Shown here piece by piece: positions 1 to 64,000 of a DNA stretch of 64,000 bases (the first letter of the stretch is position 1; the number at the start of each line of letters is the position of its first letter). The position numbers and the translations under genes are program-made. The notes beneath the pieces are model-generated. The model was not told the DNA's origin and did no database searches. It was given only the letters and a program-made list of their open reading frames with translations. Source of the DNA: Sphingobium cloacae (GTDB lineage Bacteria > Pseudomonadota > Alphaproteobacteria > Sphingomonadales > Sphingomonadaceae); contig NZ_AP017655.1 of the NCBI RefSeq assembly GCF_002355855.1, forward strand, positions 3,041,001 to 3,105,000, given 5' to 3'.

Positions 1-327
1 CAGTTTCATCTATGGGGGATCGGCGGCGCGCTGGCGGCCACGGTGCTTTGCTCATTCCTTCCCGGCTTCGTTGCGCGCGCCATGCCTGATAGCTGGCACC
101 TGCCCGAACGCATGGCCGCGCGGACGCTGGACCTTGACCGATGGACGGCCGGAGAACGCCTGCTTGCCACGTCTGAGCCGGAACGCTGGCGAACAGTGGT
201 TTTCGCCAATGCGATTTTGCAGGATAATCGCGGCGCTCTTGCGAATTGCCTTCGTGTAGCAGGCGCGAGCAACAAAGAAATCAGATGCAATATCCTGGTG
301 AAATCGGCGTTACGTAGCGTGCTATGA
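1..327 (+). CDS. C-terminal part of a DUF6118-like protein (5' end outside window)
   Basis: The reading frame is open from base 1 and ends at a stop at 325-327, so only the last 108 residues are visible. The piece starts with a hydrophobic stretch that looks like a membrane segment (residues about 4-24), followed by a soluble tail with WHLPERMAARTLD and an RCNILVKS ending. This pattern resembles my recollection of the C-terminus of DUF6118 proteins, which occur in conjugative or integrative elements of alphaproteobacteria; their function is unknown. It converges with kdpD with only 27 bases between the stops. The family call rests on memory of the motif, not on a search. If right, it suggests mobile DNA just left of the kdp locus. 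Confidence 0.55.
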   Translation, partial: QFHLWGIGGALAATVLCSFLPGFVARAMPDSWHLPERMAARTLDLDRWTAGERLLATSEPERWRTVVFANAILQDNRGALANCLRVAGASNKEIRCNILVKSALRSVL

Positions 328-354
328 GGACGCCACTGAGGTCAAGATACAGCG

Positions 355-3045
355 TTAAGCAGATGCTTGACCATGCTCTCCGTCCGTCTCCGTTCCAACA
401 ATCAGGTTGGACCCTATCGAGAGGGTGAAAGCCGCGCCGCCATCGGGATCGTTGGAGGCGCTTACGTCGATGCCCAGCGCTTCGGTAAACCCCTTGACGA
501 TCGCAAGCCCGAGGCCGCTCCCGCCGCGCCGGTCTCCACCCGCGCCTTGCGCGAACGTCTCGAATATCGCGGCTTCGGTTCCCGGTTCCAGGCCCGGTCC
601 TTGGTCCCGCACCGTCAGCAGGATGGCATCACTTGTCCGTCGCCCAGCTATTGTAATCGGCCCATCGGCTCCGCCATGTTGAACAGCGTTGGCCAGCAGA
701 TTGATGAGGATATGGTGCAGCAGGCGAGCATCTGCCCGGACTAACGGCAGGTCGGCTGGCACCTTGAAGTCGATATGATGGCCGCGCAGCATATCCTTCA
801 GATCATGGACGGCACCAGCGACGGCATCGGTCAGGTCGATCGGCTCAGGCACGAGATTCAACGCGCCCGCATCGAGACGAACCATATCGACCAGATTGTC
901 GAGGAACCGCCGCAGCCTAGCCACCTCCGCGCGGGCAAGCGGCAGCGATGCGGCATCGGGGTGCTCGACCCCGATAGCTTCGATCGCGCCAGTGACGCCG
1001 GTGAGTGGCGTCCGCAGATCATGACCGATGGACGACAACAGGGCGGCGCGCAGCCGGTCGCGTTCCTTGAGCAGCGAGATGCTACGCATCTCATCTTCAA
1101 GATGCAGCCGCTCGTGTGCGAGCGCTGCCTGACCGACCAGCGTTGAGAGCAGCACGGCCCGGTCGGCGGGCACCGGATCGCGGCCATCGTCGCGCGCCAC
1201 GCCGAGGACGGCGAGCACTCCGAGCGAGGTCTTGAGCGGATGAAACTGCCAATCCGCCACCGGCAGCGTGGCGCTACCGGAACCTGCCAGCTCGCCGCGA
1301 GTCCAAGCCCAATCGGCCGCCGCCTGATCCAACGGACTTAGTGTCGCGTCCGCCGGCATGGCGGCGACCGTGCGCAGCTTTCCATTCCGCTCAGCAAGAA
1401 GCACGGAGCGGACTTCCAGCAGCCGGGAGACTTCCTCGCATACCGCTTCCGCCGTCCCCGTGCGATCCGAAGCGCGAGCTAGAGTCTGGGAGAAAGCCGC
1501 CAGCGCCGCGCTTTCCTGAGCACTGCGCACGCCTAGCCTTGCCCTTGTTCGCAACCGACCGGCCAGATTGCTGGAAAAGGCCGCAACCCCGGTCAGGATC
1601 AGCATTGTAAGGACACTTTGCGGGTCCGCGATCGTGAACGTCCAGGTTGGCGCAAGGAAGAAGAAATTGAACGCGAGAGCGGCGGCGAGACTGGCGACCA
1701 GGCCCGGCCGTAGGCCGTAGAGACTGGCGGCGATGATGACCGGAACGAGATAGAGGAGGTCGATCGCGCCGGTGCCGATCCAGGGTTGCGCCAGCACGGC
1801 CAGCAGCGTCGTGCCCGCGATCATCAGTGCGATAGCAGCATAGGTCCGGGGACGCCCCCAACCTCTGAGCAGCGTTCGCACCTGATCGGATGACGCCTCG
1901 CCTTCTGCCACCGAAGGGATGACATGCACAGCGACGCCCTGCGCGCTTTTGACGAGCGCATCGACCACCGATCCGTGGCGGAACTCGAACCACCAACTGC
2001 GCTGCGACTTTCCGATCACAACCTGGGTTGCGCGCATCCCTTCGATCTGGCTGCGCAGGCCGGCGACGACGCTTTCCGCGGGCACAGTCGCAATGGTGGC
2101 ACCTAGTGTCGCTGCCAGCGCGAGCGAAGCGGCGACACGCCGCTTTGCCACTTCATCGAACCCCTCGCTGCGCGGTGTTTCGATATGCACCGCCATCCAG
2201 GGCGCGCGCAGAGCGTCGGCAAGCCGCTTGGCAGTCCTGACCAGCGCGTCCGATCCAGGCTGCTCGCTGACGGCGAGGAGGATGCGATCGCCCGCGCCGA
2301 AGGTGCCGGGCAACGCGGTGGCGTCCAACTCCTGCAACATCTGGCGATCGACGCTGAGCGCCGCGCGGCGAAGCGCCATCTCGCGCAGCGCGGACAGGTT
2401 CGGCTTGGAGAAGAAATGGCCCAGCGCGCGGGAAGCCTCATGTGGCACATAAACCTTGCCCTCTTTCAGCCGGTCGATCAGTTCATCAGGCGGCAGGTCA
2501 ACGACCATGATCTCGGCGTTTTCGAACACGCTATCAGGCACGGTTTCGCGCACGCGGACGCGCGTAAAGCTGGCCACTACATCGTTGAGGCTTTCGACGT
2601 GCTGGATATTCAGTGTGGTGTAAACGTCGATTCCCGCATCCAGCAGTTCTTCAATGTCCTGCCATCTTTTCGGATGCCGACTGCCTTCAATATTGGTGTG
2701 GGCATATTCGTCCACCAGCGCGAGGGCTGGCGCGCGGGCAAGCACGGCATCCAGGTCCATTTCGGTCAGGGTGCGGCCGTGATATTCGATGCTGCGGCGC
2801 GGGATCACCTCGAAAGGTTCCAGCAGCGCTTCAGTCTCGGCCCGGCCGTGCGTTTCGACCACCGCCACCACAACATCGACGCCTTCGCGCAGTAGGCCGG
2901 CTCCCTCGGTCAGCATCGCGAAGGTCTTGCCCACGCCGGGAGCGGCACCGAGAAATATCTTGAGCTGCCCACGCTCTGCGCGCCGCGCTTGCCGCAGTAG
3001 GGCATCTGGCGAAGGTCTTTTCTCGTTGGCGGCATGATCGGACAT
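355..3045 (-). CDS. kdpD: Osmosensitive K+ channel sensor histidine kinase KdpD
   Basis: KdpD senses potassium limitation or turgor and phosphorylates KdpE. At 896 residues it has full family length. Domains in order: KdpD N-terminal nucleotide-binding domain with Walker A GAAPGVGKT (33-41) and the VDEYAHTN motif; a universal-stress-protein-like domain (about 250-370); a DUF4118 block of about four membrane helices (about 395-500); a GAF-like region; a HisKA domain with phospho-acceptor His675 in SSIGHDLRTPL; and a HATPase domain with NAVQHGG and GSGLGLAI. I chose ATG at 3045; a TTG at 3051 is the alternative. It is transcribed away from the kdp structural genes, whereas in many bacteria kdpD and kdpE are co-transcribed. 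Here the partner kdpE sits at the far end of the divergent operon. Confidence 0.97.
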   Translation of the reverse strand: MSDHAANEKRPSPDALLRQARRAERGQLKIFLGAAPGVGKTFAMLTEGAGLLREGVDVVVAVVETHGRAETEALLEPFEVIPRRSIEYHGRTLTEMDLDAVLARAPALALVDEYAHTNIEGSRHPKRWQDIEELLDAGIDVYTTLNIQHVESLNDVVASFTRVRVRETVPDSVFENAEIMVVDLPPDELIDRLKEGKVYVPHEASRALGHFFSKPNLSALREMALRRAALSVDRQMLQELDATALPGTFGAGDRILLAVSEQPGSDALVRTAKRLADALRAPWMAVHIETPRSEGFDEVAKRRVAASLALAATLGATIATVPAESVVAGLRSQIEGMRATQVVIGKSQRSWWFEFRHGSVVDALVKSAQGVAVHVIPSVAEGEASSDQVRTLLRGWGRPRTYAAIALMIAGTTLLAVLAQPWIGTGAIDLLYLVPVIIAASLYGLRPGLVASLAAALAFNFFFLAPTWTFTIADPQSVLTMLILTGVAAFSSNLAGRLRTRARLGVRSAQESAALAAFSQTLARASDRTGTAEAVCEEVSRLLEVRSVLLAERNGKLRTVAAMPADATLSPLDQAAADWAWTRGELAGSGSATLPVADWQFHPLKTSLGVLAVLGVARDDGRDPVPADRAVLLSTLVGQAALAHERLHLEDEMRSISLLKERDRLRAALLSSIGHDLRTPLTGVTGAIEAIGVEHPDAASLPLARAEVARLRRFLDNLVDMVRLDAGALNLVPEPIDLTDAVAGAVHDLKDMLRGHHIDFKVPADLPLVRADARLLHHILINLLANAVQHGGADGPITIAGRRTSDAILLTVRDQGPGLEPGTEAAIFETFAQGAGGDRRGGSGLGLAIVKGFTEALGIDVSASNDPDGGAAFTLSIGSNLIVGTETDGEHGQASA

Positions 3046-3098
3046 GACCAAGTGCTTACGCTCGCTTGTTTCCCGGCACCATGCGCGACTTGTTCAAC

Positions 3099-3148
3099 TT
3101 AATGCGGATTTAATGCGGCACCGCATTTTCGCCCGCGAAACTTAATGC
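3099..3148. promoter_or_regulatory. Direct repeats in the kdpD/kdp operon divergent promoter region (candidate KdpE sites)
   Basis: TTAATGCGG occurs at 3099-3107 and again at 3110-3118, 11 bases apart (one helical turn), and TTAATGC recurs at 3142-3148. OmpR/PhoB-family regulators such as KdpE typically bind tandem repeats with 11-bp spacing. An overlapping perfect inverted repeat, AATGCGG-CA-CCGCATT, lies at 3112-3127. The position, midway between the two divergent starts (3045 and 3215), fits control of both directions. Binding by KdpE is inference. Confidence 0.5.
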
Positions 3149-3214
3149 ACTTGAAGCGTAGTCACAGGGCGACAGCGGCCCGACTCCACGGGTCCGTCAC
3201 CTGAGGAATTATCC

Positions 3215-3298
3215 ATGTCCGATCTATTGTGGCTCGGGCTGCTCGCCGGGCTGTTCGCCCTGACGCTCGCCTACGCCAAGCTCTGCGACGAAGCCTGA
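3215..3298 (+). CDS. 27-residue membrane miniprotein preceding kdpF
   Basis: ATG at 3215 is preceded by GAGGA at a suitable distance and gives a 27-residue peptide: about 20 hydrophobic residues (LLWLGLLAGLFALTLAYA) ending in KLCDEA. Its stop lies four bases before the kdpF start, so the two are probably translated together. I do not know a named family. Similar short peptides ending in a Cys-acidic tail occur, to my recollection, before kdpF in other alphaproteobacteria. It may be a second small subunit or stabiliser of the KdpFABC pump, or a regulatory peptide. Real expression is likely given the ribosome binding site and operon position; function is open. Confidence 0.6.
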   Translation: MSDLLWLGLLAGLFALTLAYAKLCDEA

Positions 3299-3302
3299 AG
3301 CC

Positions 3303-3392
3303 ATGCCGTCGTCGCTCATCATCGCCGGCATCGTTGCCATCGCTCTCCTCCTCTACCTCGTTGTCGTGCTCCTGCGGCCCGAGCGCTTCTGA
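3303..3392 (+). CDS. kdpF: K+-transporting ATPase subunit KdpF
   Basis: A 29-residue single-helix membrane protein ending in LLYLVVVLLRPERF, the hallmark of KdpF, which stabilises the KdpABC complex in the inner membrane. It is too short for ordinary gene calling. It sits four bases after the upstream miniprotein gene and 15 bases before kdpA, as expected for the first canonical gene of a kdpFABC operon. Confidence 0.9.
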   Translation: MPSSLIIAGIVAIALLLYLVVVLLRPERF

Positions 3393-3407
3393 CCGGAGCC
3401 ATAAACC

Positions 3408-5111
3408 ATGACCATAGCAGGCTGGGCACTGATCCTGCTCTTCACCATCGTCACTTTCGCGCTGGCTAAGCCGATGGGGCTATGGCTTTTCGCGCTCTAC
3501 GAGGGCCGCACGACGCCACTGCATCGGTTGCTTGGTCCGGTCGAGCGCGGCTTTTACCGGCTCGCGGGGATCAACCCCGCCGAGGAACAGGGATGGCGGC
3601 GCTATGCCATCCATATGCTGTTGTTCAACCTCGCCTTGCTGCTGCTCACCTATGCGGTGCTGCGCCTGCAAGCCGTTCTCCCGCTCAACCCGCGAGGCTT
3701 TGCCGGTGTCAGCGCTGACGGCGCGTTCAACATCGCGGTCAGCTTCACCACCAACACCAACTGGCAATGGTATGCGGGCGAAACGACGCTCTCGAACCTG
3801 AGCCAGATGCTCGGCCTCACCATCCATAATTTCCTGTCGGCGGCGACGGGCATTGCCATTGCCTTCGCGCTGTTTCGGGGTTTCGCGCGGCGTGAGGCGA
3901 AGGGCGTTGGTAATTTTTGGGCGGATGTGACGCGGATCACTCTCTACCTGCTGCTGCCGCTTTGCATCCTCTATGCGCTGTTCCTGATCGTCAGCGGTGT
4001 CCCGCAGACGCTAGCTGGGTCGGTGGACGCGACGACGCTCGAGGGCGCGCGGCAGACCATCGCCCTGGGGCCGGTCGCCAGCCAGGAAGCGATCAAGATG
4101 CTTGGCACCAATGGCGGGGGCTTCTTCAACGCCAACAGCGCGCATCCGTTCGAGAACCCCACGGCGCTCACCAATTTCGTGCAGATGCTTTCGATCTTCG
4201 CGATCGGCGTCGGCCTCGCCTATGCTTTCGGCAAAGCGGTCAAGGACACGCGGCAAGGCTGGACGATCCTCGCCGCGATGGCCGTTTTGTTCCTTGCCGG
4301 CACGGCCGTCGCCTATTGGCAGGAAGCGGCGGGCAACCCCGTCCTCCATCAGCTAGGCATTGCCGGCGGCAATATGGAAGGCAAGGAGGTTCGCTTCGGC
4401 ATCGCCGCCTCGGCCCTGTTCGCCGTCATCACCACGGCCGCGTCCTGTGGCGCCGTCAACGCCATGCACGACAGTTTCACGCCTCTGGGCGGCATGATCC
4501 CGCTGTTCAACATGCAGCTTGGCGAGGTAGTGGTCGGCGGTGTCGGCGCGGGCATTTACGGCTTCCTGCTGTTCGCCATCCTCGCGGTTTTCGTCGCCGG
4601 GCTAATGGTCGGCCGCACGCCCGAATATGTCGGCAAGAAGATCGAGGCGCGCGAGGTCAAGCTGGCCGTGCTCGCCATCGCCGTGCTGCCACTCTGCATC
4701 CTCGGGTTGACTGCGTTGTCCGCCGTGTTGCCTGCCGGCCTCGCGGGGCCGCTCAATAAAGGACCGCATGGCTTTTCCGAGATCCTCTACGCCTACGCCT
4801 CGGGCACGGGAAACAACGGATCGGCCTTCGCTGGCCTGACGGCGGGCACGCCGTTCTATAACGGGCTGCTCGGCATCGCCATGTGGCTGGGGCGCTTCTT
4901 CGTGATCGTGCCGGTGCTCGCCATCGCTGGCAGCCTTGCCGCCAAGCGCTACACGCCGGCCACCAGCGGCTCCTTTCCCACCACGGGCGGACTATGGGTT
5001 GGCCTACTGGTGGGCATCATCCTGATCCTGGGCGGCCTCACCTTCCTGCCCAGCCTCGCACTCGGTCCCATCGCCGATCATCTCGCGATGATCGAAGGTC
5101 AGCTTTTCTAA
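3408..5111 (+). CDS. kdpA: K+-transporting ATPase, potassium-binding subunit KdpA
   Basis: KdpA is the channel-like subunit that selects and carries K+ in the KdpFABC pump. The 567 residues are normal for the family and are mostly membrane helices. Selectivity-filter and family signatures are visible: [31 protein letters not shown] and [14 protein letters not shown] at 3408 follows a GGAG motif about ten bases upstream. It is followed by kdpB after 26 bases. Confidence 0.97.
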
Positions 5112-5137
5112 CGGACATTGTTGTGATGGAAATTGGC

Positions 5138-7168
5138 ATGAACACACCTTCCTCCATGTTCAGCGCTTCGCTGGTCCTGCCCGCGATCCGGGATGCCTTC
5201 GGCAAGCTGAATCCGCGCGAACTGATCCGCAATCCGGTGATGTTCGTGACCGCCTGCGTCGCGACGCTGCTCACCCTTCTCCTGATTCTTGGCGAACCGG
5301 GTCTGCCGCTCGGCTTCCAGCTCCAGCTCATTCTCTGGCTCTGGCTGACCGTGCTGTTCGGCACTTTCGCCGAGGCGCTGGCCGAAGGCCGGGGCCGCGC
5401 ACAGGCCGCCTCGCTCCGCGCCACCAAGGCCGAACTGAAAGCCAAGCTCATGCTGGGCGTCGGCGACACCTATGAGATCGTTCCCGCCAGCCGGCTTGAA
5501 AAGGGCGAGATCGTGCTTGTCGAGACGGGCGATTTGATCCCCGCCGATGGCGAGGTGATCGAAGGCGTTGCCAGCGTCAACGAGGCGGCGATCACCGGCG
5601 AAAGCGCGCCGGTGATCCGCGAGGCGGGCGGCGACCGTTCCGCCGTGACGGCTGGCACGCGCGTTATTTCCGACAGGATCACGGTTCGCGTCACCGCTGA
5701 ACCGGGCCAGGGCTTCCTCGACCGGATGATCGCGCTGGTCGAAGGCGCGGAGCGTCGCAAAACGCCGAACGAGGTGGCGCTCACCATCCTGCTGGTCGGT
5801 CTCACCATCATCTTCCTGATCGCGGTGGCCACGATACCGGGCTTTGCCGCCTATGCCGGGGGCATGGTGCCTGTGGCGCTGCTCGCCGCGCTGCTTATCA
5901 CGCTCATTCCCACGACCATCGCGGCGCTGCTTTCCGCCATCGGCATCGCGGGCATGGACCGGCTCGTGCGCTTCAACGTGCTCGCCAAGTCGGGCCGCGC
6001 GGTTGAGGCAGCCGGCGACGTGGATGTGCTGCTGCTCGACAAGACTGGCACCATCACGATCGGTGATCGGCAAGCGAGCGAGTTCCGCCCGCTCGCAGGC
6101 GTGGATGTCGATACGCTCGCCGAGGCGGCGCTGCTGTCCAGCCTAGCAGACGAGACACCGGAAGGGCGCTCGATCGTGGTGCTGGCGCGGGAGCGTCACG
6201 CGGTTCGCGTCGCCGCGCTCGTGGCCGGCTCGGAGGTCATCCCCTTTTCGGCGCAGACCCGGCTTTCGGGCGTTCGCGTGGCGGACGCGCTCATCCAGAA
6301 GGGCGCGATCGATTCCGTGCTTAAAGCCCATGAGCAGCCCGGGGACAGCCTCGCCGTCCGCGAATTGATACGCGTTACCGATGAGATTGCGCGGGGTGGC
6401 GGCACGCCGCTCGCCGTCGTCCGGGAAGGAAAGTTGCTCGGTGCCATTCACTTGAAAGACGTGGTGAAGGCGGGCATCCGCGAACGCTTCGGCGAGCTGC
6501 GCAAGATGGGCATACGCACGGTGATGATTACCGGCGACAACCCGCTGACCGCCGCCGCCATAGCGGCCGAGGCGGGTGTGGACGACTTTCTCGCCCAGGC
6601 CACGCCCGAGGACAAGCTGGCGCTGATCCGGCGCGAACAGGCGGAGGGCAGGCTGGTCGCCATGTGCGGTGACGGCACCAACGACGCGCCCGCGCTCGCC
6701 CAGGCGGATGTCGGCGTCGCCATGAACACGGGCACGCAGGCGGCGCGCGAAGCGGGCAACATGGTCGATCTCGACAGCGATCCCACCAAGCTGATCGAGA
6801 TTGTCGGCCTGGGCAAGCAACTGCTGATGACGCGCGGCGCGCTCACCACCTTTTCGGTGGCGAACGATGTCGCCAAATATTTCGCGATCATCCCGGCGAT
6901 CTTCGTCGCGCTCTATCCGGGCCTTGGCGTGCTTAACGTCATGGGACTAGCGACGCCGCGAAGCGCGGTGCTGTCCGCGATCATCTTCAACGCGCTCATC
7001 ATTCCGCTGCTGGTGCCGCTCGCGCTGAAAGGCGTGCGCTATCGGCCGATGGCGGCCGGGCCGCTGCTAGCGCGCAACCTGTCCATCTACGGCCTGGGCG
7101 GCCTGGTCGCGCCTTTCATCGGCATCAAGCTGATCGACCTCGCCGTGTCCGGCCTCCATCTTGCCTGA
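5138..7168 (+). CDS. kdpB: K+-transporting P-type ATPase, catalytic subunit KdpB
   Basis: KdpB hydrolyses ATP to drive K+ uptake through KdpA. Seen: the P-type phosphorylation motif DKTGT with phospho-Asp301, the actuator motif TGESAPV, the ATP-binding region, and the hinge motif [21 protein letters not shown]. Length 676 residues, as usual. The frame is open further upstream into kdpA, but homologous proteins begin near [11 protein letters not shown] at 5138 has a GGAA about six bases upstream; ATG at 5126 is an in-frame alternative. Confidence 0.96.
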
Positions 7169-7180
7169 GGATTTCTCGCC

Positions 7181-7768
7181 ATGCTTTCCGACCTTCGTTC
7201 CGCATTGCGCCCCGCGCTGGTGCTCACCTTGCTCTTCGCGCTGCTGCTGGGCTTGGCCTATCCCCTGGCGCTCACCGGCATAGGTCAGGCACTTTTCCCC
7301 TATCAGGCAAACGGCAGTCTGGTCCGCGAAGGCGACCGGGTTATCGGTTCCGCGCTCATCGGTCAGGCATTTGCCAGCGACCGCTATTTCCACGGACGGC
7401 CCTCCGCCGCTGGCGCGAACGGCTATGATGCCGCCGCCTCCGCAGGTTCCAACCTTGGCCCCGCCAGCAAGGCGCTGGCCGAGCGTGTCCGCAATGATGC
7501 GCAAGCACTTGCCGCCCTCGCACCGGGTCGCCCCGTCCCGCCCGATCTGGTGACGACCTCCGCCTCGGGACTCGATCCCCATATCAGTCCCGAGGCGGCC
7601 TTGTATCAAGTCGATCGCGTCGCCAAAGTGCGGGGCTTGCCGGCCGAACAGGTCCGCGCATGGGTCCAGGCGCGGATAGAATATCCCCTTCTAGGATTCA
7701 TCGGCGAGTCTCGCGTCAATGTTCTCGCGCTCAATCGCGCGCTCGACCGGGAGACGAAGGGCAACTAA
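7181..7768 (+). CDS. kdpC: K+-transporting ATPase subunit KdpC
   Basis: KdpC is a single-pass membrane protein that raises ATP affinity of KdpB. The 195 residues have an N-terminal helix (about 12-34) then a periplasmic domain with the family motifs GQAFASDRYFHGRPSA and SASGLDPHISPEAA. Twelve bases after kdpB. The order kdpF-A-B-C is complete and intact. Confidence 0.96.
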   Translation: MLSDLRSALRPALVLTLLFALLLGLAYPLALTGIGQALFPYQANGSLVREGDRVIGSALIGQAFASDRYFHGRPSAAGANGYDAAASAGSNLGPASKALAERVRNDAQALAALAPGRPVPPDLVTTSASGLDPHISPEAALYQVDRVAKVRGLPAEQVRAWVQARIEYPLLGFIGESRVNVLALNRALDRETKGN

Positions 7769-7777
7769 TCTCACACT

Positions 7778-8485
7778 ATGGCATCGGTCGCAAAAATCCT
7801 GATCGTCGAAGATGATGCCCATATACGGCGGCTGTTGCGCACGGCTGTTCAGCGTGCCGGTCACGGCGTCGTGGAGGCGACGAGCGCGCGCGAGGGACTG
7901 TCCCTGCTGGACATCGAGAAGCCCGATGTCGTGCTGCTCGATCTTGGCCTTCCCGATCGTGACGGGCTGGAATTGATCCAGCCGATGCGAAGCCGGTCGA
8001 GCGCGACGCTGATTGTCGTTTCGGCGCGGGAGGACACGACGGAGAAGGTGGCCGCCCTCGATCTTGGCGCGGACGACTATCTGACCAAGCCGTTCGACAC
8101 GGAGGAACTGCTGGCCCGCATCCGCACGGCCATGCGCCACCGCACTCCCGACCAGGAGACGGAGCGGGTGATCGAGACGGGCGACGTGCGGATCGACCTT
8201 GCGCATCGCCGGGTTGAACGCGCAGGCAAGGATATTCACCTAACGCCCAAGGAATATGGCGTGCTCGCCGAGTTGAGCCGGCGTCCCGATCGGGTCGTGA
8301 GTCATGCGCAGCTACTTCGCGCGGTTTGGGGAGCCGCGCAGGAGGATCGCGTCGATTATCTCCGCATTGCGGTGCGCGGCCTGCGTCAGAAGCTGGAAAC
8401 TGACCCGTCCCGCCCGCGATTGATCGTCAATGAGTTGGCAGTTGGTTATCGGCTGCGTGTCCGATCCCCGGAAGAACGACCCTGA
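7778..8485 (+). CDS. kdpE: Kdp operon response regulator KdpE
   Basis: OmpR-type regulator of the kdp operon, partner of KdpD. The receiver domain (about 6-120) carries phospho-acceptor Asp55 in VVLLDLGLPD and the KPF lysine in YLTKPFDTEEL; a winged-helix DNA-binding domain occupies about 135-230. 235 residues, normal length. It lies nine bases after kdpC, so it should be induced with the pump, while its kinase gene is transcribed separately in the other direction. This gives positive feedback on the regulator only. Confidence 0.93.
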   Translation: MASVAKILIVEDDAHIRRLLRTAVQRAGHGVVEATSAREGLSLLDIEKPDVVLLDLGLPDRDGLELIQPMRSRSSATLIVVSAREDTTEKVAALDLGADDYLTKPFDTEELLARIRTAMRHRTPDQETERVIETGDVRIDLAHRRVERAGKDIHLTPKEYGVLAELSRRPDRVVSHAQLLRAVWGAAQEDRVDYLRIAVRGLRQKLETDPSRPRLIVNELAVGYRLRVRSPEERP

Positions 8486-8544
8486 CCTTCTTGCTTGCGA
8501 GGGTTTGGAATCGTCTCAATCCAGCCCCATAGGCACCAGCAAGT

Positions 8545-8584
8545 CCCACATAAAATGTGGGAACATATGTGGGGGTGTTTTTTT
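8545..8584 (+). terminator. Probable intrinsic terminator after kdpE
   Basis: CCCACATA (8545-8552) can pair with TATGTGGG (8566-8573), and a run of seven T follows at 8578-8584. A competing shorter hairpin, CCCACAT-AAA-ATGTGGG (8545-8561), shares the left arm. It starts 60 bases after the kdpE stop and would end the kdp transcript. Confidence 0.6.
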
Positions 8585-8590
8585 GAGATC

Positions 8591-8627
8591 ACCCTTTTAT
8601 CGTGGAAAATCAGCACGATAAAAGGGT
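8591..8627. repeat. Perfect 14-bp inverted repeat beside the left attachment site
   Basis: ACCCTTTTATCGTG (8591-8604) and its exact reverse complement CACGATAAAAGGGT (8614-8627) are separated by a nine-base loop. It ends four bases before the 18-bp attachment repeat. There is no T-run immediately after it, so it may be a bidirectional hairpin, a protein-binding site, or the end of a neighbouring element rather than a simple terminator. Confidence 0.6.
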
Positions 8628-8631
8628 TGAC

Positions 8632-8649
8632 TGGTGCCCAGAAGAGGAC
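8632..8649. other. attL: 18-bp direct repeat of the tRNA-Leu 3' end
   Basis: TGGTGCCCAGAAGAGGAC is identical to 25508-25525. The flanks differ on both sides, as expected of a site-specific recombination core. Confidence 0.85.
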
Positions 8650-8663
8650 GGACAAGTAATACT

Positions 8664-8682
8664 CAAGTATTTGAAATACTTG
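8664..8682. repeat. 19-base palindrome just inside attL
   Basis: CAAGTATTT-G-AAATACTTG is a perfect palindrome starting 15 bases inside the island. It is a good candidate for an integrase or excision-factor binding site. This role is inference. Confidence 0.5.
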
Positions 8683-9022
8683 GTAGATATACATTTCGGA
8701 GATTGAAATGCCACTTGCCATGCCCCCAAATCAGATTTGCAGTAAAGATTTGGGTCTTTGGGCGGTGTTTCAGGCACATTCACCTTGTATCATTATGCCT
8801 CTTTGGCTTCAAGGTTGAATTGCATAATCTGCCATTCCGGGGTGATGGATTCGCGCTAATGCAGACCCCTAATAATCTGGAAAAAGGTGCCGTTATGGAA
8901 AACGGAACTGAACGCCGTCCGCCTCTGGCGTGACCGGCGTGCCCCCAACGCCGGGAGCATTCAAATTGCGCTCGTTCATTTTTTGTTCTATTGAGGAAAC
9001 TCACACGCGGCGTTGAGGCAAT
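8683..9022. other. AT-richer non-coding leader at the left end of the island
   Basis: About 340 bases with base composition clearly lower in GC than kdp or the core genes. No convincing gene: the open frame 8634-8933 has no ribosome binding site and a composition unlike protein. It probably holds the promoter of tcmP, which starts at 9023, and sequences needed for recombination at attL. I cannot place -35/-10 boxes with confidence. Confidence 0.4.
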
Positions 9023-9418
9023 ATGAGCGCGCAAAAGTTTTTCGAAGAGCGAACCGATCAGTCTGAGGTCAAGGCTCGTATCGTAAGCAAATATTTTTCG
9101 ACGTGGGCGCAGGTCGTTATGCCAACTGTTGCCAGATCAGGCGGCAAGATCGCTTATATGGATCTTTATGCAGGTCCAGGGCGCTATCGGGATGGAGCTG
9201 CCTCCACACCCTTGCTGGTTCTTCAGGCAGCGATTGATCATCCGCAAATGTCTCAGATGCTCACCGCTTATTTCAATGATGCTGATGGAAACAATACGTC
9301 CACGCTTCAAAATGAAGTCGGAAAACTGCCCGGGTTCGAAAAACTGCGTTACAAGCCCAATATAACCTGCGGTGAAGTGGACGACGATGCGGCCACGTAT
9401 TTCAATGAAACTCGGCTA
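9023..9418 (+). pseudogene. tcmP: tcmP 5' part (three-Cys-motif partner protein), interrupted by insertion sequences
   Basis: Codes for the first 132 residues of a TcmP-family protein (KFFEERTDQSEVKARIV, then MDLYAGPGRYRDG, which resembles an SAM-methyltransferase-like nucleotide motif). The native frame stops at CTA (9416-9418), where the TA target of an insertion sequence lies; beyond it the frame runs into IS630-end sequence and terminates after three foreign codons. Joining 9418 to 11409 restores an uninterrupted 371-residue frame through RLVPSFSFVDPFGYKG. TcmP proteins are defined by their neighbourhood to a three-Cys-motif protein, here DUF5131 downstream; the biochemical role is not known to me. 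The AT-richer codon use suggests acquisition from another host. Confidence 0.85.
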
Positions 9419-10558
9419 GTGCACTGACTCAGTCGGTTGGTACAGGCAGCCGCCTGAGTTTGGCGAGAATGGTCTCGGCCGGCTTGGTCCAGACGAAGGG
9501 CTTAGGGTCGGCGTTCTGCTTTCGGATGTAAGCGCTAATGGTGTCCTGGAGGTCGACGACGGAGGTGAAGACGCCGCGCCGGATGACCCTTCGGGTGAGC
9601 GCCGAGAAGAAGTTCTCGACGGCGTTGAGCCATGAGCCCGAGGTCGGGGTGAAATGGAACACCCAGCGTGGATGATCGGCGAGCCACTCCAGGACCTTCG
9701 GATGCTTGTGGGTGGCGTAGTTGTCGAGGACGGCGTGGATCACCTTGCCGGCAGGAACGGCGCGCTCGACGGCGTTGAGGAACTTGATGAACTCCTGGTG
9801 CCTGTGCTTGGGCATGCAGCGACCGACGACTGTGCCGTGGAGGACGTCGAGCGCGGCGAACAGGGTGGTCGTGCCATTGCGTTTGTAGTCGTGCGTCATT
9901 GTTCCGCATTTGCCCGGCTTCAACGGCAGACCGGGTTGGGTTCGGTCGAGGGCCTGGATCTGGCTCTTCTCGTCGATCGAGATGACGACGGCGTGAGCCG
10001 GCGGGGCCATGTAGAGACCGACGATGTCTTCGACCTTGGCGGCGAAGGCGGGGTCGCTCGATCTCTTGAAGGTTCGCAGACGGTGGGGTTGGAGGTGATG
10101 GACCTGCCAGATGCGCTGGACGGTTCGGAGCGAGACGCCGAAGGCTTTGGCCATTGCGCGGCCGGTCCAATGGGTCACGGCACCGGGCGGTTCGGAGCAG
10201 GTCAACGCAACGATCCGTGCGACGACGGGCGCGGCGATCGGCGCCGTACCGGGCTTGCGCGTCTTGTCGCGGAGAAGACCATCGACGCCTTCCTCAGCGA
10301 AGCGCTGTTGCCAGCGCCAGACCGCAGGTCGGCTGACGCCGGCGCGGCGGGCCACTTCGAGCACCGGCAAGCGGTCGCTGGAGAGCAGCACGATCCTGGC
10401 GCGCAGCACATGCTTGAGCGGGCAGTTGCGGTCGCCGACGATTTGTTCAAGCCGAGCACGGTCGGCGGCGTTCAAGAGGATGTTGACGGTCTGGGCCATG
10501 ACGGGAGAGTCGCATGTCCTAGACGATTTGTGAATCTCCCGTCTGCGTCATTGCACTA
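9417..10558. mobile_element. IS630-family insertion sequence
   Basis: Bounded by TA dinucleotides (9417-9418 and 10557-10558), the IS630/Tc1 target. The ends just inside are imperfect 18-bp inverted repeats (9419-9436 and 10539-10556, 15 of 18 matching). About 1.14 kb with one transposase gene filling it. It sits directly against the IS5-family element. Confidence 0.9.
9429..10499 (-). CDS. IS630-family transposase
   Basis: 356 residues: N-terminal paired helix-turn-helix region (ARRAGVSRPAVWRWQQRFAEEG), then a DDE domain with Asp in VISIDEKSQIQALDR, Asp in HAVLDNYATHKHP and Glu in SWLNAVENFFSAL. The distance between second Asp and Glu fits the IS630 DD34E type. It cuts at TA and catalyses element movement. 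The frame appears intact, so the element could be active. Antisense to tcmP. Confidence 0.93.
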   Translation of the reverse strand: MAQTVNILLNAADRARLEQIVGDRNCPLKHVLRARIVLLSSDRLPVLEVARRAGVSRPAVWRWQQRFAEEGVDGLLRDKTRKPGTAPIAAPVVARIVALTCSEPPGAVTHWTGRAMAKAFGVSLRTVQRIWQVHHLQPHRLRTFKRSSDPAFAAKVEDIVGLYMAPPAHAVVISIDEKSQIQALDRTQPGLPLKPGKCGTMTHDYKRNGTTTLFAALDVLHGTVVGRCMPKHRHQEFIKFLNAVERAVPAGKVIHAVLDNYATHKHPKVLEWLADHPRWVFHFTPTSGSWLNAVENFFSALTRRVIRRGVFTSVVDLQDTISAYIRKQNADPKPFVWTKPAETILAKLRRLPVPTD

Positions 10559-11406
10559 GGTTTCGTGGACAAAGCTTGACTGGGGACTCGGTCGCTGATT
10601 CAAGGCTGGCTTTTGGAGGCAGCCTTGGGCGAGCGGATCGGCGTTACGGACGAAGAATGGGAAGTGATCGGGCCGCTGCTGCCGCCTGAGCACGGTCGTG
10701 GATGCCGCCCGGCGCAGGATAATCGCCCTTATTTCGAGGGCATGATGTGGATTGCGCGGACCGGCGCGCAATGGCGGCACCTGCCGGACGAGTATGGCAA
10801 GTGGAACAGCGTGTTCCGGCGCTATCGACGATGGGTCACGACCGGCGTGTTCGATGCCATGCTCGAGACGCTGGCCGAACTGGCGGGGCGCGACGCGGCC
10901 GCCGACATGATCGACAGCACGGTGGTCCGGGCACATCATTGTGCCGTCGGCATAAAAAGGGGACTCAGCAAACCGAGGCGCTTGGCCGATCGCGAGGCGG
11001 CTTCACGACGAAGCTCCACGCAAGGTGCGATGCCAGGGGCCTCCCCCTCGGCTTCGTGCTGACACCCGGACAGGCGCACGATGTGCAGGGCTTCGCCCCA
11101 CTGTTCCGTATGATAACCGACCGGATCAAGGCCTTCCTGGCCGACCGGGGCTACGATGCCGATGCGATCCGCGAAGAGATCGAGGCGGCGGGTGTCGAGG
11201 CGGTGATCCCTGCCAAGGTCAACCGGCGCAATCCCGCCCCGCACGACCGCGCGAAATACAAATGGCGCAACCTGATCGAACGCCTGTTCAACAAACTCAA
11301 GAACTGGCGGCGCATCGCGACCCGCTACGATAAAACCAAAGAATCATACCTCGGCTTCGTAGCGCTCGTGTCAGTCAAACTCTGGATACCCTTTGTCCAC
11401 GAAACC
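10559..11406. mobile_element. IS5-family (IS427-like) insertion sequence
   Basis: Perfect 16-bp terminal inverted repeats: GGTTTCGTGGACAAAG at 10559-10574 and its complement at 11391-11406, flanked by TA on both sides (10557-10558, 11407-11408). 848 bp, typical of the IS427 group, whose transposase is made from two overlapping frames. Confidence 0.9.
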
Positions 11407-11409
11407 TAG
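10613..11409 (+). CDS. IS5-family transposase, made by -1 frameshifting
   Basis: Frame A (from about 10613, TTG; start uncertain) holds the DUF4096-like N-terminus (VTDEEWEVIGPLLPPE) and the first catalytic Asp in DMIDSTVVRAHH. Frame B, one base back, holds FLADRGYDADAIRE and the Glu in NLIERLFNKLKNWRRIATRYDKT. The frames overlap at an A5G4 run (10954-10962), a likely programmed -1 slip. The stop codon TAG at 11407-11409 is formed partly by the duplicated target TA. Confidence 0.85.
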
Positions 11410-12128
11410 TTCCGTCTTTTTCATTCGTAGATCCGTTTGGTTACAAAGGATTATCTCTAAAGATCGTGCAGGGAGTTATAAAAGATTGGGGATGTGATTG
11501 CGTGTTTTTCTTCAATTATAATAGGATTAACGCAGGCATCAGCAATCCGGGTGTTAAGCAGCATATGGACGCGCTTTTTGGGGAAGAGCGCGCAAATGCC
11601 CTGCGCGCAAAACTGCCTGGGCTCAGTCCAGAATTGCGAGAGGCTGCGATCCTGGAGGCGCTGGCGAATGAGATTCATTCGTTGGGTGGCAAATTTGTCT
11701 TGCCCTTCACGTTCAAGAACAGCGAGGGCACACGCACTTCCCACAAGCTGATATTCGTGTCGAAGCACTTCAAAGGCTACGAGATCATGAAAGATATCAT
11801 GGCAGCCGAGAGCTCGACAACGGACGAAGGTGTTCCATCACTCACGTACTCACCAGCAGATGCCTCAATGCCGCTTCTTTTCTCGCTTGCGCAACCGATG
11901 TCCAAATTGAAGGGGATGCTGCTCGAACACTACGCTGGCCAAACATGCTCTCTCGATGAAATCTACGAAAGCCACAGCGTGGGCAAGCCATATATCAAGA
12001 AAAACTATCGAGAAGCGTTGAACACTCTGGAGGCAGCTGGTCAGGTATCGGCGTATTCAACCAAAGGAACGCGCCGAAAGGGCACTTACCCCGACCACGT
12101 GAAGATACAGTTCAAGGGCGGTATCTGA
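11409..12128 (+). pseudogene. tcmP: tcmP 3' part, displaced from its 5' part by two insertion sequences
   Basis: The frame immediately after the IS5-family element reads VPSFSFVDPFGYKGLSLKIV, then FFFNYNRINAGI and a C-terminal part with a winged-helix-like segment (about the last 80 residues: KPYIKKNYREALNTLEAAGQV). It continues tcmP 9023-9418 exactly in phase. As it stands it lacks its own start except an internal GTG at 11466 without a clear ribosome binding site. Its stop is two bases before the DUF5131 start, so the two formed one operon before disruption. Confidence 0.85.
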
Positions 12129-12130
12129 AC

Positions 12131-12925
12131 GTGGCAACGAACTCATCAATTGAATGGACGGAAGCGACTTGGAACCCGGTGGTTGGTTGCACGGTAATCT
12201 CACCAGGTTGCACAAACTGTTATGCGATGCGCATGGCGCGGCGGCTTGAGGCCATGGGGCAGCCCAAGTATTCAGGCACTACGCGCTTGTCGGGCGGCCG
12301 CCCGAAGTGGAATGGGACGGTGCGTATCGACGAGGAGAGCCTGAATCTTCCTGCCAGATGGCGCACTGGTAGAATGATTTTCGTCAACTCAATGTCTGAC
12401 CTTTTCCATGACGCCGTGCCTTTGAGGTTCATAAGGCAGGTTTTCGAGACGATGGCGGCGACCCCGCAGCACACGTATCAAATTTTGACCAAGCGGGCCG
12501 AGCGTCTGGAGGAGTTGGCTTTAGAAATCGATTGGCCGAAAAATGTGTGGATGGGGGTAAGCGTCGAGAATTCAGACTATCTCTACCGCATTGACCATCT
12601 CCGCAGGACTAGAGCTCAAACTAAATTTTTGAGCCTCGAACCTTTGCTTGGGCCTCTCGAAAACATGAATCTGCAGAGCATCGATTGGATCATCGCGGGT
12701 GGCGAGAGTGGCCCTGGAGCAAGACCGGTGGAGCCTGGCTGGGTTCGTTCGATCCGTGACCAATGCATTGCAGAAGGGGCGGCGTTTCACTTCAAGCAAT
12801 GGGGCGGCGTCAACAAGAAGAAGGCCGGACGGATCCTAGATGGCAGGACTTGGGACGAATTTCCCCAATCTCGTCGGGAAGCCATGACTACTTCGGAGCT
12901 GAAAAAGCTCGGCCTGGTTGACTGA
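12131..12925 (+). CDS. Three-Cys-motif protein, DUF5131 (phage Gp37/Gp68 family)
   Basis: 264 residues, GTG start two bases after tcmP. The N-terminus has NPVVGCTVISPGCTNCYAM, a CxxxxxxCxxC cluster that would bind an iron-sulfur cluster or metal; the fold is related to radical-SAM proteins. Further conserved motifs: VNSMSDLFH, ILTKRAERL, WMGVSVEN and IAGGESGPGARP. The family is found in phages and islands, often with TcmP; its reaction is unknown to me. The gene is intact although its partner is broken, and its promoter may have been lost or replaced by the insertions. Its stop directly abuts the hipA stop. Confidence 0.88.
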   Translation: MATNSSIEWTEATWNPVVGCTVISPGCTNCYAMRMARRLEAMGQPKYSGTTRLSGGRPKWNGTVRIDEESLNLPARWRTGRMIFVNSMSDLFHDAVPLRFIRQVFETMAATPQHTYQILTKRAERLEELALEIDWPKNVWMGVSVENSDYLYRIDHLRRTRAQTKFLSLEPLLGPLENMNLQSIDWIIAGGESGPGARPVEPGWVRSIRDQCIAEGAAFHFKQWGGVNKKKAGRILDGRTWDEFPQSRREAMTTSELKKLGLVD

Positions 12926-14176
12926 TTAGCAATTTTCGATTGCGAGACGGAAGCAGGTGGCAAAGCGTCCGCGATCAGCAGCACTGACTCCGGCTTCGGT
13001 GAATTTCTCCTCCCAGCCTCCGGCCACCTGCATGCGCATGTCTTCGACCATGGCTTGGGCCTGGTCGGGCGCGAGGTCGAACCCGGCAGCGCCAGCGAGA
13101 GCATTGGCGACAGTGGCGTCCCGGCCTTGCGGGCCGACGCCCAGCACCAGGCGTCGTTCAAGGCCGACCTGCGGCTTAGGCACGACATCGTAAAGCGGTG
13201 ACAGTCGCCAACCTTTGCCGTCGAACAGGAAGCCATGGTTGCGCAGGTGGTCGTCGTCATTGGTTACGAGGATGTTGAACACCATGCGCCGGAACAGTTC
13301 GTGGAGATCGCGGCGCACTTCGGTGCCATGCTGGCGAAGAACGGCCGCGAGGTCCGCGTAGCTGTAGCGGCTTACTTCGCTCTCGTGCGCGCCGAGCATG
13401 GTCAGGCCGGAGGCGAAGGGCCGCCGCTCCAGCCAGTTGCCGTGCGACTGGCGATCGAACCGTTCGATCAGATAGATGTCGCGTTCCAGCACGCGCCTGA
13501 AGTCGAGCGCCGGAACGTCGAGGCCACAGGTCGCAGCAAGGCGCATGGTCGCCAGCTCGACCCCGCATTCGGGGAAACTGTCATTGCGGGCCTGGAACTT
13601 GGCAATCCACGGCTGGCCGTCAATTTCGGTCGCAGCCTTTGGGCGCGCGCCACCGAGTGACGAACCGGCGGTGAGCAACCGCCGCAGGTTCTCGTCGAGC
13701 TGATCGACATGCTGCGCGCGCTCGGCAGCTTCGGCCAGTTCTTCCAGGGTAAAGTGTTCGCCCGGCGCATTGCCATCGCCCCACGGCGTGATGCGCTCCG
13801 GACGCTCGGGCGTGGGGCCGAATGCCAGTGCGCCCACCCGGTAATCGCCAGAGGCCAGGATCAGATCGATATCGCTCGGCAGGCGGTCGCCCATCGCCTT
13901 GTACATCAGGTATTGGCCCCAGCCATCGGGAGCTGCGTCGCGAATGCCGCCGAAGACGGCAAAGCCTTCTTCGGTCCGGAATGTGCGTTCAGTGCCCGGC
14001 TCGTGAAGCGGCAGTGCCACCGGATCGACAGGAACGCGATCCGGACGGGCGAGGTAGCGGCGACCATAGGCGAAAGTCGCGAACTGGTTGCGCGGTTCGT
14101 CAGTCATCGTCAGCAGCCCAGCTGGAACAGGGCCGCCTGCGAGGTGAACGAACACATAGGTGCGCACCGTTGCCAT
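12926..14176 (-). CDS. hipA: HipA-type serine/threonine kinase toxin
   Basis: 416 residues. HipA toxins phosphorylate a cellular target (glutamyl-tRNA synthetase in E. coli) and slow growth. Seen: N-terminal HipA_N-like region (GLLTMTDEP, FGGIRDAAPDGWGQ), the Ser/Gly loop SSLGGARPKAATEIDG including the equivalent of the autophosphorylation loop, catalytic NDDDHLRNHGFLF and the metal-binding SPLYDVVP. All kinase motifs look intact. Five bases downstream of hipB, so co-transcribed and probably neutralised by it. The gene ends with no gap against the convergent DUF5131 gene. The actual phosphorylation target is unknown. Confidence 0.9.
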   Translation of the reverse strand: MATVRTYVFVHLAGGPVPAGLLTMTDEPRNQFATFAYGRRYLARPDRVPVDPVALPLHEPGTERTFRTEEGFAVFGGIRDAAPDGWGQYLMYKAMGDRLPSDIDLILASGDYRVGALAFGPTPERPERITPWGDGNAPGEHFTLEELAEAAERAQHVDQLDENLRRLLTAGSSLGGARPKAATEIDGQPWIAKFQARNDSFPECGVELATMRLAATCGLDVPALDFRRVLERDIYLIERFDRQSHGNWLERRPFASGLTMLGAHESEVSRYSYADLAAVLRQHGTEVRRDLHELFRRMVFNILVTNDDDHLRNHGFLFDGKGWRLSPLYDVVPKPQVGLERRLVLGVGPQGRDATVANALAGAAGFDLAPDQAQAMVEDMRMQVAGGWEEKFTEAGVSAADRGRFATCFRLAIENC

Positions 14177-14181
14177 GACCG

Positions 14182-14523
14182 TCAGAAGTCCAGCTCGTCG
14201 CTGCTCACGGCATGCGTCGTCTTGGGCAGCCGGGCAAGGTCTTCGCTGATGCCTGCCCTGTCAGTATCCGGGGCGACGAGTTCGGCGAGGCGCTGGGTCA
14301 TGCCGAACACATGGAGCGCACTTGCCAGCACGGCCAATCCCACGGTTGCATCGCCGGCCTCAAGGCGCTGAAGCGTCTGTACCGAAACCAGCATGCGTTC
14401 TGCCATCAACCGCTGCGGCAACTTGCGGCGGCGGCGGGCGATGGAAATGTCCTTGCCCAGCTGCGCAATCGCGCGCTGGCTCTGGGGCGGCAGGCCGCTG
14501 GCAGCTCTGGAGGCGCGTGACAT
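14182..14523 (-). CDS. hipB: HipB-type helix-turn-helix antitoxin and repressor
   Basis: 113 residues with a Cro/CI-type helix-turn-helix (about 22-80: LGKDISIARRRRKLPQRLMAERMLVSVQTLQRLEAG). First gene of the leftward hipBA operon. Members bind an operator ahead of the operon and cover HipA. The matching inverted repeat lies 14 bases upstream of the start. Confidence 0.88.
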   Translation of the reverse strand: MSRASRAASGLPPQSQRAIAQLGKDISIARRRRKLPQRLMAERMLVSVQTLQRLEAGDATVGLAVLASALHVFGMTQRLAELVAPDTDRAGISEDLARLPKTTHAVSSDELDF

Positions 14524-14536
14524 GAAGAATGTATGT

Positions 14537-14572
14537 CATATCATGTGAAAAATGTCAATTCAGCATGATATG
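14537..14572. promoter_or_regulatory. Inverted repeat upstream of hipBA (candidate operator)
   Basis: CATATCATG at 14537-14545 and its exact complement CATGATATG at 14564-14572, flanked by further near-symmetry (TGTCATATCATG and CATGATATGTCA). The two halves lie 27 bases apart centre to centre, about 2.5 turns, in the only AT-rich spot of this stretch. Likely HipB binding site overlapping the promoter. Confidence 0.55.
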
Positions 14573-14795
14573 TCACTACATTAAGGGGCGTTTCAGCCTG
14601 TAGCATGCAGTTCGCGGCGGTGCCACGCGCCAGCAGATGATTGCCATAAATCTGACCCTCGGACCCTTACCGCGCACTGACAATCCGCCGCAAACCCAAG
14701 CGACACTGCAATCGGGGAGTAGGGATGGTCCAACAGGAGGAATGGAAGAAGAACAGGTGCTTGCCTCAATCCATTGAATCAAGAATATTCATGGC

Positions 14796-15713
14796 ATGAC
14801 AGAGAGGTCAGCGCCCTCAGTATTTCCGCAGCCGGACGGCGCGTTGGCGTTGGACGAGTCATTTGCCCGATTCTGCAGCTTGAAACGCACCCAACCGACT
14901 GCAGACCTGCTGGGGGGCAAGGTGCTCGACTGCATGCTGGTCGCGGCAACCGAGTGCGAAACGGCACACAACCGGTATGCCGCATTTGCTTTTCCAGGTG
15001 CTGCATTCGGCATTGCCGGAGCGCTGGAATACATTCGCAACCGCCGCTTTCTCGCGTTGGCTATCGGCCTTGCTGGCGCAGCAGCAGCCTCGCCCCTGTT
15101 GCGGGCAAGAACCCATCGCACAGAACCATCAAAGGCAAAGCTGCTCGACACCGCCACGCTCAAGCAGCGCCGCTTCGTCATCGCCATGCTCGAATTTCAG
15201 GAACACCTCGCCGCTGGTCGCATCGCGGCCTTCGAGCGGATCACGCCTCATGAGCGTGACCGCCAATACCGCGAAGTTCACCCGAGCCTGTTCAGGGCCG
15301 ACCATGCGCTCGCGGCAATTGTCGGCGGCAATCGCTATTGGGCGTGCGCAAGGGTTCGCTCATCCTTGCAGCACCAGTTGCCGACAACCGACTTGCTGTT
15401 CGAGATCGGCAGCATCCGTGCCCGCGCCTACCTCGATGGCAAATATCTTGTCGAAGCAACGTCCGAGAGCTTTGCGCGTGCAAAGCAGGCAATCATGGCG
15501 CGTTTTCCCAATGATCGAACCCTGCACGCACATCTCGACAGCATCGAGAAAATGCGTGCCCTCGATCCGACGAAGTTTCCATCGCCTGCCGCCAAGGCGG
15601 CGGAAGTTGCAGGCCATATCGACAGGGCAAGAACGCAGACGCTGCTGGCCGAGGGGCTTTTGGATTACTTCGAGAACAGGATGAGGCAGGTAGAAGTCGA
15701 AGGGCTCGACTAG
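14796..15713 (+). CDS. Hypothetical protein of the island, possible membrane hairpin
   Basis: 305 residues, not recognised. Around residues 62-105 there are two hydrophobic stretches separated by NRRF (FPGAAFGIAGALEYI and LALAIGLAGAAAASPLL), which could form a membrane hairpin; the rest is soluble and rich in Ala/Arg. It starts 272 bases after hipB and is read away from it, toward the mobilization block. The region 14573-14795 between them holds only the hip operator and probable promoters. A role in mobilization or regulation cannot be judged from the sequence. Confidence 0.6.
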   Translation: MTERSAPSVFPQPDGALALDESFARFCSLKRTQPTADLLGGKVLDCMLVAATECETAHNRYAAFAFPGAAFGIAGALEYIRNRRFLALAIGLAGAAAASPLLRARTHRTEPSKAKLLDTATLKQRRFVIAMLEFQEHLAAGRIAAFERITPHERDRQYREVHPSLFRADHALAAIVGGNRYWACARVRSSLQHQLPTTDLLFEIGSIRARAYLDGKYLVEATSESFARAKQAIMARFPNDRTLHAHLDSIEKMRALDPTKFPSPAAKAAEVAGHIDRARTQTLLAEGLLDYFENRMRQVEVEGLD

Positions 15714-15791
15714 CTACTGAACTTTTATGACTGCCCACCGGCAGCACCGCCGAGCAACCTTGAGCTTCGCAACGAAGCGAAAGGATGCCCG

Positions 15792-16046
15792 ATGGAACAG
15801 CCACCCCTCTCCGGCTTGCTGACGACGCAGGACCTGATTGCCCTCGTCCGGCTCAGCCGCACCTCGATATACAGAATGACACGGCAGGGGCGGTTTCCGC
15901 CAGCCTGCTCGATAGGCAACGGACATATCCGCTGGCGCGAAGCCGATGTCCGCGCCTGGATGGCTGAACTGCCATCGCAGGCCTACCCGCAGGGTGACAG
16001 CGAACCACGCTATGACCCGCCTCACAGCCCCCGGCGGCTGTCATGA
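15792..16046 (+). CDS. AlpA-like excisionase/regulator (MerR-type HTH)
   Basis: 84 residues with the AlpA pattern: LLTTQDLIALVRLSRTSIYR, a short wing and GHIRWREADVRAWM. AlpA proteins are small DNA-binding proteins of islands and prophages that control integrase or excision. ATG at 15792 is the first gene of a row in which every start overlaps the previous stop. Likely controls this mobilization operon or acts as excision factor for the integrase at 24138. Confidence 0.8.
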   Translation: MEQPPLSGLLTTQDLIALVRLSRTSIYRMTRQGRFPPACSIGNGHIRWREADVRAWMAELPSQAYPQGDSEPRYDPPHSPRRLS

Positions 16047-16318
16047 GCGGCGGCCCCGTTTCCATCCCGCAGGCCGATGCCGAGCTGCATCCGGTGATCG
16101 AGCGGATCACCGGCCATTCGGTCGATATCGAGTTCCTGTTCTGGCCAATCACTGGACCGGAAGGCGAATGCTGCGGCGGCCATCTCAATGTTGGCAGCGC
16201 ACGCATCTGGCTTGACCCGGACCACGCCAGCAATCTCGCCGACCGGGTTCGCGCGGCCATCGACCAGGCTGTCCTGAGCAACTTCCCATCTCCCACCAAT
16301 CAACGGAGATTGTCATGA
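16043..16318 (+). CDS. Small hypothetical protein of the mobilization operon
   Basis: 91 residues, family not recognised. Contains EFLFWPITGPEGECCGGHLNVG and an IDQAVL tail. Its start ATG overlaps the stop of the AlpA-like gene (ATGA), showing translational coupling. No membrane segment or signal peptide. Confidence 0.65.
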   Translation: MSGGPVSIPQADAELHPVIERITGHSVDIEFLFWPITGPEGECCGGHLNVGSARIWLDPDHASNLADRVRAAIDQAVLSNFPSPTNQRRLS

Positions 16319-16815
16319 GAATTTCGCAAGCAGATGCCCTCGCCATTGTCGCGTCGGACTCGTTCCAGGAGCAGATCGTTGGCCCGATGATCGAGGCCTT
16401 TGTCCGTCGCCTCAGTCGCCCTGGCGAGGATGGCAAGACCTACCGCTCGTTCATTCTCGACTGGCTCTATTTCGAACGTCCGATGCTCGATCGCTTTATC
16501 GGCGAGCAGTTCAACGTCCAGTTTGAAGGTCCAGCACTTGCCATTGACGGGACCGACTATCCCCTTGGCGGTTTCATCGAACGGCAGATCGAATGGGTTC
16601 GCCTTGATCCCGTCGATGCATTCGAATTGCGCACCAGATTGCGCAAGGCAGTGGACGCCGAAGTCACCGACTGGATCGATGGCAGGCCGATGAAATTCCT
16701 GCCTGCCATTGTCGAAAAGCCGTTCCCGGATCGGGCGGCAGCGGATGCCGAGGCCGCGCGGATCATCCGCGACTTTCAGGGCTCCACCGGAAAGCCCGAG
16801 GGAGGCCGCAGATGA
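16315..16815 (+). CDS. Hypothetical protein of the mobilization operon
   Basis: 166 residues, soluble, not recognised; segments SFILDWLYFERPMLDRFIGE and GGFIERQIEWVRLDP look like ordered helical protein. Starts with an ATGA overlap on the previous gene and ends with another on the next, so it belongs to the same transcript as traD and traA. Confidence 0.65.
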   Translation: MRISQADALAIVASDSFQEQIVGPMIEAFVRRLSRPGEDGKTYRSFILDWLYFERPMLDRFIGEQFNVQFEGPALAIDGTDYPLGGFIERQIEWVRLDPVDAFELRTRLRKAVDAEVTDWIDGRPMKFLPAIVEKPFPDRAAADAEAARIIRDFQGSTGKPEGGRR

Positions 16816-17030
16816 CAATCAGGACTGTCATGCCGGATCACAATTCGGGCCACGATGCTACGCATCGAGGCAAGATAAGGTCTACACACCCCACGCACCC
16901 GTGCAGCGAGCATTTCCGCCGGTTTGCGAGCGGGCGGATAGCGTCCTCGGAATTGCGCCAGCCCCAGATTAGCGCGTTTGAGGCATTCCCCGAGCGCGCC
17001 AAGCGCGCGCCCCGGAGCTGGCCATGCTGA
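16812..17030 (+). CDS. Possible small basic protein linking the mobilization genes
   Basis: 72 residues, rich in His, Arg and Ser, no recognised motif. The case for a real gene is positional: its ATG overlaps the previous stop (ATGA) and its own stop overlaps the start of the next gene, matching the coupling seen across the whole operon. The case against is low-complexity composition. The same stretch could also contain the origin of transfer. Confidence 0.4.
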   Translation: MTIRTVMPDHNSGHDATHRGKIRSTHPTHPCSEHFRRFASGRIASSELRQPQISAFEAFPERAKRAPRSWPC

Positions 17031-17398
17031 CCGCGAGCAAGCGCACCGTGCGCCTCAATCCGTCGCAGGGCCGAACTCTTCGTGGGATCGCGGAACGCCG
17101 AGGCCTCACCGAATATGCGATGCTCCAGCGCATCATCGAAGCTGGGTTTCTGTCCGTGATCAACGGGACCGACCGGGACACCGACACCCGCGAGATCGCC
17201 AACGGGGTTGGCGCGATTGCGGAGCGTCTGGCCGAGGTCGAGCGGGTGCTCGACCGTGCGCTGTTCACGGCCTGCGCCGCCTATGCTTACGCCCGCCATT
17301 CAGCCCTTGGGACCAAGAAGCCGGACGAGGCGATTGCCGCCGATGCCAAGGCAGCCTTCGAGCGCCAGCGCTCGCTTGCCCTGGAAATCGAGCCATGA
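17024..17398 (+). CDS. Ribbon-helix-helix mobilization accessory protein (MobC/TraJ-like)
   Basis: 124 residues. The N-terminal part (KRTVRLNPSQGRTLRGIAERRGLTEYAMLQRIIEAG) fits an RHH DNA-binding fold, followed by a helical tail. Proteins of this kind beside traD/traA bind the origin of transfer and help the relaxase load. Overlaps traD by ATGA. Confidence 0.6.
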   Translation: MLTASKRTVRLNPSQGRTLRGIAERRGLTEYAMLQRIIEAGFLSVINGTDRDTDTREIANGVGAIAERLAEVERVLDRALFTACAAYAYARHSALGTKKPDEAIAADAKAAFERQRSLALEIEP

Positions 17399-19215
17399 GC
17401 CGGGAGCACGATTTCGCCGCCCGTTCGCATTCGCTGTGGCGGATGCGGATGGCTCATTTGCAGCAACGCTTCGGCTTCTTCTGGCGGCTCGTCTTGGGCT
17501 GCACGCTGTGCGGTTCAGCAATTGCGGCCCAGCTGTTCATGGTTCCGCGCACGACTGTTCTGGCGGTCCAGTGTCTGGGCGCCAGACTGCTGATCTTGCT
17601 GGGTGATATGGTCGGCAAAGAACTGCGCATGAACGCCACGCTCGGCGGCGAGAAGATGACCTTCCACGCCCGCGTTGTGGCCTATTCCGACTACTGGCTG
17701 CGGCCCTACGACCGTATGCTGGACTGCCTGTTCTGGGGCGCTCTGGCCGGGCTTGCCCTGGGCTTGGTGGCCATCTGGCTGATCCAGCGGACCATGTCAT
17801 CGCAGGGCGAGCAAACGCTCGGCGACAGGGTGCTGGGGGGCACCCGTGTCATTGCGGAAGCGGAGCTTGCCGCGCGTATCACGCATCATGCCGATCCGGC
17901 CTCGCTGGCGATTGGACCGGTGCCCGTTCCGCGCGGGATCGAGACCCGGCATTTTGCCTTTCTCGGCACCACCGGCAGCGGCAAGACCACCGTCCTGCGC
18001 CAGATGCTCGACCGCATCGAAGCGCGCGGCGAAGCGGCGCTGGTCTATGACACCAGCGGCGAATTCATCGCCCATTATTACAATCCCGAGCGGGGCGATG
18101 TGATCCTCAATCCGTTCGATGCCCGCTGCGCCTTCTGGTCGCCCTTCGACGAGATTTCCCATCCCGCCGATGCCGACCGGATCGCGCGTCAGCTCGTCTC
18201 CGAAACCGGCAGCCAGGACGACGATGTCTGGCTGGAGACGAGCCGCATCCTCGTTGCCAACATGCTCCGCTCGCTCTGGGCCGAAGGCAACTGCAACCTT
18301 GAAGCCCTGCTCGAAGCCTTGCAGGTCAGGAGCAAGGAACAGCTCAAGCACTGGCTCGGTCATACCTCGTCGGCCCGGACCTTTGCCGATGACGCCGACC
18401 GAGCCACCGGCAGCGTCCTGTTCATGCTCGCCAAGGCCGCGAACCTGATCCAGTTCCTGCGGATCGATGATGGCGGCGCGGAGCGCTTTGCCTTCCGGAA
18501 CTTCATAGCCGGGCTGGACGGGCATGAAGGTGCAAAGCCGTGGATCTTCGTGCCGCGCAAAGAGGACTATTTCGAGGCAGCCAAGCCGCTCATGGCCTGC
18601 TGGCTGGAATGCGCGGCAAGCGCCGTCCTCGGCCTTACGCCTTCGCCAGACCGGCGCATCTGGTTCGTGCTCGACGAGCTGGCTGATCTGCCGCGCGTCG
18701 AAAACCTGGCCCGGTTGCTGCCTGAAGGGCGCAAGTTCGGCGCGGCGATCGTGCTCACCTTCCAGGCCTTGGGACAGATGCGCAATCGCTACGGCGCAAA
18801 CATCGCCGAGGCCATGCTCGCCTGCTGCAACACCAAGCTGTTCTTGCAGACAGTCGACCGGGAAACCCGCCAGTGGGCCAGCCAGACCATCGGTGATTGC
18901 GAGGTGGAAATGCGGGTTGCCACCGACACGCTTTCTATCGGCAACGAAGTGCCGCGAACGACCGTCGCGACCCAGCGCGCTTTCCGCGCTGCCGTGCTCG
19001 AAAGCGAGCTGCGGCTAGCCCCGCACCAGGGCTACCTGCTGCTGCCCGATGGTCTGCCCGTGGCGCGCATCGGGCTGACCGCCGATCACATCCGGGCGCG
19101 CGGGACTGCCCGCCAGCCTGCCTTTGTCGCTGGCGATCCAGCGGGCACGCTGTGGAGCCGGGTGAGCGAAATTGCCCGTAACGCCGCGCCCGATGCCAGG
19201 CCGGGGCCGGTCTGA
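17395..19215 (+). CDS. traD: Type IV coupling protein TraD
   Basis: 606 residues. The coupling ATPase links the relaxosome to the secretion channel of a helper element. Two membrane helices near the N-terminus (about 25-50 and 105-130), Walker A GTTGSGKT at 191-198, Walker B-like IWFVLDELADLP, and TrwB/TraD family motif LTFQALGQM. I start it at ATG 17395, overlapping the previous stop; the frame is open upstream but that part is not conserved-looking. Ends overlapping the traA start by one base. Confidence 0.9.
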   Translation: MSREHDFAARSHSLWRMRMAHLQQRFGFFWRLVLGCTLCGSAIAAQLFMVPRTTVLAVQCLGARLLILLGDMVGKELRMNATLGGEKMTFHARVVAYSDYWLRPYDRMLDCLFWGALAGLALGLVAIWLIQRTMSSQGEQTLGDRVLGGTRVIAEAELAARITHHADPASLAIGPVPVPRGIETRHFAFLGTTGSGKTTVLRQMLDRIEARGEAALVYDTSGEFIAHYYNPERGDVILNPFDARCAFWSPFDEISHPADADRIARQLVSETGSQDDDVWLETSRILVANMLRSLWAEGNCNLEALLEALQVRSKEQLKHWLGHTSSARTFADDADRATGSVLFMLAKAANLIQFLRIDDGGAERFAFRNFIAGLDGHEGAKPWIFVPRKEDYFEAAKPLMACWLECAASAVLGLTPSPDRRIWFVLDELADLPRVENLARLLPEGRKFGAAIVLTFQALGQMRNRYGANIAEAMLACCNTKLFLQTVDRETRQWASQTIGDCEVEMRVATDTLSIGNEVPRTTVATQRAFRAAVLESELRLAPHQGYLLLPDGLPVARIGLTADHIRARGTARQPAFVAGDPAGTLWSRVSEIARNAAPDARPGPV

Positions 19216-21962
19216 TGGTTGCCTCGGTCTCGGCCCTGTCGAGCGCCGGTCAAGCCGCAAGCTACTACGAAGCCGACGACTACTATGCCGAAGGTGGTCT
19301 TGCCCCGTCCGAATGGTTCGGCGAGGCCGCCGGGGCACTGGGTCTGGACGGAGAGGTAGACCGCGAGCAGTTTGCGGCCCTGCTTGAAGGGCGGGTTGGC
19401 GACGAACAACTGGGCACCGCGCGCGATGGCAAGGTCGAGCATCGACCCGGTTGGGATATTACCCTATCCGCACCCAAGTCCGTATCGATCATGGCCGAGG
19501 TCGCAGGTGACAAGCGGCTGATCGCGGCGCACGGCGCGGCGGTGAAGGTGGCACTGGCCCATGTTGAAAACCACATGGCCGCAACCCGCGTGCGCGAGGG
19601 TGGTGAGGTCCAGCGCCAACCCACCGGCAATCTTGCCATTGCCACCTTCCGCCACGCGACAAGCCGGGCGCAGGACCCGCAGCTTCACACCCATGCCGTC
19701 GTCATCAACGCCACCCAGGACAAGGATGGCAAATGGCGCAGTCTGGAGCCGCGCGCCATCTACCAGCTCCAGAAGGAAATCGGCGCCATCTACCGCCAGG
19801 AGCTGGCGCATGGCGTTGCCGAGCTGGGCTACCGGATCGAGCCAGGCAAGGACGCTATGTTCGAGATTGCCGGAGTGCCGGACAAGGTGATCGAGGCTCT
19901 GAGTCAGCGCACGGCGGCGATCGATGCCCGGCTTGCCGAGCGGGGCACAAGCCGGGAGGAGGCGAGCGCCGCCGAGAAGCAGATTGCCGCGCTCGATACC
20001 CGCGAGGCCAAGACCCACGCCGATATTCGCGAGTTGCGCGCTGACTGGCGCGCGACAGCCGATGCCAGCGGGTTCGACGCCGGGGCGCGGGACCGGCTTG
20101 TGGCTGGTGCAATAGGACAGGCGCGGGACATCGCGACGGCGGCCAGCCCCGAGCTGCTGGCGCGGCATGCCGTTTCCTTTGCCGCTGCCAAGCTGGCTGA
20201 ACGCGAAGCCGTGATGTCAGCCAGCACGCTGGCGCGCGAGTCGGGGGACTTTGCCTTCGGCAAGGTCGGTCATGGCCAGATCAGCGCGGCCATTGCCGGG
20301 GCCGAGCAACGCGGCGAGCTTGTGCCCCGGACATTTCTGGACCGGCGCGGCGCGGAGTTTGCCGGTTTCACCACCCCGCAAGCCATGGAAACCGAACGCA
20401 CCATGCTGCGGCTTGAGGCTGCCGGGCGGGGTATGGCCGAGCCGCTCGCCAGCCCGCTGGCGGCAGCGCGAACGGTTGAGCGCGCAGCGCGGCAATCGGC
20501 CCGTTTGGGATATGCCTGGACCGACGACCAGAAGCGCGGGGCCACCGACCTGCTGACTTCGCGGGACCGAATTGCTGCCGTTCAGGGCTACGCCGGAACC
20601 GCCAAGACCACTACTGTTCTCGCGACCTATGCCCGTGAAGCAGAACGGCACGGGCTTTCGGTCACGGCACTTGCGCCCACCGCATCGGCGGCGACAGTTC
20701 TGGGAGAAGCGCTAAGTCTTCGCGGTGATACCGTTGCCCGGCACCTGCTCACGCCAGAAGGGCGCAATGCGGGCAAGAATGCTGTCTGGATCGTCGACGA
20801 AGCCTCGATGCTCTCGGCGCAGGACATGGCAAAGCTGATGGCCAGCGCTGACAAGGCGGGAGCCCGGCTCGTTCTTGTCGGGGACATGAAGCAGCTCGGT
20901 TCGGTCGGCGCAGGTGCGGCCTTCGCACAGTTGCAGGCGGGAGGCATGACCACAACCAGGCTGGCCGAAGTCGTTCGGCAGACCAATGCCGAAACGCGCG
21001 AAGCCGTCATGGCATCGATCGAGGGCCATGCTGGCAAGGCTCTGGCTGCGCTGGATCGGGGCGGCGGCAAGGTCATCGAAGGGGCCACGCCGAAAGAACG
21101 CTTCGTGGCCATGACGCAGCATTACCTGTCCCTGTCACCCGCCGAGCGAACGCGGACATTGGTGATCGAGCCTTCGCGCGAGGGCCGCGACACGCTCACC
21201 GGCATGATCCGGGAACACTTGTCTTCGCGCGGGGAGCTGTCGCGGGACCGACTTCAGTTTGCCGCTTTGGAGGCCAGGGGCATGACCCGTGCCGAAGCGC
21301 GCGAAGCGGCGAGCTATGCCATCGGCGATGTCGTCCGGTTCAACCGCGACTATGCCGCCAAGGATGTCCGCCGGGGCGAGGCTCTGACCGTCAGTGGAGT
21401 TGATCCGGAGCGGAACCGTGTTGCTCTGGCGAGCCGCGATGGCCGGGCGATTAACTGGCATCCCCGGCAATGGGGGGCGAGCAAGGCCGAGGTGTTTGAA
21501 CCCAAGCCCATGGACTTGCGCACAGGTGACCGGGTGCAGTTTACCCGCAACGAACGCGACGCAGGACGGATCAACGGACTTGGCGGGACAGTGACCGGCA
21601 TCGACCCATCAACCGGTCAGGCGACCCTGAAACTGGCGAATGGCCGCGAGCAGCGGCTCGACCTCACCAATCCTCGCGACACCCATCTGCGCCATGCCTA
21701 TGTCCAGACCGCCCACGCCGCGCAGGGCCAGACCGCCGAGCGCGTCCTGATCCACGCCGACAGCCGTTCAACCAATCTGGTCGATCAGAAGATGCTCTAC
21801 GTCGCGTTGTCACGGGCCAGAGGCGAGGCGGTTGTTGTCACCGATGACAGGGACCGGCTTATCCGGGCAATCACCGAGCGGGCGGGGGAGAAGCAGACTG
21901 CCATGGCAGCGGCAGTGCCCGAAGTCGGCAAATCCAAGGCAATGGGGGCTGGTCTCGGGTGA
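19215..21962 (+). CDS. traA: MobF-family relaxase/helicase TraA
   Basis: 915 residues. Nicks the origin of transfer and unwinds the strand for conjugative mobilization. The N-terminal relaxase has candidate nucleophile tyrosines in SYYEADDYYAEGG (about 16-24) and the HxH metal site in QLHTHAVVIN (His158, His160). A RecD2/TraI-like helicase follows with Walker A GYAGTAKTT (458-466), Walker B WIVDEASML, and the C-terminal motif AYVQTAHAAQGQT. Full set of motifs, no frameshift. Shorter than plasmid F TraI, common for IMEs. No mating-pair genes follow. Confidence 0.92.
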   Translation: MVASVSALSSAGQAASYYEADDYYAEGGLAPSEWFGEAAGALGLDGEVDREQFAALLEGRVGDEQLGTARDGKVEHRPGWDITLSAPKSVSIMAEVAGDKRLIAAHGAAVKVALAHVENHMAATRVREGGEVQRQPTGNLAIATFRHATSRAQDPQLHTHAVVINATQDKDGKWRSLEPRAIYQLQKEIGAIYRQELAHGVAELGYRIEPGKDAMFEIAGVPDKVIEALSQRTAAIDARLAERGTSREEASAAEKQIAALDTREAKTHADIRELRADWRATADASGFDAGARDRLVAGAIGQARDIATAASPELLARHAVSFAAAKLAEREAVMSASTLARESGDFAFGKVGHGQISAAIAGAEQRGELVPRTFLDRRGAEFAGFTTPQAMETERTMLRLEAAGRGMAEPLASPLAAARTVERAARQSARLGYAWTDDQKRGATDLLTSRDRIAAVQGYAGTAKTTTVLATYAREAERHGLSVTALAPTASAATVLGEALSLRGDTVARHLLTPEGRNAGKNAVWIVDEASMLSAQDMAKLMASADKAGARLVLVGDMKQLGSVGAGAAFAQLQAGGMTTTRLAEVVRQTNAETREAVMASIEGHAGKALAALDRGGGKVIEGATPKERFVAMTQHYLSLSPAERTRTLVIEPSREGRDTLTGMIREHLSSRGELSRDRLQFAALEARGMTRAEAREAASYAIGDVVRFNRDYAAKDVRRGEALTVSGVDPERNRVALASRDGRAINWHPRQWGASKAEVFEPKPMDLRTGDRVQFTRNERDAGRINGLGGTVTGIDPSTGQATLKLANGREQRLDLTNPRDTHLRHAYVQTAHAAQGQTAERVLIHADSRSTNLVDQKMLYVALSRARGEAVVVTDDRDRLIRAITERAGEKQTAMAAAVPEVGKSKAMGAGLG

Positions 21963-21966
21963 AGGC

Positions 21967-21981
21967 CATGCCGTCGGCATG
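21967..21981. repeat. Small hairpin after traA
   Basis: CATGCCG-T-CGGCATG, a perfect 7-bp inverted repeat five bases after the traA stop. It may reduce read-through, but there is no T-run. The remaining 200 bases before the ardC gene are GC-rich with no gene seen. Confidence 0.35.
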
Positions 21982-22184
21982 GTGGCCACGGCATCTCTCG
22001 TCCCCCCGTTGGAATGAACTGCTGCCTGGGTGACGGCCCGTGCCGGGCGGGATCAACAGCCTGCCCGCTCCATTCGGGCTCACGCCCTCCCGTGTTGGCT
22101 GTTCCGCGTCACCGCTGACCCACCCGGCCAATCCGGCCCGTCCCTTCATCCGCGTTCCCAACGACAGGACGAAGGATTTTCACC

Positions 22185-22997
22185 GTGGCCAGCACTCAAA
22201 CCGCCAGCATTTACGACACCATCACCAACCAGATCATTGCCTCACTTGAAGTCGGGGTCGGGAAATTCTCGCTCCCCTGGCATCGCAGCAATGCCCCGCT
22301 GTCCCGCCCGATGAACGCGGTGACCCGGAAGACCTATCGCGGCGTCAACGTCCTCGCCCTCTGGGCTTCTGCCGAAGCGCAGGACTTCGGACATGGCCTC
22401 TGGGCAACCTATCGCCAGTGGCAGTCGCTTGGCGCTCAGGTTCACAAAGGCGAGAAGGCTTCGCCGATCGTGTTCTACAAGGTCTTCGACAAAGTCGATG
22501 GCACCGAGGCGGAGGAACGGGAAGGTTCGGCCCGGGTCTTCGCGCAGGCGTCGCATGTGTTCAATATTGGCCAGGTGGATGGCTATGCGATGCCGGAACT
22601 TCCCGAAGGCGCAGACTTCGATCCGATCCCGAACGCAGACGCTTTCGTTGCCGCAACCGGCGCCACCATCCGCATCCAGGGCGAAAGTGCCCATTACACG
22701 CCCTCGACCGACACCATCACCATGCCGGAGAAGCAGCTCTTCTTCGCCACCGAATCAGGCAACGCAGGGCAGAACTGGTACGCCACGCTGCTCCATGAAC
22801 TGACGCATTGGTCCGGAGCGGAGCACCGTCTCGCACGAACCTTCGGAAAGCGGTTCGGTGACGACGCCTATGCGATGGAAGAGCTGGTCGCCGAACTCGG
22901 ATCAGCATTTCTGTGCGGCGACCTTAGCCTGTCGTCCAAGCCGCGCCCCGATCACGCTCGTTATGGCGATTATCGGCATCCTTGCCCCACGGCTTGA
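22185..22997 (+). pseudogene. ardC: ArdC-type antirestriction protein, C-terminus replaced
   Basis: GTG start with AAGGA upstream. The N-terminal ssDNA-binding domain (SIYDTITNQIIASLE, WHRSNAPLSRPMN, YRGVNVLALW) is complete and the zincin domain shows HELTH at 204-208 with a downstream Glu (MEELVAELGSAFLC). ArdC proteins protect entering DNA. After KPRPDHARY the usual C-terminal helices are missing; instead about ten residues are read from antisense HNH gene sequence before a stop. The metal site remains, so some activity is possible, but the protein is cut short by about 30-40 residues compared with the family as I know it. Confidence 0.8.
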
Positions 22998-23529
22998 TGT
23001 GGCTGGCGGTCAGCAGACGCGGATCGGCGATGCCGGTGATGCAGCAGGTCTCTTCATAGTTGGCCAGGACTGCGCGGCGGAAGAAGTCCTGGCCGACGCG
23101 CTGGTTGACCAGCGCCTGGGTAGTCGATGCGCCTTGGTAGGGCTCGAACCGGAATTCGCTCGGCTTGTCCTTGAGCCGGTTGAGCGGCGGCGCGGGTTCG
23201 CCCAGTTCAACCTGGGCAGCCCACATGCTTTCCGCCCGCGCCACAAGGCCGGTCCAGTTCTGGCCGAACTCGGCGTAAGTTGTCCGGTCGAGCTGTGACG
23301 CTCCGGCCAGGCCTTTGCGCCCGCTCTCGGTGATCTTGGGGTCGAGGCTGGCGAAGTTGCAGAGCTTCATGGCGACCGAACTGCTCGACCTTCCCAGCGC
23401 AGCGGCGAGCTGCTGGATTTCAGGATTGCCCGAATGCAGCTTTCCAAACGGCAACTGGAAATAGAGGTAGAGCGCGAGAACCGTCTCCTCCTCGCTCCAG
23501 CGTTTTCGTAGGCTGCCTTCGTCCCCCAT
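22924..23529 (-). pseudogene. HNH endonuclease-like gene, 3' end deleted
   Basis: From ATG 23529 (MGDEGSLRKRWSEEETVLAL) it matches the restriction-type HNH family with an N-terminal helical domain (FGKLHSGNPEIQQLAAALGR, SVAMKLCNFASLDP) and the start of the nuclease domain (RVGQDFFRRAVLANYEETCCITGI, ASHIKPWGKDADNRHN). The part carrying the rest of the HNH motif is missing; after RHN the frame reads antisense ardC. The catalytic site is therefore incomplete. Length 201 residues against roughly 280-300 in the family. A frame upstream of 23529 is open but not protein-like. Confidence 0.75.
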
Positions 23530-23779
23530 GGCGGCGTTGTGCGCGAGGCCGTCCAGGGGCGCAAGGGGCTTGGGGGCGTTCGGTTTTCCGGCGGGCGGAG
23601 GGGCCTTTCGACCCGGATGGCGCGTTTTGAGCACCGGACTTGGCCGCACGCGTTCAGCCGTCAATGTCCGGCCCGCGCCGGTTCGCGGGTGCTCACCCGT
23701 GTTGGGCATGACGACTGCCCTTGGCCGTGCGGCCTGTCGGTTTGGTGCAACGAGCCACCAGATACGAAAGGACAAATCC

Positions 23780-24007
23780 ATGGCCCGCAACAATCCCGCA
23801 CCGGCAGCCGAAGCAAAGGCCCCGGACTTCATTGCCTGGCACGTCGCCAACCGGGGCGAGAAGGCTTACTGGACCAAGGTCGGAGCGGCTTGGTTCCATC
23901 GCGACCGCAAGGGCGTTTCGCTTCAGCTGGAGGTCGTGCCGATCAATGGCCGGATCGTTCTGCGCACGCCGCTCGACGATGAAACCAGGGAGCAGCCGGG
24001 CGCCTAG
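23780..24007 (+). CDS. Small conserved-looking hypothetical protein of the island
   Basis: 75 residues (APDFIAWHVANRGEKAYWTKVGAAW, then KGVSLQLEVVPINGRIVLR). Similar short proteins with an AYWT..GAAW..RDGKG pattern sit near ardC in sphingomonad mobile elements, to my recollection; function unknown. ATG at 23780 follows AAAGGA. It lies in a 250-base gap after the HNH start. Confidence 0.65.
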   Translation: MARNNPAPAAEAKAPDFIAWHVANRGEKAYWTKVGAAWFHRDRKGVSLQLEVVPINGRIVLRTPLDDETREQPGA

Positions 24008-24137
24008 CGCCCGGCCTTCGGGCAAAAGAAGACCCGCCTGGTGCGCATCGTCGAGAGGCGTGGCGGGTTCTGTTGTCGGAATAGTACGGAACTGGGGTGC
24101 GCGTGTCCACTGGTCGCACCATGACGGGTGAATTGCC

Positions 24138-25331
24138 TCAGCCTTTGAGCCGGATTTCGTCGAGATAGTCGCTCCACCACTGCGCCATCCGGACGCGCTC
24201 ATCCCAATAATGGCCCCGGTTGTACGTCCCGCGAATGGCATTGCTATCGCCATGTGCCAGGGCGCGTTCGATCGCGTCAGGGTGCCACAGGCCACATTCA
24301 TTGAGCATGGTCGAAGCAGTCGAGCGGAACCCGTGCGCAGTCATTTCGTCTTTGGTGAAGCCCATGCGGCGAAATGCGGCGTTGATGGTGTTTTCGCTCA
24401 TCGGCCGCAGACGGGTATGGAAGGCGGGGAACATGTAGCCCTTGCCGCCGGACACTTCCTTCAGTTCCTTGAAGAGTTCGACCACCTGTCGTGACAGTGG
24501 CACGGCATGAGTGCGACGCGCTTTCATCTTGCCCGCCGGGATTGTCCAAATCGCTTTTTCGAGGTCGATCTCGTCCCAGTCGCCATGCCGCATTTCGCCG
24601 GGGCGCACGAAGATGTGCGGGGCGATCTTCAGCGCAAGCTTGGTGATTGGGTAGCATTCGAAGCTGTCAATAGCGCGCAGCAGCTCGCCGAGCTTGTCGG
24701 GTTCGAGGATGGCAGCATAGTGCCGCGCCTGCGGCGTCAGCAGCGCGCCTTTGAGGATTGCGGTGGGATCGATGGCGCAGCGCCCGGTTGCGGCCCCATA
24801 GCGAAAAACGCGGCTTGCGAACGAGCGGCATTTCTTGGCCGTCTCTCTGTTGCCCCTCGCTTCCAGCTTCTTGAGCGGAGCCAGCATCATTTGCGGATCG
24901 ACATCCGAGATTGGCATGTTGCCGATTGCAGGCTTGAGCAAATCAAGGAACCAGCGCGCCTTGAGCAGCGTGCCTTCGGCCCGGCCTTCGCCGACCATCT
25001 TTTCGTCGATGTACTCGCGGGCCACCGATTCGAAGGTGTTGGCAGCGCTGATTTTGGCCGTGGCCTTTTCGCGCTTCCGCGTGAGGGAGGGGTCTTCGCC
25101 GTTGGCGATCCTTACGCGCAACTCGTCGCGCATCTGGCGGGCCTTCTGCAGGCTGACTTCCGGCCAAGCGCCGAGCGCAATGCGCTTTTGCTTGCCGCCA
25201 TAGTTGTACTTCAGCCGCCAGAGTTTCGAACCGGTCGGGAACACCTCCAGGTAGAGGCCTCGCTCATCGGTCTTCTTGTAGGGGGTGTCTCCAGCCGAAA
25301 AGGCTCGGATTTGCAAGGCGTTAAGCGACAT
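24138..25331 (-). CDS. int: P4-type tyrosine integrase
   Basis: 397 residues; integrates and excises the island at tRNA-Leu. DUF4102 arm-binding domain at the N-terminus (MSLNALQIRAF, RGLYLEVFPTGSKLWRLKY, LGAWPEVSLQKAR), SAM-like core-binding domain (about 100-190), catalytic domain with Arg in VRPGEMRHGDWDEID, HxxR in TAHGFRSTAS, the second His in ALAHGDSN and Tyr in TYNRGHYWDERVRM. The frame is open to 25493, but the family starts at MSLNALQ, giving ATG 25331 with AAAGGT upstream. Read away from the tRNA, 177 bases from the attachment site. Confidence 0.93.
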   Translation of the reverse strand: MSLNALQIRAFSAGDTPYKKTDERGLYLEVFPTGSKLWRLKYNYGGKQKRIALGAWPEVSLQKARQMRDELRVRIANGEDPSLTRKREKATAKISAANTFESVAREYIDEKMVGEGRAEGTLLKARWFLDLLKPAIGNMPISDVDPQMMLAPLKKLEARGNRETAKKCRSFASRVFRYGAATGRCAIDPTAILKGALLTPQARHYAAILEPDKLGELLRAIDSFECYPITKLALKIAPHIFVRPGEMRHGDWDEIDLEKAIWTIPAGKMKARRTHAVPLSRQVVELFKELKEVSGGKGYMFPAFHTRLRPMSENTINAAFRRMGFTKDEMTAHGFRSTASTMLNECGLWHPDAIERALAHGDSNAIRGTYNRGHYWDERVRMAQWWSDYLDEIRLKG

Positions 25332-25332
25332 T

Positions 25333-25408
25333 TCGTGGCATGACCTTTCTTGGAAAAGGGCAAAAACGGGCCGATGGCCCTTTCCATGCCACGAATCCTC
25401 GTGGCATG
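25333..25408. promoter_or_regulatory. Three copies of CGTGGCATG in the integrase leader
   Basis: TCGTGGCATG at 25333-25342 (overlapping the region just before the start codon) and again at 25399-25408, the latter as one arm of a perfect inverted repeat CATGCCACGA-ATCC-TCGTGGCATG (25385-25408). The sites lie between attR and the start codon. Candidates: arm-type integrase sites or an operator by which the integrase or the AlpA-like protein represses int. Confidence 0.5.
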
Positions 25409-25507
25409 GGCTGAAACGGCGTGAAACACGGAGCATCAAAACCTGCCTGAAAATGGCAGATTTCTGCGGTTTTTTCAATGATTTTGATGCCACTCCCGCA
25501 GGAGTTT

Positions 25508-25525
25508 TGGTGCCCAGAAGAGGAC
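25508..25525. other. attR: 18-bp repeat within the tRNA-Leu 3' end
   Basis: TGGTGCCCAGAAGAGGAC, identical to 8632-8649. It covers the encoded CCA, the discriminator base and the 3' acceptor strand. Confidence 0.85.
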
Positions 25526-25594
25526 TCGAACCTCCACGACCTTGCGATCGCCAGCACCTGAAGCTGGTGCGTCTACCAATTCCGCCATCTGGGC
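25508..25594 (-). tRNA. tRNA-Leu(CAG)
   Basis: On the minus strand the sequence folds as a long-variable-arm leucine tRNA: acceptor GCCCAGA pairs with TCTGGGC, the anticodon arm is CCAGC-TTCAGGT-GCTGG giving anticodon CAG, the T arm contains GTTCGAGTCC, and CCA is encoded (25508-25510). 87 bases. Its 3' end is the integration target of the island and is restored by the 18-bp repeat. Confidence 0.95.
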
Positions 25595-25779
25595 ACGGGG
25601 TAGGAGCGCGCAGTTAGCCGCTGGCCGGAGGGCTGTCAATCGCATCCGGCGCATAATTTTTCCTGACGCCGCGCGCCGGAGCTTCTAAGGAATGGTGGAA
25701 CCTCCATCGCGCCAGGGAGCAGATTCTGGATACGCCGTCGCCTTCATCGCCGCCATCCTTCTTCCCGCGCCCGGACGGG

Positions 25780-26484
25780 TTGAAGCTGGCCTATCGCCAT
25801 CGCGCCGGAACGGGCGCCACGATCGTCTTCCTGCCCGGTTATATGTCGGACATGGACGGCGGCAAGGCGGTCGCGCTCGACCGATGGGCGGCGGAAAGCG
25901 GCCGCGCCATGCTGCGGCTGGATTATGCCGGCAATGGGGCCAGCGAAGGCGCGTTCGAGGACGGCACCCTGGCGAGCTGGCGCGACGATGCCCTATGGCT
26001 CATCGATTCGTTGACGCGGGGGCCGCTGCTGCTGGCCGGCTCGTCCATGGGCGGGTGGCTGGCGCTGCTGGTCGCGCTCGCCCGGCCGGAGCGCGTTGCG
26101 GGGATCGTCGGCATTGCCGCCGCGCCGGATTTCACCGAATGGGGTTTTTCCGAAGCGGACCGCGCCAAGCTCGGCGTCGAAGGCCGCCTCGTCGAGCCCA
26201 CGCCTTATGGCGATCAACCCTATGTGACCACGCTCGGCTTCTGGGAATCGGGGCAGGCGCTCAAGCTGCTCGAGGGCGGGATCTCGCTCGATTGCCCCGT
26301 TCGCCTGCTCCATGGGCAGGCCGATCCCGACGTGCCTTGGGAAATCGCGCTGCGCCTCGCGGAAAAGCTGCGTTCATCCGATGTGCAGACGCTGCTCGTT
26401 AAGGACGGCGACCATCGCCTTTCGCGCGACGGGGACATCGTCTTGCTGATCCGCACCGTCGCCAGCCTGCTGGATCATTCCTGA
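25780..26484 (+). CDS. Alpha/beta hydrolase
   Basis: 234 residues or slightly more. Nucleophile elbow GSSMGG (about 88-93), oxyanion-side motif FLPGYMSDMDGGKA, acid DPDVP and catalytic His in DGDHRLS near the C-terminus. Substrate unknown; carboxylesterase or thioesterase activity would fit. The first ATG-like start is TTG at 25780, but the frame upstream (PSFFPRPDG) reads like the usual beginning of this family, so the true start may be a non-ATG codon up to about 55 bases earlier. Overlaps the next gene by one base (TGATG). Confidence 0.85.
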   Translation: MKLAYRHRAGTGATIVFLPGYMSDMDGGKAVALDRWAAESGRAMLRLDYAGNGASEGAFEDGTLASWRDDALWLIDSLTRGPLLLAGSSMGGWLALLVALARPERVAGIVGIAAAPDFTEWGFSEADRAKLGVEGRLVEPTPYGDQPYVTTLGFWESGQALKLLEGGISLDCPVRLLHGQADPDVPWEIALRLAEKLRSSDVQTLLVKDGDHRLSRDGDIVLLIRTVASLLDHS

Positions 26485-27353
26485 TGTCTTTTCTGTTGCC
26501 CCTGCTGCTTCTGGTCCCCCAGGCCTATGATCCGGAGATCGAGGCGGTGATGAACCGCAAGCGCAAGGAAGCCGCCGAGGTCCGCGCCTCCGCCGCGCAG
26601 GCTCCCGCGCCCGCTGCGCCGGGGGGAGGGGGCCAGGATGGCCTCATCCCCGTCCCGCCCCGATATGCCGCGCCTTTTCAGGCCTGCATCGACGCCGCCC
26701 TGGACGCGCCCGAAAAGGGCGTGGCCTTCGCGGAGAAATGGCGGATCGAAGGAGGCGGCTTCTATGCCCGGCACTGCATGGGCTTCGCCTATGCGCGGGC
26801 GGAGCGGTGGACGCCCGCCATCGTCGCGCTGGAGCAGGCGGCGGACGAGGCGGAGCGCACCGGCGAAGTCGCGCAGAGCGCGCGGCTCTGGGCGCAGGCG
26901 GGCAATGCCGCGCTGGCGGGCGGAGACGCCGCCAAGGCCAAGGCCGATTTTGACGCGGCGCTGGCGCGCGGCTTGCCTGACGGCATCGAAAAGGGCGAGG
27001 CGCATCTGGACCGCGCCCGCGCGCTGGTGGCGCTCGATGACCATAAGGGCGCGCGCGATTCGCTCGACATAGCATTGGACCAAGCGCCCAAAGACCCGCT
27101 CGGCTGGCTGCTCTCCGCCACCCTGGCGCGGCGCATGGGGGAAATGCCGCTGGCGCAGGCGCATATCGCGCGGGCGGTGCAATTGTCGCCCGACGATGCC
27201 TCGGTCGCGCTGGAGGAAGGCAATATCGCGATCCTCACCGACCATGCCGACATCGCCCGGTCCGCCTGGCAGCGCGCGGTGAAGCTGTCTCCCGATTCCC
27301 CCGCGGGCAAGGCGGCGGCGGACAATCTCACCCGCCTGCCGCCGGCGCCCTAG
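26484..27353 (+). CDS. TPR-repeat protein, probably exported
   Basis: 289 residues. Short hydrophobic N-terminus (MSFLLPLLLLVPQAYD) that may be a signal peptide, a low-complexity Ala/Pro linker (about 32-50), then tetratricopeptide repeats from about 90 to 280 (for example ARLWAQAGNAALAGGDAAKA and DPLGWLLSATLARRMGE). TPRs mediate protein contacts; partner unknown. Coupled to the upstream hydrolase gene. Its stop and that of the convergent SIMPL gene share the palindrome CTAG. Confidence 0.8.
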   Translation: MSFLLPLLLLVPQAYDPEIEAVMNRKRKEAAEVRASAAQAPAPAAPGGGGQDGLIPVPPRYAAPFQACIDAALDAPEKGVAFAEKWRIEGGGFYARHCMGFAYARAERWTPAIVALEQAADEAERTGEVAQSARLWAQAGNAALAGGDAAKAKADFDAALARGLPDGIEKGEAHLDRARALVALDDHKGARDSLDIALDQAPKDPLGWLLSATLARRMGEMPLAQAHIARAVQLSPDDASVALEEGNIAILTDHADIARSAWQRAVKLSPDSPAGKAAADNLTRLPPAP

Positions 27354-28054
27354 TTCAGGTAGAAATCCACGGTCGTGACGACGCGCACTTTCTTGTAGGG
27401 CGTGTCGCTCGATCCATCCCCTTCGCCGTCGCGCGCGTCGATGGAGAAATAGCCTTGCGTGGCGCTCTTGATGCCGCCCACGCTGGCGCCGCTGTCGCGG
27501 GCGAACTGCTCGGCGGCGGCGCGGGCGTCCTTGGTCGCGGCGGCGACCATCTGGGGCTTCACGTCATTGAGCTTGGTGAAGCTGTAGCGCATGCCCGATC
27601 CCTCCTGCAACGTCACGCCGCGCCGGACCAGATCGAACTGCTGCGCCACGGCCCTTTGCGCGCGGGCGATGTCGGTCGTCCGCAGCAGCATCCGCTGGGT
27701 GATGGTGATCGTGTTGACGCCATTGTTGATATACTGGTTCACGCCCGCGCCGACGGGCGTCAGCGCGTCGGGCTTGAAGCCGAGACTGGCGAAATAGGCT
27801 TTCAGTTCCTTGGTATTATTGTCGATCTCCGCCCGCACGGCGGGCAGGTCGAAGCCGGTGGCCGAATAGCTGATCGACCAGGTGGCGAGGTCGGCGGTCA
27901 CGTCCTTTTCCGACAGGCCCCGCACCGTGACGGAGCGATCCGCCGCCTTGGCGCGCTTGAGCCCGTCGCCCAGCAGATAGCCGCCGCTCACCACGCCCAG
28001 CGCCAGCAATCCGGCACAGCCCAGCAAAACCTTTTCCCGCATTTCCAACGCCAT
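27350..28054 (-). CDS. SIMPL-domain (DUF541) periplasmic protein
   Basis: 234 residues from ATG 28054 (AGGA upstream). An N-terminal membrane anchor or signal (KVLLGCAGLLALGVVSGGYLLG) precedes the SIMPL/DUF541 domain: RSVTVRGLSEKDVTADLATW, then KDARAAAEQFARDSGASVGGI near the end. The domain is widespread in bacterial envelopes; role poorly defined. Confidence 0.85.
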   Translation of the reverse strand: MALEMREKVLLGCAGLLALGVVSGGYLLGDGLKRAKAADRSVTVRGLSEKDVTADLATWSISYSATGFDLPAVRAEIDNNTKELKAYFASLGFKPDALTPVGAGVNQYINNGVNTITITQRMLLRTTDIARAQRAVAQQFDLVRRGVTLQEGSGMRYSFTKLNDVKPQMVAAATKDARAAAEQFARDSGASVGGIKSATQGYFSIDARDGEGDGSSDTPYKKVRVVTTVDFYLN

Positions 28055-28146
28055 GCCGATCCTTCCTCTTCCTTCGCGCATCAACCCGCCCTATCTTGAA
28101 AAGGTTCCTGCCAGCATGGGGATGAACCGTTGCTTTATGGCGACAA

Positions 28147-28593
28147 ATGGAGTTTTCCTTGCCGAAATATCTGCACACCATGATCCGCGTGACCGACATC
28201 GACAAGACCGTCGCCTTCTTCAACCTGCTGGGTCTGGAGGAGCAGAGGCGGTTCGACGATGAAAAGGGCCGCTATACGCTGGTCTTCCTCGCCGCGCCGG
28301 GGGACGAGGGGGCGCAGGTCGAACTCACCTGGAACTGGCCGCCGCAGGACGGCAGCGCGCCGGAACGCTATGCGGGCGGGCGCAATTTCGGCCATCTGGC
28401 CTATCGGGTCGAAAATATCTACGATAGCTGCCAGCGGCTGATGGACGCCGGGGTGACGATCAATCGTCCACCCCGCGACGGGCACATGGCCTTCGTCCGC
28501 ACGCCGGACGGCATCTCGATCGAACTGTTGCAGGACGGCACTCTCGAACCCGCCGAACCCTGGGCGTCGATGCCGAACACGGGAGTCTGGTAA
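28147..28593 (+). CDS. gloA: Lactoylglutathione lyase (glyoxalase I)
   Basis: 148 residues of vicinal-oxygen-chelate fold: HTMIRVTDIDKTVAFFNLLG supplies the first metal ligand, VELTWNW, FGHLAYRVENIY and DGISIELLQDG the remaining ones. Converts the hemithioacetal of methylglyoxal and glutathione into lactoylglutathione. Four bases before gloB, the enzyme for the next step, which supports the assignment. Confidence 0.9.
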   Translation: MEFSLPKYLHTMIRVTDIDKTVAFFNLLGLEEQRRFDDEKGRYTLVFLAAPGDEGAQVELTWNWPPQDGSAPERYAGGRNFGHLAYRVENIYDSCQRLMDAGVTINRPPRDGHMAFVRTPDGISIELLQDGTLEPAEPWASMPNTGVW

Positions 28594-28596
28594 GCC

Positions 28597-29319
28597 ATGC
28601 TGGAGGTCGTCCGCGTTCCCGTCCTTTCCGACAATTATGTCTGGCTGGTCCACGATCCGGCCAGCGGGGAAACGGTCGTGGTCGACCCTTCCGTGGCGGA
28701 GCCGGTGCTGGCGGCGGCGGCGGCGCGCGGCTGGACCATCGGCCAGATCTGGAACACCCACTGGCATCCCGATCATGTCGGCGGCAATGCGGGGATCAAG
28801 GCCGCGACCGGCTGCACCGTCACCGGCCCCGCGGCCGAGGCGGCGAAGATCGACACGCTCGACCGCACGGTGGGGGAGGGGGATGGCGTGCGCATCGGCG
28901 ATCATGTGGCGCGCGTGATGGAAGTCCCGGCCCATACGGCGGGCCATATCGCCTATCATCTGGCGGCGGACGGCATGATCTTCGTCGGCGACACGCTCTT
29001 CGCCATGGGCTGCGGCCGCCTGTTCGAAGGCACGCCCGCGCAGATGTTCGCGAACATGCGGCGCTTCGCGGCCCTCCCGGACGATACCGTCGTCTATTGC
29101 GCGCACGAATATACGCAATCCAATGGCCGTTTCGCCCTGACCGTCGAGCCGCGGAACGCGGCCCTGCGCGAAAGAATGGCGCAGGTCGACGCGGCGCGGG
29201 CGAAGGGGGAGGCGACCGTTCCCACCACCATCGGGCTGGAGCGCGACACCAATATCTTCATGCGCGCCCGCGACGCGGCGGAACTGGCGCAGCGGCGCGC
29301 GGCGAAGGATGCCGCCTGA
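28597..29319 (+). CDS. gloB: Hydroxyacylglutathione hydrolase (glyoxalase II)
   Basis: 240 residues, metallo-beta-lactamase fold with THWHPDHVGG at 54-63, PAHTAGHIAYH and GDTLFAMGCGRLFEG, plus the substrate-binding tail with YCAHEYTQSN. Hydrolyses lactoylglutathione to lactate and glutathione. Forms an operon with gloA for methylglyoxal detoxification; gshA lies elsewhere in the window (35572). Confidence 0.92.
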   Translation: MLEVVRVPVLSDNYVWLVHDPASGETVVVDPSVAEPVLAAAAARGWTIGQIWNTHWHPDHVGGNAGIKAATGCTVTGPAAEAAKIDTLDRTVGEGDGVRIGDHVARVMEVPAHTAGHIAYHLAADGMIFVGDTLFAMGCGRLFEGTPAQMFANMRRFAALPDDTVVYCAHEYTQSNGRFALTVEPRNAALRERMAQVDAARAKGEATVPTTIGLERDTNIFMRARDAAELAQRRAAKDAA

Positions 29320-29370
29320 CGGCTTTTAGTCTATCCTGCCGTCCTGGAGTCAGGAAAGAGGAGAGTCGCG

Positions 29371-29772
29371 ATGCGTCCCTGGATCATGCTTGCGCCCTTG
29401 CTGCTGGCGGGATGCGCGGGGAGCTATGAAGCGCCCCGGCTGACGGAAAAGCAGACGGTGGAACTGGAGAAGGCGCTGGCCGGAAAAGTGCCGGGCGAAA
29501 AGGTCAGCTGCATCAGCATGCGGCCCCAGAACAGCTTTCGCGCCATCAGCGGCAATGTGCTTCTCTACCGGGTCAGCGGCACCCTCATCTACAAGAATGA
29601 ACTGATTGGCAGTTGCCCCGGTCTGGCGCGCGGCGATACGATGATCGTCCGTCCGTTCGGGTCGCAATATTGCCGGGGCGACATCGCCACCAGCGCCGAC
29701 CTTATGACCGGCATGACCACCGGAAGCTGCGCGCTGGGCGATTTCACGCCCTATCGCACGCCGGGGAAATAG
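29371..29772 (+). CDS. Small lipoprotein of unknown function
   Basis: 133 residues. Lipobox LLLAGC (Cys15) gives a signal-peptidase II site, so a membrane lipoprotein of about 118 residues. Further Cys at KVSCISM, GSCPG, YCRGD and GSCALGD may form two disulfides. The motif around CISMRP and FRAISGNVLLYR occurs in related sphingomonad proteins, to my recollection; no known function. Confidence 0.75.
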   Translation: MRPWIMLAPLLLAGCAGSYEAPRLTEKQTVELEKALAGKVPGEKVSCISMRPQNSFRAISGNVLLYRVSGTLIYKNELIGSCPGLARGDTMIVRPFGSQYCRGDIATSADLMTGMTTGSCALGDFTPYRTPGK

Positions 29773-29832
29773 CGGCACGGCGGGAATATCGACAGCTTTG
29801 GGTGGGAGTGGACAGTCTGCTTTTCTCCACCT

Positions 29833-29934
29833 CCGTTCGCCCTGAGCTTGTCGAAGGCCCTGCGCTTCACTTCGTTCGGTGGAAGACCCTTCGGCCAGCT
29901 CAGGACAGGCTTCGACTTCGCTCAGCCCGGACGG
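29833..29934. repeat. Interspersed palindromic (REP-like) element
   Basis: CCGTTCGCCCTGAGCTTGTC plus GAAG begins at 29833, and an inverted, slightly different copy ends at 29934. The same pair recurs at 41251-41323. Sits between the convergent lipoprotein and acyl-CoA synthetase genes, typical for REP sequences; no gene in the interval 29773-29977. Confidence 0.75.
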
Positions 29935-29977
29935 AGATTGGATGTCCCCGCCTGCCCGGAAAGCGGTCGCCTGTTCC

Positions 29978-31756
29978 TCACATCTTGTAAAGCGCGTCCA
30001 GCCGTTCCTGATACCGTTTGCGGATGACATGCCGCCTGATCTTCATCGACGGCGTCATCTCCTCATTCTCGATGGAGAAAGGCTCGTCCGCGAGGATGAA
30101 GCGCCGCACCCGCTCGATCACGGACAGGTCCCTGTTCACCCGGTCGACCGCCGCCCGGAGCGCCGCCATATAGGCGGGATCGCTTTCGATCCCCTCGACG
30201 CCCTTGCCCTGTGCCGCCGCCCATTCGCGCGTCCATTCGGCGTCCGGCACGATCAGGCCGACCAGATGCGGCCGCCGGTCGCCCGAAACCATGGCCTGCC
30301 CGATCTCCGGCTGGAGGGTCAGCATCCCCTCGACCTTTTGCGGCGAGACATTGTCGCCCTTGTCGTTGACGATCAGGTCCTTCTTGCGGTCGGTGATGCG
30401 GATGCGGCCGCGCTCGTCGATCTCGCCGATGTCGCCCGTATGCAGCCAGCCGTCCTTCAGCGCCTTCTCCGTCTCCGCCGGATTGCGCCAGTAACCGTGC
30501 ATGACCAGTTCGCCGCGCACCAGTATTTCGCCATCCTCGGCGATCTTCACCTCCACCCCGTCGAGCGGCGGCCCCACCGTATCCATCGCGATCCCCGCCG
30601 ACGGCCGGTTGCAGCTGATGACCGGCCCCGCCTCGGTCTGGCCATAGCCTTGCAGCAGCGTCAGCCCCATCGCCTCGAAGAACAGCCCCACATCGGGATT
30701 GAGCGGCGCGCCGCCCGACACCAGCGCCTTCATCCGCCCGCCGAAGCGCTTCGACACCTTGGGTTTGAGCGTACGGGCCAGCAGCGCCTTTATCGGCACG
30801 TCCAGCAGGGATGACGCGCCGCCCTGTTCCTTCGCCGTGATCCGCAAGGCCTGCCGCAGCAGGAAGCTGGGGAATTTCCCCTGCTTCTCGATCGACTTGA
30901 TGATGCGCGCGCGCAGCACCTCGAACAGGCGGGGCACCACGACCATGATGGTGGGCCGCGTCTCCTCGATATTGGAGGCGAGTTTCTCCAGCCCTTCCGA
31001 ATAATAGATCTGCGCCGCCAGCATGATCGGCAGGAATTGCCCGCCGCTATGCTCATAGGCGTGGGAGAGGGGAAGGAAGGAGAGGAATACCTCGTCGCCC
31101 CAGCCGAAATCCTCCACCACCAGCTTCGCCGCGCCCTCGATATTGCACAGGATCGACCCGTGATGCTGCATCACCCCGCGCGGCGCGCCGCCCGTGCCAC
31201 TGGTGTAGATGATGCAGGCCAGGTCGTCGCGCCCCGCCGTCTGCTCCAGCGCGCAGGCCTCCACATCGGTCGGATGCGCGGCGATCAGGTCTTTCCAGAG
31301 GTGGCAGGCGACGTCGCCCTGCACGCCGCGCATCGGCTCCATCCCGACGACGAAGCGCACTTGCGATCGCAGCACGGCGGGCATCAGCGTCGCGGCGAGC
31401 TTCGCGGTGGACACGATCACCGCCTGCGCGCCGCTGTCGGTCAGGATATGCTGATGGTCGCGCGTGGTGTTGGTGGTATAGGTCGGCACCGTGACCCCGC
31501 CCGCCGCCATGATGGCGAGGTCGGCGATGCAGAATTCCGGCCGGTTCTCGCTCACCAGCATCACCGGGTCGCCCGGCTTCAATCCCTGCGCCCGAAGCGC
31601 GCTGGCCAGCGCCGCCACGTCATAGGCGACGTCCGTCCAGCTCATCGAACGCCATGCGCCATCCTTCTTGCGCCACAGGAAGGGCGCGTCGCCCATGTCC
31701 CGCGCGCGCGCGAAGAACATCGTCGCCAGATTGGGAAAGCGTTCGATTGCCTTCAA
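29978..31756 (-). CDS. Long-chain fatty-acid--CoA ligase (AMP-forming)
   Basis: 592 residues. Activates long fatty acids to acyl-CoA. AMP-binding signatures: IIYTSGTGGAPRGVMQHHG, GYGQTEAGPVISCNRP, GWLHTGDIGEIDERGRIRITDRKKD. On the minus strand AGGAGG occupies 31767-31762; the GTG at 31762 overlaps it, so the TTG at 31756, five bases after it, is the more likely start (begins KAIERFPNLATMF). Resembles the FAA1/AAE family used in lipid turnover. Monocistronic, with a REP sequence downstream. Confidence 0.9.
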   Translation of the reverse strand: MKAIERFPNLATMFFARARDMGDAPFLWRKKDGAWRSMSWTDVAYDVAALASALRAQGLKPGDPVMLVSENRPEFCIADLAIMAAGGVTVPTYTTNTTRDHQHILTDSGAQAVIVSTAKLAATLMPAVLRSQVRFVVGMEPMRGVQGDVACHLWKDLIAAHPTDVEACALEQTAGRDDLACIIYTSGTGGAPRGVMQHHGSILCNIEGAAKLVVEDFGWGDEVFLSFLPLSHAYEHSGGQFLPIMLAAQIYYSEGLEKLASNIEETRPTIMVVVPRLFEVLRARIIKSIEKQGKFPSFLLRQALRITAKEQGGASSLLDVPIKALLARTLKPKVSKRFGGRMKALVSGGAPLNPDVGLFFEAMGLTLLQGYGQTEAGPVISCNRPSAGIAMDTVGPPLDGVEVKIAEDGEILVRGELVMHGYWRNPAETEKALKDGWLHTGDIGEIDERGRIRITDRKKDLIVNDKGDNVSPQKVEGMLTLQPEIGQAMVSGDRRPHLVGLIVPDAEWTREWAAAQGKGVEGIESDPAYMAALRAAVDRVNRDLSVIERVRRFILADEPFSIENEEMTPSMKIRRHVIRKRYQERLDALYKM

Positions 31757-31850
31757 GCCCACCTCCTGTCATCGGCCCGTCCGCCGCGCGCCTGTCGTCA
31801 GCGCAGCTATAACCGCGCCCTGCCGTAACGGCCATGCTCTTTAGCGGGTT

Positions 31851-32873
31851 TCAGTCGAACAGGCCGTCCTGCGCTCCGGCGGGCGGATTGAGCCCCAGAT
31901 GCTTCCATCCCGGCGCGTTGAGGCAGCGCCCCCGCGCCGTGCGGGCAATGAGGCCCAGCTGGATCAGATAAGGTTCGATCACTTCCTCGACGGTGTCGCG
32001 CGGTTCGGAAAGTCCCGCCGCCAGCGTCTCCACCCCCACCGGCCCGCCGCGATAGATGTCGGCGATCATCATCAGGTAGCGCCGGTCCATGAGGTCGAGG
32101 CCCAGATGATCGACCTCCAGCCGGCTGAGCGCTGAATCGGCGACCTTCGCATCCACCGATGCCGTGCCCGCGACATTGGCGAAATCCCGTACCCGCCGCA
32201 GCAGCCGTCCCGCGATGCGCGGCGTCCCGCGCGATCGCCGCGCGATCTCCACCGCGCCGTCCGGGGTGATGCCCAGGTCCAGCAGCCGCGCCGCCCGCCG
32301 CACCACCATTTCCAGTTCCTCGACCGTATAGAATTGCAGCCGCACCGGAATCCCGAATCGATCGCGCAGCGGCGTCGTCAGCAACCCCTGCCGCGTCGTC
32401 GCCCCCACCAGCGTGAAATGCGGCAGGTCGATCCGCACCGACCGGGCCGATGGACCTTCCCCGATCATCAGGTCCAGCGCGCGGTCCTCCATCGCGGGAT
32501 AGAGCACTTCCTCGACGGCGGGATTGAGCCGGTGGATCTCATCCACGAACAGCACGTCGCCCTCGTCCAGATTGGTGAGCAGCGCGGCGAGATCGCCCGA
32601 CTTGGCGATCACCGGGCCGGAAGTGGCGCGGAAACCCACGCCCATCTCCTTGGCGACGATCTGCGCCAATGTGGTCTTGCCAAGGCCGGGCGGCCCGAAG
32701 AACAGCACATGGTCCAGCGCCTCGCCGCGGCCCCTGGCGGCCTCGATGAAGATGCGCAGATTCTCGCGCGCCGCCTGCTGCCCGATGAACTCGGCGAGCG
32801 ATTTGGGCCGCAATGCCGCATCCACATCCTCGACCCGGCGAGTGGGCGCGATCAGGCGATCCTCTTCACTCAT
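31851..32873 (-). CDS. ruvB: Holliday junction branch migration helicase RuvB
   Basis: 340 residues. Motor ATPase of branch migration, recruited by RuvA. Walker A GPPGLGKT at 60-67, Walker B VDEIHRLN, sensor [17 protein letters not shown] and C-terminal winged helix ([16 protein letters not shown]). Start overlaps the ruvA stop by four bases. ruvC is not in the window. Confidence 0.97.
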
Positions 32874-33478
32874 TTCGCCGCTTTCCGCAGGGCGAGGCGC
32901 ACCAGGGCGTCAAGCGTCGCGCCGTCGCCCAATTCCTCTTCCGCCGCCGCCACCGCCGCGCTGGCTTCGGCGGGCCGGAAGCCGAGATTCTGGAGCGCCG
33001 ACAGGGCATCCGCGCCATGGCCGCCCGCCATCGCCGGCACGGCGCCCACGCTCGCGACGCCGCCCGCCGCCGGGGCCACCCCGATCTTGTCCTTCAACTC
33101 GTTCACGATCCGCAGCGCCAGCTTGGGCCCGACGCCGTTCGCGCGCGCCACCATCGCCTTGTCGCCCGCCGCCACCGCGCGATGCAGTTCCAGCGGTTCC
33201 AGCGCCGACAGGATCGCCAGCGCCACCCGCGATCCCACGCCCTGCACGCCGATCAGCAGGCGGAACCAGTCGCGTTCCTCGCCCCGCGCGAAGCCGACCA
33301 GGCGGATCGAATCCTCCGACACCAGCATCTCGGTATGCACCGTCACCGCCTCGCCCACCGGACCCAGCGCCGCCAGCGTGCGCGACGACGCGCCGACCAG
33401 ATAGCCCACGCCGCCCACGTCGATGATGGCGTGGTCGATGCCGGTGCTGTCCAGCCTGCCCTTCAGTTTCGCGATCAT
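32870..33478 (-). CDS. ruvA: Holliday junction-binding protein RuvA
   Basis: 202 residues: N-terminal OB fold ([28 protein letters not shown]), two helix-hairpin-helix motifs ([16 protein letters not shown] and [14 protein letters not shown]) and a C-terminal UBA-like domain contacting RuvB. Binds the four-way junction in recombination repair. First gene of ruvAB. Confidence 0.96.
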
Positions 33479-33583
33479 GCCCGCCGCCCTTTGGTCATGA
33501 TCTGTTCCTTACAGCCAAATGCGCGCCGCGCCACCCCTCATTCTTGCCATGCCCTCTTGCGCGCCGTGCATTTTGCGCCTTCC

Positions 33584-34216
33584 ATGCGCGGCATGAAGCG
33601 GTCCTCTCTTTTCCCGTGGCGCTATGTCATGTTCCTTGTGCTGCTGGCCGGCATCGCGCCGCTCGCCTTCGTCCTGCCCTGGCATGAGGCGATCATGGCC
33701 GGGTTCGACCTCGCCGCGCTGGCCTTCCTGCTCTCCACCCTTCCGCTGCTGGACGCGGACGCGCAGGCGATGCGGCGCAACGCCGCCGCGAACGACGTCA
33801 ACCGCGAGTTGATGCTGGCCCTCACCGGCATCGTCTGCCTCGTCATCCTGCTGGCGGTGGGCGTGGCGATCAGCCAGCAGGGCGGGCCGGACCGGGCGGT
33901 GATCGCGCTGGTGCTGGCGACGCTGGCGCTGGCATGGCTGTTTTCCAACCATGTCTATGCGCTGCACTATGCCCATATCTTCTATGTCGCCAATGATGAC
34001 GGGAAGGACAAGGGCGGCATCGATTTCCCCGGCACGGACGAGCCGGGCTATTGGGACTTCATCTATTTTTCCTACACGCTGGGCATGACGTTCCAGACGT
34101 CGGACGTGGCGGTCGAAAACACCGCCGTGCGGCGCGTGGCGATTTTCCACTGCATGGCGGCGTTCGTCTTCAACCTGGGCATATTGGCCTTCACGATCAA
34201 TGTGCTCGGCGGATAG
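33584..34216 (+). CDS. DUF1345 membrane protein
   Basis: 210 residues with five to six hydrophobic helices and the DUF1345 signature [20 protein letters not shown] near the C-terminus, ending [15 protein letters not shown]. That signature resembles the pore-loop region of potassium channels, but function is not established. The frame is open far upstream as antisense to ruvA; conserved protein starts near 33584 or 33593. Divergent from ruvA. Confidence 0.85.
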
Positions 34217-34266
34217 GCCGGGGCGTCTTCACGGCTTGCTTACCATTTTCCTTTAGGAGCGGCGGC

Positions 34267-35568
34267 ATGAGCAAAACCGCCGATCCCCGCCCGAAATCCG
34301 CCGTCAGCCATGGAGTGGGCCTGGCCGGCATCGCCGGCCTTGGTCTCTGGACGCTGGTGGCGCGCCATTATGGCATGGACGGCCCCAATGCCGGTCTCGC
34401 CGCCGTGGTCGCCTGTGCCGTGCCGATGGTGCTGTGGTCGCTGATCGTGGACAAGGTGCACCGCAATGCGTCCACCGGCATCGACTGGAAGGGCGCCGCC
34501 CGCGCCTGGAGCGAAGTGCGCGACATCAGCCTGGTCAAGATCGCGGGGCTGTGGGCGACCTGGCTCGCCATCGCGATCTTCTATTGCGTGGCGCGCTGGT
34601 ATTGGGACGGCAATTACCGTTTCGCGATGGAGCTGTTCATGGCCGCGGCGCCATGGCTGCTGGCCCTGTCCATTCCTTATGTCCTCCTGCTCGACCGGCG
34701 GCTGGTGGAACCGCGCGACGCCACCTACGCCTTTGGCCAATGGGTGATCGGCGGAGCGGCGGGGGCGCCCGACATGCATGAGGTCGCCAACCATGCGCGG
34801 GCCTGGGCAGTGAAGGGCTTCTTCCTCGCCTTCATGGTGTCCATCGTGCCGGGCAATTTCGCCAGCGTCGTGCAGTGGCGTCTCGACGAAGCCTTTTCCC
34901 ATCCCGTCGCGCTGGCCGCTTTCCTGATCGCGGTCATGTTCATGATCGACGTGTGCATGGCCACGGTCGGCTACATGCTGACGATGAAACCGCTCGATTC
35001 CCACATCCGCACCGCCAATCCTTATCTCGCGGGCTGGGTCGCGGCGCTGATCTGCTATCCGCCCTTCGTGCTGATGGGCGGCGGCGGGCCGCTCGACTAT
35101 CATGCGGGCGGCGCGGAATGGGATGTCTGGACGGAAGGGCTCCCGGCGCTGCAATGGATATTGGGCGGCTGGCTGGTGCTGCTGACGGGCATCTATGCCT
35201 GGGCGACGGTGGCGTTCGGCATCCGCTTTTCCAACCTCACCCATCGCGGCATATTGACGCACGGCCCCTATCGCTGGACGCGCCACCCGGCCTATCTTTC
35301 GAAGAACCTCTTCTGGTGGTTTTCCGCGCTGCCCTTCCTCGCGCTGTCGGGCAGCCTCACCGACATGGTGCGCAACTGCGCGTTGCTGGCGGCGACCAAC
35401 GCCATCTATTTCTGGCGCGCGAAGACGGAGGAGAAGCATCTCTCCGCCGATCCCGATTACCGCGCCTATAGCGAATGGATGGAGCGCAACGCGCCCGTGC
35501 CCCGCTTCTTCGCCTGGCTCACGGGACGGAAAAAGCCGGTCGCGGGCGATCTCCAGCCGGCGGAATAA
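34267..35568 (+). CDS. Isoprenylcysteine carboxyl methyltransferase-like membrane protein
   Basis: 433 residues, start at 34267 with AGGAG eight bases upstream. About ten membrane helices. The C-terminal 100 residues carry the ICMT/phospholipid methyltransferase pattern (ILTHGPYRWTRHPAYLSKN, then EEKHLSADPDYRAYSEWMER). The first 300 residues are an unusual multi-helix extension with no recognised domain. The substrate is probably a lipid or membrane-bound small molecule; not determinable. Confidence 0.8.
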   Translation: MSKTADPRPKSAVSHGVGLAGIAGLGLWTLVARHYGMDGPNAGLAAVVACAVPMVLWSLIVDKVHRNASTGIDWKGAARAWSEVRDISLVKIAGLWATWLAIAIFYCVARWYWDGNYRFAMELFMAAAPWLLALSIPYVLLLDRRLVEPRDATYAFGQWVIGGAAGAPDMHEVANHARAWAVKGFFLAFMVSIVPGNFASVVQWRLDEAFSHPVALAAFLIAVMFMIDVCMATVGYMLTMKPLDSHIRTANPYLAGWVAALICYPPFVLMGGGGPLDYHAGGAEWDVWTEGLPALQWILGGWLVLLTGIYAWATVAFGIRFSNLTHRGILTHGPYRWTRHPAYLSKNLFWWFSALPFLALSGSLTDMVRNCALLAATNAIYFWRAKTEEKHLSADPDYRAYSEWMERNAPVPRFFAWLTGRKKPVAGDLQPAE

Positions 35569-35571
35569 AGG

Positions 35572-36945
35572 TCAGAAGCTTTCCTCGGCATAGATGCGGC
35601 TGATGTCGCCGCCCCATTCGCCATGATAGCGTTCCAGCAGCCGCTCGGCATGGGTCCGTCCCGACGCCACGATCTCGTCCAGCGCGGAAAGATAGCCGGT
35701 TTCATTGTCGCCCGCCGCATTGAGCCGCCCGCGCGCCGCCAGCCCGCTCCGCGCTATGTCGAGCGCCTGTCCCGCAATGTCCCGCAGCTTGCGCCCGCCC
35801 GCGATCGGCGCGTCAAGGCCCAGCTTCGGCACGGAATCGCGCAGCGCCTGCCGCTCCTCCATGGTCCAGTCCTTGACCAGATCCCATGCGGCGTCGAGCG
35901 CCCCCTGATCGTAAAGCAACCCGACCCACAGGGCGGGCAGGGCGCAAATCCGCCCCCATGGCCCGCCGTCCGCGCCGCGCATCTCAAGAAAGCTCTTCAT
36001 CCGCACTTCGGGGAAGGCGGTGGACAGATGATCCTCCCAATCCTTCTCCGTCGGCTTCTCGCCGGGCAGGGCGGGGAGCCTGCCTTCCAGGAAATCGCGG
36101 AAACTCTGCCCCGCCGCGTCGATATATTTCCCGTCGCGATAGACGAAGTACATCGGCACATCGAGCGCATAGTCGGCATAGCGTTCATAGCCGAAGCCAT
36201 CCTCGAACACGAAGGGCAGCATACCGGTGCGGCCCGGATCGGTGTCCGACCAGATATGGCTGCGGTAGGAGAGGTATCCGTTGGGCTTCCCTTCCGTGAA
36301 GGGCGAATTGGCGAACAGCGCCGTCGCCAGCGGTTGCAGCGCGAGCGACACGCGGAACTTCTGCGCCATGTCCGCCTCGCTGCCATAGTCGAGGTTGGTC
36401 TGGATGGTGCAGGTCCGCAGCATCATGTCTAGGCCCAGCGACCCCACGCGCGGCATATGGCGCAGCATGATGCCATAGCGTCCCTTGGGCATGATGGGCA
36501 GCGCGTCGCGCGTCTTGTCCGGCCACATGCCAAGCCCCAGGAAACCCAGGCCCAGCATGTCGCCCACATATTTGACCTGCTCCAGATGGCGGCCGGTTTC
36601 CGCACAGGTCTGGTGCAGATTTTCCAGCGGCGCGCCCGAAAGCTCCAGCTGCCCCGCCGGTTCCAGGCTGATCGTGCCGTCCGGGCCGGAGAGCGCGATG
36701 ATATTCTCCCCCTCATGGACCGGCTTCCAGTCATAGCGGGTGAGGCCGATCAGCAGCGTATGGATGCCGCCTTTCTCTTCATAGGAGGGCGCGTGATGGT
36801 CCTTCGTCGAATAGACGAATTTCTCATGCTCCGTGCCGATCCGCCAGCGATCCCTGGGCTTTTCGCCCTTGGCGAAGGCCGCGATCAATTGGTCGCGGCT
36901 TTCGATGACGGGATCGATCCCCCCCGAGTCTGTTCTGGTGCTCAT
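35572..36945 (-). CDS. gshA: Glutamate--cysteine ligase
   Basis: 457 residues. First step of glutathione synthesis. Proteobacterial/plant-type GshA with RWRIGTEHEKFVY near residue 40, GTISLEPAGQLELSGAP, MPKGRYGIMLRHMP and TNLDYGSEADMAQKFRVSL. ATG 36945 is preceded by AAGG; earlier in-frame codons are not conserved-looking. Ends three bases from the convergent ICMT gene stop. Supplies the glutathione used by gloA/gloB. Confidence 0.93.
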   Translation of the reverse strand: MSTRTDSGGIDPVIESRDQLIAAFAKGEKPRDRWRIGTEHEKFVYSTKDHHAPSYEEKGGIHTLLIGLTRYDWKPVHEGENIIALSGPDGTISLEPAGQLELSGAPLENLHQTCAETGRHLEQVKYVGDMLGLGFLGLGMWPDKTRDALPIMPKGRYGIMLRHMPRVGSLGLDMMLRTCTIQTNLDYGSEADMAQKFRVSLALQPLATALFANSPFTEGKPNGYLSYRSHIWSDTDPGRTGMLPFVFEDGFGYERYADYALDVPMYFVYRDGKYIDAAGQSFRDFLEGRLPALPGEKPTEKDWEDHLSTAFPEVRMKSFLEMRGADGGPWGRICALPALWVGLLYDQGALDAAWDLVKDWTMEERQALRDSVPKLGLDAPIAGGRKLRDIAGQALDIARSGLAARGRLNAAGDNETGYLSALDEIVASGRTHAERLLERYHGEWGGDISRIYAEESF

Positions 36946-37141
36946 GCCCCGCCTTACTGATTCCCCGCCGCGCGTCAAACAGCGACGGCGAAGGCGACAG
37001 ATAGGGCGCTACGCCGAGGGCTTCAATCCCATTGCGGAATGAAACTGGAGCATGGGTCCGCTCCCGTCCCGCCGGATCATCCGCCGGTCTGCCGCGTCGA
37101 TCCCTGTCTTTCAGCTTGTCCGATGGCGTGGTTTGCTGTAT

Positions 37142-37163
37142 TAGTTCTCCATATGGAAAACTA
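37142..37163. promoter_or_regulatory. 22-bp near-perfect palindrome across the arsR start codon
   Basis: TAGTT-C-TCCATATGGA-A-AACTA is symmetric except one base pair and contains the ATG at 37153. ArsR-family repressors bind such dyads; here it would give direct autorepression by covering the start. Confidence 0.55.
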
Positions 37164-37503
37164 TCGGTCGCCTCTCGATGCAGCCTTTCATGCCCTCGCC
37201 GACCCGACCAGACGGGCGGTCATCAGCCGTCTCGCGAGGGGGGCTGCGCCGGTCAAGGAACTGGCGGCTCCCTTCGGCATGGGATTGCCGTCCTTCATGA
37301 AGCATCTCCGGGTGCTGGAGACGGACGGCCTGATCCGCACGGAAAAGGTTGGCCGCGTCCGCACCTGCCGGATCGATCCGGACAGGCTGGCGGCTGCCGG
37401 GGCCTGGCTTTCCGAGCAGCGCGCGCTTTGGCAGTCCAGCGCGGACCGGCTCGCCCATTATGTTGAAACCCGCATGTCAGGGAACACGGAAGATGACGGC
37501 TGA
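37153..37503 (+). CDS. ArsR-family transcriptional regulator
   Basis: 116 residues of winged helix-turn-helix: DAAFHALADPTRRAVISRLA, ELAAPFGMGLPSFMKHLRVLE as recognition helix, then LIRTEKVGRVRTCRID as wing. No metal-binding cysteine motif (no CxC), so it is probably of the type paired with SRPBCC/AHSA1 proteins, whose broken gene overlaps its 3' end by 11 bases. There is no clear ribosome binding site before 37153; transcription may start very close to the start codon. Confidence 0.88.
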   Translation: MENYRSPLDAAFHALADPTRRAVISRLARGAAPVKELAAPFGMGLPSFMKHLRVLETDGLIRTEKVGRVRTCRIDPDRLAAAGAWLSEQRALWQSSADRLAHYVETRMSGNTEDDG

Positions 37504-37964
37504 ACGATCCGAACTGACCATTTCACGTTTCATCAAGGCGCCGCCGTCCATCGTCTGGAAGGCGTGGGAGCACGCCCGATCATCTGGCGAAATGGTGGAT
37601 ACCCGAACCCATGGAGTGCAAGGTGGTCAAGCTGGACCTGTGCCCCGGCGGCGGCTTTGAAACCCGGATGCGCGAGGATGGCGGGGAATTCCGGCCTCAT
37701 GTCGAAGGATGTTTTCTGGAAATCCTTCCCGAAGCCCGGCTGGTTTTCACGACCGTCCTGACGGAAGGATGGCGGCCCGCCGAGCCGTGGCTGGCATTGA
37801 CCGCCATCATCACTTTCGAGGCGGAAGGCGGCGGCACCCGATATTCGGCGCGCGTTCTTCACCGGAATGCCGCGGATTCGAAAAAGCATGAAGATATGGG
37901 CTTTCAGGAAGGGTGGGGAACCGCGATCGACCAGCTTGCGGCCTTCGTCGGGCGATCGTCCTGA
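37493..37964 (+). pseudogene. SRPBCC/AHSA1-family protein, frameshifted
   Basis: The first part reads TAERSELTISRFIKAPPSIVWKAWEH in one frame; the rest (PDHLAKWWIPEPMECKVVKL, then FLEILPEARLVFTTVLTEGW, HEDMGFQEGWGTAIDQLAAF) is in another. A single extra base near 37570 explains the shift; the total of 472 bases is one more than a multiple of three. Without it the product would be 156 residues, normal for AHSA1-type ligand-binding proteins. Either a pseudogene or a sequencing error. It overlaps arsR and is presumably its target. Confidence 0.8.
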
Positions 37965-38012
37965 ACTGGAGTGCGCCTGGCGGTTCCATCCGGCCGGAAG
38001 ATACTCCTGGAT

Positions 38013-38771
38013 TCAGGATGAAGCAGGTGCCCAGTCTCCATTCAGCGCCATCCACGCCGATGTCGCGGCGATGGCCGCCGTCTCCGCGCGCAGGATGCGG
38101 GGGCCGAGCGATACCGGCACCGCCTTCGCCCCGCCGCGGATCGCCTCCCGCTCCGCCGGATCGAAGCCGCCCTCCGGCCCGATCAGGAACGCCGCCGGAC
38201 CCGGATGCGCGCGCAGCGCCTCTTCCAGCGGCGCGCCGCCCGTCTCGTCGGCGAAGAACAGCCAGCGCTCCCCCGGCCAATCCTTCAGCAGCGCATCCAG
38301 CTTCACCATCCTTCCCAGTTCGGGGATCGCCGTCCGCCCGCATTGTTCCGCCGCCTCCACCAGATGCGCGCGCAGCCGGTCGAGGTTCAGCCTGTCCACC
38401 ACCGCCCGCCGCGTCAGCACGGGTTGCAGCCTCGCCGCGCCCAGTTCGCAAGCCTTCTCCGCGATCAGGTCGATCCGCCCCTTCCTGACCGGTGCGCAGC
38501 ACAGCCAGAAATCGGGCACGGACTCCAGCGGCTTCGTCTGTCTTTCGCACACCAGCATCAGATCGCGCTTGCGGATGTCCCGCGCCCGCGCCGCCCATTC
38601 GCCCGACCGCCCGTCGAACAGCAGCACCACATCCTCCGCCTTCACCCGCATCACGCCGATCAGATAATGCGCGGCATTGCCGTCCACCGGCACGGCTACC
38701 CCTTCGCCCAGCGGCGTGTCGACGAAGAGGCGGGGCGCGCTCTGCGGCGGCCAGGCGGGGGTTGCGGTCAT
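38013..38771 (-). CDS. rsmE: 16S rRNA (uracil(1498)-N(3))-methyltransferase RsmE
   Basis: 252 residues from ATG 38771. N-terminal PUA-like part (APRLFVDTPLGEG, NAAHYLIGVMRVK) and SPOUT domain with the knot motifs AAFLIGPEGGFDPAERE and SLGPRILRAETAAIAA. Methylates U1498 of 16S rRNA. The longer open frame upstream is antisense to ubiA and not part of it. Divergent from ubiA. Confidence 0.93.
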   Translation of the reverse strand: MTATPAWPPQSAPRLFVDTPLGEGVAVPVDGNAAHYLIGVMRVKAEDVVLLFDGRSGEWAARARDIRKRDLMLVCERQTKPLESVPDFWLCCAPVRKGRIDLIAEKACELGAARLQPVLTRRAVVDRLNLDRLRAHLVEAAEQCGRTAIPELGRMVKLDALLKDWPGERWLFFADETGGAPLEEALRAHPGPAAFLIGPEGGFDPAEREAIRGGAKAVPVSLGPRILRAETAAIAATSAWMALNGDWAPASS

Positions 38772-38825
38772 GTGCGTCTCATCCATGGGCTGCGCGAAAG
38801 GTGCCTCCGCTTTTTCAGGAGCACT

Positions 38826-39782
38826 ATGCGCTTCAATCCGAAACCGAAAGACTCTAATGCCGTCGCGATGAAGCAAGCACAGGTGGAACAGATCGTCCCC
38901 GACAGCGAAGCCCGCGGCCTTGTGTCGCGCCTGCCCGCCCTGCCGCGCGCGCTGGCGCTGCTGGCGCGGCTGGACCGGCCGATCGGCTGGTGGCTGCTCT
39001 TCTGGCCGGGCGCATGGGCGGTCGCGCTGGCGGGCGGCGCGCGCGAACGCTGGCCCCTCATCCTCTGGCTGCTGATCGGCGCCATCGCGATGCGCGGCGC
39101 GGGCTGCGTCTTCAACGATATCGTCGACCGCGACCTGGATCGCAAGGTCGCCCGCACCGCCGCCCGTCCGCTGGCGAGCGGCGCGGTATCGCTCAAGGCG
39201 GCATGGGCATGGCTCTTCGCCCTCTGCCTCGTCGGCCTCATCGTCCTGCTGCAACTGCGCCCTTATGCGCAGGTCGTGGCGCTGGCCTCGCTCGCCCTGG
39301 TCGCGGCCTATCCCTTCATGAAGCGGATCACCGGCTGGCCCCAGCTCTGGCTCGGCCTCGTCTTTTCCTGGGCCGCGCTGGTCGGGTGGAGCGAAGTCGC
39401 GGGCGCGCTCACCCTTCCGGGCCTGCTGCTGTACGCAGGCGCTATTTTCTGGGTCGTGGGCTATGATACCATCTACGCCTTGCAGGATCGGGAGGACGAC
39501 GCGTTGATCGGCATAGGCTCCAGCGCCCTCTCCATGGGCCGTCATGTCCGCGGCGGCGTGACGCTCTGCTACCTCTTCGCGCTGGCCCTGTGGAGCGCCG
39601 CCATCTGGCAAATCCGCCCGCAGCTTCTGGCCCTGCTCGCGCTTCTCCCCATGGCCGCGCATCTCCTCTGGCAGACCGCCACATTGAAGGAGGACGGCGC
39701 GGACCCGCTCGTCAAATTCCGCTCCAACCGTTTCGCGGGGCTGCTGATGGTCCTTGCCTGCCTCGTGGTAGGCAGCGCATGA
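38826..39782 (+). CDS. ubiA: 4-hydroxybenzoate polyprenyltransferase UbiA
   Basis: 318 residues from ATG 38826 (ATG 38868 possible). Integral membrane prenyltransferase of ubiquinone synthesis: eight to nine helices, first Asp-rich motif NDIVDRDLDRKVART at 97, second DTIYALQDREDD at about 215. Attaches the polyprenyl chain to 4-hydroxybenzoate. Overlaps the next gene by ATGA. Confidence 0.93.
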   Translation: MRFNPKPKDSNAVAMKQAQVEQIVPDSEARGLVSRLPALPRALALLARLDRPIGWWLLFWPGAWAVALAGGARERWPLILWLLIGAIAMRGAGCVFNDIVDRDLDRKVARTAARPLASGAVSLKAAWAWLFALCLVGLIVLLQLRPYAQVVALASLALVAAYPFMKRITGWPQLWLGLVFSWAALVGWSEVAGALTLPGLLLYAGAIFWVVGYDTIYALQDREDDALIGIGSSALSMGRHVRGGVTLCYLFALALWSAAIWQIRPQLLALLALLPMAAHLLWQTATLKEDGADPLVKFRSNRFAGLLMVLACLVVGSA

Positions 39783-41236
39783 GCGCCCCGGTCGAAGGGC
39801 AGGATTGCTGGCGCATCGCCCGCGCCACCCAGGCCAGCGTCATCATCGACGCCGACGCCTATTTCCGCCACGCCCGCGCCGCGATGCTGAAGGCGAAGAA
39901 GCGGATCATGCTGATCGGCTGGGACTTCGACGCCCGCATCAGCCTGATCCGCGAAGAGGAGGCGAAGGACGGCGCGCCCGTCATCATCGGCGACTTCATC
40001 CGCTGGCTGGTGGAGCGCGAGCCCGGCCTCGAAATCTACCTGCTCCGCTGGGACACCGGCGCGATCAAGTCGATGTTGCGCCCGTCCAACCTGCTGACGA
40101 CGCTGCGCTGGATGGCCCATCCCCGCATCACCGTGAAGCTCGACAGCCATCACCCGGCAGGCGCGTCCCATCACCAGAAGATCGTGGCGATCGACGATTG
40201 CTTCGCCTTCTGCGGCGGCATCGACATGACCGCCGACCGCTGGGACACCCGCCATCACCGCGACGACGATCCGGGCCGCAAGCATCCGGACGGCACCCCC
40301 TATGGCCCGTGGCACGACGCCACCACCGCGCTCAAGGGACCGGTCGCGGCGGCGCTGGGCGATCACGGCCGCGCGCGCTGGAAAGCGGCGGGCGGCGGCG
40401 ACCTCCCGCCGGTCGAGGGCATCGACGATTGCTGGCCGGACGATCTGCCCGTCCAGTTCCGCGACGTGGATGTCGCCATCGCCCGAACCGCTCCGGAAAT
40501 GGACGACCAGCCGGCGGTCAAGGAAATCGAACGGCTCTACGTCAACCAGATCGCGGCGGCGAAACGCCGCATCTATGCGGAAAGCCAATATTTCGCCTCC
40601 CGCCGCATCGCCGAAGCCATCGCCGCCCGCCTGGGCGATCCCGAAGGTCCCGAAATCGTCATCGTCAATCCGGAGCAGGCCGACGGCTGGCTGGAGCAGC
40701 AGGCGATGGACACCGCCCGCGCCCGCCTGTTCGAGGCGCTGAAGGCGCGCGACACCCATAACCGCCTGCGCCTCTACCATCCCTTCACCGCACGCGGCGA
40801 GCCGATCTATGTCCATGCCAAGATATTGATCGTGGACGACCGGCTGATCCGCGTCGGCTCCTCCAACATGAACAACCGCTCGCTGGGGCTGGACAGCGAA
40901 TGCGACATGGCGATCGACACGGCGCTCCCCGGCAATGACGGGCATCGGGAAACGATCGCGGCGATCCGCGACGACCTGATCGCCGAGCATCTCGACCTGC
41001 CGAAAGAACGCGTCTCCGCCCTGATCGCCCAGCGCGGCCTGATCGCGGCGATAGAGGAACTGCGGACCAAGGCGGGCCGCACCCTGCGCCCCTATCGGAC
41101 GCCCGATCTCAGCGATGTGCAGGAGTGGTTGGCCGACAATGAGGTGCTGGACCCGGAAAGCCCGGACGAGATGTTCGAGCCGGTGACGCAACGCGGCCTC
41201 TTCCGCCGCATCGAACATTGGGTGCGGCGCGACTGA
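39779..41236 (+). CDS. Phospholipase D-family phosphatidyltransferase (cardiolipin synthase-like)
   Basis: 485 residues. Two HKD half-sites: HHQKIVAIDD with His132/Lys134 and HAKILIVDDRLIRVGSSNM with His346/Lys348. N-terminal KKRIMLIGWDFDARI is typical for PLD-type transphosphatidylases. No signal peptide or clear membrane helix, so a soluble or peripheral enzyme, phospholipase D or cardiolipin synthase type. Start overlaps the ubiA stop; probably one transcript. Confidence 0.88.
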   Translation: MSAPVEGQDCWRIARATQASVIIDADAYFRHARAAMLKAKKRIMLIGWDFDARISLIREEEAKDGAPVIIGDFIRWLVEREPGLEIYLLRWDTGAIKSMLRPSNLLTTLRWMAHPRITVKLDSHHPAGASHHQKIVAIDDCFAFCGGIDMTADRWDTRHHRDDDPGRKHPDGTPYGPWHDATTALKGPVAAALGDHGRARWKAAGGGDLPPVEGIDDCWPDDLPVQFRDVDVAIARTAPEMDDQPAVKEIERLYVNQIAAAKRRIYAESQYFASRRIAEAIAARLGDPEGPEIVIVNPEQADGWLEQQAMDTARARLFEALKARDTHNRLRLYHPFTARGEPIYVHAKILIVDDRLIRVGSSNMNNRSLGLDSECDMAIDTALPGNDGHRETIAAIRDDLIAEHLDLPKERVSALIAQRGLIAAIEELRTKAGRTLRPYRTPDLSDVQEWLADNEVLDPESPDEMFEPVTQRGLFRRIEHWVRRD

Positions 41237-41250
41237 ACCATTCGCTTCTT

Positions 41251-41323
41251 CCGTTCGGGCCGAGCTTGTCGAAGCCCTCCACTGAGCGTGGCGAAGTCCT
41301 TCGACTTCGCTCAGCCCGAACGG
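41251..41323. repeat. Interspersed palindromic (REP-like) element
   Basis: CCGTTCGGGCCGAGCTTGTC plus GAAG at 41251-41274 and an inverted partner CTTCGACTTCGCTCAGCCCG ending at 41323. Same family as 29833-29934. Located between convergent PLD and smc genes, where it may act as a bidirectional terminator. Confidence 0.78.
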
Positions 41324-41344
41324 GAAGAAATGGGTTCCGCCCGC

Positions 41345-44300
41345 TCATTCCGCCGCCAGCAGCGCCTCCGCCCCGCCCAGGCTGACCGACACCAGCCGGC
41401 TCACGCCGCGCTCCACCATGGTCACGCCGAACAGCCGGTGCATCCGCGCCATGGTGACGGCGTTATGCGTGACGATCAGGTAGCGGGTCCGCGTCTGCCG
41501 CACCATCGCGTCCAGCATGTCGCAGAAACGCTCCACATTCGCATCGTCCAGCGGCGCGTCCACCTCGTCCAGCACGCAGATCGGCGCGGGATTGGTGAGG
41601 AACAGGCCGAAGATCAGCGCCACCGCCGTCAACGCCTGCTCCCCGCCCGACAGCAGGGTTAGCGCCGACAGCCGCTTCCCCGGCGGCTGCGCCATGATCT
41701 CCAGCCCCGCCTCCAGCGGATCGTCGCTGTCGATCAGTTCCAGATGCGCCTGCCCGCCGTTGAACAGGGTCGTGAAAAGCTGCCGGAAATGCCCGTCCAC
41801 CGCCTCGAACGCCGCGAGCAGCCTTTGCCGCCCTTCCCGATTGAGGCTGCCGATGGAACCGCGAAGCTGGTGGATGGCTTGGCTGAGTTCCGCGCTCTCG
41901 GCCCGGCTGGTGGCCTGCGTGGTCTCCAGTTCTTCCAGCTCCTGCGCCGCGACCAGATTGACCGGCCCGATTCGCTCGCGCTCGGCGGACAGGCGGTCAT
42001 GTTCGGCCTGCTCGGTCTGGGCGATGCGGATGTCGGCGCTGGCAAAGCCCAGCCGCTCCGGCAGCAGGGGAGGGGGGCATTCGAAACGCTCGCCCGACAG
42101 GCGGTTGGTCTCGATCCGCCGCTCGTCCGCCGCCTCGGCCCGCGCCGCCGCCGTCGCCCGCGCCTCCCGCGCCGCCGCCAGCGTTTCGCCCGCCTCGCTC
42201 GCCTGCCGCTCGGCGGAGCGGAGCGCGGCCTCCGCCTCGACCTCCGACTTGCGCGCGGCGTCGGACGCTTCGGTCAGGGACGCTCCTTGTTCGGTGAGCG
42301 CCGCGACGGCCTGCTCCAGCCGCTCCGGTTCGTCCGCCATCTTCGCCTGTTCGGACGCCACATCCTCACCGCGCTTCGTCATGGCGGCGATCCGCTTGCC
42401 CGCTTCACCGGCGCGCGCGCGCCAGCCCTTCGCATCCGCTTCCGCCGCCGCCATGCGATCCCGGTCGCCGGTCAGCGCGCGCTCGGCCAGCGCCCGATCC
42501 GCCTGCAACTGGCTGACCGTCCCGCGCGCCTTCTCGCTCGCCTGCGAAAGACCGGCGACAAGGGCGCGGGTTTCCCCGCCATCGGGCATGGCCGCGCGCG
42601 CCGCCTGCGCCGCCTCCTGCTCCTGCGCCGCCGCCTCGCGATCCCGCCGCGCCGTCGCCAGCCGTTCCTCGATCCCCTCGCGCCGCCCGGCCAGCCGTTC
42701 CAGCGCCGTCCCGGCCTCGTCCGCCGCGCGCAGCGCCGTGCGCTGGCGCTGCTCCGCCTCGCCCAGCGCCGACCGCCCCGCCGCCAGAGCCTGCGAAGCC
42801 GCCTGTTCGCGCCCCTGCGCCTCGCCTTGATCGGCCCGCGCTTCTTCGACCGCTTGTTCCGCCGCCGGGCGCGCCGCCGCGATGGCTTCCAGCCGGTTGA
42901 GTCGGATCAGCCGCTCCGCCGCCGCCGCGCCGCCCTGCGTCGCGACATAGCCGTCCCAGCGCCGCAGCCTGCCCTCGCGCGTCACCAGCCGCTGCCCCAC
43001 GGCCAAGGGCTGCCCCTCATCGCGTTCCGCCACCGCGACCTGCGCCAGCCGCCGCGCCAGTTCGGGCGGCGCCGTCACATGACCGGCCAGCGCTACGCAA
43101 CCCGCGGGCAAGGCAGGATCGCCCGCCACCGCCACCGCGCCGCCCCAGAAACGAGGTCCGTCCGTCCCGATGGGCGCTTCCAGATCGTCGCCCAGCGCCG
43201 CCGCCAGCGCATGTTCATATCCGGGCGCGGCCTTCAACCGATCCAGCGCCCGGCTCTTGCCGCTCGCGCCGCTCTCCACCGCCCGTTTCAGCGCCGCCGC
43301 CTCGCTCTCCAGCGCCGCCAGAGCCGCCCGCGCGGAGGAAAGCGCCATATCCGCCTCCGCCCGCGCCTCGCTCGCGGCCTGCCGTTCCGCCTCGGCCTGC
43401 GCGATGGCCGCCTCCGCCGCCTCGCGATCCCGCCCCGCCTGCTCCTGCGCCGCGAGCGCCTCGGCCCGCTTGGCCTCCAGCGGCGCGGCGTCGGGCAGGG
43501 CGGCGGCTTCCGTCTCCAGCTTCGCGACCTCGCGCCCGGCGCGGTCCAGCCGCCCCTGCGCCGCCGCCAGAGCCGCCTCCGCCACCCTCAGTTCCGCCTG
43601 CTCGCCCGCCTGGCGGGCCATCGCCTTGGCAAGGTCCACCTCGGCATCGCGCGCGGCATCCTCCGCCCGGGCGATGCGCGTGGCGAAATCGGGGATCATC
43701 GCCTCCGTCTCGGCAATGCGGGTTTTGAGCGCTGCAACCTCCCCGGTCAGCCGGGCGATCGCCTCCGCCGCGTCATGGGCCAGCGTCCCCTCGCGCTCGC
43801 GGTCCTCCTCCAACTGCCGCGCCTGCGTGGCGAGGTCGTGCAGCCGCCGCACCACCCCGTCGCGCTCGCTCTTGAGGGCGTTGAGTTTATGCCCCGCCTC
43901 ATTCGCCGCATCCCGCGTGGCCTGCGCGGCGGATCGCTTCTCCGCCAGCGCCGCCACCGCCGCCTGCGCATGGGCCGCTGCCGCCATCTGCGCTTCCTGC
44001 GCCGCCGCGACCGCGCCTTCCGCCTGCTTCGCCTCGGCCCGCGCGGCGTCGGCGCTGGCGCTCGCCTCGCGCCAGCGGGCGAAGATCACCCGCGCCTCGG
44101 CCACGCGGATCTGCTCCGACAGCCGGATATAGCGTTCCGCCGCCTTCGCCTGCCGCCGCAGGCTGTTGGCGCGGCTTTCCATGTCCGCCAATATCTCGTC
44201 CAGCCGGGCCAGATTGGCCTCCGCAGCGCGCAGCTTCTGCTCGGCATCCTTGCGCCGCACATGCAGCCCCGCGATCCCCGCCGCTTCCTCCAGCATGGCG

Positions 44301-44788
44301 CGGCGTTCCTGCGGACGCGCCGCGATGACGGCGGCGATCCGCCCCTGACTGACGAGGGCAGGGCTATGCGCCCCGGTCGCGGCGTCCGCGAAGATCAGCG
44401 CCACATCCTTGGCGCGCACATCCTTGCCGTTGGCGCGATAGGCGCTGCCCGCGCCGCGCTCGATCCGGCGGGTGACTTCCAGCTCCCCGTCCGCGCCCAC
44501 ATCGACGGCGGAGAACAGCTCGCCCTGTTCCTGCACGGTCAGCATCGACACTTCGGCGAAGTCGCGCTGCGGGCGGCTCGCCGTGCCAGCGAAGATCACG
44601 TCCTCCATGCCGCCGCCGCGCATGGACTTGGCGCTGGATTCGCCCATGACCCAGCGGATCGCTTCCAGCAGGTTGGACTTGCCGCAGCCATTGGGGCCGA
44701 CGATCCCCGTCAGCCCCGGCTCGATCCGCAATTCCGTCGCGTCGACGAAGCTCTTGAAGCCCGACAGTTTGAGGCGCTTTATCTGCAC
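41345..44788 (-). CDS. smc: Chromosome segregation ATPase SMC
   Basis: 1147 residues. N-terminal head with Walker A GPNGCGKS at 31-38 and QGRIAAVIAARPQERRAMLEEAAG; long coiled coils rich in Ala/Glu; a hinge around 520-660 (YEHALAAALGDDLEAPIG); C-terminal head with signature TLLSGGEQALTAVALIFGLF and Walker B CVLDEVDAPLDD. Forms the condensin ring with ScpAB, not in the window. The coiled coil makes the antisense strand open over most of its length, which is a composition effect. Confidence 0.96.
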   Translation of the reverse strand: MQIKRLKLSGFKSFVDATELRIEPGLTGIVGPNGCGKSNLLEAIRWVMGESSAKSMRGGGMEDVIFAGTASRPQRDFAEVSMLTVQEQGELFSAVDVGADGELEVTRRIERGAGSAYRANGKDVRAKDVALIFADAATGAHSPALVSQGRIAAVIAARPQERRAMLEEAAGIAGLHVRRKDAEQKLRAAEANLARLDEILADMESRANSLRRQAKAAERYIRLSEQIRVAEARVIFARWREASASADAARAEAKQAEGAVAAAQEAQMAAAAHAQAAVAALAEKRSAAQATRDAANEAGHKLNALKSERDGVVRRLHDLATQARQLEEDREREGTLAHDAAEAIARLTGEVAALKTRIAETEAMIPDFATRIARAEDAARDAEVDLAKAMARQAGEQAELRVAEAALAAAQGRLDRAGREVAKLETEAAALPDAAPLEAKRAEALAAQEQAGRDREAAEAAIAQAEAERQAASEARAEADMALSSARAALAALESEAAALKRAVESGASGKSRALDRLKAAPGYEHALAAALGDDLEAPIGTDGPRFWGGAVAVAGDPALPAGCVALAGHVTAPPELARRLAQVAVAERDEGQPLAVGQRLVTREGRLRRWDGYVATQGGAAAAERLIRLNRLEAIAAARPAAEQAVEEARADQGEAQGREQAASQALAAGRSALGEAEQRQRTALRAADEAGTALERLAGRREGIEERLATARRDREAAAQEQEAAQAARAAMPDGGETRALVAGLSQASEKARGTVSQLQADRALAERALTGDRDRMAAAEADAKGWRARAGEAGKRIAAMTKRGEDVASEQAKMADEPERLEQAVAALTEQGASLTEASDAARKSEVEAEAALRSAERQASEAGETLAAAREARATAAARAEAADERRIETNRLSGERFECPPPLLPERLGFASADIRIAQTEQAEHDRLSAERERIGPVNLVAAQELEELETTQATSRAESAELSQAIHQLRGSIGSLNREGRQRLLAAFEAVDGHFRQLFTTLFNGGQAHLELIDSDDPLEAGLEIMAQPPGKRLSALTLLSGGEQALTAVALIFGLFLTNPAPICVLDEVDAPLDDANVERFCDMLDAMVRQTRTRYLIVTHNAVTMARMHRLFGVTMVERGVSRLVSVSLGGAEALLAAE

Positions 44789-44853
44789 GGCAACCCTCCG
44801 GGGCGGCAGGCCGCCCGGTCAGGCCGTGAGGAAAGAAGCCCCCCCGCCGCCAA

Positions 44854-45588
44854 TCAGATCCCCGCTTCCTTCAGCTTGGGCTGCAACGATGCCCAGTTCG
44901 CCACATTGTCGACCAGCACCCCGTTGATGAGGAAGCTGGGCGTCCCTTCGATCTTATATTGCGCGCTGGCGGCCTGCACGCCCTTGGCCAGCTTTTCGGC
45001 ATGGGCGGTGTCGGCGAGGCACTGCTTCGCCTGATCTTCCGAAATGCCGCGCTGCTTGGCGAAGTCCACAAGGCCCAGCGCCTGCGCCAGCCGTCCGAAA
45101 CGCTGCGCGGGCGGCGCGCTCATCAACTGCTGATAGGCGCCGTCGCCCATCGCCTGCGTCTTTTCGAACATCGCATTCTGGTTGGCGAAGAACTGCTCGG
45201 CCAGCGGATAGAAGACGTCCTTGCCGCCGCATCCCGCCAGCAGCGCCGTCGAAACGTCGATCGGATCGCGCACGAAGGTGCGGAGCTCATAGCTCATCTT
45301 GCCGCTGTTCACCATGTTGCGGATCTCTTCCGATGCCTCGGCGGAGAAATCGCGGCAGTGCGAACAGGTGAAGGACGCGAACTCCACCAGCTTCAGCTTC
45401 GCGTTCGGGTTGCCCATGACGAAAGTGCCGTCGGGCGTCTCGTTGACCGTTTCGGCCCATGTCGTGCCCGCGGGCGCGGCGACGGCGGCGATGGGTTCGC
45501 CGGAAGGCTTGGCGCCCTCCTCGCCTTTGCCGCAGGCGGCCAGCGTCAGGGAAAGGGCGATAAGGGCAATGCCATGCAGGGCTTTCAC
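44854..45588 (-). CDS. DsbA-like thioredoxin-fold lipoprotein
   Basis: 244 residues. Lipobox LTLAAC (Cys19) indicates a lipid-anchored periplasmic protein. Thioredoxin fold with active-site CSHC in EFASFTCSHCRDFSAEA and the cis-Pro in GTPSFLING. Likely disulfide oxidoreductase (DsbA/BdbD/ScsC type). The tandem arrangement with a second, similar gene and then dciA is common in this group. Confidence 0.87.
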   Translation of the reverse strand: MKALHGIALIALSLTLAACGKGEEGAKPSGEPIAAVAAPAGTTWAETVNETPDGTFVMGNPNAKLKLVEFASFTCSHCRDFSAEASEEIRNMVNSGKMSYELRTFVRDPIDVSTALLAGCGGKDVFYPLAEQFFANQNAMFEKTQAMGDGAYQQLMSAPPAQRFGRLAQALGLVDFAKQRGISEDQAKQCLADTAHAEKLAKGVQAASAQYKIEGTPSFLINGVLVDNVANWASLQPKLKEAGI

Positions 45589-45638
45589 GGGAGAGCGGCT
45601 CCGTTCCTATGGATCGATGATGTCGGGGATGGTCTAGA

Positions 45639-46316
45639 TCAGGGCAATGCCGCCTGCAACCGCATCCAGTCGGACCCGTGCACCAGCGTGCCGTTGATGG
45701 TGAAGGCGGGAGTGCCGCCGATCTGCACCTTGTTCCATGCTTCCTCGGTCATCGCCAATATCTGCCTGGTCGCGGCGGGATCGTCGATGCAGGCGTCAAG
45801 CTGCGCCGGGGTGAAGCCCCGCTTGCCCATCAGCGCATAAAGGCCGGTCTTCTGCCCGATGTCGCGCAGCGCCGCCTTCTGCTCCGTGGGCTTGGCCGCG
45901 CCGTCCTTGTCATAGGCCATCAGCTTTTCCATCCAGGCTTGCTGGTTGGCGAACAGCGCCTCATGATTGCCGAAGAACCGTTTCGCCCCGCCGCATCGGG
46001 CGAGCAGCGCGGCGGTCAGGTCATATTTGTCGCGCACGGCGTTCCGCACCTCCACGCTGACCTTGCCGCCCTTCACATAGCGGTCGCGCAAGGGCTGGCT
46101 GGCCTCCTGCACGAAATGGGCGCAGTGGCCGCATGTGTAGCTCACATATTCGATCAGCTTGGTGGGCGCGGCGGGATTGCCCAGCACATGCCCGCCGATG
46201 GGCGACAGCGTGACATGGCTCACCCAGTTCGTCGCGGCGGGCGCTGCCATCGCGGCGGCGGGGACGGCGATCAGCGAAAGGGCGAGCAAGCGGATATTCT
46301 TCATGATGATGTCCAT
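45639..46316 (-). CDS. DsbA-like thioredoxin-fold periplasmic protein
   Basis: 225 residues. Signal peptide MDIIMKNIRLLALSLIAVPA with cleavage near AMA-AP. Active-site CGHC in EYVSYTCGHCAHFVQEA, cis-Pro in GTPAFTING. Paralogue of the preceding downstream gene (50 bases apart). AGGAGG nine bases before 46316 supports that start over the internal ATG at 46304. Probably oxidises or isomerises envelope disulfides; the partner DsbB-like protein is not here. Confidence 0.88.
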   Translation of the reverse strand: MDIIMKNIRLLALSLIAVPAAAMAAPAATNWVSHVTLSPIGGHVLGNPAAPTKLIEYVSYTCGHCAHFVQEASQPLRDRYVKGGKVSVEVRNAVRDKYDLTAALLARCGGAKRFFGNHEALFANQQAWMEKLMAYDKDGAAKPTEQKAALRDIGQKTGLYALMGKRGFTPAQLDACIDDPAATRQILAMTEEAWNKVQIGGTPAFTINGTLVHGSDWMRLQAALP

Positions 46317-46348
46317 AGCGCCAGGCCTCCTGAATGGAGGCGGAACGA

Positions 46349-46891
46349 TCAGCTGATCTTGGGCAAGCCGCTCGAATTGGCAAGCCCCTGTGCGAGCGAT
46401 TCGAGCACGGCGCGCAATTCCGGGTCGCCGATGTCGCGCAGCGAATCGCCCAGTTCGACGGGCAGGGGTTTCAGGTTGCGCGGCGGCGGGCGGCGTTCCG
46501 GTTCGGTCGGGCGCACCTGGCCCTGCCTCATCGCCACCTTCGCCACGGCGTGATAGCCGAAGAAACGGTTCACCCGCTCGATGATGTCGGGCAGCACATG
46601 CTGCATCATCGGCGCATGGCCGCTCATCACGGTCAGTTGCAGCGTCCCGCCCGCCTTCTGCCCCGCTGGGAAGCGGATCGATTCGGGAACGGAGATGTCC
46701 GCATAATGCGGCCCCACTATCTCCGCCCAGCGCGTGACGACGCTCGACTGCACGAAGCCGAACTTGCGGAAGGCCGCGCGGCCGATGTCGGGCATCAGGT
46801 CCGCGATCTGCCGGGGGCCGCCGACGCGCGGACGCTCCGCCATCGGTTCGGCGCGGTTTTTCGCTTTGGGTGATGCGGGGCGTTCCGTCAT
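46349..46891 (-). CDS. DciA-family protein (DUF721)
   Basis: 180 residues with the DUF721 core: ADLMPDIGRAAFRKFGFVQS, VTRWAEIVGPHYADISVPES, GTLQLTVMSGHAPMMQHVLPDIIERVNRFFG. DciA proteins load the replicative helicase DnaB in bacteria lacking DnaC. First gene of the leftward group dciA, two DsbA-like genes, smc; divergent from mutY. Confidence 0.85.
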   Translation of the reverse strand: MTERPASPKAKNRAEPMAERPRVGGPRQIADLMPDIGRAAFRKFGFVQSSVVTRWAEIVGPHYADISVPESIRFPAGQKAGGTLQLTVMSGHAPMMQHVLPDIIERVNRFFGYHAVAKVAMRQGQVRPTEPERRPPPRNLKPLPVELGDSLRDIGDPELRAVLESLAQGLANSSGLPKIS

Positions 46892-46938
46892 GGCCCGCTT
46901 AATGGCATAGCGCCGCCATGCGCGTCGAGAGTGAACCC

Positions 46939-47991
46939 ATGAAAATCGCCGAGGACCTTCTCGCGCATTACGGCGTCCATGCCCGCCGCCTGCCGTGGCG
47001 GGTGCCGCCCGGATCGAACGAGGCGGCCGATCCCTATCGCGTCTGGCTGTCCGAAGTCATGCTGCAACAGACCACCGTGGCCGCCGTCGCGCCCTATTTC
47101 GCGCGCTTCACGGATCGCTGGCCGACCGTGGCCGATCTCGCGGCGGCGGCGGACGGGGATGTGATGGCCGCATGGGCGGGGCTTGGCTATTATGCCCGCG
47201 CCCGCAACCTGCTCGCCTGCGCCCGCGCCGTCGCCCGCGATCATGGCGGCGTCTTCCCGGATACGGAGGACGCCCTGCGCGCCCTTCCCGGCGTCGGGGC
47301 CTACACCGCCGCCGCCGTCGCCGCCATCGCCTTCCGCCGCCGCGCCGTGGTGGTGGACGCCAATGTCGAGCGCGTCGTCGCCCGCCTCTTCGCCATCGCC
47401 ACGCCGCTGCCCGCCGCCCGGACGGAAATCCGCGCCGCCGCCCACCGCATCACGCCGGACGCCCGCGCGGGCGACTTCGCGCAGGCGATGATGGACCTGG
47501 GCGCGACGATCTGCACGTCGCGCAGCCCCGCCTGCGGCATCTGCCCCTTGCGGCAGGATTGCGCCGCCTTCCGCACCGCCGATCCCGCCGCTTTCCCGGC
47601 CAAGGCCGCGAAGAAGGCCAGGCCCCATCGCCTCGGCCATGCCTGGTGGATCGAGCGGGATGACGGCCGCATCTGGCTCATCCGCCGCCCGGACAAGGGG
47701 ATGCTGGGCGGAATGCGCGCCTTGCCGTCCTCCGACTGGAGCGTGACCGCGCCGCCCGCCGCGCCGCCGTTCCCCGCGCTCTGGACCGCGCTGGCCGATC
47801 CCGTCACCCATGTGTTCACCCATTTCTCGCTCGACCTCATGGTCCATGTCGCCCGCGTGGAGGGGGATTGCCTTCCGCCCGGCGAGGGGGAATGGTGGCC
47901 GCTCGACCGGCTGGACGAAGCCGGCCTGCCCACGCTTTTCCGCCGCGCGGCCGATGCGGCGATGAAGGAGAATATCCAGGATGCATGGTGA
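46939..47991 (+). CDS. mutY: A/G-specific adenine DNA glycosylase MutY
   Basis: 350 residues from ATG 46939 (ATG 46918 gives 357). Removes A opposite 8-oxoG. HhH motif (LPGVGAYTAAAVAAIAF) with catalytic Asp in VVDANVERVV region, VSEVMLQQTTVAAV, 4Fe-4S loop with four Cys (CTSRSPACGICPLRQDC), and a C-terminal Nudix-like domain recognising 8-oxoG. Overlaps nudC by 11 bases. Confidence 0.95.
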   Translation: MKIAEDLLAHYGVHARRLPWRVPPGSNEAADPYRVWLSEVMLQQTTVAAVAPYFARFTDRWPTVADLAAAADGDVMAAWAGLGYYARARNLLACARAVARDHGGVFPDTEDALRALPGVGAYTAAAVAAIAFRRRAVVVDANVERVVARLFAIATPLPAARTEIRAAAHRITPDARAGDFAQAMMDLGATICTSRSPACGICPLRQDCAAFRTADPAAFPAKAAKKARPHRLGHAWWIERDDGRIWLIRRPDKGMLGGMRALPSSDWSVTAPPAAPPFPALWTALADPVTHVFTHFSLDLMVHVARVEGDCLPPGEGEWWPLDRLDEAGLPTLFRRAADAAMKENIQDAW

Positions 47992-48886
47992 AAGACGCCT
48001 TCCCGGCTATGTCGGCAGCAGGCTGGACCGCGTGGACGAAATCCGTTCCAATCCCGATTTGCTGGCGAAGACCTTCGCCGATCCCGCCGCGCTCTGCGTG
48101 CTGCTCGACGGTCTCGATCCGGTGGTGGCGGACGGCGCGCTCGTCATGGAGCCATTGCCGCCGGGCGCGGCCATGGACGATTATGTCCTCCTCGGCGTCG
48201 ATCCCGGCCACAGGCCGATCTTCGCCCGCCTGATCGACAGGGGGGAGGGCGGTTTCGCCGCGTCCGGCCGCAGCCGCGCCGTGGTGGACATGGTATCGCC
48301 GGACGAAGCCGCGCTCTATGCCGGGGCGCGCAGCCTCGTCGACTGGCACGCCCGCCACCGTTTCTGCGCGGCCTGCGGAGCCACGACCCGGCCCCATAAG
48401 GGCGGCTGGGCCCGTCAATGCGAAGGCTGCCGGGCGGAACATTTCCCCCGCGTCGATCCGGTCGTCATCATGCTGGCCGAACATAAGGGCCGCGTCCTCG
48501 TCGGCCGCCAGCATGCATGGCCCGCGGGCCGTTATTCCGCGCTCGCCGGTTTCGTCGAGCCGGGCGAAACCATCGAGGAAGCCGTCGCCCGCGAGCTGAA
48601 GGAGGAAGCGGGCGTCACCGTCCGCGACATCCGCTATCTCATGAGCCAGCCCTGGCCCTTTCCCTCGGCGCTGATGATCGCCTGCCTGGCGCAGGCCGAC
48701 GACGACGCGCTCAAGCTGGACGAGACGGAGATCGAGGACGCCATCTGGTGCGACGCCGCGGGGGTCCGCGCCGCGCTGGACGGCCGGCTCGGCGCGCCTT
48801 TCATCGCGCCGCCGCCCATGGCCGTCGCCTGGCATCTGCTCGACCATTGGCTCGCCCAAGTTGCGCCCGCCGGGGCAAGCGCGTAA
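47981..48886 (+). CDS. nudC: NAD+ diphosphatase / RNA decapping enzyme NudC
   Basis: 301 residues. Zinc ribbon FCAACG...CEGC (about 126-146), Nudix box GFVEPGETIEEAVARELKEE plus AGV, and the NADH-specificity motif SQPWPFPSALM. Hydrolyses NAD(H) and removes NAD caps from RNA. Translationally coupled to mutY, so damage repair and nucleotide clean-up are linked in one transcript. Confidence 0.94.
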   Translation: MHGERRLPGYVGSRLDRVDEIRSNPDLLAKTFADPAALCVLLDGLDPVVADGALVMEPLPPGAAMDDYVLLGVDPGHRPIFARLIDRGEGGFAASGRSRAVVDMVSPDEAALYAGARSLVDWHARHRFCAACGATTRPHKGGWARQCEGCRAEHFPRVDPVVIMLAEHKGRVLVGRQHAWPAGRYSALAGFVEPGETIEEAVARELKEEAGVTVRDIRYLMSQPWPFPSALMIACLAQADDDALKLDETEIEDAIWCDAAGVRAALDGRLGAPFIAPPPMAVAWHLLDHWLAQVAPAGASA

Positions 48887-48930
48887 GGCCGCTCCTTCCA
48901 ATCGTCATCTCTCAGGATTATCTCCCCTCC

Positions 48931-50280
48931 ATGCTCAGCCTCGAAGAAGCCCAGTCGCGCGCGCAGGATCTGGTGACGGCCGCGCGCCGGGCGGGCGCGG
49001 ATGCGGCGGACGCCATCTATGCCTGCAACGCCTCGACCACCGTCTCGGTGCGCCTGGGCGAACTGGAGGATGTGGAACGCTCGGAGGGCGAGGAGATCGG
49101 CCTGCGCGTCTTCATCGGCCGGCGGTCCGCCAGCATCTCCGGATCGGACATGAACCCCGCGACGCTGGGCACGCTGGTCGACCGCTGCATCGCCATGGCC
49201 CGCGAAGCGCCCGAGGACCCCTATGCGGGCCTTGCCCCCGAAGACCGCCTGCTCCGCAAGCGCCCGCCCCATCTCGACCTCACCGACGATGAGGAGGAAC
49301 CGGAACCCGCCGCCCTGCGCGAACGCGCCCTCACCGTGGAGGAAGCCGCCCGCACCGTCCCCGGCATCACCAACAGCGAAGGCGGCGGCGCGTCCCATGG
49401 GCGCAGCCAGGTCGCGCTCGCCACCAGCCACGGCTTTGCGGGGGCCTATGCCGGGACCAGCCATTCCACCTGGGCCAGCGTGCTCGCGGGCACCGGCGCG
49501 GACATGCAGCGCGACCATGCCAGCCACAGCGCCCGCCATCTCGAAGACCTCGACCATGCCGAGGAAGTCGGCCAGCGCGCCGGGCATCGCGCCGTCGCCC
49601 GCCTCAACCCCGTCCGCATCGAAAGCGGCGTCCTGCCCATCATCTTCGATCCGCGCATCGGCTCCAGCCTTGTCGGCCATCTGATCGGCGGCATCGTCGG
49701 CCCGGCCATCGCCCGCCGCTCCAGCTTCCTGCTCGACAGCCTGGGCGCGGCGCTGTTCGATTCGGCGGTCACCATCATCGACGATCCCCTGCGTCCGCGC
49801 GGCCTGCGCTCGCGCCCCTTCGACGGAGAGGGGCTTGCCGTGCATCGCAGCGCCCTGATCGAAGCGGGCGTGCTGACCGGCTGGCTGCTCGACAGCGCGT
49901 CGGCCCGCCAGCTTGGCCTGGAACCCACCGGCCATGCCAGCCGGGGCGGCAGCGGCGCGCCGGGCGCGGGCGTCTCCAACGTCCATATGGAGCCGGGCGT
50001 CCTCTCCCCCGGCGACCTGATGGCGGACGTAAAGCGCGGCCTCTACGTCACCGAACTGATCGGCATGGGCGTCAACGGCGTCACCGGCGACTATAGCCGG
50101 GGCGCGGCGGGCTTCCTGATCGAAAACGGCGCGGTGACGCAAGCCGTGTCGGAAATCACCATCGCGGGCAACCTCAAGGACATGTTCCGCGCCCTCACCC
50201 CGGCCAGCGACCTCAGCTACCGCTACGCCATCAACGTGCCCACCCTGCGCGTCGACGGGATGACCGTTGCCGGGGGCTGA
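48931..50280 (+). CDS. TldD/PmbA-family metalloprotease (TldE type)
   Basis: 449 residues from ATG 48931. Family motifs: ERSEGEEIGLRVFIGRRSAS, VIFDPRIGSSLVGHLIGG-type segment (PIIFDPRIGSSLVGHLIGG), and NGVTGDYSRGAAGFLIENG near the C-terminus. No HExxH, which points to the PmbA/TldE partner subunit rather than TldD. Involved in peptide processing and antitoxin turnover in E. coli. 44 bases after nudC. Confidence 0.9.
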   Translation: MLSLEEAQSRAQDLVTAARRAGADAADAIYACNASTTVSVRLGELEDVERSEGEEIGLRVFIGRRSASISGSDMNPATLGTLVDRCIAMAREAPEDPYAGLAPEDRLLRKRPPHLDLTDDEEEPEPAALRERALTVEEAARTVPGITNSEGGGASHGRSQVALATSHGFAGAYAGTSHSTWASVLAGTGADMQRDHASHSARHLEDLDHAEEVGQRAGHRAVARLNPVRIESGVLPIIFDPRIGSSLVGHLIGGIVGPAIARRSSFLLDSLGAALFDSAVTIIDDPLRPRGLRSRPFDGEGLAVHRSALIEAGVLTGWLLDSASARQLGLEPTGHASRGGSGAPGAGVSNVHMEPGVLSPGDLMADVKRGLYVTELIGMGVNGVTGDYSRGAAGFLIENGAVTQAVSEITIAGNLKDMFRALTPASDLSYRYAINVPTLRVDGMTVAGG

Positions 50281-50281
50281 G

Positions 50282-51073
50282 ATGGACCTTCGGGCACTGG
50301 TGTCGGTCGTGTCCGAAGCGGCCGACCGGGCGCTGACGCTCTGGGCGGGCGGGCGGACGCAGGTGCGCCAGTGGGAAAAGGTGCCCGGCCACCCCGTCTG
50401 CGAAGCCGACATCGAACTCGACGCCATGCTGCGCGACAGTCTCTCCGCGCTCGATCCATCGGCGGGCTGGCTGTCGGAGGAGACCGCCGATACCGTCCAC
50501 CGCCTCGGCCAGTCGCGCGTCTGGGTGGTCGATCCGATCGACGGCACGCGCGACTATCTGCGCGGGCGGCGCGGCTGGTGCGTCTCGGTCGCCCTGGTCG
50601 AGGACGGCGCGGTGCGCGCGGGCGTCCTCGCCGCGCCTGCCCGCAACGAACTCTGGGTCGCGCGGGCGGGCAGGGGAGCGACCCGCAACGGCGTCCGCCT
50701 CCAGGCAGGATCGCGTTCCGTGCTGGCCGGCGCGCGCGTCCCCGCCGATCAGCTGCCCCGCCCCGACCGCGATCTGGTCGCGGTGGAAAAGCCCAACAGC
50801 ATCGCGCTGCGCATGGCGATGGTCGCCGCCGATGAAGCCGACCTCGTCGCCACGGTGCGCTGGGGCAATGAATGGGATGTGGCGGCCTCCGCCCTCATCG
50901 CGCAGGAAGCGGGCGCGACCGTCACCGATGCGCTGGGCGCGCCGCTTTCCTACAACCAGCCCCGGCCCGTCGCCTTCGGCCTGCTGTGCACCGCCCCGGG
51001 AATCCACGACGCGGCGGTGGAGCGCCTGCAACCCCGCGCGCGTGAGATATTGGGGCGGCAGTCAGGCGACTGA
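50282..51073 (+). CDS. cysQ: Inositol monophosphatase-family protein (CysQ-like)
   Basis: 263 residues. Li+-sensitive phosphatase fold: GWLSEET, metal site WVVDPIDGTRDYLRG, and GNEWDVAASALIAQEAGA. A short N-terminal helix precedes. Could be 3'(2'),5'-bisphosphate nucleotidase (CysQ) or another IMPase; the sequence alone does not decide. Starts one base after the previous stop. Confidence 0.8.
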   Translation: MDLRALVSVVSEAADRALTLWAGGRTQVRQWEKVPGHPVCEADIELDAMLRDSLSALDPSAGWLSEETADTVHRLGQSRVWVVDPIDGTRDYLRGRRGWCVSVALVEDGAVRAGVLAAPARNELWVARAGRGATRNGVRLQAGSRSVLAGARVPADQLPRPDRDLVAVEKPNSIALRMAMVAADEADLVATVRWGNEWDVAASALIAQEAGATVTDALGAPLSYNQPRPVAFGLLCTAPGIHDAAVERLQPRAREILGRQSGD

Positions 51074-51112
51074 ACGGCTCGCGCTTCTGAAAGCTCGCTT
51101 GAGGCAAGCCGG

Positions 51113-51138
51113 TCCGTGCTCCTGCGCAGGAGCACGGA
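51113..51138. repeat. Perfect 26-bp palindrome between convergent genes
   Basis: TCCGTGCTCCTG, centre CG, then CAGGAGCACGGA. Forty bases after the cysQ stop and 25 before the stop of the convergent HhH gene. Fits a REP-type or bidirectional terminator hairpin; no T-run. Confidence 0.65.
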
Positions 51139-51162
51139 GGCGTTGCCATTCAATAAGGCGGC

Positions 51163-51720
51163 TCAAATCTTCCCGTACTTCGCCTCGAACCCGGCCACGT
51201 CCCCGGCGGCGAGATATTTCGCCTGATCGATCCACTGGTCGCGCACCGGCCGCCCCCTGAAATTGCCGAGCCGGGCGTCGATCGCCGCGACGTCGGCGTC
51301 GGTCCACGCCGCGATCTGGGCGAAGCTGGTGACCCCCAGTTCGATCAGCAGCGCATTGAGCTTGGGGCCCACCCCCTTGAGCTTCAGCAGGTCGTCCGGC
51401 CCTTGCGGGGGCGAGGAGACCGCGGGCGAAGCGGGAACCGGCGCGGCCACGGCTGCGGGCTTCTCTTCCGCCGCGGGCGGGACGATGGCTTCGACATCGA
51501 CCGGCACCATCGGCATGGCCGCGGCCGGCGCGGGCGCAGCCTCGGGGGGAGGGGGCGGTGGCGAAACCAGCGGCGCGGGCGGCTGCCCGGCCGGAGCGAC
51601 CGGTGCGCGCTCGTCCGCCTGATCGGCTTTCCGCCTGCCCGACAGCAGGAACACCAGCCCGATGACGATCAACAGCCCGATCAGCAGCCACAGGCCATAG
51701 TCAATGAAGAATTCCTGCAT
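51163..51720 (-). CDS. Membrane-anchored helix-hairpin-helix protein
   Basis: 185 residues from ATG 51720. One N-terminal membrane helix (YGLWLLIGLLIVIGLVFLL), a long Ala/Pro-rich linker (about 45-115), then a helix-hairpin-helix domain LKGVGPKLNALLIELGVTSF with WTDADVAAIDARLG and a YGKI end. This C-terminal domain resembles the one found attached to some NADH-dehydrogenase-like and ribosomal proteins; function unknown. Start at 51741 also possible. Confidence 0.8.
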   Translation of the reverse strand: MQEFFIDYGLWLLIGLLIVIGLVFLLSGRRKADQADERAPVAPAGQPPAPLVSPPPPPPEAAPAPAAAMPMVPVDVEAIVPPAAEEKPAAVAAPVPASPAVSSPPQGPDDLLKLKGVGPKLNALLIELGVTSFAQIAAWTDADVAAIDARLGNFRGRPVRDQWIDQAKYLAAGDVAGFEAKYGKI

Positions 51721-51807
51721 CCCTTCCGTCTCCCACATCATCCCTTGGCCCTATTTAAGAGCAGCTTGCCGCGCGGGACAAGGGCGTTCGGGGATGGGCG
51801 GGACCGT

Positions 51808-53091
51808 TCATGCCGCCGCTTCCTCGCGCGCGACCTCCCGCCAGCCGATGTCGCGGCGGCAAAAGCCGGTGGGGAAATCGATGGCGTCCACCGCCGCATA
51901 GGCCGCTTTCCGCGCCTCCCGCACGCTCTGCCCGGTCGCCGTGACGTTCAGCACGCGCCCGCCGGTCGCGACGATCGCGCCGTCCTTTTCCGCCGTGCCC
52001 GCATGGAAAACCCGCGCGCCGCCCGCCTCCGCCGCATCGATCCCCGCGATGACGCCGCCCTTCTCCGGCGTCCCCGGATAGCCGTTCGCCGCCATCACGA
52101 CGGTCAGCGCCGTGCGATCCGCCAGTTGCACCGGCCCCTGTCCGGCAAGCCTGCCTTCCGCCACCGCCAGCAGCAACTCCACCAGATCGCCGTCGAAGCG
52201 CATCATCAGCACCTGGCATTCCGGGTCGCCGAAGCGGGCATTATATTCGATCAGCTTCGGCCCCTCGTCGGTCAGCATCAGCCCCGCATAGAGCACGCCG
52301 GAATAAGGCGTGCCCTCGCTGGCCAGAGTCTCCACGGTCGGCCGCACGATCCGGTCGATCACCTGTTGCTCCAGTTCCGCCGTCAGCACCCGGGCGGGGC
52401 TGTAGGCCCCCATGCCGCCCGTATTCGGCCCGGTATCGCCATTGCCCACGCGCTTGTGATCCTGCGCGGAACCGAAGGGCAGGATGGCGCTCCCGTCCGT
52501 CAGCGCGAAGAAGCTCGCTTCCTCGCCCGTCATATACTCCTCCAGCACCACTTCCTCGCCCGCCGCGCCGAACGCGCCGGAAAACATGGTGTCGAGCGCC
52601 GCCAGCGCCTCCTCCCGCGTCTCCGCGATGATGACGCCCTTGCCCGCCGCCAGCCCGTCGGCCTTGATGACGACCGGCAGCGCGAAATCGTCGAGCGCCG
52701 CGATCGCGCCGTCCTTGCTCGTCACCCGCTCATAGGCGGCGGTGGGAATCCCCGCCCGCTTGCACAGATCCTTGGTGAAGCCCTTCGACCCCTCCAGTTG
52801 CGCCGCCTTCTTCCCCGGCCCGAACACCGGCGTCCCGGTGGCGCGCAGATTGTCGGCGAGGCCGTCGACCAGCGGCGCTTCCGGCCCGATCACCACCAGC
52901 CCGATGGAATGGCGGGTGCAGAAATCCACCACCGCGCGATGATCCGCCGCGTCGAGGTCGACCAATTGCGCGTGCTGGGCTATGCCCGGATTGCCCGGCG
53001 CGGCATAAAGGGTCTTGAGCCGCGGCGATTGCGCCAGCTTCCACGCCAGCGCATGTTCGCGGCCGCCGCCGCCAAGCAGAAGGATGTTCAT
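51808..53091 (-). CDS. purD: Phosphoribosylamine--glycine ligase PurD
   Basis: 427 residues. Second step of purine synthesis. ATP-grasp protein: [84 protein letters not shown]. Starts at ATG 53091, eight bases from the xseA start on the other strand. Confidence 0.96.
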
Positions 53092-53098
53092 GTCGCCC

Positions 53099-54592
53099 AT
53101 GTCCCCGGATTACGATGCCTATGACAATTCGGGCCGCCTGTTAGCCGAGGAACGCGCCGGGGACAACGCGCCGCCGCTCACCGTCAGCGAATTGTCGGGC
53201 CTGCTCAAGCGCACGGTGGAGGACCGTTTCGGCCATGTCCGCCTGCGCGGTGAGATTTCCGGTTTCAAGCGCGCGGCGTCCGGCCATCTCTATCTCTGCC
53301 TGAAAGACGACAATGCCGTCATCGACGGGGTGATGTGGAAGGGCAGCGCCGCCCGCATCGCCTTCGCCGCGCAGGACGGGGTGGAGGTGATCGCGACGGG
53401 CAAGCTCACCACCTATCCCGGCCGCTCCAAATATCAGATCGTGATCGACCGGATGGAACTGGCCGGGGAAGGCGCACTCATGGCCCTCCTCGAAAAGCTG
53501 AAGGCGAAACTGGCGGCAGAGGGCCTGTTCGACCGAGACCGCAAGCGCCCGCTGCCCTTCATGCCCCGCACCATCGGCGTGGTCACGTCCCCCACCGGCG
53601 CGGTGATCCGCGACATCCTCCACCGCCTGTCGGACCGCTGCCCGACCGACGTTCTGCTCTGGCCGGTGCTGGTGCAGGGGGATGGCGCGGCGGCGCAGGT
53701 CGCCCGCGCCGTGCGCGGCTTTTCCGCCATGCCCGCTGATGGTCCGTTGCCCCGGCCCGATCTCGTCATCGTCGCGCGCGGCGGCGGCTCCATCGAGGAT
53801 TTGTGGAGCTTCAACGAGGAGATCGTCGTCCGCGCCGTGGCGGAATGCTCCATCCCCGTCATTTCGGCGGTCGGCCACGAAACCGATACGACGCTCTGCG
53901 ACTACGCCGCCGACATGCGCGCGCCCACGCCCACCGCCGCCGCCGAAATGGCCGTGCCGGTCCGCGCCGAACTGCTGGCGATGCTGCGCGAGCAGGGCGT
54001 CCGCATGGACCGCGCCGTCCGGCGCGGCGCGGCGCAGGCCCGCGAGCGGCTGGAAATGCAGGCGCGCCTGATGCCCACGCCCGACACGCTGCTCGCCCCC
54101 CAGCGCCAGCGGCTCGACCAGCTGTCCGACGCGCTCGCCAGCGGCCTGCGCCACCGCCTCGCCGACGCCCGCACGCATCTGAGCCAGGCGGGCGGCGCGC
54201 TCCGCCCCGCGCTTCTCCAGCAATATGTCAGCCGCGCCAGGGAGCGCGTGGACCGCCTGCGCCTGCGCCCCGATTATCTGACCCGCGCCCTGGCGGACCG
54301 CGCCACCGCCTTCGACCGCCTTTCCCGCCTGTTCGTCTCGCTCGATCCCGACCGCCCGCTCCAGCGCGGTTTCGCCCGCGTCATGGCGGGCGGCCACCTC
54401 GTCCGCGACACCGCCGCCGCCCGCGCCGCCGGTCAGGTCACGCTCCACTTCCGCGACGGAGAGGTGGACGCCACCGTCGAAGGCGCCCCGCCCCTTGAGA
54501 AGCCCGCTCCACCGGCTATATCGAATCCATCCCGCCCCGCGCACAAAAAGCGCGAAGAGGGCGAAATCCGGCAGCAGGACCTCTTCTCCTGA
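53099..54592 (+). CDS. xseA: Exodeoxyribonuclease VII large subunit XseA
   Basis: 497 residues from ATG 53099 (ATG 53090 in frame would overlap the purD start). OB-fold ([34 protein letters not shown]), nuclease domain with [30 protein letters not shown] and [20 protein letters not shown], then a helical C-terminus. Degrades ssDNA together with XseB, not in the window. Confidence 0.95.
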
Positions 54593-54623
54593 TGCCCCGA
54601 CCCGTTGGAGAGGCCGCCTCGAA

Positions 54624-54836
54624 ATGCTGATGTCCAACCGCGACCGCGCCGCCCGGCTGCATTATATGCCCTACAGCTTCCGCGTGTTGCAGGCGGGCGA
54701 TCATGTCGTCTGCGCGGTCACCGGCCGGAAGATCCCGCTGGAGGATTTGCGCTACTGGAGCATCGCCCGTCAGGAACCCTATGCCAGCGCCGAAGTCTCC
54801 GCCCGCGCCGAACTGAAGGCCCGCGGCGAAGGATGA
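54624..54836 (+). CDS. DUF2093 small protein
   Basis: 70 residues from ATG 54624 (ATG 54630 possible). DUF2093 core: ARLHYMPYSFRVLQAGDHVV, CAVTGRKIPLEDLRYWSI, ARQEPYASAE. Found almost only in alphaproteobacteria; the CAVTG..IPLEDLRYWS pattern looks like a small zinc-less knuckle; function unknown. Overlaps the next gene by ATGA. Confidence 0.85.
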   Translation: MLMSNRDRAARLHYMPYSFRVLQAGDHVVCAVTGRKIPLEDLRYWSIARQEPYASAEVSARAELKARGEG

Positions 54837-55684
54837 AGCCCCTCCTCGCGGCCGCGATGCTGGCATGGGCCGCACCCGCCGCCGAGTCCGCCCCGCCTTC
54901 GCCGCCCGCCGCCAGCGCCACGTCCGACTTCCGCTTCAGCGGCGAAATGACGCAAGGCGGCGTGCTGCGCGGCACGGCCCCGGCGGGAATCGCCGACCTG
55001 CGCCTCGACGGCCAGCCTGTTCCGGTCGATAGGGACGGCCGCTTCCTCATCGCCTTCGACCGCGACGCCGCGCCCCAGGCCCGCCTCACCGCGCGCCTTG
55101 CCGATGGCCGCGTCATCGACCGCCCCCTCACGATCGCCCCGCGCGCCTGGCGTCTGGAGCGCATCAACGCGCCCCTGCGCCCGACGAAGAGCACCGAAGC
55201 CTTCATGGCGATCCGCAAGCCCGAACTGGAGCGCATCGCCGCCGCCCGCGCCACGGTGACGGACGCGCAGGGCTGGCGCCAGAGCTTCATCTGGCCGCGC
55301 CGGGGCCGCATCTCCGGCCTGTTCGGGGCGCAGCGCATCTATCAGGGCACGCCCGGCGCCTATCACAGCGGCGTCGATGTCGCGGGCGCGACCGGCGACC
55401 CGATCGTCGCGCCCGCCGACGGCGTGGTGATCCTGGCGGCGGACAAGCCCTTCACGCTGGAGGGTAACCTCCTGATGATCGACCATGGCCACGGCCTCAA
55501 CAGCGCCTTCCTCCATTTGTCGCGCATCGACGTGAAGCCGGGCGACAAGGTACGCCAGGGCCAGGCCATCGGCGCCATCGGCGCCACCGGCCGCGCCACC
55601 GGCCCCCATCTTCACTGGAGCATGAAATGGAACGACGCCCGCATCGACCCGATGCTGCTGGCGGGGGTGATGGGGGGCGGGTGA
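54833..55684 (+). CDS. M23 (LytM) family metallopeptidase
   Basis: 283 residues. Signal peptide MKPLLAAAMLAWAAPAAE; then a beta-rich part and a LytM domain: FGAQRIYQGTPGAYHSGVDV, with zinc ligands HxxxD (HSGVD) and HLHW near the end. Probably cleaves or remodels peptidoglycan in the periplasm. Coupled to DUF2093 and xseA. Confidence 0.9.
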   Translation: MKPLLAAAMLAWAAPAAESAPPSPPAASATSDFRFSGEMTQGGVLRGTAPAGIADLRLDGQPVPVDRDGRFLIAFDRDAAPQARLTARLADGRVIDRPLTIAPRAWRLERINAPLRPTKSTEAFMAIRKPELERIAAARATVTDAQGWRQSFIWPRRGRISGLFGAQRIYQGTPGAYHSGVDVAGATGDPIVAPADGVVILAADKPFTLEGNLLMIDHGHGLNSAFLHLSRIDVKPGDKVRQGQAIGAIGATGRATGPHLHWSMKWNDARIDPMLLAGVMGGG

Positions 55685-56110
55685 CGGAGAGCCAGGAAAG
55701 CCCCGTCCACCGTCTATGTCGCCCACCCGCTGAGTGACCCTGTGGCGCGTTGGCCCCTGTTCATGCCGTCTGTGCAGCCGCTTCGGGGTAAGACGTTACA
55801 CAAAAGGAACTGTTCATTTTATTCGCGGAATGATCCTCTACTCAGGATAAATGCTATATTTACTGCGGGATGTTCCGGAGGCTTGAAATTTTCTTGCGTA
55901 TACTCCTTCGTCCCCTGTGGCAACGTTTGTTGCATTTTTGATACAGTTCTTGGCAAAAACAGCGAATGACTATTCCCCTTACTTTACAGGGGCAGTCTCC
56001 CCGCGCAGTTTCTGCTGATCCGCACAGGGGGATTGCTGTCGGGCTCTAAGTCCCCTTGTCAGGTCATGAAGGCAGGTCATCTGCCGAACTCCAGAGCAAG
56101 GGACTGGATT
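55685..56110. other. Gene-free, AT-richer leader upstream of the TonB receptor
   Basis: About 425 bases, clearly lower in GC than the flanks. The open frame 55742-55969 is not credible (no ribosome binding site, Cys/Phe/Ser-rich). Probably holds the promoter and regulatory sites of the receptor gene; I could not place a Fur box or sigma site with confidence. Confidence 0.4.
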
Positions 56111-59100
56111 GTGAAGACATTTTCCAAAAGGGCAGTTCTGCGCAGCAGCGCAGCTCCGCTTATCTTGATCGGATCGCTCGCATTCATCGGTGCGGCGGCG
56201 GCGCAGGATGCGCCTCAAGCCACCGCTGGCGAAAGCGAAGCCGTTGGGGAAACCATCATCGTCACGGGCTCGCGCATCGCGCGGCCTACGCTGGACTCGC
56301 CTATCCCCGTAACCACCATGACGGCGGCGGATTTGTCTCGCCGTGGCCAGACGAACATTGGCGACATACTGAACGACCTTCCATCGCTTCGTTCGACCTA
56401 CAGCCAGTCGAACTCCACGCAATATATCGGAACGGCGGGCCTCAATTTTCTTGATCTTCGCGGACTTGGCGTTCCCCGGACGCTGGTTCTCGTGAATGGC
56501 CGACGGCATATCACTGCCTCTGAGGGCGATTTCCTCGTCGATACCAACACCATACCGACCGATCTGATCGATCGGGTGGACATCGTCACGGGCGGCAGTT
56601 CGGCGGTCTATGGCTCCGACGCGATGGCCGGCGTGGTCAACTTTGTCTTGAAGCGCGATTTCGAAGGTGTCAGCCTGAACGCCCAGTCCGGCATTTCTTC
56701 GCATGGCGACCGCGGCACCTATCGTTTGTCGGGCACATTTGGCCATAATTTCGCGGACGGTCGCGGGAATATTGCCGTGGCTCTCGATTATACGCAGGGC
56801 GACAAGCTGCTGTACACGGATCGTCCCGGGCTGACGGGGGCATTTTCCGGTCGCCGCCAGTTCCAGTTGGTGGATGATCCCCGCCTCGACAACACCATAC
56901 CGGATCGCGAATTCCTGACGGGCGTGCGGAGCTTCGGCTATTCCAACGGTGGCTCGTTCATCGCTTATAATGGCAACAACACACGCAATTGCGCCAGCGC
57001 GGCTGGCTGCTTGCCCAACGGCTTCCCTCGTATATTCCTGTTCCAGCCGGATGGATCGCTGCGTGAATCCGCCTATGGGGTCGATTTCCGGCCAGTGGGT
57101 TCGGGCAACAATCAGGGCGGGGATGGCTCAACGCTGAATGATTCCGGGACGTTGCAGCCGGGATACAAGCGTTATGTCGCCAATCTGATGGCACGGTACG
57201 AGGTTTCCGATGCGTTCAAGCCTTTCATAGAGGCCAAGTTCGTCCGCGTGGATGCCTTCGCGCAAGGAACGCCGACCTTCTCGCAGGGCGGCGAACAGGG
57301 TCTGGGTGGGGATGGAAATCCTTATGATCCCACCAACTATCTGATCTACACGCCCATTTCGCTGGACAACGCCTATCTGACGCCTGCCGCGCGGGCGACG
57401 ATTCAATCGCTGCTGCCCGCGGGCGCGACCTATTTCAACCTCAACCGCAACAATCTCGACCTCGGGACGCGGGATGAGAAAGATCGTCGCGACACCTTCC
57501 GCATTGTGGTCGGTGCCGAAGGCACATTCAACAATGACTGGCATTATGACATCAGCTTCAATTACGGGCATTTGAAAACCCGCTCGGCCTTCTACAATAA
57601 CCGGATCGAGCAGAATTTCTACAATGCGATTGATGCGGTCTATAATGGCAATAACGAGATCGTGTGCCGTATCAATCAGGTGACGGTCACCGATCCGAAC
57701 TGCCGTCCGCTCAATATTCTGGGTGAAGGGCGGGCTGATCGGGCTGCGCTCAACTATATCAACACGACCTCCTATCGTCGTGGCAAAGCGACCGAAATCG
57801 ATATTTCGGCAAACCTTGTCGGCAATAGCTCTCAATGGTTCGAGCTTCCGGGCGGTCCGGTCCGCTTCGCACTGGGGGCGGAATATCGTCGGGAAAAGGC
57901 GTCCTATGCCTATGACGACCTGGTCTCGAGCGGCGCGACGTTCCTGAACGCGATCCCGGATTTCCGTCCGCCTTCCTTCGTGGTGAAGGAAGCCTATGGC
58001 GAAATCGATATCCCGCTGATCAAGGATATGCGTTTCGTCAACGAACTGTCGATCAACGGCGCAGCGCGGGTTGCGGACTACAAGGGCGCGATCGGCACGG
58101 TCTGGGCCTATAATTATGGCGGCATCTATTCACCGATCCCGGATATCAAATTCCGCGTGAACTATTCCCGGTCGGTGCGTGCGCCCACGCTGAGCGATCT
58201 CTATAATTCGCCGTCGCAGGATTATGCGTCGCTGAATGATCCCTGCGACGTGAACTTCATTAAAAAGGGTAAGGCGACGCGCGAAGCCAATTGCGCTGCG
58301 GCTGGCGTTCCCGCTAATTTCGAGAACCAGTTCACGCGCTCGGCCACGCTGGAAATCCTTTCTGGGGGTAATCCCGACCTCAAGGCGGAAAAGTCACGGA
58401 GCTGGACCTATGGCGTCATCCTCCAGCCTCGTTTCCTTCCCGGCCTGTCCGTCACGGCCGATTATTACGATATCAAGATCAAGAGCGTGATATCACCCGT
58501 CGATGCGCAGACCATTCTCGACGGCTGCTATGATGGTCCCGATCTCAACAACTCTTTCTGCGATCTTATTTTCCCGCGTAATCCAGACAGCACGTTCCAG
58601 TTGCCCGCGCTGTTGCAGACCAGTCTGAACTATTCCGCCAAACGGGCGAAGGGCTTGGACGTCGATGTCAATTATGACCATCGTTTCGATGTCGACAACC
58701 GCTTGCAGCTGCGTTTCGTAGGCAACTGGGTCAGGATGCGGAACGATTACCCCTATCTTGACGCGCCGGATCAGCCGGAACGGCTCAAGGGAGAACTGGG
58801 CGATCCGATCTATGCCTTCAACGTCTCGGCGGATTATACTTACAAGAACTTCACGCTGGGATATGAGATGCGGTATATTGGCCGCCAGTCGATCACCGAT
58901 TGGGAAGCGCAACATACCACCTATGGCGTCCCTCCGCTCGATCCTTATTATGCTGACGTCGTTTATTATCCGTCCGTGACTTACCATAATATTCGCGCGT
59001 CGCTGGACGTCGACAAGCGGTTCACATTCTATGGTGGCATCGACAACCTGACCGACAAGAAGCCGCCTTATGGCATTCTGGGGACAGGCAGCATAGGCGA

Positions 59101-59164
59101 TGGCGATGCCATTTATGATAATATCGGCCGTTTCATGTATATTGGTGTCAGAGCGAAACTCTGA
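56111..59164 (+). CDS. TonB-dependent outer membrane receptor
   Basis: 1017 residues from GTG 56111 (signal peptide KRAVLRSSAAPLILIGSLAF, cleavage near AAAAQ-DA); the frame is open to 56033. TonB-box region ETIIVTGSRIARP, plug domain with LDLRGLGVPRTLVLVNGRR and DRVDIVTGGSSAVYGSDAMA, then a 22-strand barrel ending GRFMYIGVRAKL. The size and TSTS-type motifs match receptors of sphingomonads for large substrates; ligand unknown. No neighbour indicates the substrate. Codon and GC use are slightly lower than in the flanking genes. Confidence 0.92.
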   Translation: MKTFSKRAVLRSSAAPLILIGSLAFIGAAAAQDAPQATAGESEAVGETIIVTGSRIARPTLDSPIPVTTMTAADLSRRGQTNIGDILNDLPSLRSTYSQSNSTQYIGTAGLNFLDLRGLGVPRTLVLVNGRRHITASEGDFLVDTNTIPTDLIDRVDIVTGGSSAVYGSDAMAGVVNFVLKRDFEGVSLNAQSGISSHGDRGTYRLSGTFGHNFADGRGNIAVALDYTQGDKLLYTDRPGLTGAFSGRRQFQLVDDPRLDNTIPDREFLTGVRSFGYSNGGSFIAYNGNNTRNCASAAGCLPNGFPRIFLFQPDGSLRESAYGVDFRPVGSGNNQGGDGSTLNDSGTLQPGYKRYVANLMARYEVSDAFKPFIEAKFVRVDAFAQGTPTFSQGGEQGLGGDGNPYDPTNYLIYTPISLDNAYLTPAARATIQSLLPAGATYFNLNRNNLDLGTRDEKDRRDTFRIVVGAEGTFNNDWHYDISFNYGHLKTRSAFYNNRIEQNFYNAIDAVYNGNNEIVCRINQVTVTDPNCRPLNILGEGRADRAALNYINTTSYRRGKATEIDISANLVGNSSQWFELPGGPVRFALGAEYRREKASYAYDDLVSSGATFLNAIPDFRPPSFVVKEAYGEIDIPLIKDMRFVNELSINGAARVADYKGAIGTVWAYNYGGIYSPIPDIKFRVNYSRSVRAPTLSDLYNSPSQDYASLNDPCDVNFIKKGKATREANCAAAGVPANFENQFTRSATLEILSGGNPDLKAEKSRSWTYGVILQPRFLPGLSVTADYYDIKIKSVISPVDAQTILDGCYDGPDLNNSFCDLIFPRNPDSTFQLPALLQTSLNYSAKRAKGLDVDVNYDHRFDVDNRLQLRFVGNWVRMRNDYPYLDAPDQPERLKGELGDPIYAFNVSADYTYKNFTLGYEMRYIGRQSITDWEAQHTTYGVPPLDPYYADVVYYPSVTYHNIRASLDVDKRFTFYGGIDNLTDKKPPYGILGTGSIGDGDAIYDNIGRFMYIGVRAKL

Positions 59165-59187
59165 TCTTCTATCGAAACAAAAGAAAA

Positions 59188-59213
59188 GGGCGGCCCACAA
59201 GCCGCCCTTTTTT
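59188..59213. terminator. Bidirectional intrinsic terminator
   Basis: GGGCGGC-CCACAA-GCCGCCC (59188-59207) preceded by AAAA and followed by six T (59208-59213). It ends the receptor transcript and, on the other strand, the clpB transcript. Confidence 0.85.
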
Positions 59214-59236
59214 ATGTCCAAATATTTGCGGTGAGG

Positions 59237-61816
<2,580 letters not shown>

Positions 61817-61848
61817 GACATCCCCTTCAAGATACTGCTGCCGATGTA

Positions 61849-61868
61849 GTGTTGCCCAAAAGCAACAC
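61849..61868. promoter_or_regulatory. Inverted repeat in the clpB promoter region
   Basis: GTGTTGC-CCAAAA-GCAACAC, perfect 7-bp arms, 33-52 bases upstream of the clpB start. On the clpB strand CTTG lies just before it and CACTACAT about 17 bases later, a plausible heat-shock (RpoH) promoter. It is not a CIRCE element. Assignment is tentative. Confidence 0.35.
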
Positions 61869-61930
61869 AAGGGGCACTACGCAATTATCCTATCCGCCCC
61901 TCCGAAAAACGCATCACTTCGCCATCTCGT

Positions 61931-63556
61931 TCATGGTTTCGCCTTGGCCTGCCCCGGCGCGAAGGCGTCCCCGAAAAAGTCCCCCTCATACCAGCGCGGC
62001 GCCTCCGCCGCATCGGCGATCTCCCGCGCGATCGCATAATTGACCCGCGCGAACTTCGCCGCCGCCTCCCAGTGGAAGGGCAGGTCGATCTGGTCGGACG
62101 GCTTGTGATAGTCAGTCTTGAGGAAATGCTCGAACGCCGCTTTCCCCGGCCCGGCAAAGCCCGTCATCAGGAACACCGAAGGCACGCCCTCCTCGACGAA
62201 GCGATAATGGTCCGACCGGGTGAACAGTCCTTCGGCGGGCAGGGGATCGGGCGACAGCACGACACCCTCCGACTTCGCCGCCTTCTCCACGATCGGCCCC
62301 AGCGTCGAATGCTCCGCGCCGAACGCCACCACATCCTGAAAGTCATAAGTCAGAATCGGCATGTCCAGATTGACGACGCCCACCAGCTTGCCGCCCTCGG
62401 GCAGTACCGGATTCTTCGCCAGATATTGCGAACCCAGAAGGCCGTCCTCCTCCGCCGTCACCGCCGCGAACAGGATCGGGCGCTTGAGCCGCGTCCCGCT
62501 TTCCGCAAAGGCCTTCGCGACCGCCATCATGGTCGCGACGCCCGAAGCATTGTCCATCGCGCCGTTATGGATCTTGTCCTTGCCCGGCGTGTCCGGCTTC
62601 ACCCCCACATGGTCGAGATGCGCCATCAGCAGCACATATTCCCCCGCCAGCGCCGGATCGGAACCGGGCAGCACCGCCAGCACATTGCTGCTGGGCGCGA
62701 TCGCCACGCTGCTCGTCCGATCCAGGCGGATCATGGGCTTGAGCGCGAAACCCTTGGGCCGCCCGCCCTTCTTCCCCGCCTCCGCCCGGATCGCCGCCAG
62801 CGTCCGCCCGGACCCGGCCAGCAAAGCCTCCGCCGCCGCGCCATGGGCATAGGCCGACCCCCTGATCCCCGGCGTCCGCACATAAAGCTGCCCATCCGGC
62901 TGCATCCATCCCACGCTGGGATCGCCCGCCCGCTCCCGCAACCGCTCCCAAGGCATCCGCGCCAGCATCGCGGCGCTGGGGATGGTGACAAGACCGATGG
63001 CTCCCGCCTTCTGCGCGGCCTGCGCCTTTTCAGCGGCCAGATGCGCGCCGATCTCGCTCGGCATCCCGACCGGCGAGCCGGAGAGCGCCACCGCCCATTT
63101 GCCCCGAAGGTCGAGGCCCGCATAATCGTCGATCTTCTCCCGCGCCGACTGGAGCCCGTAACCGACGAATACCGCGCCCGCTTCCAGCCCCTGCTTCGGT
63201 TCCCGCCCGAAAGCGCCGATCACGACATCGCCCCCATTGTCGAACGCCCTGCCGCCGATGGTGAGGCGGGCGGGGCTGTCCTTCTCCAGCGTCGCCACCG
63301 CCAGCGTCACCGGCTGATACCAGCTACCCGGCACGATCTGCTCCAGCCCCAGCGCCGTGAAGCGCGCCGCCACATAGCGCGCCGCGATGTCATAGCCCCG
63401 CGTCCCGCCGTCGCGCCCTTCCAGCAGGTCGTCCGCCAAAAAGGTCACGTCCGCCCGGATCGCATCGGAGGAGAAAGCAGGCCGCTCCTGCGCCGGAGCG
63501 GGCAGGGCGATGGCGAGGGACAGGAGCGGAGCGAGAAGCGCGGCGCGAAGGGGCAT
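61931..63556 (-). CDS. M28-family zinc aminopeptidase, exported
   Basis: 541 residues from ATG 63556. Signal peptide MPLRAALLAPLLSLAIALPA, cleavage near AQ-ER. PA domain insert (about 120-260), then the M28 core: LLMAHLDHVG (His, Asp ligands), AMDNASGVATMM, AAVTAEEDGLLGSQYLA (catalytic Glu), LDMPILTYDF and a C-terminal TDYHKPSDQIDL. Acts in the periplasm or outside on peptides. Divergent from the M16 peptidase gene. Confidence 0.92.
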   Translation of the reverse strand: MPLRAALLAPLLSLAIALPAPAQERPAFSSDAIRADVTFLADDLLEGRDGGTRGYDIAARYVAARFTALGLEQIVPGSWYQPVTLAVATLEKDSPARLTIGGRAFDNGGDVVIGAFGREPKQGLEAGAVFVGYGLQSAREKIDDYAGLDLRGKWAVALSGSPVGMPSEIGAHLAAEKAQAAQKAGAIGLVTIPSAAMLARMPWERLRERAGDPSVGWMQPDGQLYVRTPGIRGSAYAHGAAAEALLAGSGRTLAAIRAEAGKKGGRPKGFALKPMIRLDRTSSVAIAPSSNVLAVLPGSDPALAGEYVLLMAHLDHVGVKPDTPGKDKIHNGAMDNASGVATMMAVAKAFAESGTRLKRPILFAAVTAEEDGLLGSQYLAKNPVLPEGGKLVGVVNLDMPILTYDFQDVVAFGAEHSTLGPIVEKAAKSEGVVLSPDPLPAEGLFTRSDHYRFVEEGVPSVFLMTGFAGPGKAAFEHFLKTDYHKPSDQIDLPFHWEAAAKFARVNYAIAREIADAAEAPRWYEGDFFGDAFAPGQAKAKP

Positions 63557-63686
63557 GGAGGGAACCTCATCCGATGGTCGAAGGCGTGAACCTATTCGTC
63601 GCAGGCCGCCTGTCCAGCGCAAAGCGTATTGCGTCCCTATAACGCCCCGCTATGGTGCGGCGATCACGAACTTTCATGAGGCGCTC

Positions 63687-64000
63687 ATGACCCTTCTTCC
63701 CCTTTCGCGTCGTGCAGCTTGGTTGCTTGGCCTGTCTCCGCTCGCCCTCACGCTGCCGGTGGCCGCCATGGCCGCGCCTTCGACCGCCGCGCAGGCCCCC
63801 GCGCCGCTCCCCAGCCTCGTCGCGAAGGTCGACATTCCCTATGAGCAATTCACGCTGAAGAACGGTCTGCGCGTCATCGTCCATACCGACCGCAAGGCGC
63901 CGGTGGTGGCGGTGTCGGTCTGGTATCATGTGGGATCGCGTTTCGAACCGGCGGGCAAGACAGGTTTCGCTCATCTGTTCGAACATCTGATGTTCTATGG
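63687..64000 (+). CDS. M16-family zinc peptidase, 5' part only
   Basis: 104 residues are visible; the gene continues beyond the window. Signal peptide (RRAAWLLGLSPLALTLPVAA), then QFTLKNGLRVIVHTDRKAPV, SVWYHVGSRFEPAGKTGFAH and the inverted zinc motif HxxEH in HLFEHLMF. Pitrilysin/insulinase type, exported. ATG 63687. Confidence 0.9.
   Translation, partial: MTLLPLSRRAAWLLGLSPLALTLPVAAMAAPSTAAQAPAPLPSLVAKVDIPYEQFTLKNGLRVIVHTDRKAPVVAVSVWYHVGSRFEPAGKTGFAHLFEHLMFY

Follow-up and report, generated by a model that had tools for sequence, protein, structure and literature searches.

To judge from its sequence, a 16,876-bp segment (8632 to 25508) of the 64,000-nucleotide stretch of Sphingobium cloacae DNA analyzed here (the window) is very probably a helper-dependent integrative mobilizable element (IME). 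It would combine a P4-type integrase, an AlpA-like factor, a MobF relaxase, an F-like oriT candidate, and its own TraD coupling protein with a channel supplied from outside. Four features expected of an IME were found: its own integrase, direct-repeat attachment copies at the target, its own relaxase, and no mating-pair formation channel.

Ends of the element and its tRNA target

The earlier note had placed the element, to the base and with a size of about 16.9 kb, between two identical 18-bp sequences, the right one being the 3' end of tRNA-Leu(CAG) with the integrase next to it. Base-level comparison, ARAGORN, and Pfam bore this out (Table 1). The core, TGGTGCCCAGAAGAGGAC, is present in exact copies at both ends; the bases next to the copies differ on either side, which limits the identity to exactly 18 bp. 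These were the only two matches to the core in the window at ≤ 3 mismatches, and none of 100 dinucleotide-preserving shuffles contained at least two. The whole genome (4,547,566 bases) contains three matches at ≤ 2 mismatches, i.e., both element ends and C1:3028334, which marks an earlier integration of this type. The shuffles and the genome-wide count rule out a chance repeat, and the repeat is not widespread in the genome, as the earlier note had feared it might be.

An independent element, L072, has an integrase that is 90% identical and shares both its right end and its left end (92.5% over 161 bp) with our element, with an 8-kb, largely different interior between them. Because L072 has the same pair of ends around another interior, both ends of the 16.9-kb element belong together. 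The arms vary as a pair: our element, G113, G114, and L072 have one pair, G116, G118, G125, and G126 have a second, and G128 has its own left arm. The sibling ends found enclose other interiors, and the outcome that the earlier note had named as speaking against its reading, the same 17 kb in related genomes with no alternative empty site, was not seen. Because adjacent islands have the same core, the left copy could be read either way, as the end of our element or as the property of the neighbor only, with our element ending elsewhere. The latter is extremely improbable, since it is contradicted by the end pairs: the sequence just inside 8632 is the left end in L072, and G113 and G114 have a diverged form of this left end together with the matching right arm.

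The 16.9-kb element closes a tandem array, and what adjoins it on the left is therefore another island, not the core chromosome. This left neighbor contains a relaxase region and a kdp operon, and further core copies occur at C1:3028334 and L004:14281. The array with these further cores, and a further integrase after the far core in four of the seven bounded relatives, would fit a larger moving unit composed of the element and its left neighbor. However, the copies bounding the element are exact and the outer copies carry 2 and 4 mismatches, so excision of the element alone should be favored, and we consider the composite improbable.

The comparison of the tRNA-Leu locus with related genomes, proposed in the earlier note, gave no empty site of the element's own lineage in the genomes compared. 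A gene beside tRNA-Leu in G022, which we take to be bamE from its sequence and without a domain scan, was considered as the ancestral left flank and rejected. The G000 copy of the gene is at C1:2517363, about 549 kb away from the tRNA, and no empty site of this lineage could therefore be demonstrated.

Gene content and reduction of this copy

The Pfam scan covered 18 ORFs of the element, and NCBIfam and PADLOC were also used (Table 1). The name IS630 for the transposase at 9429 is presumed from its domain set. The start of traD is uncertain, its ORF opening at 16978, and that of the integrase may lie near 25331. A search of the open-access literature gave no useful paper on TcmP function.

Table 1. 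Features of the element and its target, with positions in the window.
Feature	Position	Strand	Evidence and remarks
Left attachment copy, 18 bp	8632..8649		Exact repeat; with inner bases (8632-8792) 92.5% in L072
Left-end arm, specific to this integrase subtype	8650..8792		92.5% in L072 (8632-8792); similar in G113 and G114 elements
tcmP 5' part (three-Cys-motif partner protein), interrupted	9023..9427	+	TIGR04474 positions 2-123 of 263
Transposase inside tcmP, presumably IS630-like	9429..10499	-	DDE_3, HTH_23
Second insertion sequence, DDE_Tnp_1 transposase	10555..11410	+	Perfect 20-bp terminal inverted repeats
tcmP 3' part	11466..12128	+	TIGR04474 positions 148-262 of 263; GMT-wHTH
DUF5131 protein adjoining tcmP, candidate defense gene	12131..12925	+	PF07505 341 bits; PADLOC PDC-M41B 373 bits
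HipA-like protein	12926..14176	-	HipA_C 173 bits
HipB-like HTH protein	14182..14523	-	HTH_3
orf15	14796..15713	+	No family match in Pfam, NCBIfam, or PADLOC
AlpA-like factor, likely excision (directionality) factor	15792..16046	+	HTH_17, Phage_AlpA
orf16a	16043..16318	+	Sub-threshold Pfam match only
orf16b, backbone gene	16315..16815	+	No family match; poorly conserved, 22-62% in relatives
oriT candidate	16849..16905	-	Hairpin 16849-16871 and nic-like block 16883-16905; unique in own genome
mobC, small conserved gene adjoining oriT candidate	17024..17398	+	No Pfam/NCBIfam match; kept in family
traD, type IV coupling protein	17428..19215	+	TrwB_AAD_bind 430 bits; TraD_Ftype 304 bits (cut-off 521); Walker A
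traA, MobF relaxase-helicase, 915 aa, open frame	19215..21962	+	TrwC 324 bits; MobF equivalog 313 bits (cut-off 100)
ardC, antirestriction gene, 3' end truncated	22185..22997	+	ArdcN, MPTase-PolyVal
HNH nuclease gene, 3' end truncated	22924..23850	-	HNH_2; PADLOC HNH 212 bits
Deletion scar joining ardC and HNH	22961..22964		Alignment stops in relatives
orf23, backbone gene	23774..24007	+	No family match (Pfam, PADLOC)
P4-type tyrosine integrase, open frame	24138..25493	-	Arm-DNA-bind_3, Phage_int_M, Phage_integrase
Right attachment copy, inside tRNA gene 3' end	25508..25525		Exact repeat; ARAGORN tRNA
Target gene tRNA-Leu(CAG)	25508..25594	-	ARAGORN

ArdC has 270 aa, compared with 291–301 aa in the closest 20 relatives listed (96% of the query matched), and its alignments end at residue 260 in all nine mapped relatives with ardC. 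On the HNH side, the DNA alignments end at 22960-22961 in L074, L077, and L098; there are longer HNH relatives of 276 aa, with another, longer tail in L074 and L077. These breakpoints indicate that a deletion near 22961 truncated ardC and HNH, and with the insertion sequences that split tcmP, they mark this copy as reduced. Such losses would also suit a decayed relic, in which the attachment sites are real and excision and movement have been lost, as would the lack of a close copy in the genus, where the best other integrase match was 62% (24 genus relatives searched). Against this, the integrase, AlpA-like factor, TraD, and TraA all have open frames, the oriT candidate is intact, as are both 18-bp copies, and the 915 aa of TraA are the usual length among the matches listed. 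We therefore consider a relic unlikely; the element looks like a trimmed family member.

Transfer genes and the oriT candidate

The integrase, MobF relaxase, and coupling protein announced in the earlier note were all recovered with Pfam and NCBIfam. TraA has TrwC and helicase domains and scores above the cut-off of NF041492; TraD has TrwB_AAD_bind and falls below the NCBIfam TraD_Ftype cut-off (303.8 vs. 521.35 bits). The absence of a secretion channel also held: genome-wide searches for VirB4 (PF03135) and TraC (PF11130) gave no match inside the element, and the Pfam scan of its 18 ORFs found no secretion-channel genes, i.e., no complete T4SS of the kind that defines an ICE. Similarly, VirB4, TraC, and P-loop_TraG had no match inside any mapped family element. 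MobC is likely a relaxosome accessory protein, a label given by its position only.

By its sequence conservation only, 16849-16905 is a candidate oriT. It is kept in the window and in all 14 related modules aligned, and its block occurs in 13 of the 15 tRNA-Leu relatives (G110 is unmatched and G127 ends before the block). The candidate and the F oriT have a 13-base run in common, TGCGTGGGGTGTG, and the F-like nic-region run GCGTGGGGTGTG was found. The 2.3-kb F region was put through 200 mononucleotide shuffles and compared with a 16-mer that was picked after the likeness had been noticed; the best shuffle had 12 of 16 matches, and none had 13. The predicted nick is on the minus strand between 16885 and 16886, a position that we assume by analogy with F. 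A strong hairpin is found 3' of this predicted nick, and 5' of it there is only a 4-bp repeat (GCAC/GTGC). Hairpin covariation amounted to one compensatory pair, which 27 of 500 shuffles equaled, and is by itself too weak. In folding against shuffles, the block of the window gave z values of -2.37 and -2.13, and the L154 block was no better than its shuffles (z -0.23).

Possible helper

Contigs C2 and C3 of the host genome carry F-type T4SS genes, including two high-scoring TraC_F_IV genes, and these are possible helper candidates. The channel might instead be of a non-F (VirB/Trb) type, given two VirB4-family matches in the genome just above the cut-off of 21 (C1:291986, 26 bits; C1:2810394, 22 bits). 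Moreover, G066, G071, and G093 have such modules and no TraC_F_IV match, so an F-type helper in the same cell is not a general feature. However, F-type models give the best scores for both the relaxase and the coupling protein, the nic-like run is the one found in F, and the TraC_F_IV genes on C2 and C3 score highly, which makes a non-F channel fairly unlikely. A common nic sequence pointed to no resident helper, since the 23-base nic-like block occurs once in the genome at ≤ 3 mismatches.

Family of related elements

Of the best 80 integrase relatives, 66 adjoin tRNA-Leu(CAG), 6 have no tRNA and lie at the exact 18-bp core, 1 lies at tRNA-Thr, and 7 were unresolved. We searched for traA in 23 genomes drawn from those of these 80 relatives. 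It was on the integrase contig in 15, approximately 6–29 kb downstream and in the opposite orientation; in the other eight, there was no match at E 1e-100 (five genomes) or it was on another contig (three). The relaxase-bearing relatives have a common gene order with cargo slots, and the seven members with a resolved far end measure 24.3–39.5 kb, compared with 16,876 bp here. Named records from several sphingomonad genera contain members of the family. We lean, by a small measure, toward a sphingomonad IME family with a complete set for F-like DNA processing (MobF relaxase, coupling protein, nic site resembling that of F, and small accessory protein), which would borrow only its channel from F-type conjugative replicons, use the tRNA-Leu core as a tandem landing dock, and swap cargo, including candidate defense genes, via three fixed slots. 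Sphingomonads are known as pollutant degraders, and the family may spread defense genes among them.

Proposed mechanism

The P4-type integrase would recombine the observed 18-bp core, which lies inside the tRNA 3' end, so that the tRNA stays intact, and the AlpA-like factor would promote excision. On the circle, TraA would nick the minus strand at about 16885/16886, within the F-like site that lies upstream of mobC. With the site, strand, and gene order observed, such a nick would let the cargo side enter the recipient first and traA last, as in F. TraD would then hand over the complex of TraA and DNA to an F-type channel encoded by a co-resident replicon; C2 and C3 have such channel genes. 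The copy here has lost cargo by the deletion truncating HNH and ArdC and by the insertion sequences in tcmP. Because a single genome offers ends that are exact to the base, a predicted oriT, and candidate helpers, helper dependence is directly testable.

Comparison with known systems

P4-type islands have a P4-type integrase beside a tRNA and an AlpA-like regulator. Our element resembles them in its integrase with an N-terminal Arm-DNA-bind_3 beside the tRNA and in its AlpA-like gene, and differs in carrying a conjugative relaxase and coupling protein; no P4 capsid-size, replication, or packaging genes had a Pfam match among its 18 ORFs.

With the F plasmid (NC_002483), the element shares a TrwC/TraI-type relaxase with helicase and a TraD-like coupling protein. 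The 13-base nic-region run, the strand, and the orientation to the transfer genes are also the same as in F, for which oriT oligonucleotides are given in PMC4949242. In contrast to F, the element is integrated in a tRNA, its relaxase has 915 aa, and no pilus or channel genes were found in it. The F inverted repeat is 5' of the nick in the portion consulted of another report (PMC5422253), whereas our strong hairpin lies on the opposite side of the predicted nick.

The account of pPDL2 of Sphingobium fuliginis (PMC3516476, consulted in part) describes an integrative mobilizable element from the same bacterial group, which also uses a tRNA 3' end. Unlike our element, pPDL2 is a replicating plasmid with a seryl-tRNA site and a two-unit divergent integrase module, and no tra genes were detected in it according to these parts. 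The Mesorhizobium IMEs (2021; PMC8627217, consulted in part) are alphaproteobacterial, have relaxases called MOBF, and use tRNA and other sites. They mostly have Ti-like traACD loci, however, not the TrwC-plus-TrwB/TraD layout, and tRNA-Leu is absent from the sites in the parts of the paper covered. In the same parts, IMEMsp M2A.F.02-2 (tRNA-Thr) has a lone MOBF gene, with a virD4-like coupling gene according to the paper's general statement. Among the matches listed in the open-access literature, there was no description of a MobF IME at tRNA-Leu in sphingomonads.

Like the IMEs in the sections consulted of a 2017 review (PMC5704250), the element has its own integrase and relaxase, no conjugation channel, and tandem accretion at a shared site. 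Two putative Streptococcus IMEs described there have their own VirD4 coupling protein and a MobC relaxase. According to these sections, a MobF relaxase is not encoded by any canonical IME known at the time, in contrast to the tRNA-Leu element, and it is against this statement that a family combining a MobF relaxase with a coupling protein of its own and a predicted nick site is to be set.

Boundaries of the Element

The earlier note had described an island (A) with base-exact ends and a size of about 16.9 kb. The 18-bp repeat (the core) is identical at both ends of A, its identity stops after 18 bases on either side, and the right copy coincides with the tRNA-Leu(CAG) 3' end. No further copy occurred in the window at ≤ 3 mismatches, at least two matches were found in 0 of 100 shuffles of the window, and the whole genome held three copies at ≤ 2 mismatches; these counts speak against the suspicion that the repeat is common elsewhere by chance. 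Left of the third copy, on contig C1, 221–237 aligned bases were 86–89% identical to sequence adjoining tRNA-Leu in six relatives (G002, G007, G009, G013, G014, and G016). This resemblance marks the third copy as an older integration site of the same kind.

Comparing the tRNA-Leu locus in relatives, a check that the note had proposed, gave independent evidence for the ends in L072, a Sphingomonadales MAG contig. It carries tRNA-Leu(CAG), an integrase 90% identical to that of A, and, at a distance of 8.06 kb, another exact core. The right and left ends were 86 and 92.5% identical to the sequence at the corresponding ends of A, around a largely different 8-kb interior with just two shared segments, one hipB-like (404 bases, 78%) and one from orf15 (245 bases, 79%), both in another position or orientation. 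In this 8-kb sibling, with the same ends and integrase, no traA (MobF relaxase), traD (coupling protein), or mobC was detected, and it may represent an even more reduced version of the element, or an immobile one.

Among 15 mapped tRNA-Leu relatives, a second exact core lay within the fetched stretch in seven (G113, G114, G116, G118, G125, G126, and G128); it was not found in the fetched stretch of the other eight, including G127, whose contig ends there. Both arms (the sequence just inside each core) of G113 and G114 resemble those of A in the window, a second arm pair is common to G116, G118, G125, and G126, and the left arm of G128 is unlike all others of these seven. If the two attachment sites belong to one element, both arms should change together with its integrase, as they do here. 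The boundaries of A are therefore the outer ends of the two cores, giving a unit of 16,876 bp, in line with the proposed ends and size.

Coordinates of features at and around the element (window positions unless a contig or locus is named)
Feature	Coordinates	Remark
Island A	8632–25525	
tRNA-Leu(CAG)	25508–25594	minus strand
Candidate oriT block	16849–16905	upstream of mobC
A ends aligned to L072	8632–8792; 24151–25612	left; right
tcmP–DUF5131 candidate defence region	9023–12925	
End of HNH-side alignments	22960–22961	L074, L077, L098
kdp region, apparent cargo of B	1–8485	also L005
Third core copy	C1:3028334	2 mismatches
Left flank of third core copy	L004:10095–10331	
Degenerate core	L004:14281	4 mismatches
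Degenerate core with integrase pair	L004:12880–15706	
Sibling of A	L072:1800–9881	
Tandem 1.2-kb units	L183:809–3250	= L073:7545–9986
TraC genes	C2:184089; C3:105139	

Gene Content and Candidate Helpers

A domain scan of A identified an integrase with an arm-binding domain, ArdC, an AlpA-like factor, HNH, HipA, HipB, DUF5131, and two transposases, and it bore out the predicted MobF relaxase (with helicase) and coupling protein (TrwB-type domain). The tcmP gene is split by insertion sequences, with model positions 2–123 on one side and 148–262 on the other. DUF5131 resembles the PADLOC candidate defence system PDC-M41, and the broken TcmP weakly resembles PDC-M30. As had been expected, no secretion channel was found: none of the 18 A ORFs scanned was a T4SS gene, and genome-wide searches with PF03135 and PF11130 gave no match inside A. 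P-loop_TraG likewise had no match inside the mapped element in any of the 15 tRNA-Leu relatives, and matched elsewhere in the genome in 14.

In the own genome, TraC_F_IV matched four times, at ∼480 bits on contigs C2 and C3 and at ∼218 bits for two matches on C1. Of 66 ORFs picked around the C2 and C3 genes, 40 were scanned; for C2, the results shown cover 25 of its 31 families. Both contigs carry TraG_N, TraN, TraF, and TrbC beside TraC; among the families shown, C2 additionally has TraH, and C3 has TraK, TraV, and TrbI. With these F-type secretion genes, C2 and C3 are possible helpers. In the 15 genomes searched with PF03135 and PF11130, some of whose contigs are short, no VirB4 or TraC match lay < 60 kb from a MobF module on the same contig; the nearest was ∼63 kb away (G109).

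A Family of Related Elements

The relaxase matched at E ≤ 1e-100 in 57 of 94 genus genomes, own included. Among the matches listed, at least 17 outside the window, in 16 genomes, had 59–81% identity (two partial, in G045 and G065), and the remainder had 34–37%. Fifteen of these 17 loci were fetched (L154–L168): traD lay beside traA in all, mobC was present in 14 (the exception, L166, is a 7.9-kb contig), and a P4-type integrase lay within the fetched stretch in seven. The tRNAs in these stretches were Cys (five), Pro (three), and Met (one), with none in six; L154 contains the exact tRNA-Leu core. A TraA search of a database of 5.8 billion proteins scored 7994 candidates, of which 3322 reached E 1e-100; the best 120 had 73–93% identity.

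The best-kept 80 integrase relatives in GTDB genomes were mostly beside tRNA-Leu(CAG) (66); six more had the exact core but no tRNA next to them, one was at tRNA-Thr, and seven had no assigned site. Of 23 of these genomes searched with the relaxase, 18 matched at E ≤ 1e-100, 15 on the integrase contig (L073, L076, L077, L078, L079, L081, L084, L085, L089, L091, L096, L097, L099, L100, and L104) and three on another (L074, L087, and L095). The fetched pieces matched the named contigs in length. In the 15, traA lies ∼6–29 kb downstream of the integrase, pointing back, and the common order is integrase, slot 1, orf23 and HNH, slot 2, ardC, traA, traD, mobC, oriT block, orf16b, AlpA, and slot 3. 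Not detected were ardC in six (G115, G118, G122, G125, G127, and G128), orf23 in three (G110, G114, and G128), and HNH in four (G110, G114, G128, and G130); in G127, genes beyond mobC fall outside the contig.

The 3' ends of HNH and ardC overlap in the window, tail to tail, and a gap of ∼8–14 kb separates the two genes in the six mapped relatives showing both (G112, G113, G116, G119, G121, and G126). ArdC alignments end at residue 260 in all nine mapped relatives with ardC, the closest 20 ArdC proteins having 291–301 aa. On the other side, the HNH alignments break off at a nearly constant point, and the 276-aa relatives in L074 and L077 continue where the window frame departs. The simplest reading is that one deletion took slot 2 and both gene ends.

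A Probable Tandem Array at the tRNA-Leu Site

A kdp operon lies left of A (ORFs named from translations; kdpE alone was profile-scanned). The left neighbour, island B, encodes a second, different relaxase, also named from its translation. The kdp potassium-uptake genes sit between this relaxase region and the shared core, and appear to be cargo of B. The relaxase stretch was 73.8% identical over ∼2.9 kb to sequence outside the element in G118, where the relaxase region is far closer to the end of its unit. The degenerate core directly adjoins another integrase gene, and two divergent integrase genes flank it; nearby oppositely oriented pairs also occur in G009 and G018. In our reading, three or more units stand in tandem between the third core copy and the tRNA, and A is the last of them.

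A further integrase lay beyond the far core in four of the seven bounded relatives (G116, G125, G126, and G128). Across 23 genus relatives compared, 18 had an integrase-like match, fragments counted, beside tRNA-Leu(CAG), and none was found at the threshold used in G004, G010, G012, G022, and G023; the G004 site holds an open frame reading like a different tyrosine recombinase. In G021, a 24th genus relative outside this comparison, match coordinates also put the tRNA next to an integrase. Sphingomonas sp. 35-24ZXX (L183) has two tandem ∼1.2-kb units at its tRNA-Leu, each closed by a copy of the core with 2 mismatches. Their ends are alike and their middles differ (the ORFs measure 197 and 163 aa), and neither holds a frame long enough for an integrase; these are possible integrase-less satellites of this dock.

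Candidate Transfer Origin and Comparison With Known Systems

The region preceding mobC was aligned for the window and 14 relatives; L166, where no mobC lay, is not among them. A hairpin, CGATGC-TNC-GCATCG, followed by TACACACCYCACGCACNNGTGCA, was conserved within otherwise diverged sequence, with the variant CGATAC-TGC-GTATCG in L154. All 84 hairpin cells across 14 distinct rows pair; the single compensatory pair was equalled by 27 of 500 shuffles, so conservation supports the hairpin more strongly than covariation does. When single strands were folded, the block of the window did better than its shuffles (z = −2.37 and −2.13), and the L154 block no better than its own (z = −0.23). The block occurs once in the own genome and in 13 of 15 tRNA-Leu relatives; G110 gave no match, and the G127 contig stops before it.

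On the minus strand, the block reads TGCGTGGGGTGTG, a 13-base run also present in the F oriT. Of 16 positions, 13 agreed with F; when the F region was shuffled 200 times by mononucleotides, the best score was 12, for a query picked after the likeness was seen. A also matches F in strand and in its orientation to the transfer genes. The predicted nick in A was placed by analogy with the nick position of F. The same run is held by F oriT oligonucleotides in a passage of PMC4949242. The F inverted repeat lies 5' of the nick, according to a passage of PMC5422253, whereas the strong hairpin of A is on the 3' side of the predicted nick.

PMC5704250, a review of integrative and mobilizable elements (IMEs), states that no canonical IME with MobF was known at that time, and describes two putative IMEs of Streptococcus that encode a VirD4-type coupling protein themselves, the relaxase being MobC. 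Later, a passage of PMC8627217 reported MOBF IMEs in Mesorhizobium, mostly with Ti-like traACD and one with a lone MOBF gene. A therefore belongs to an already known class of elements, the IMEs, as a variant that, within a literature search of open-access papers, appears to be little documented.
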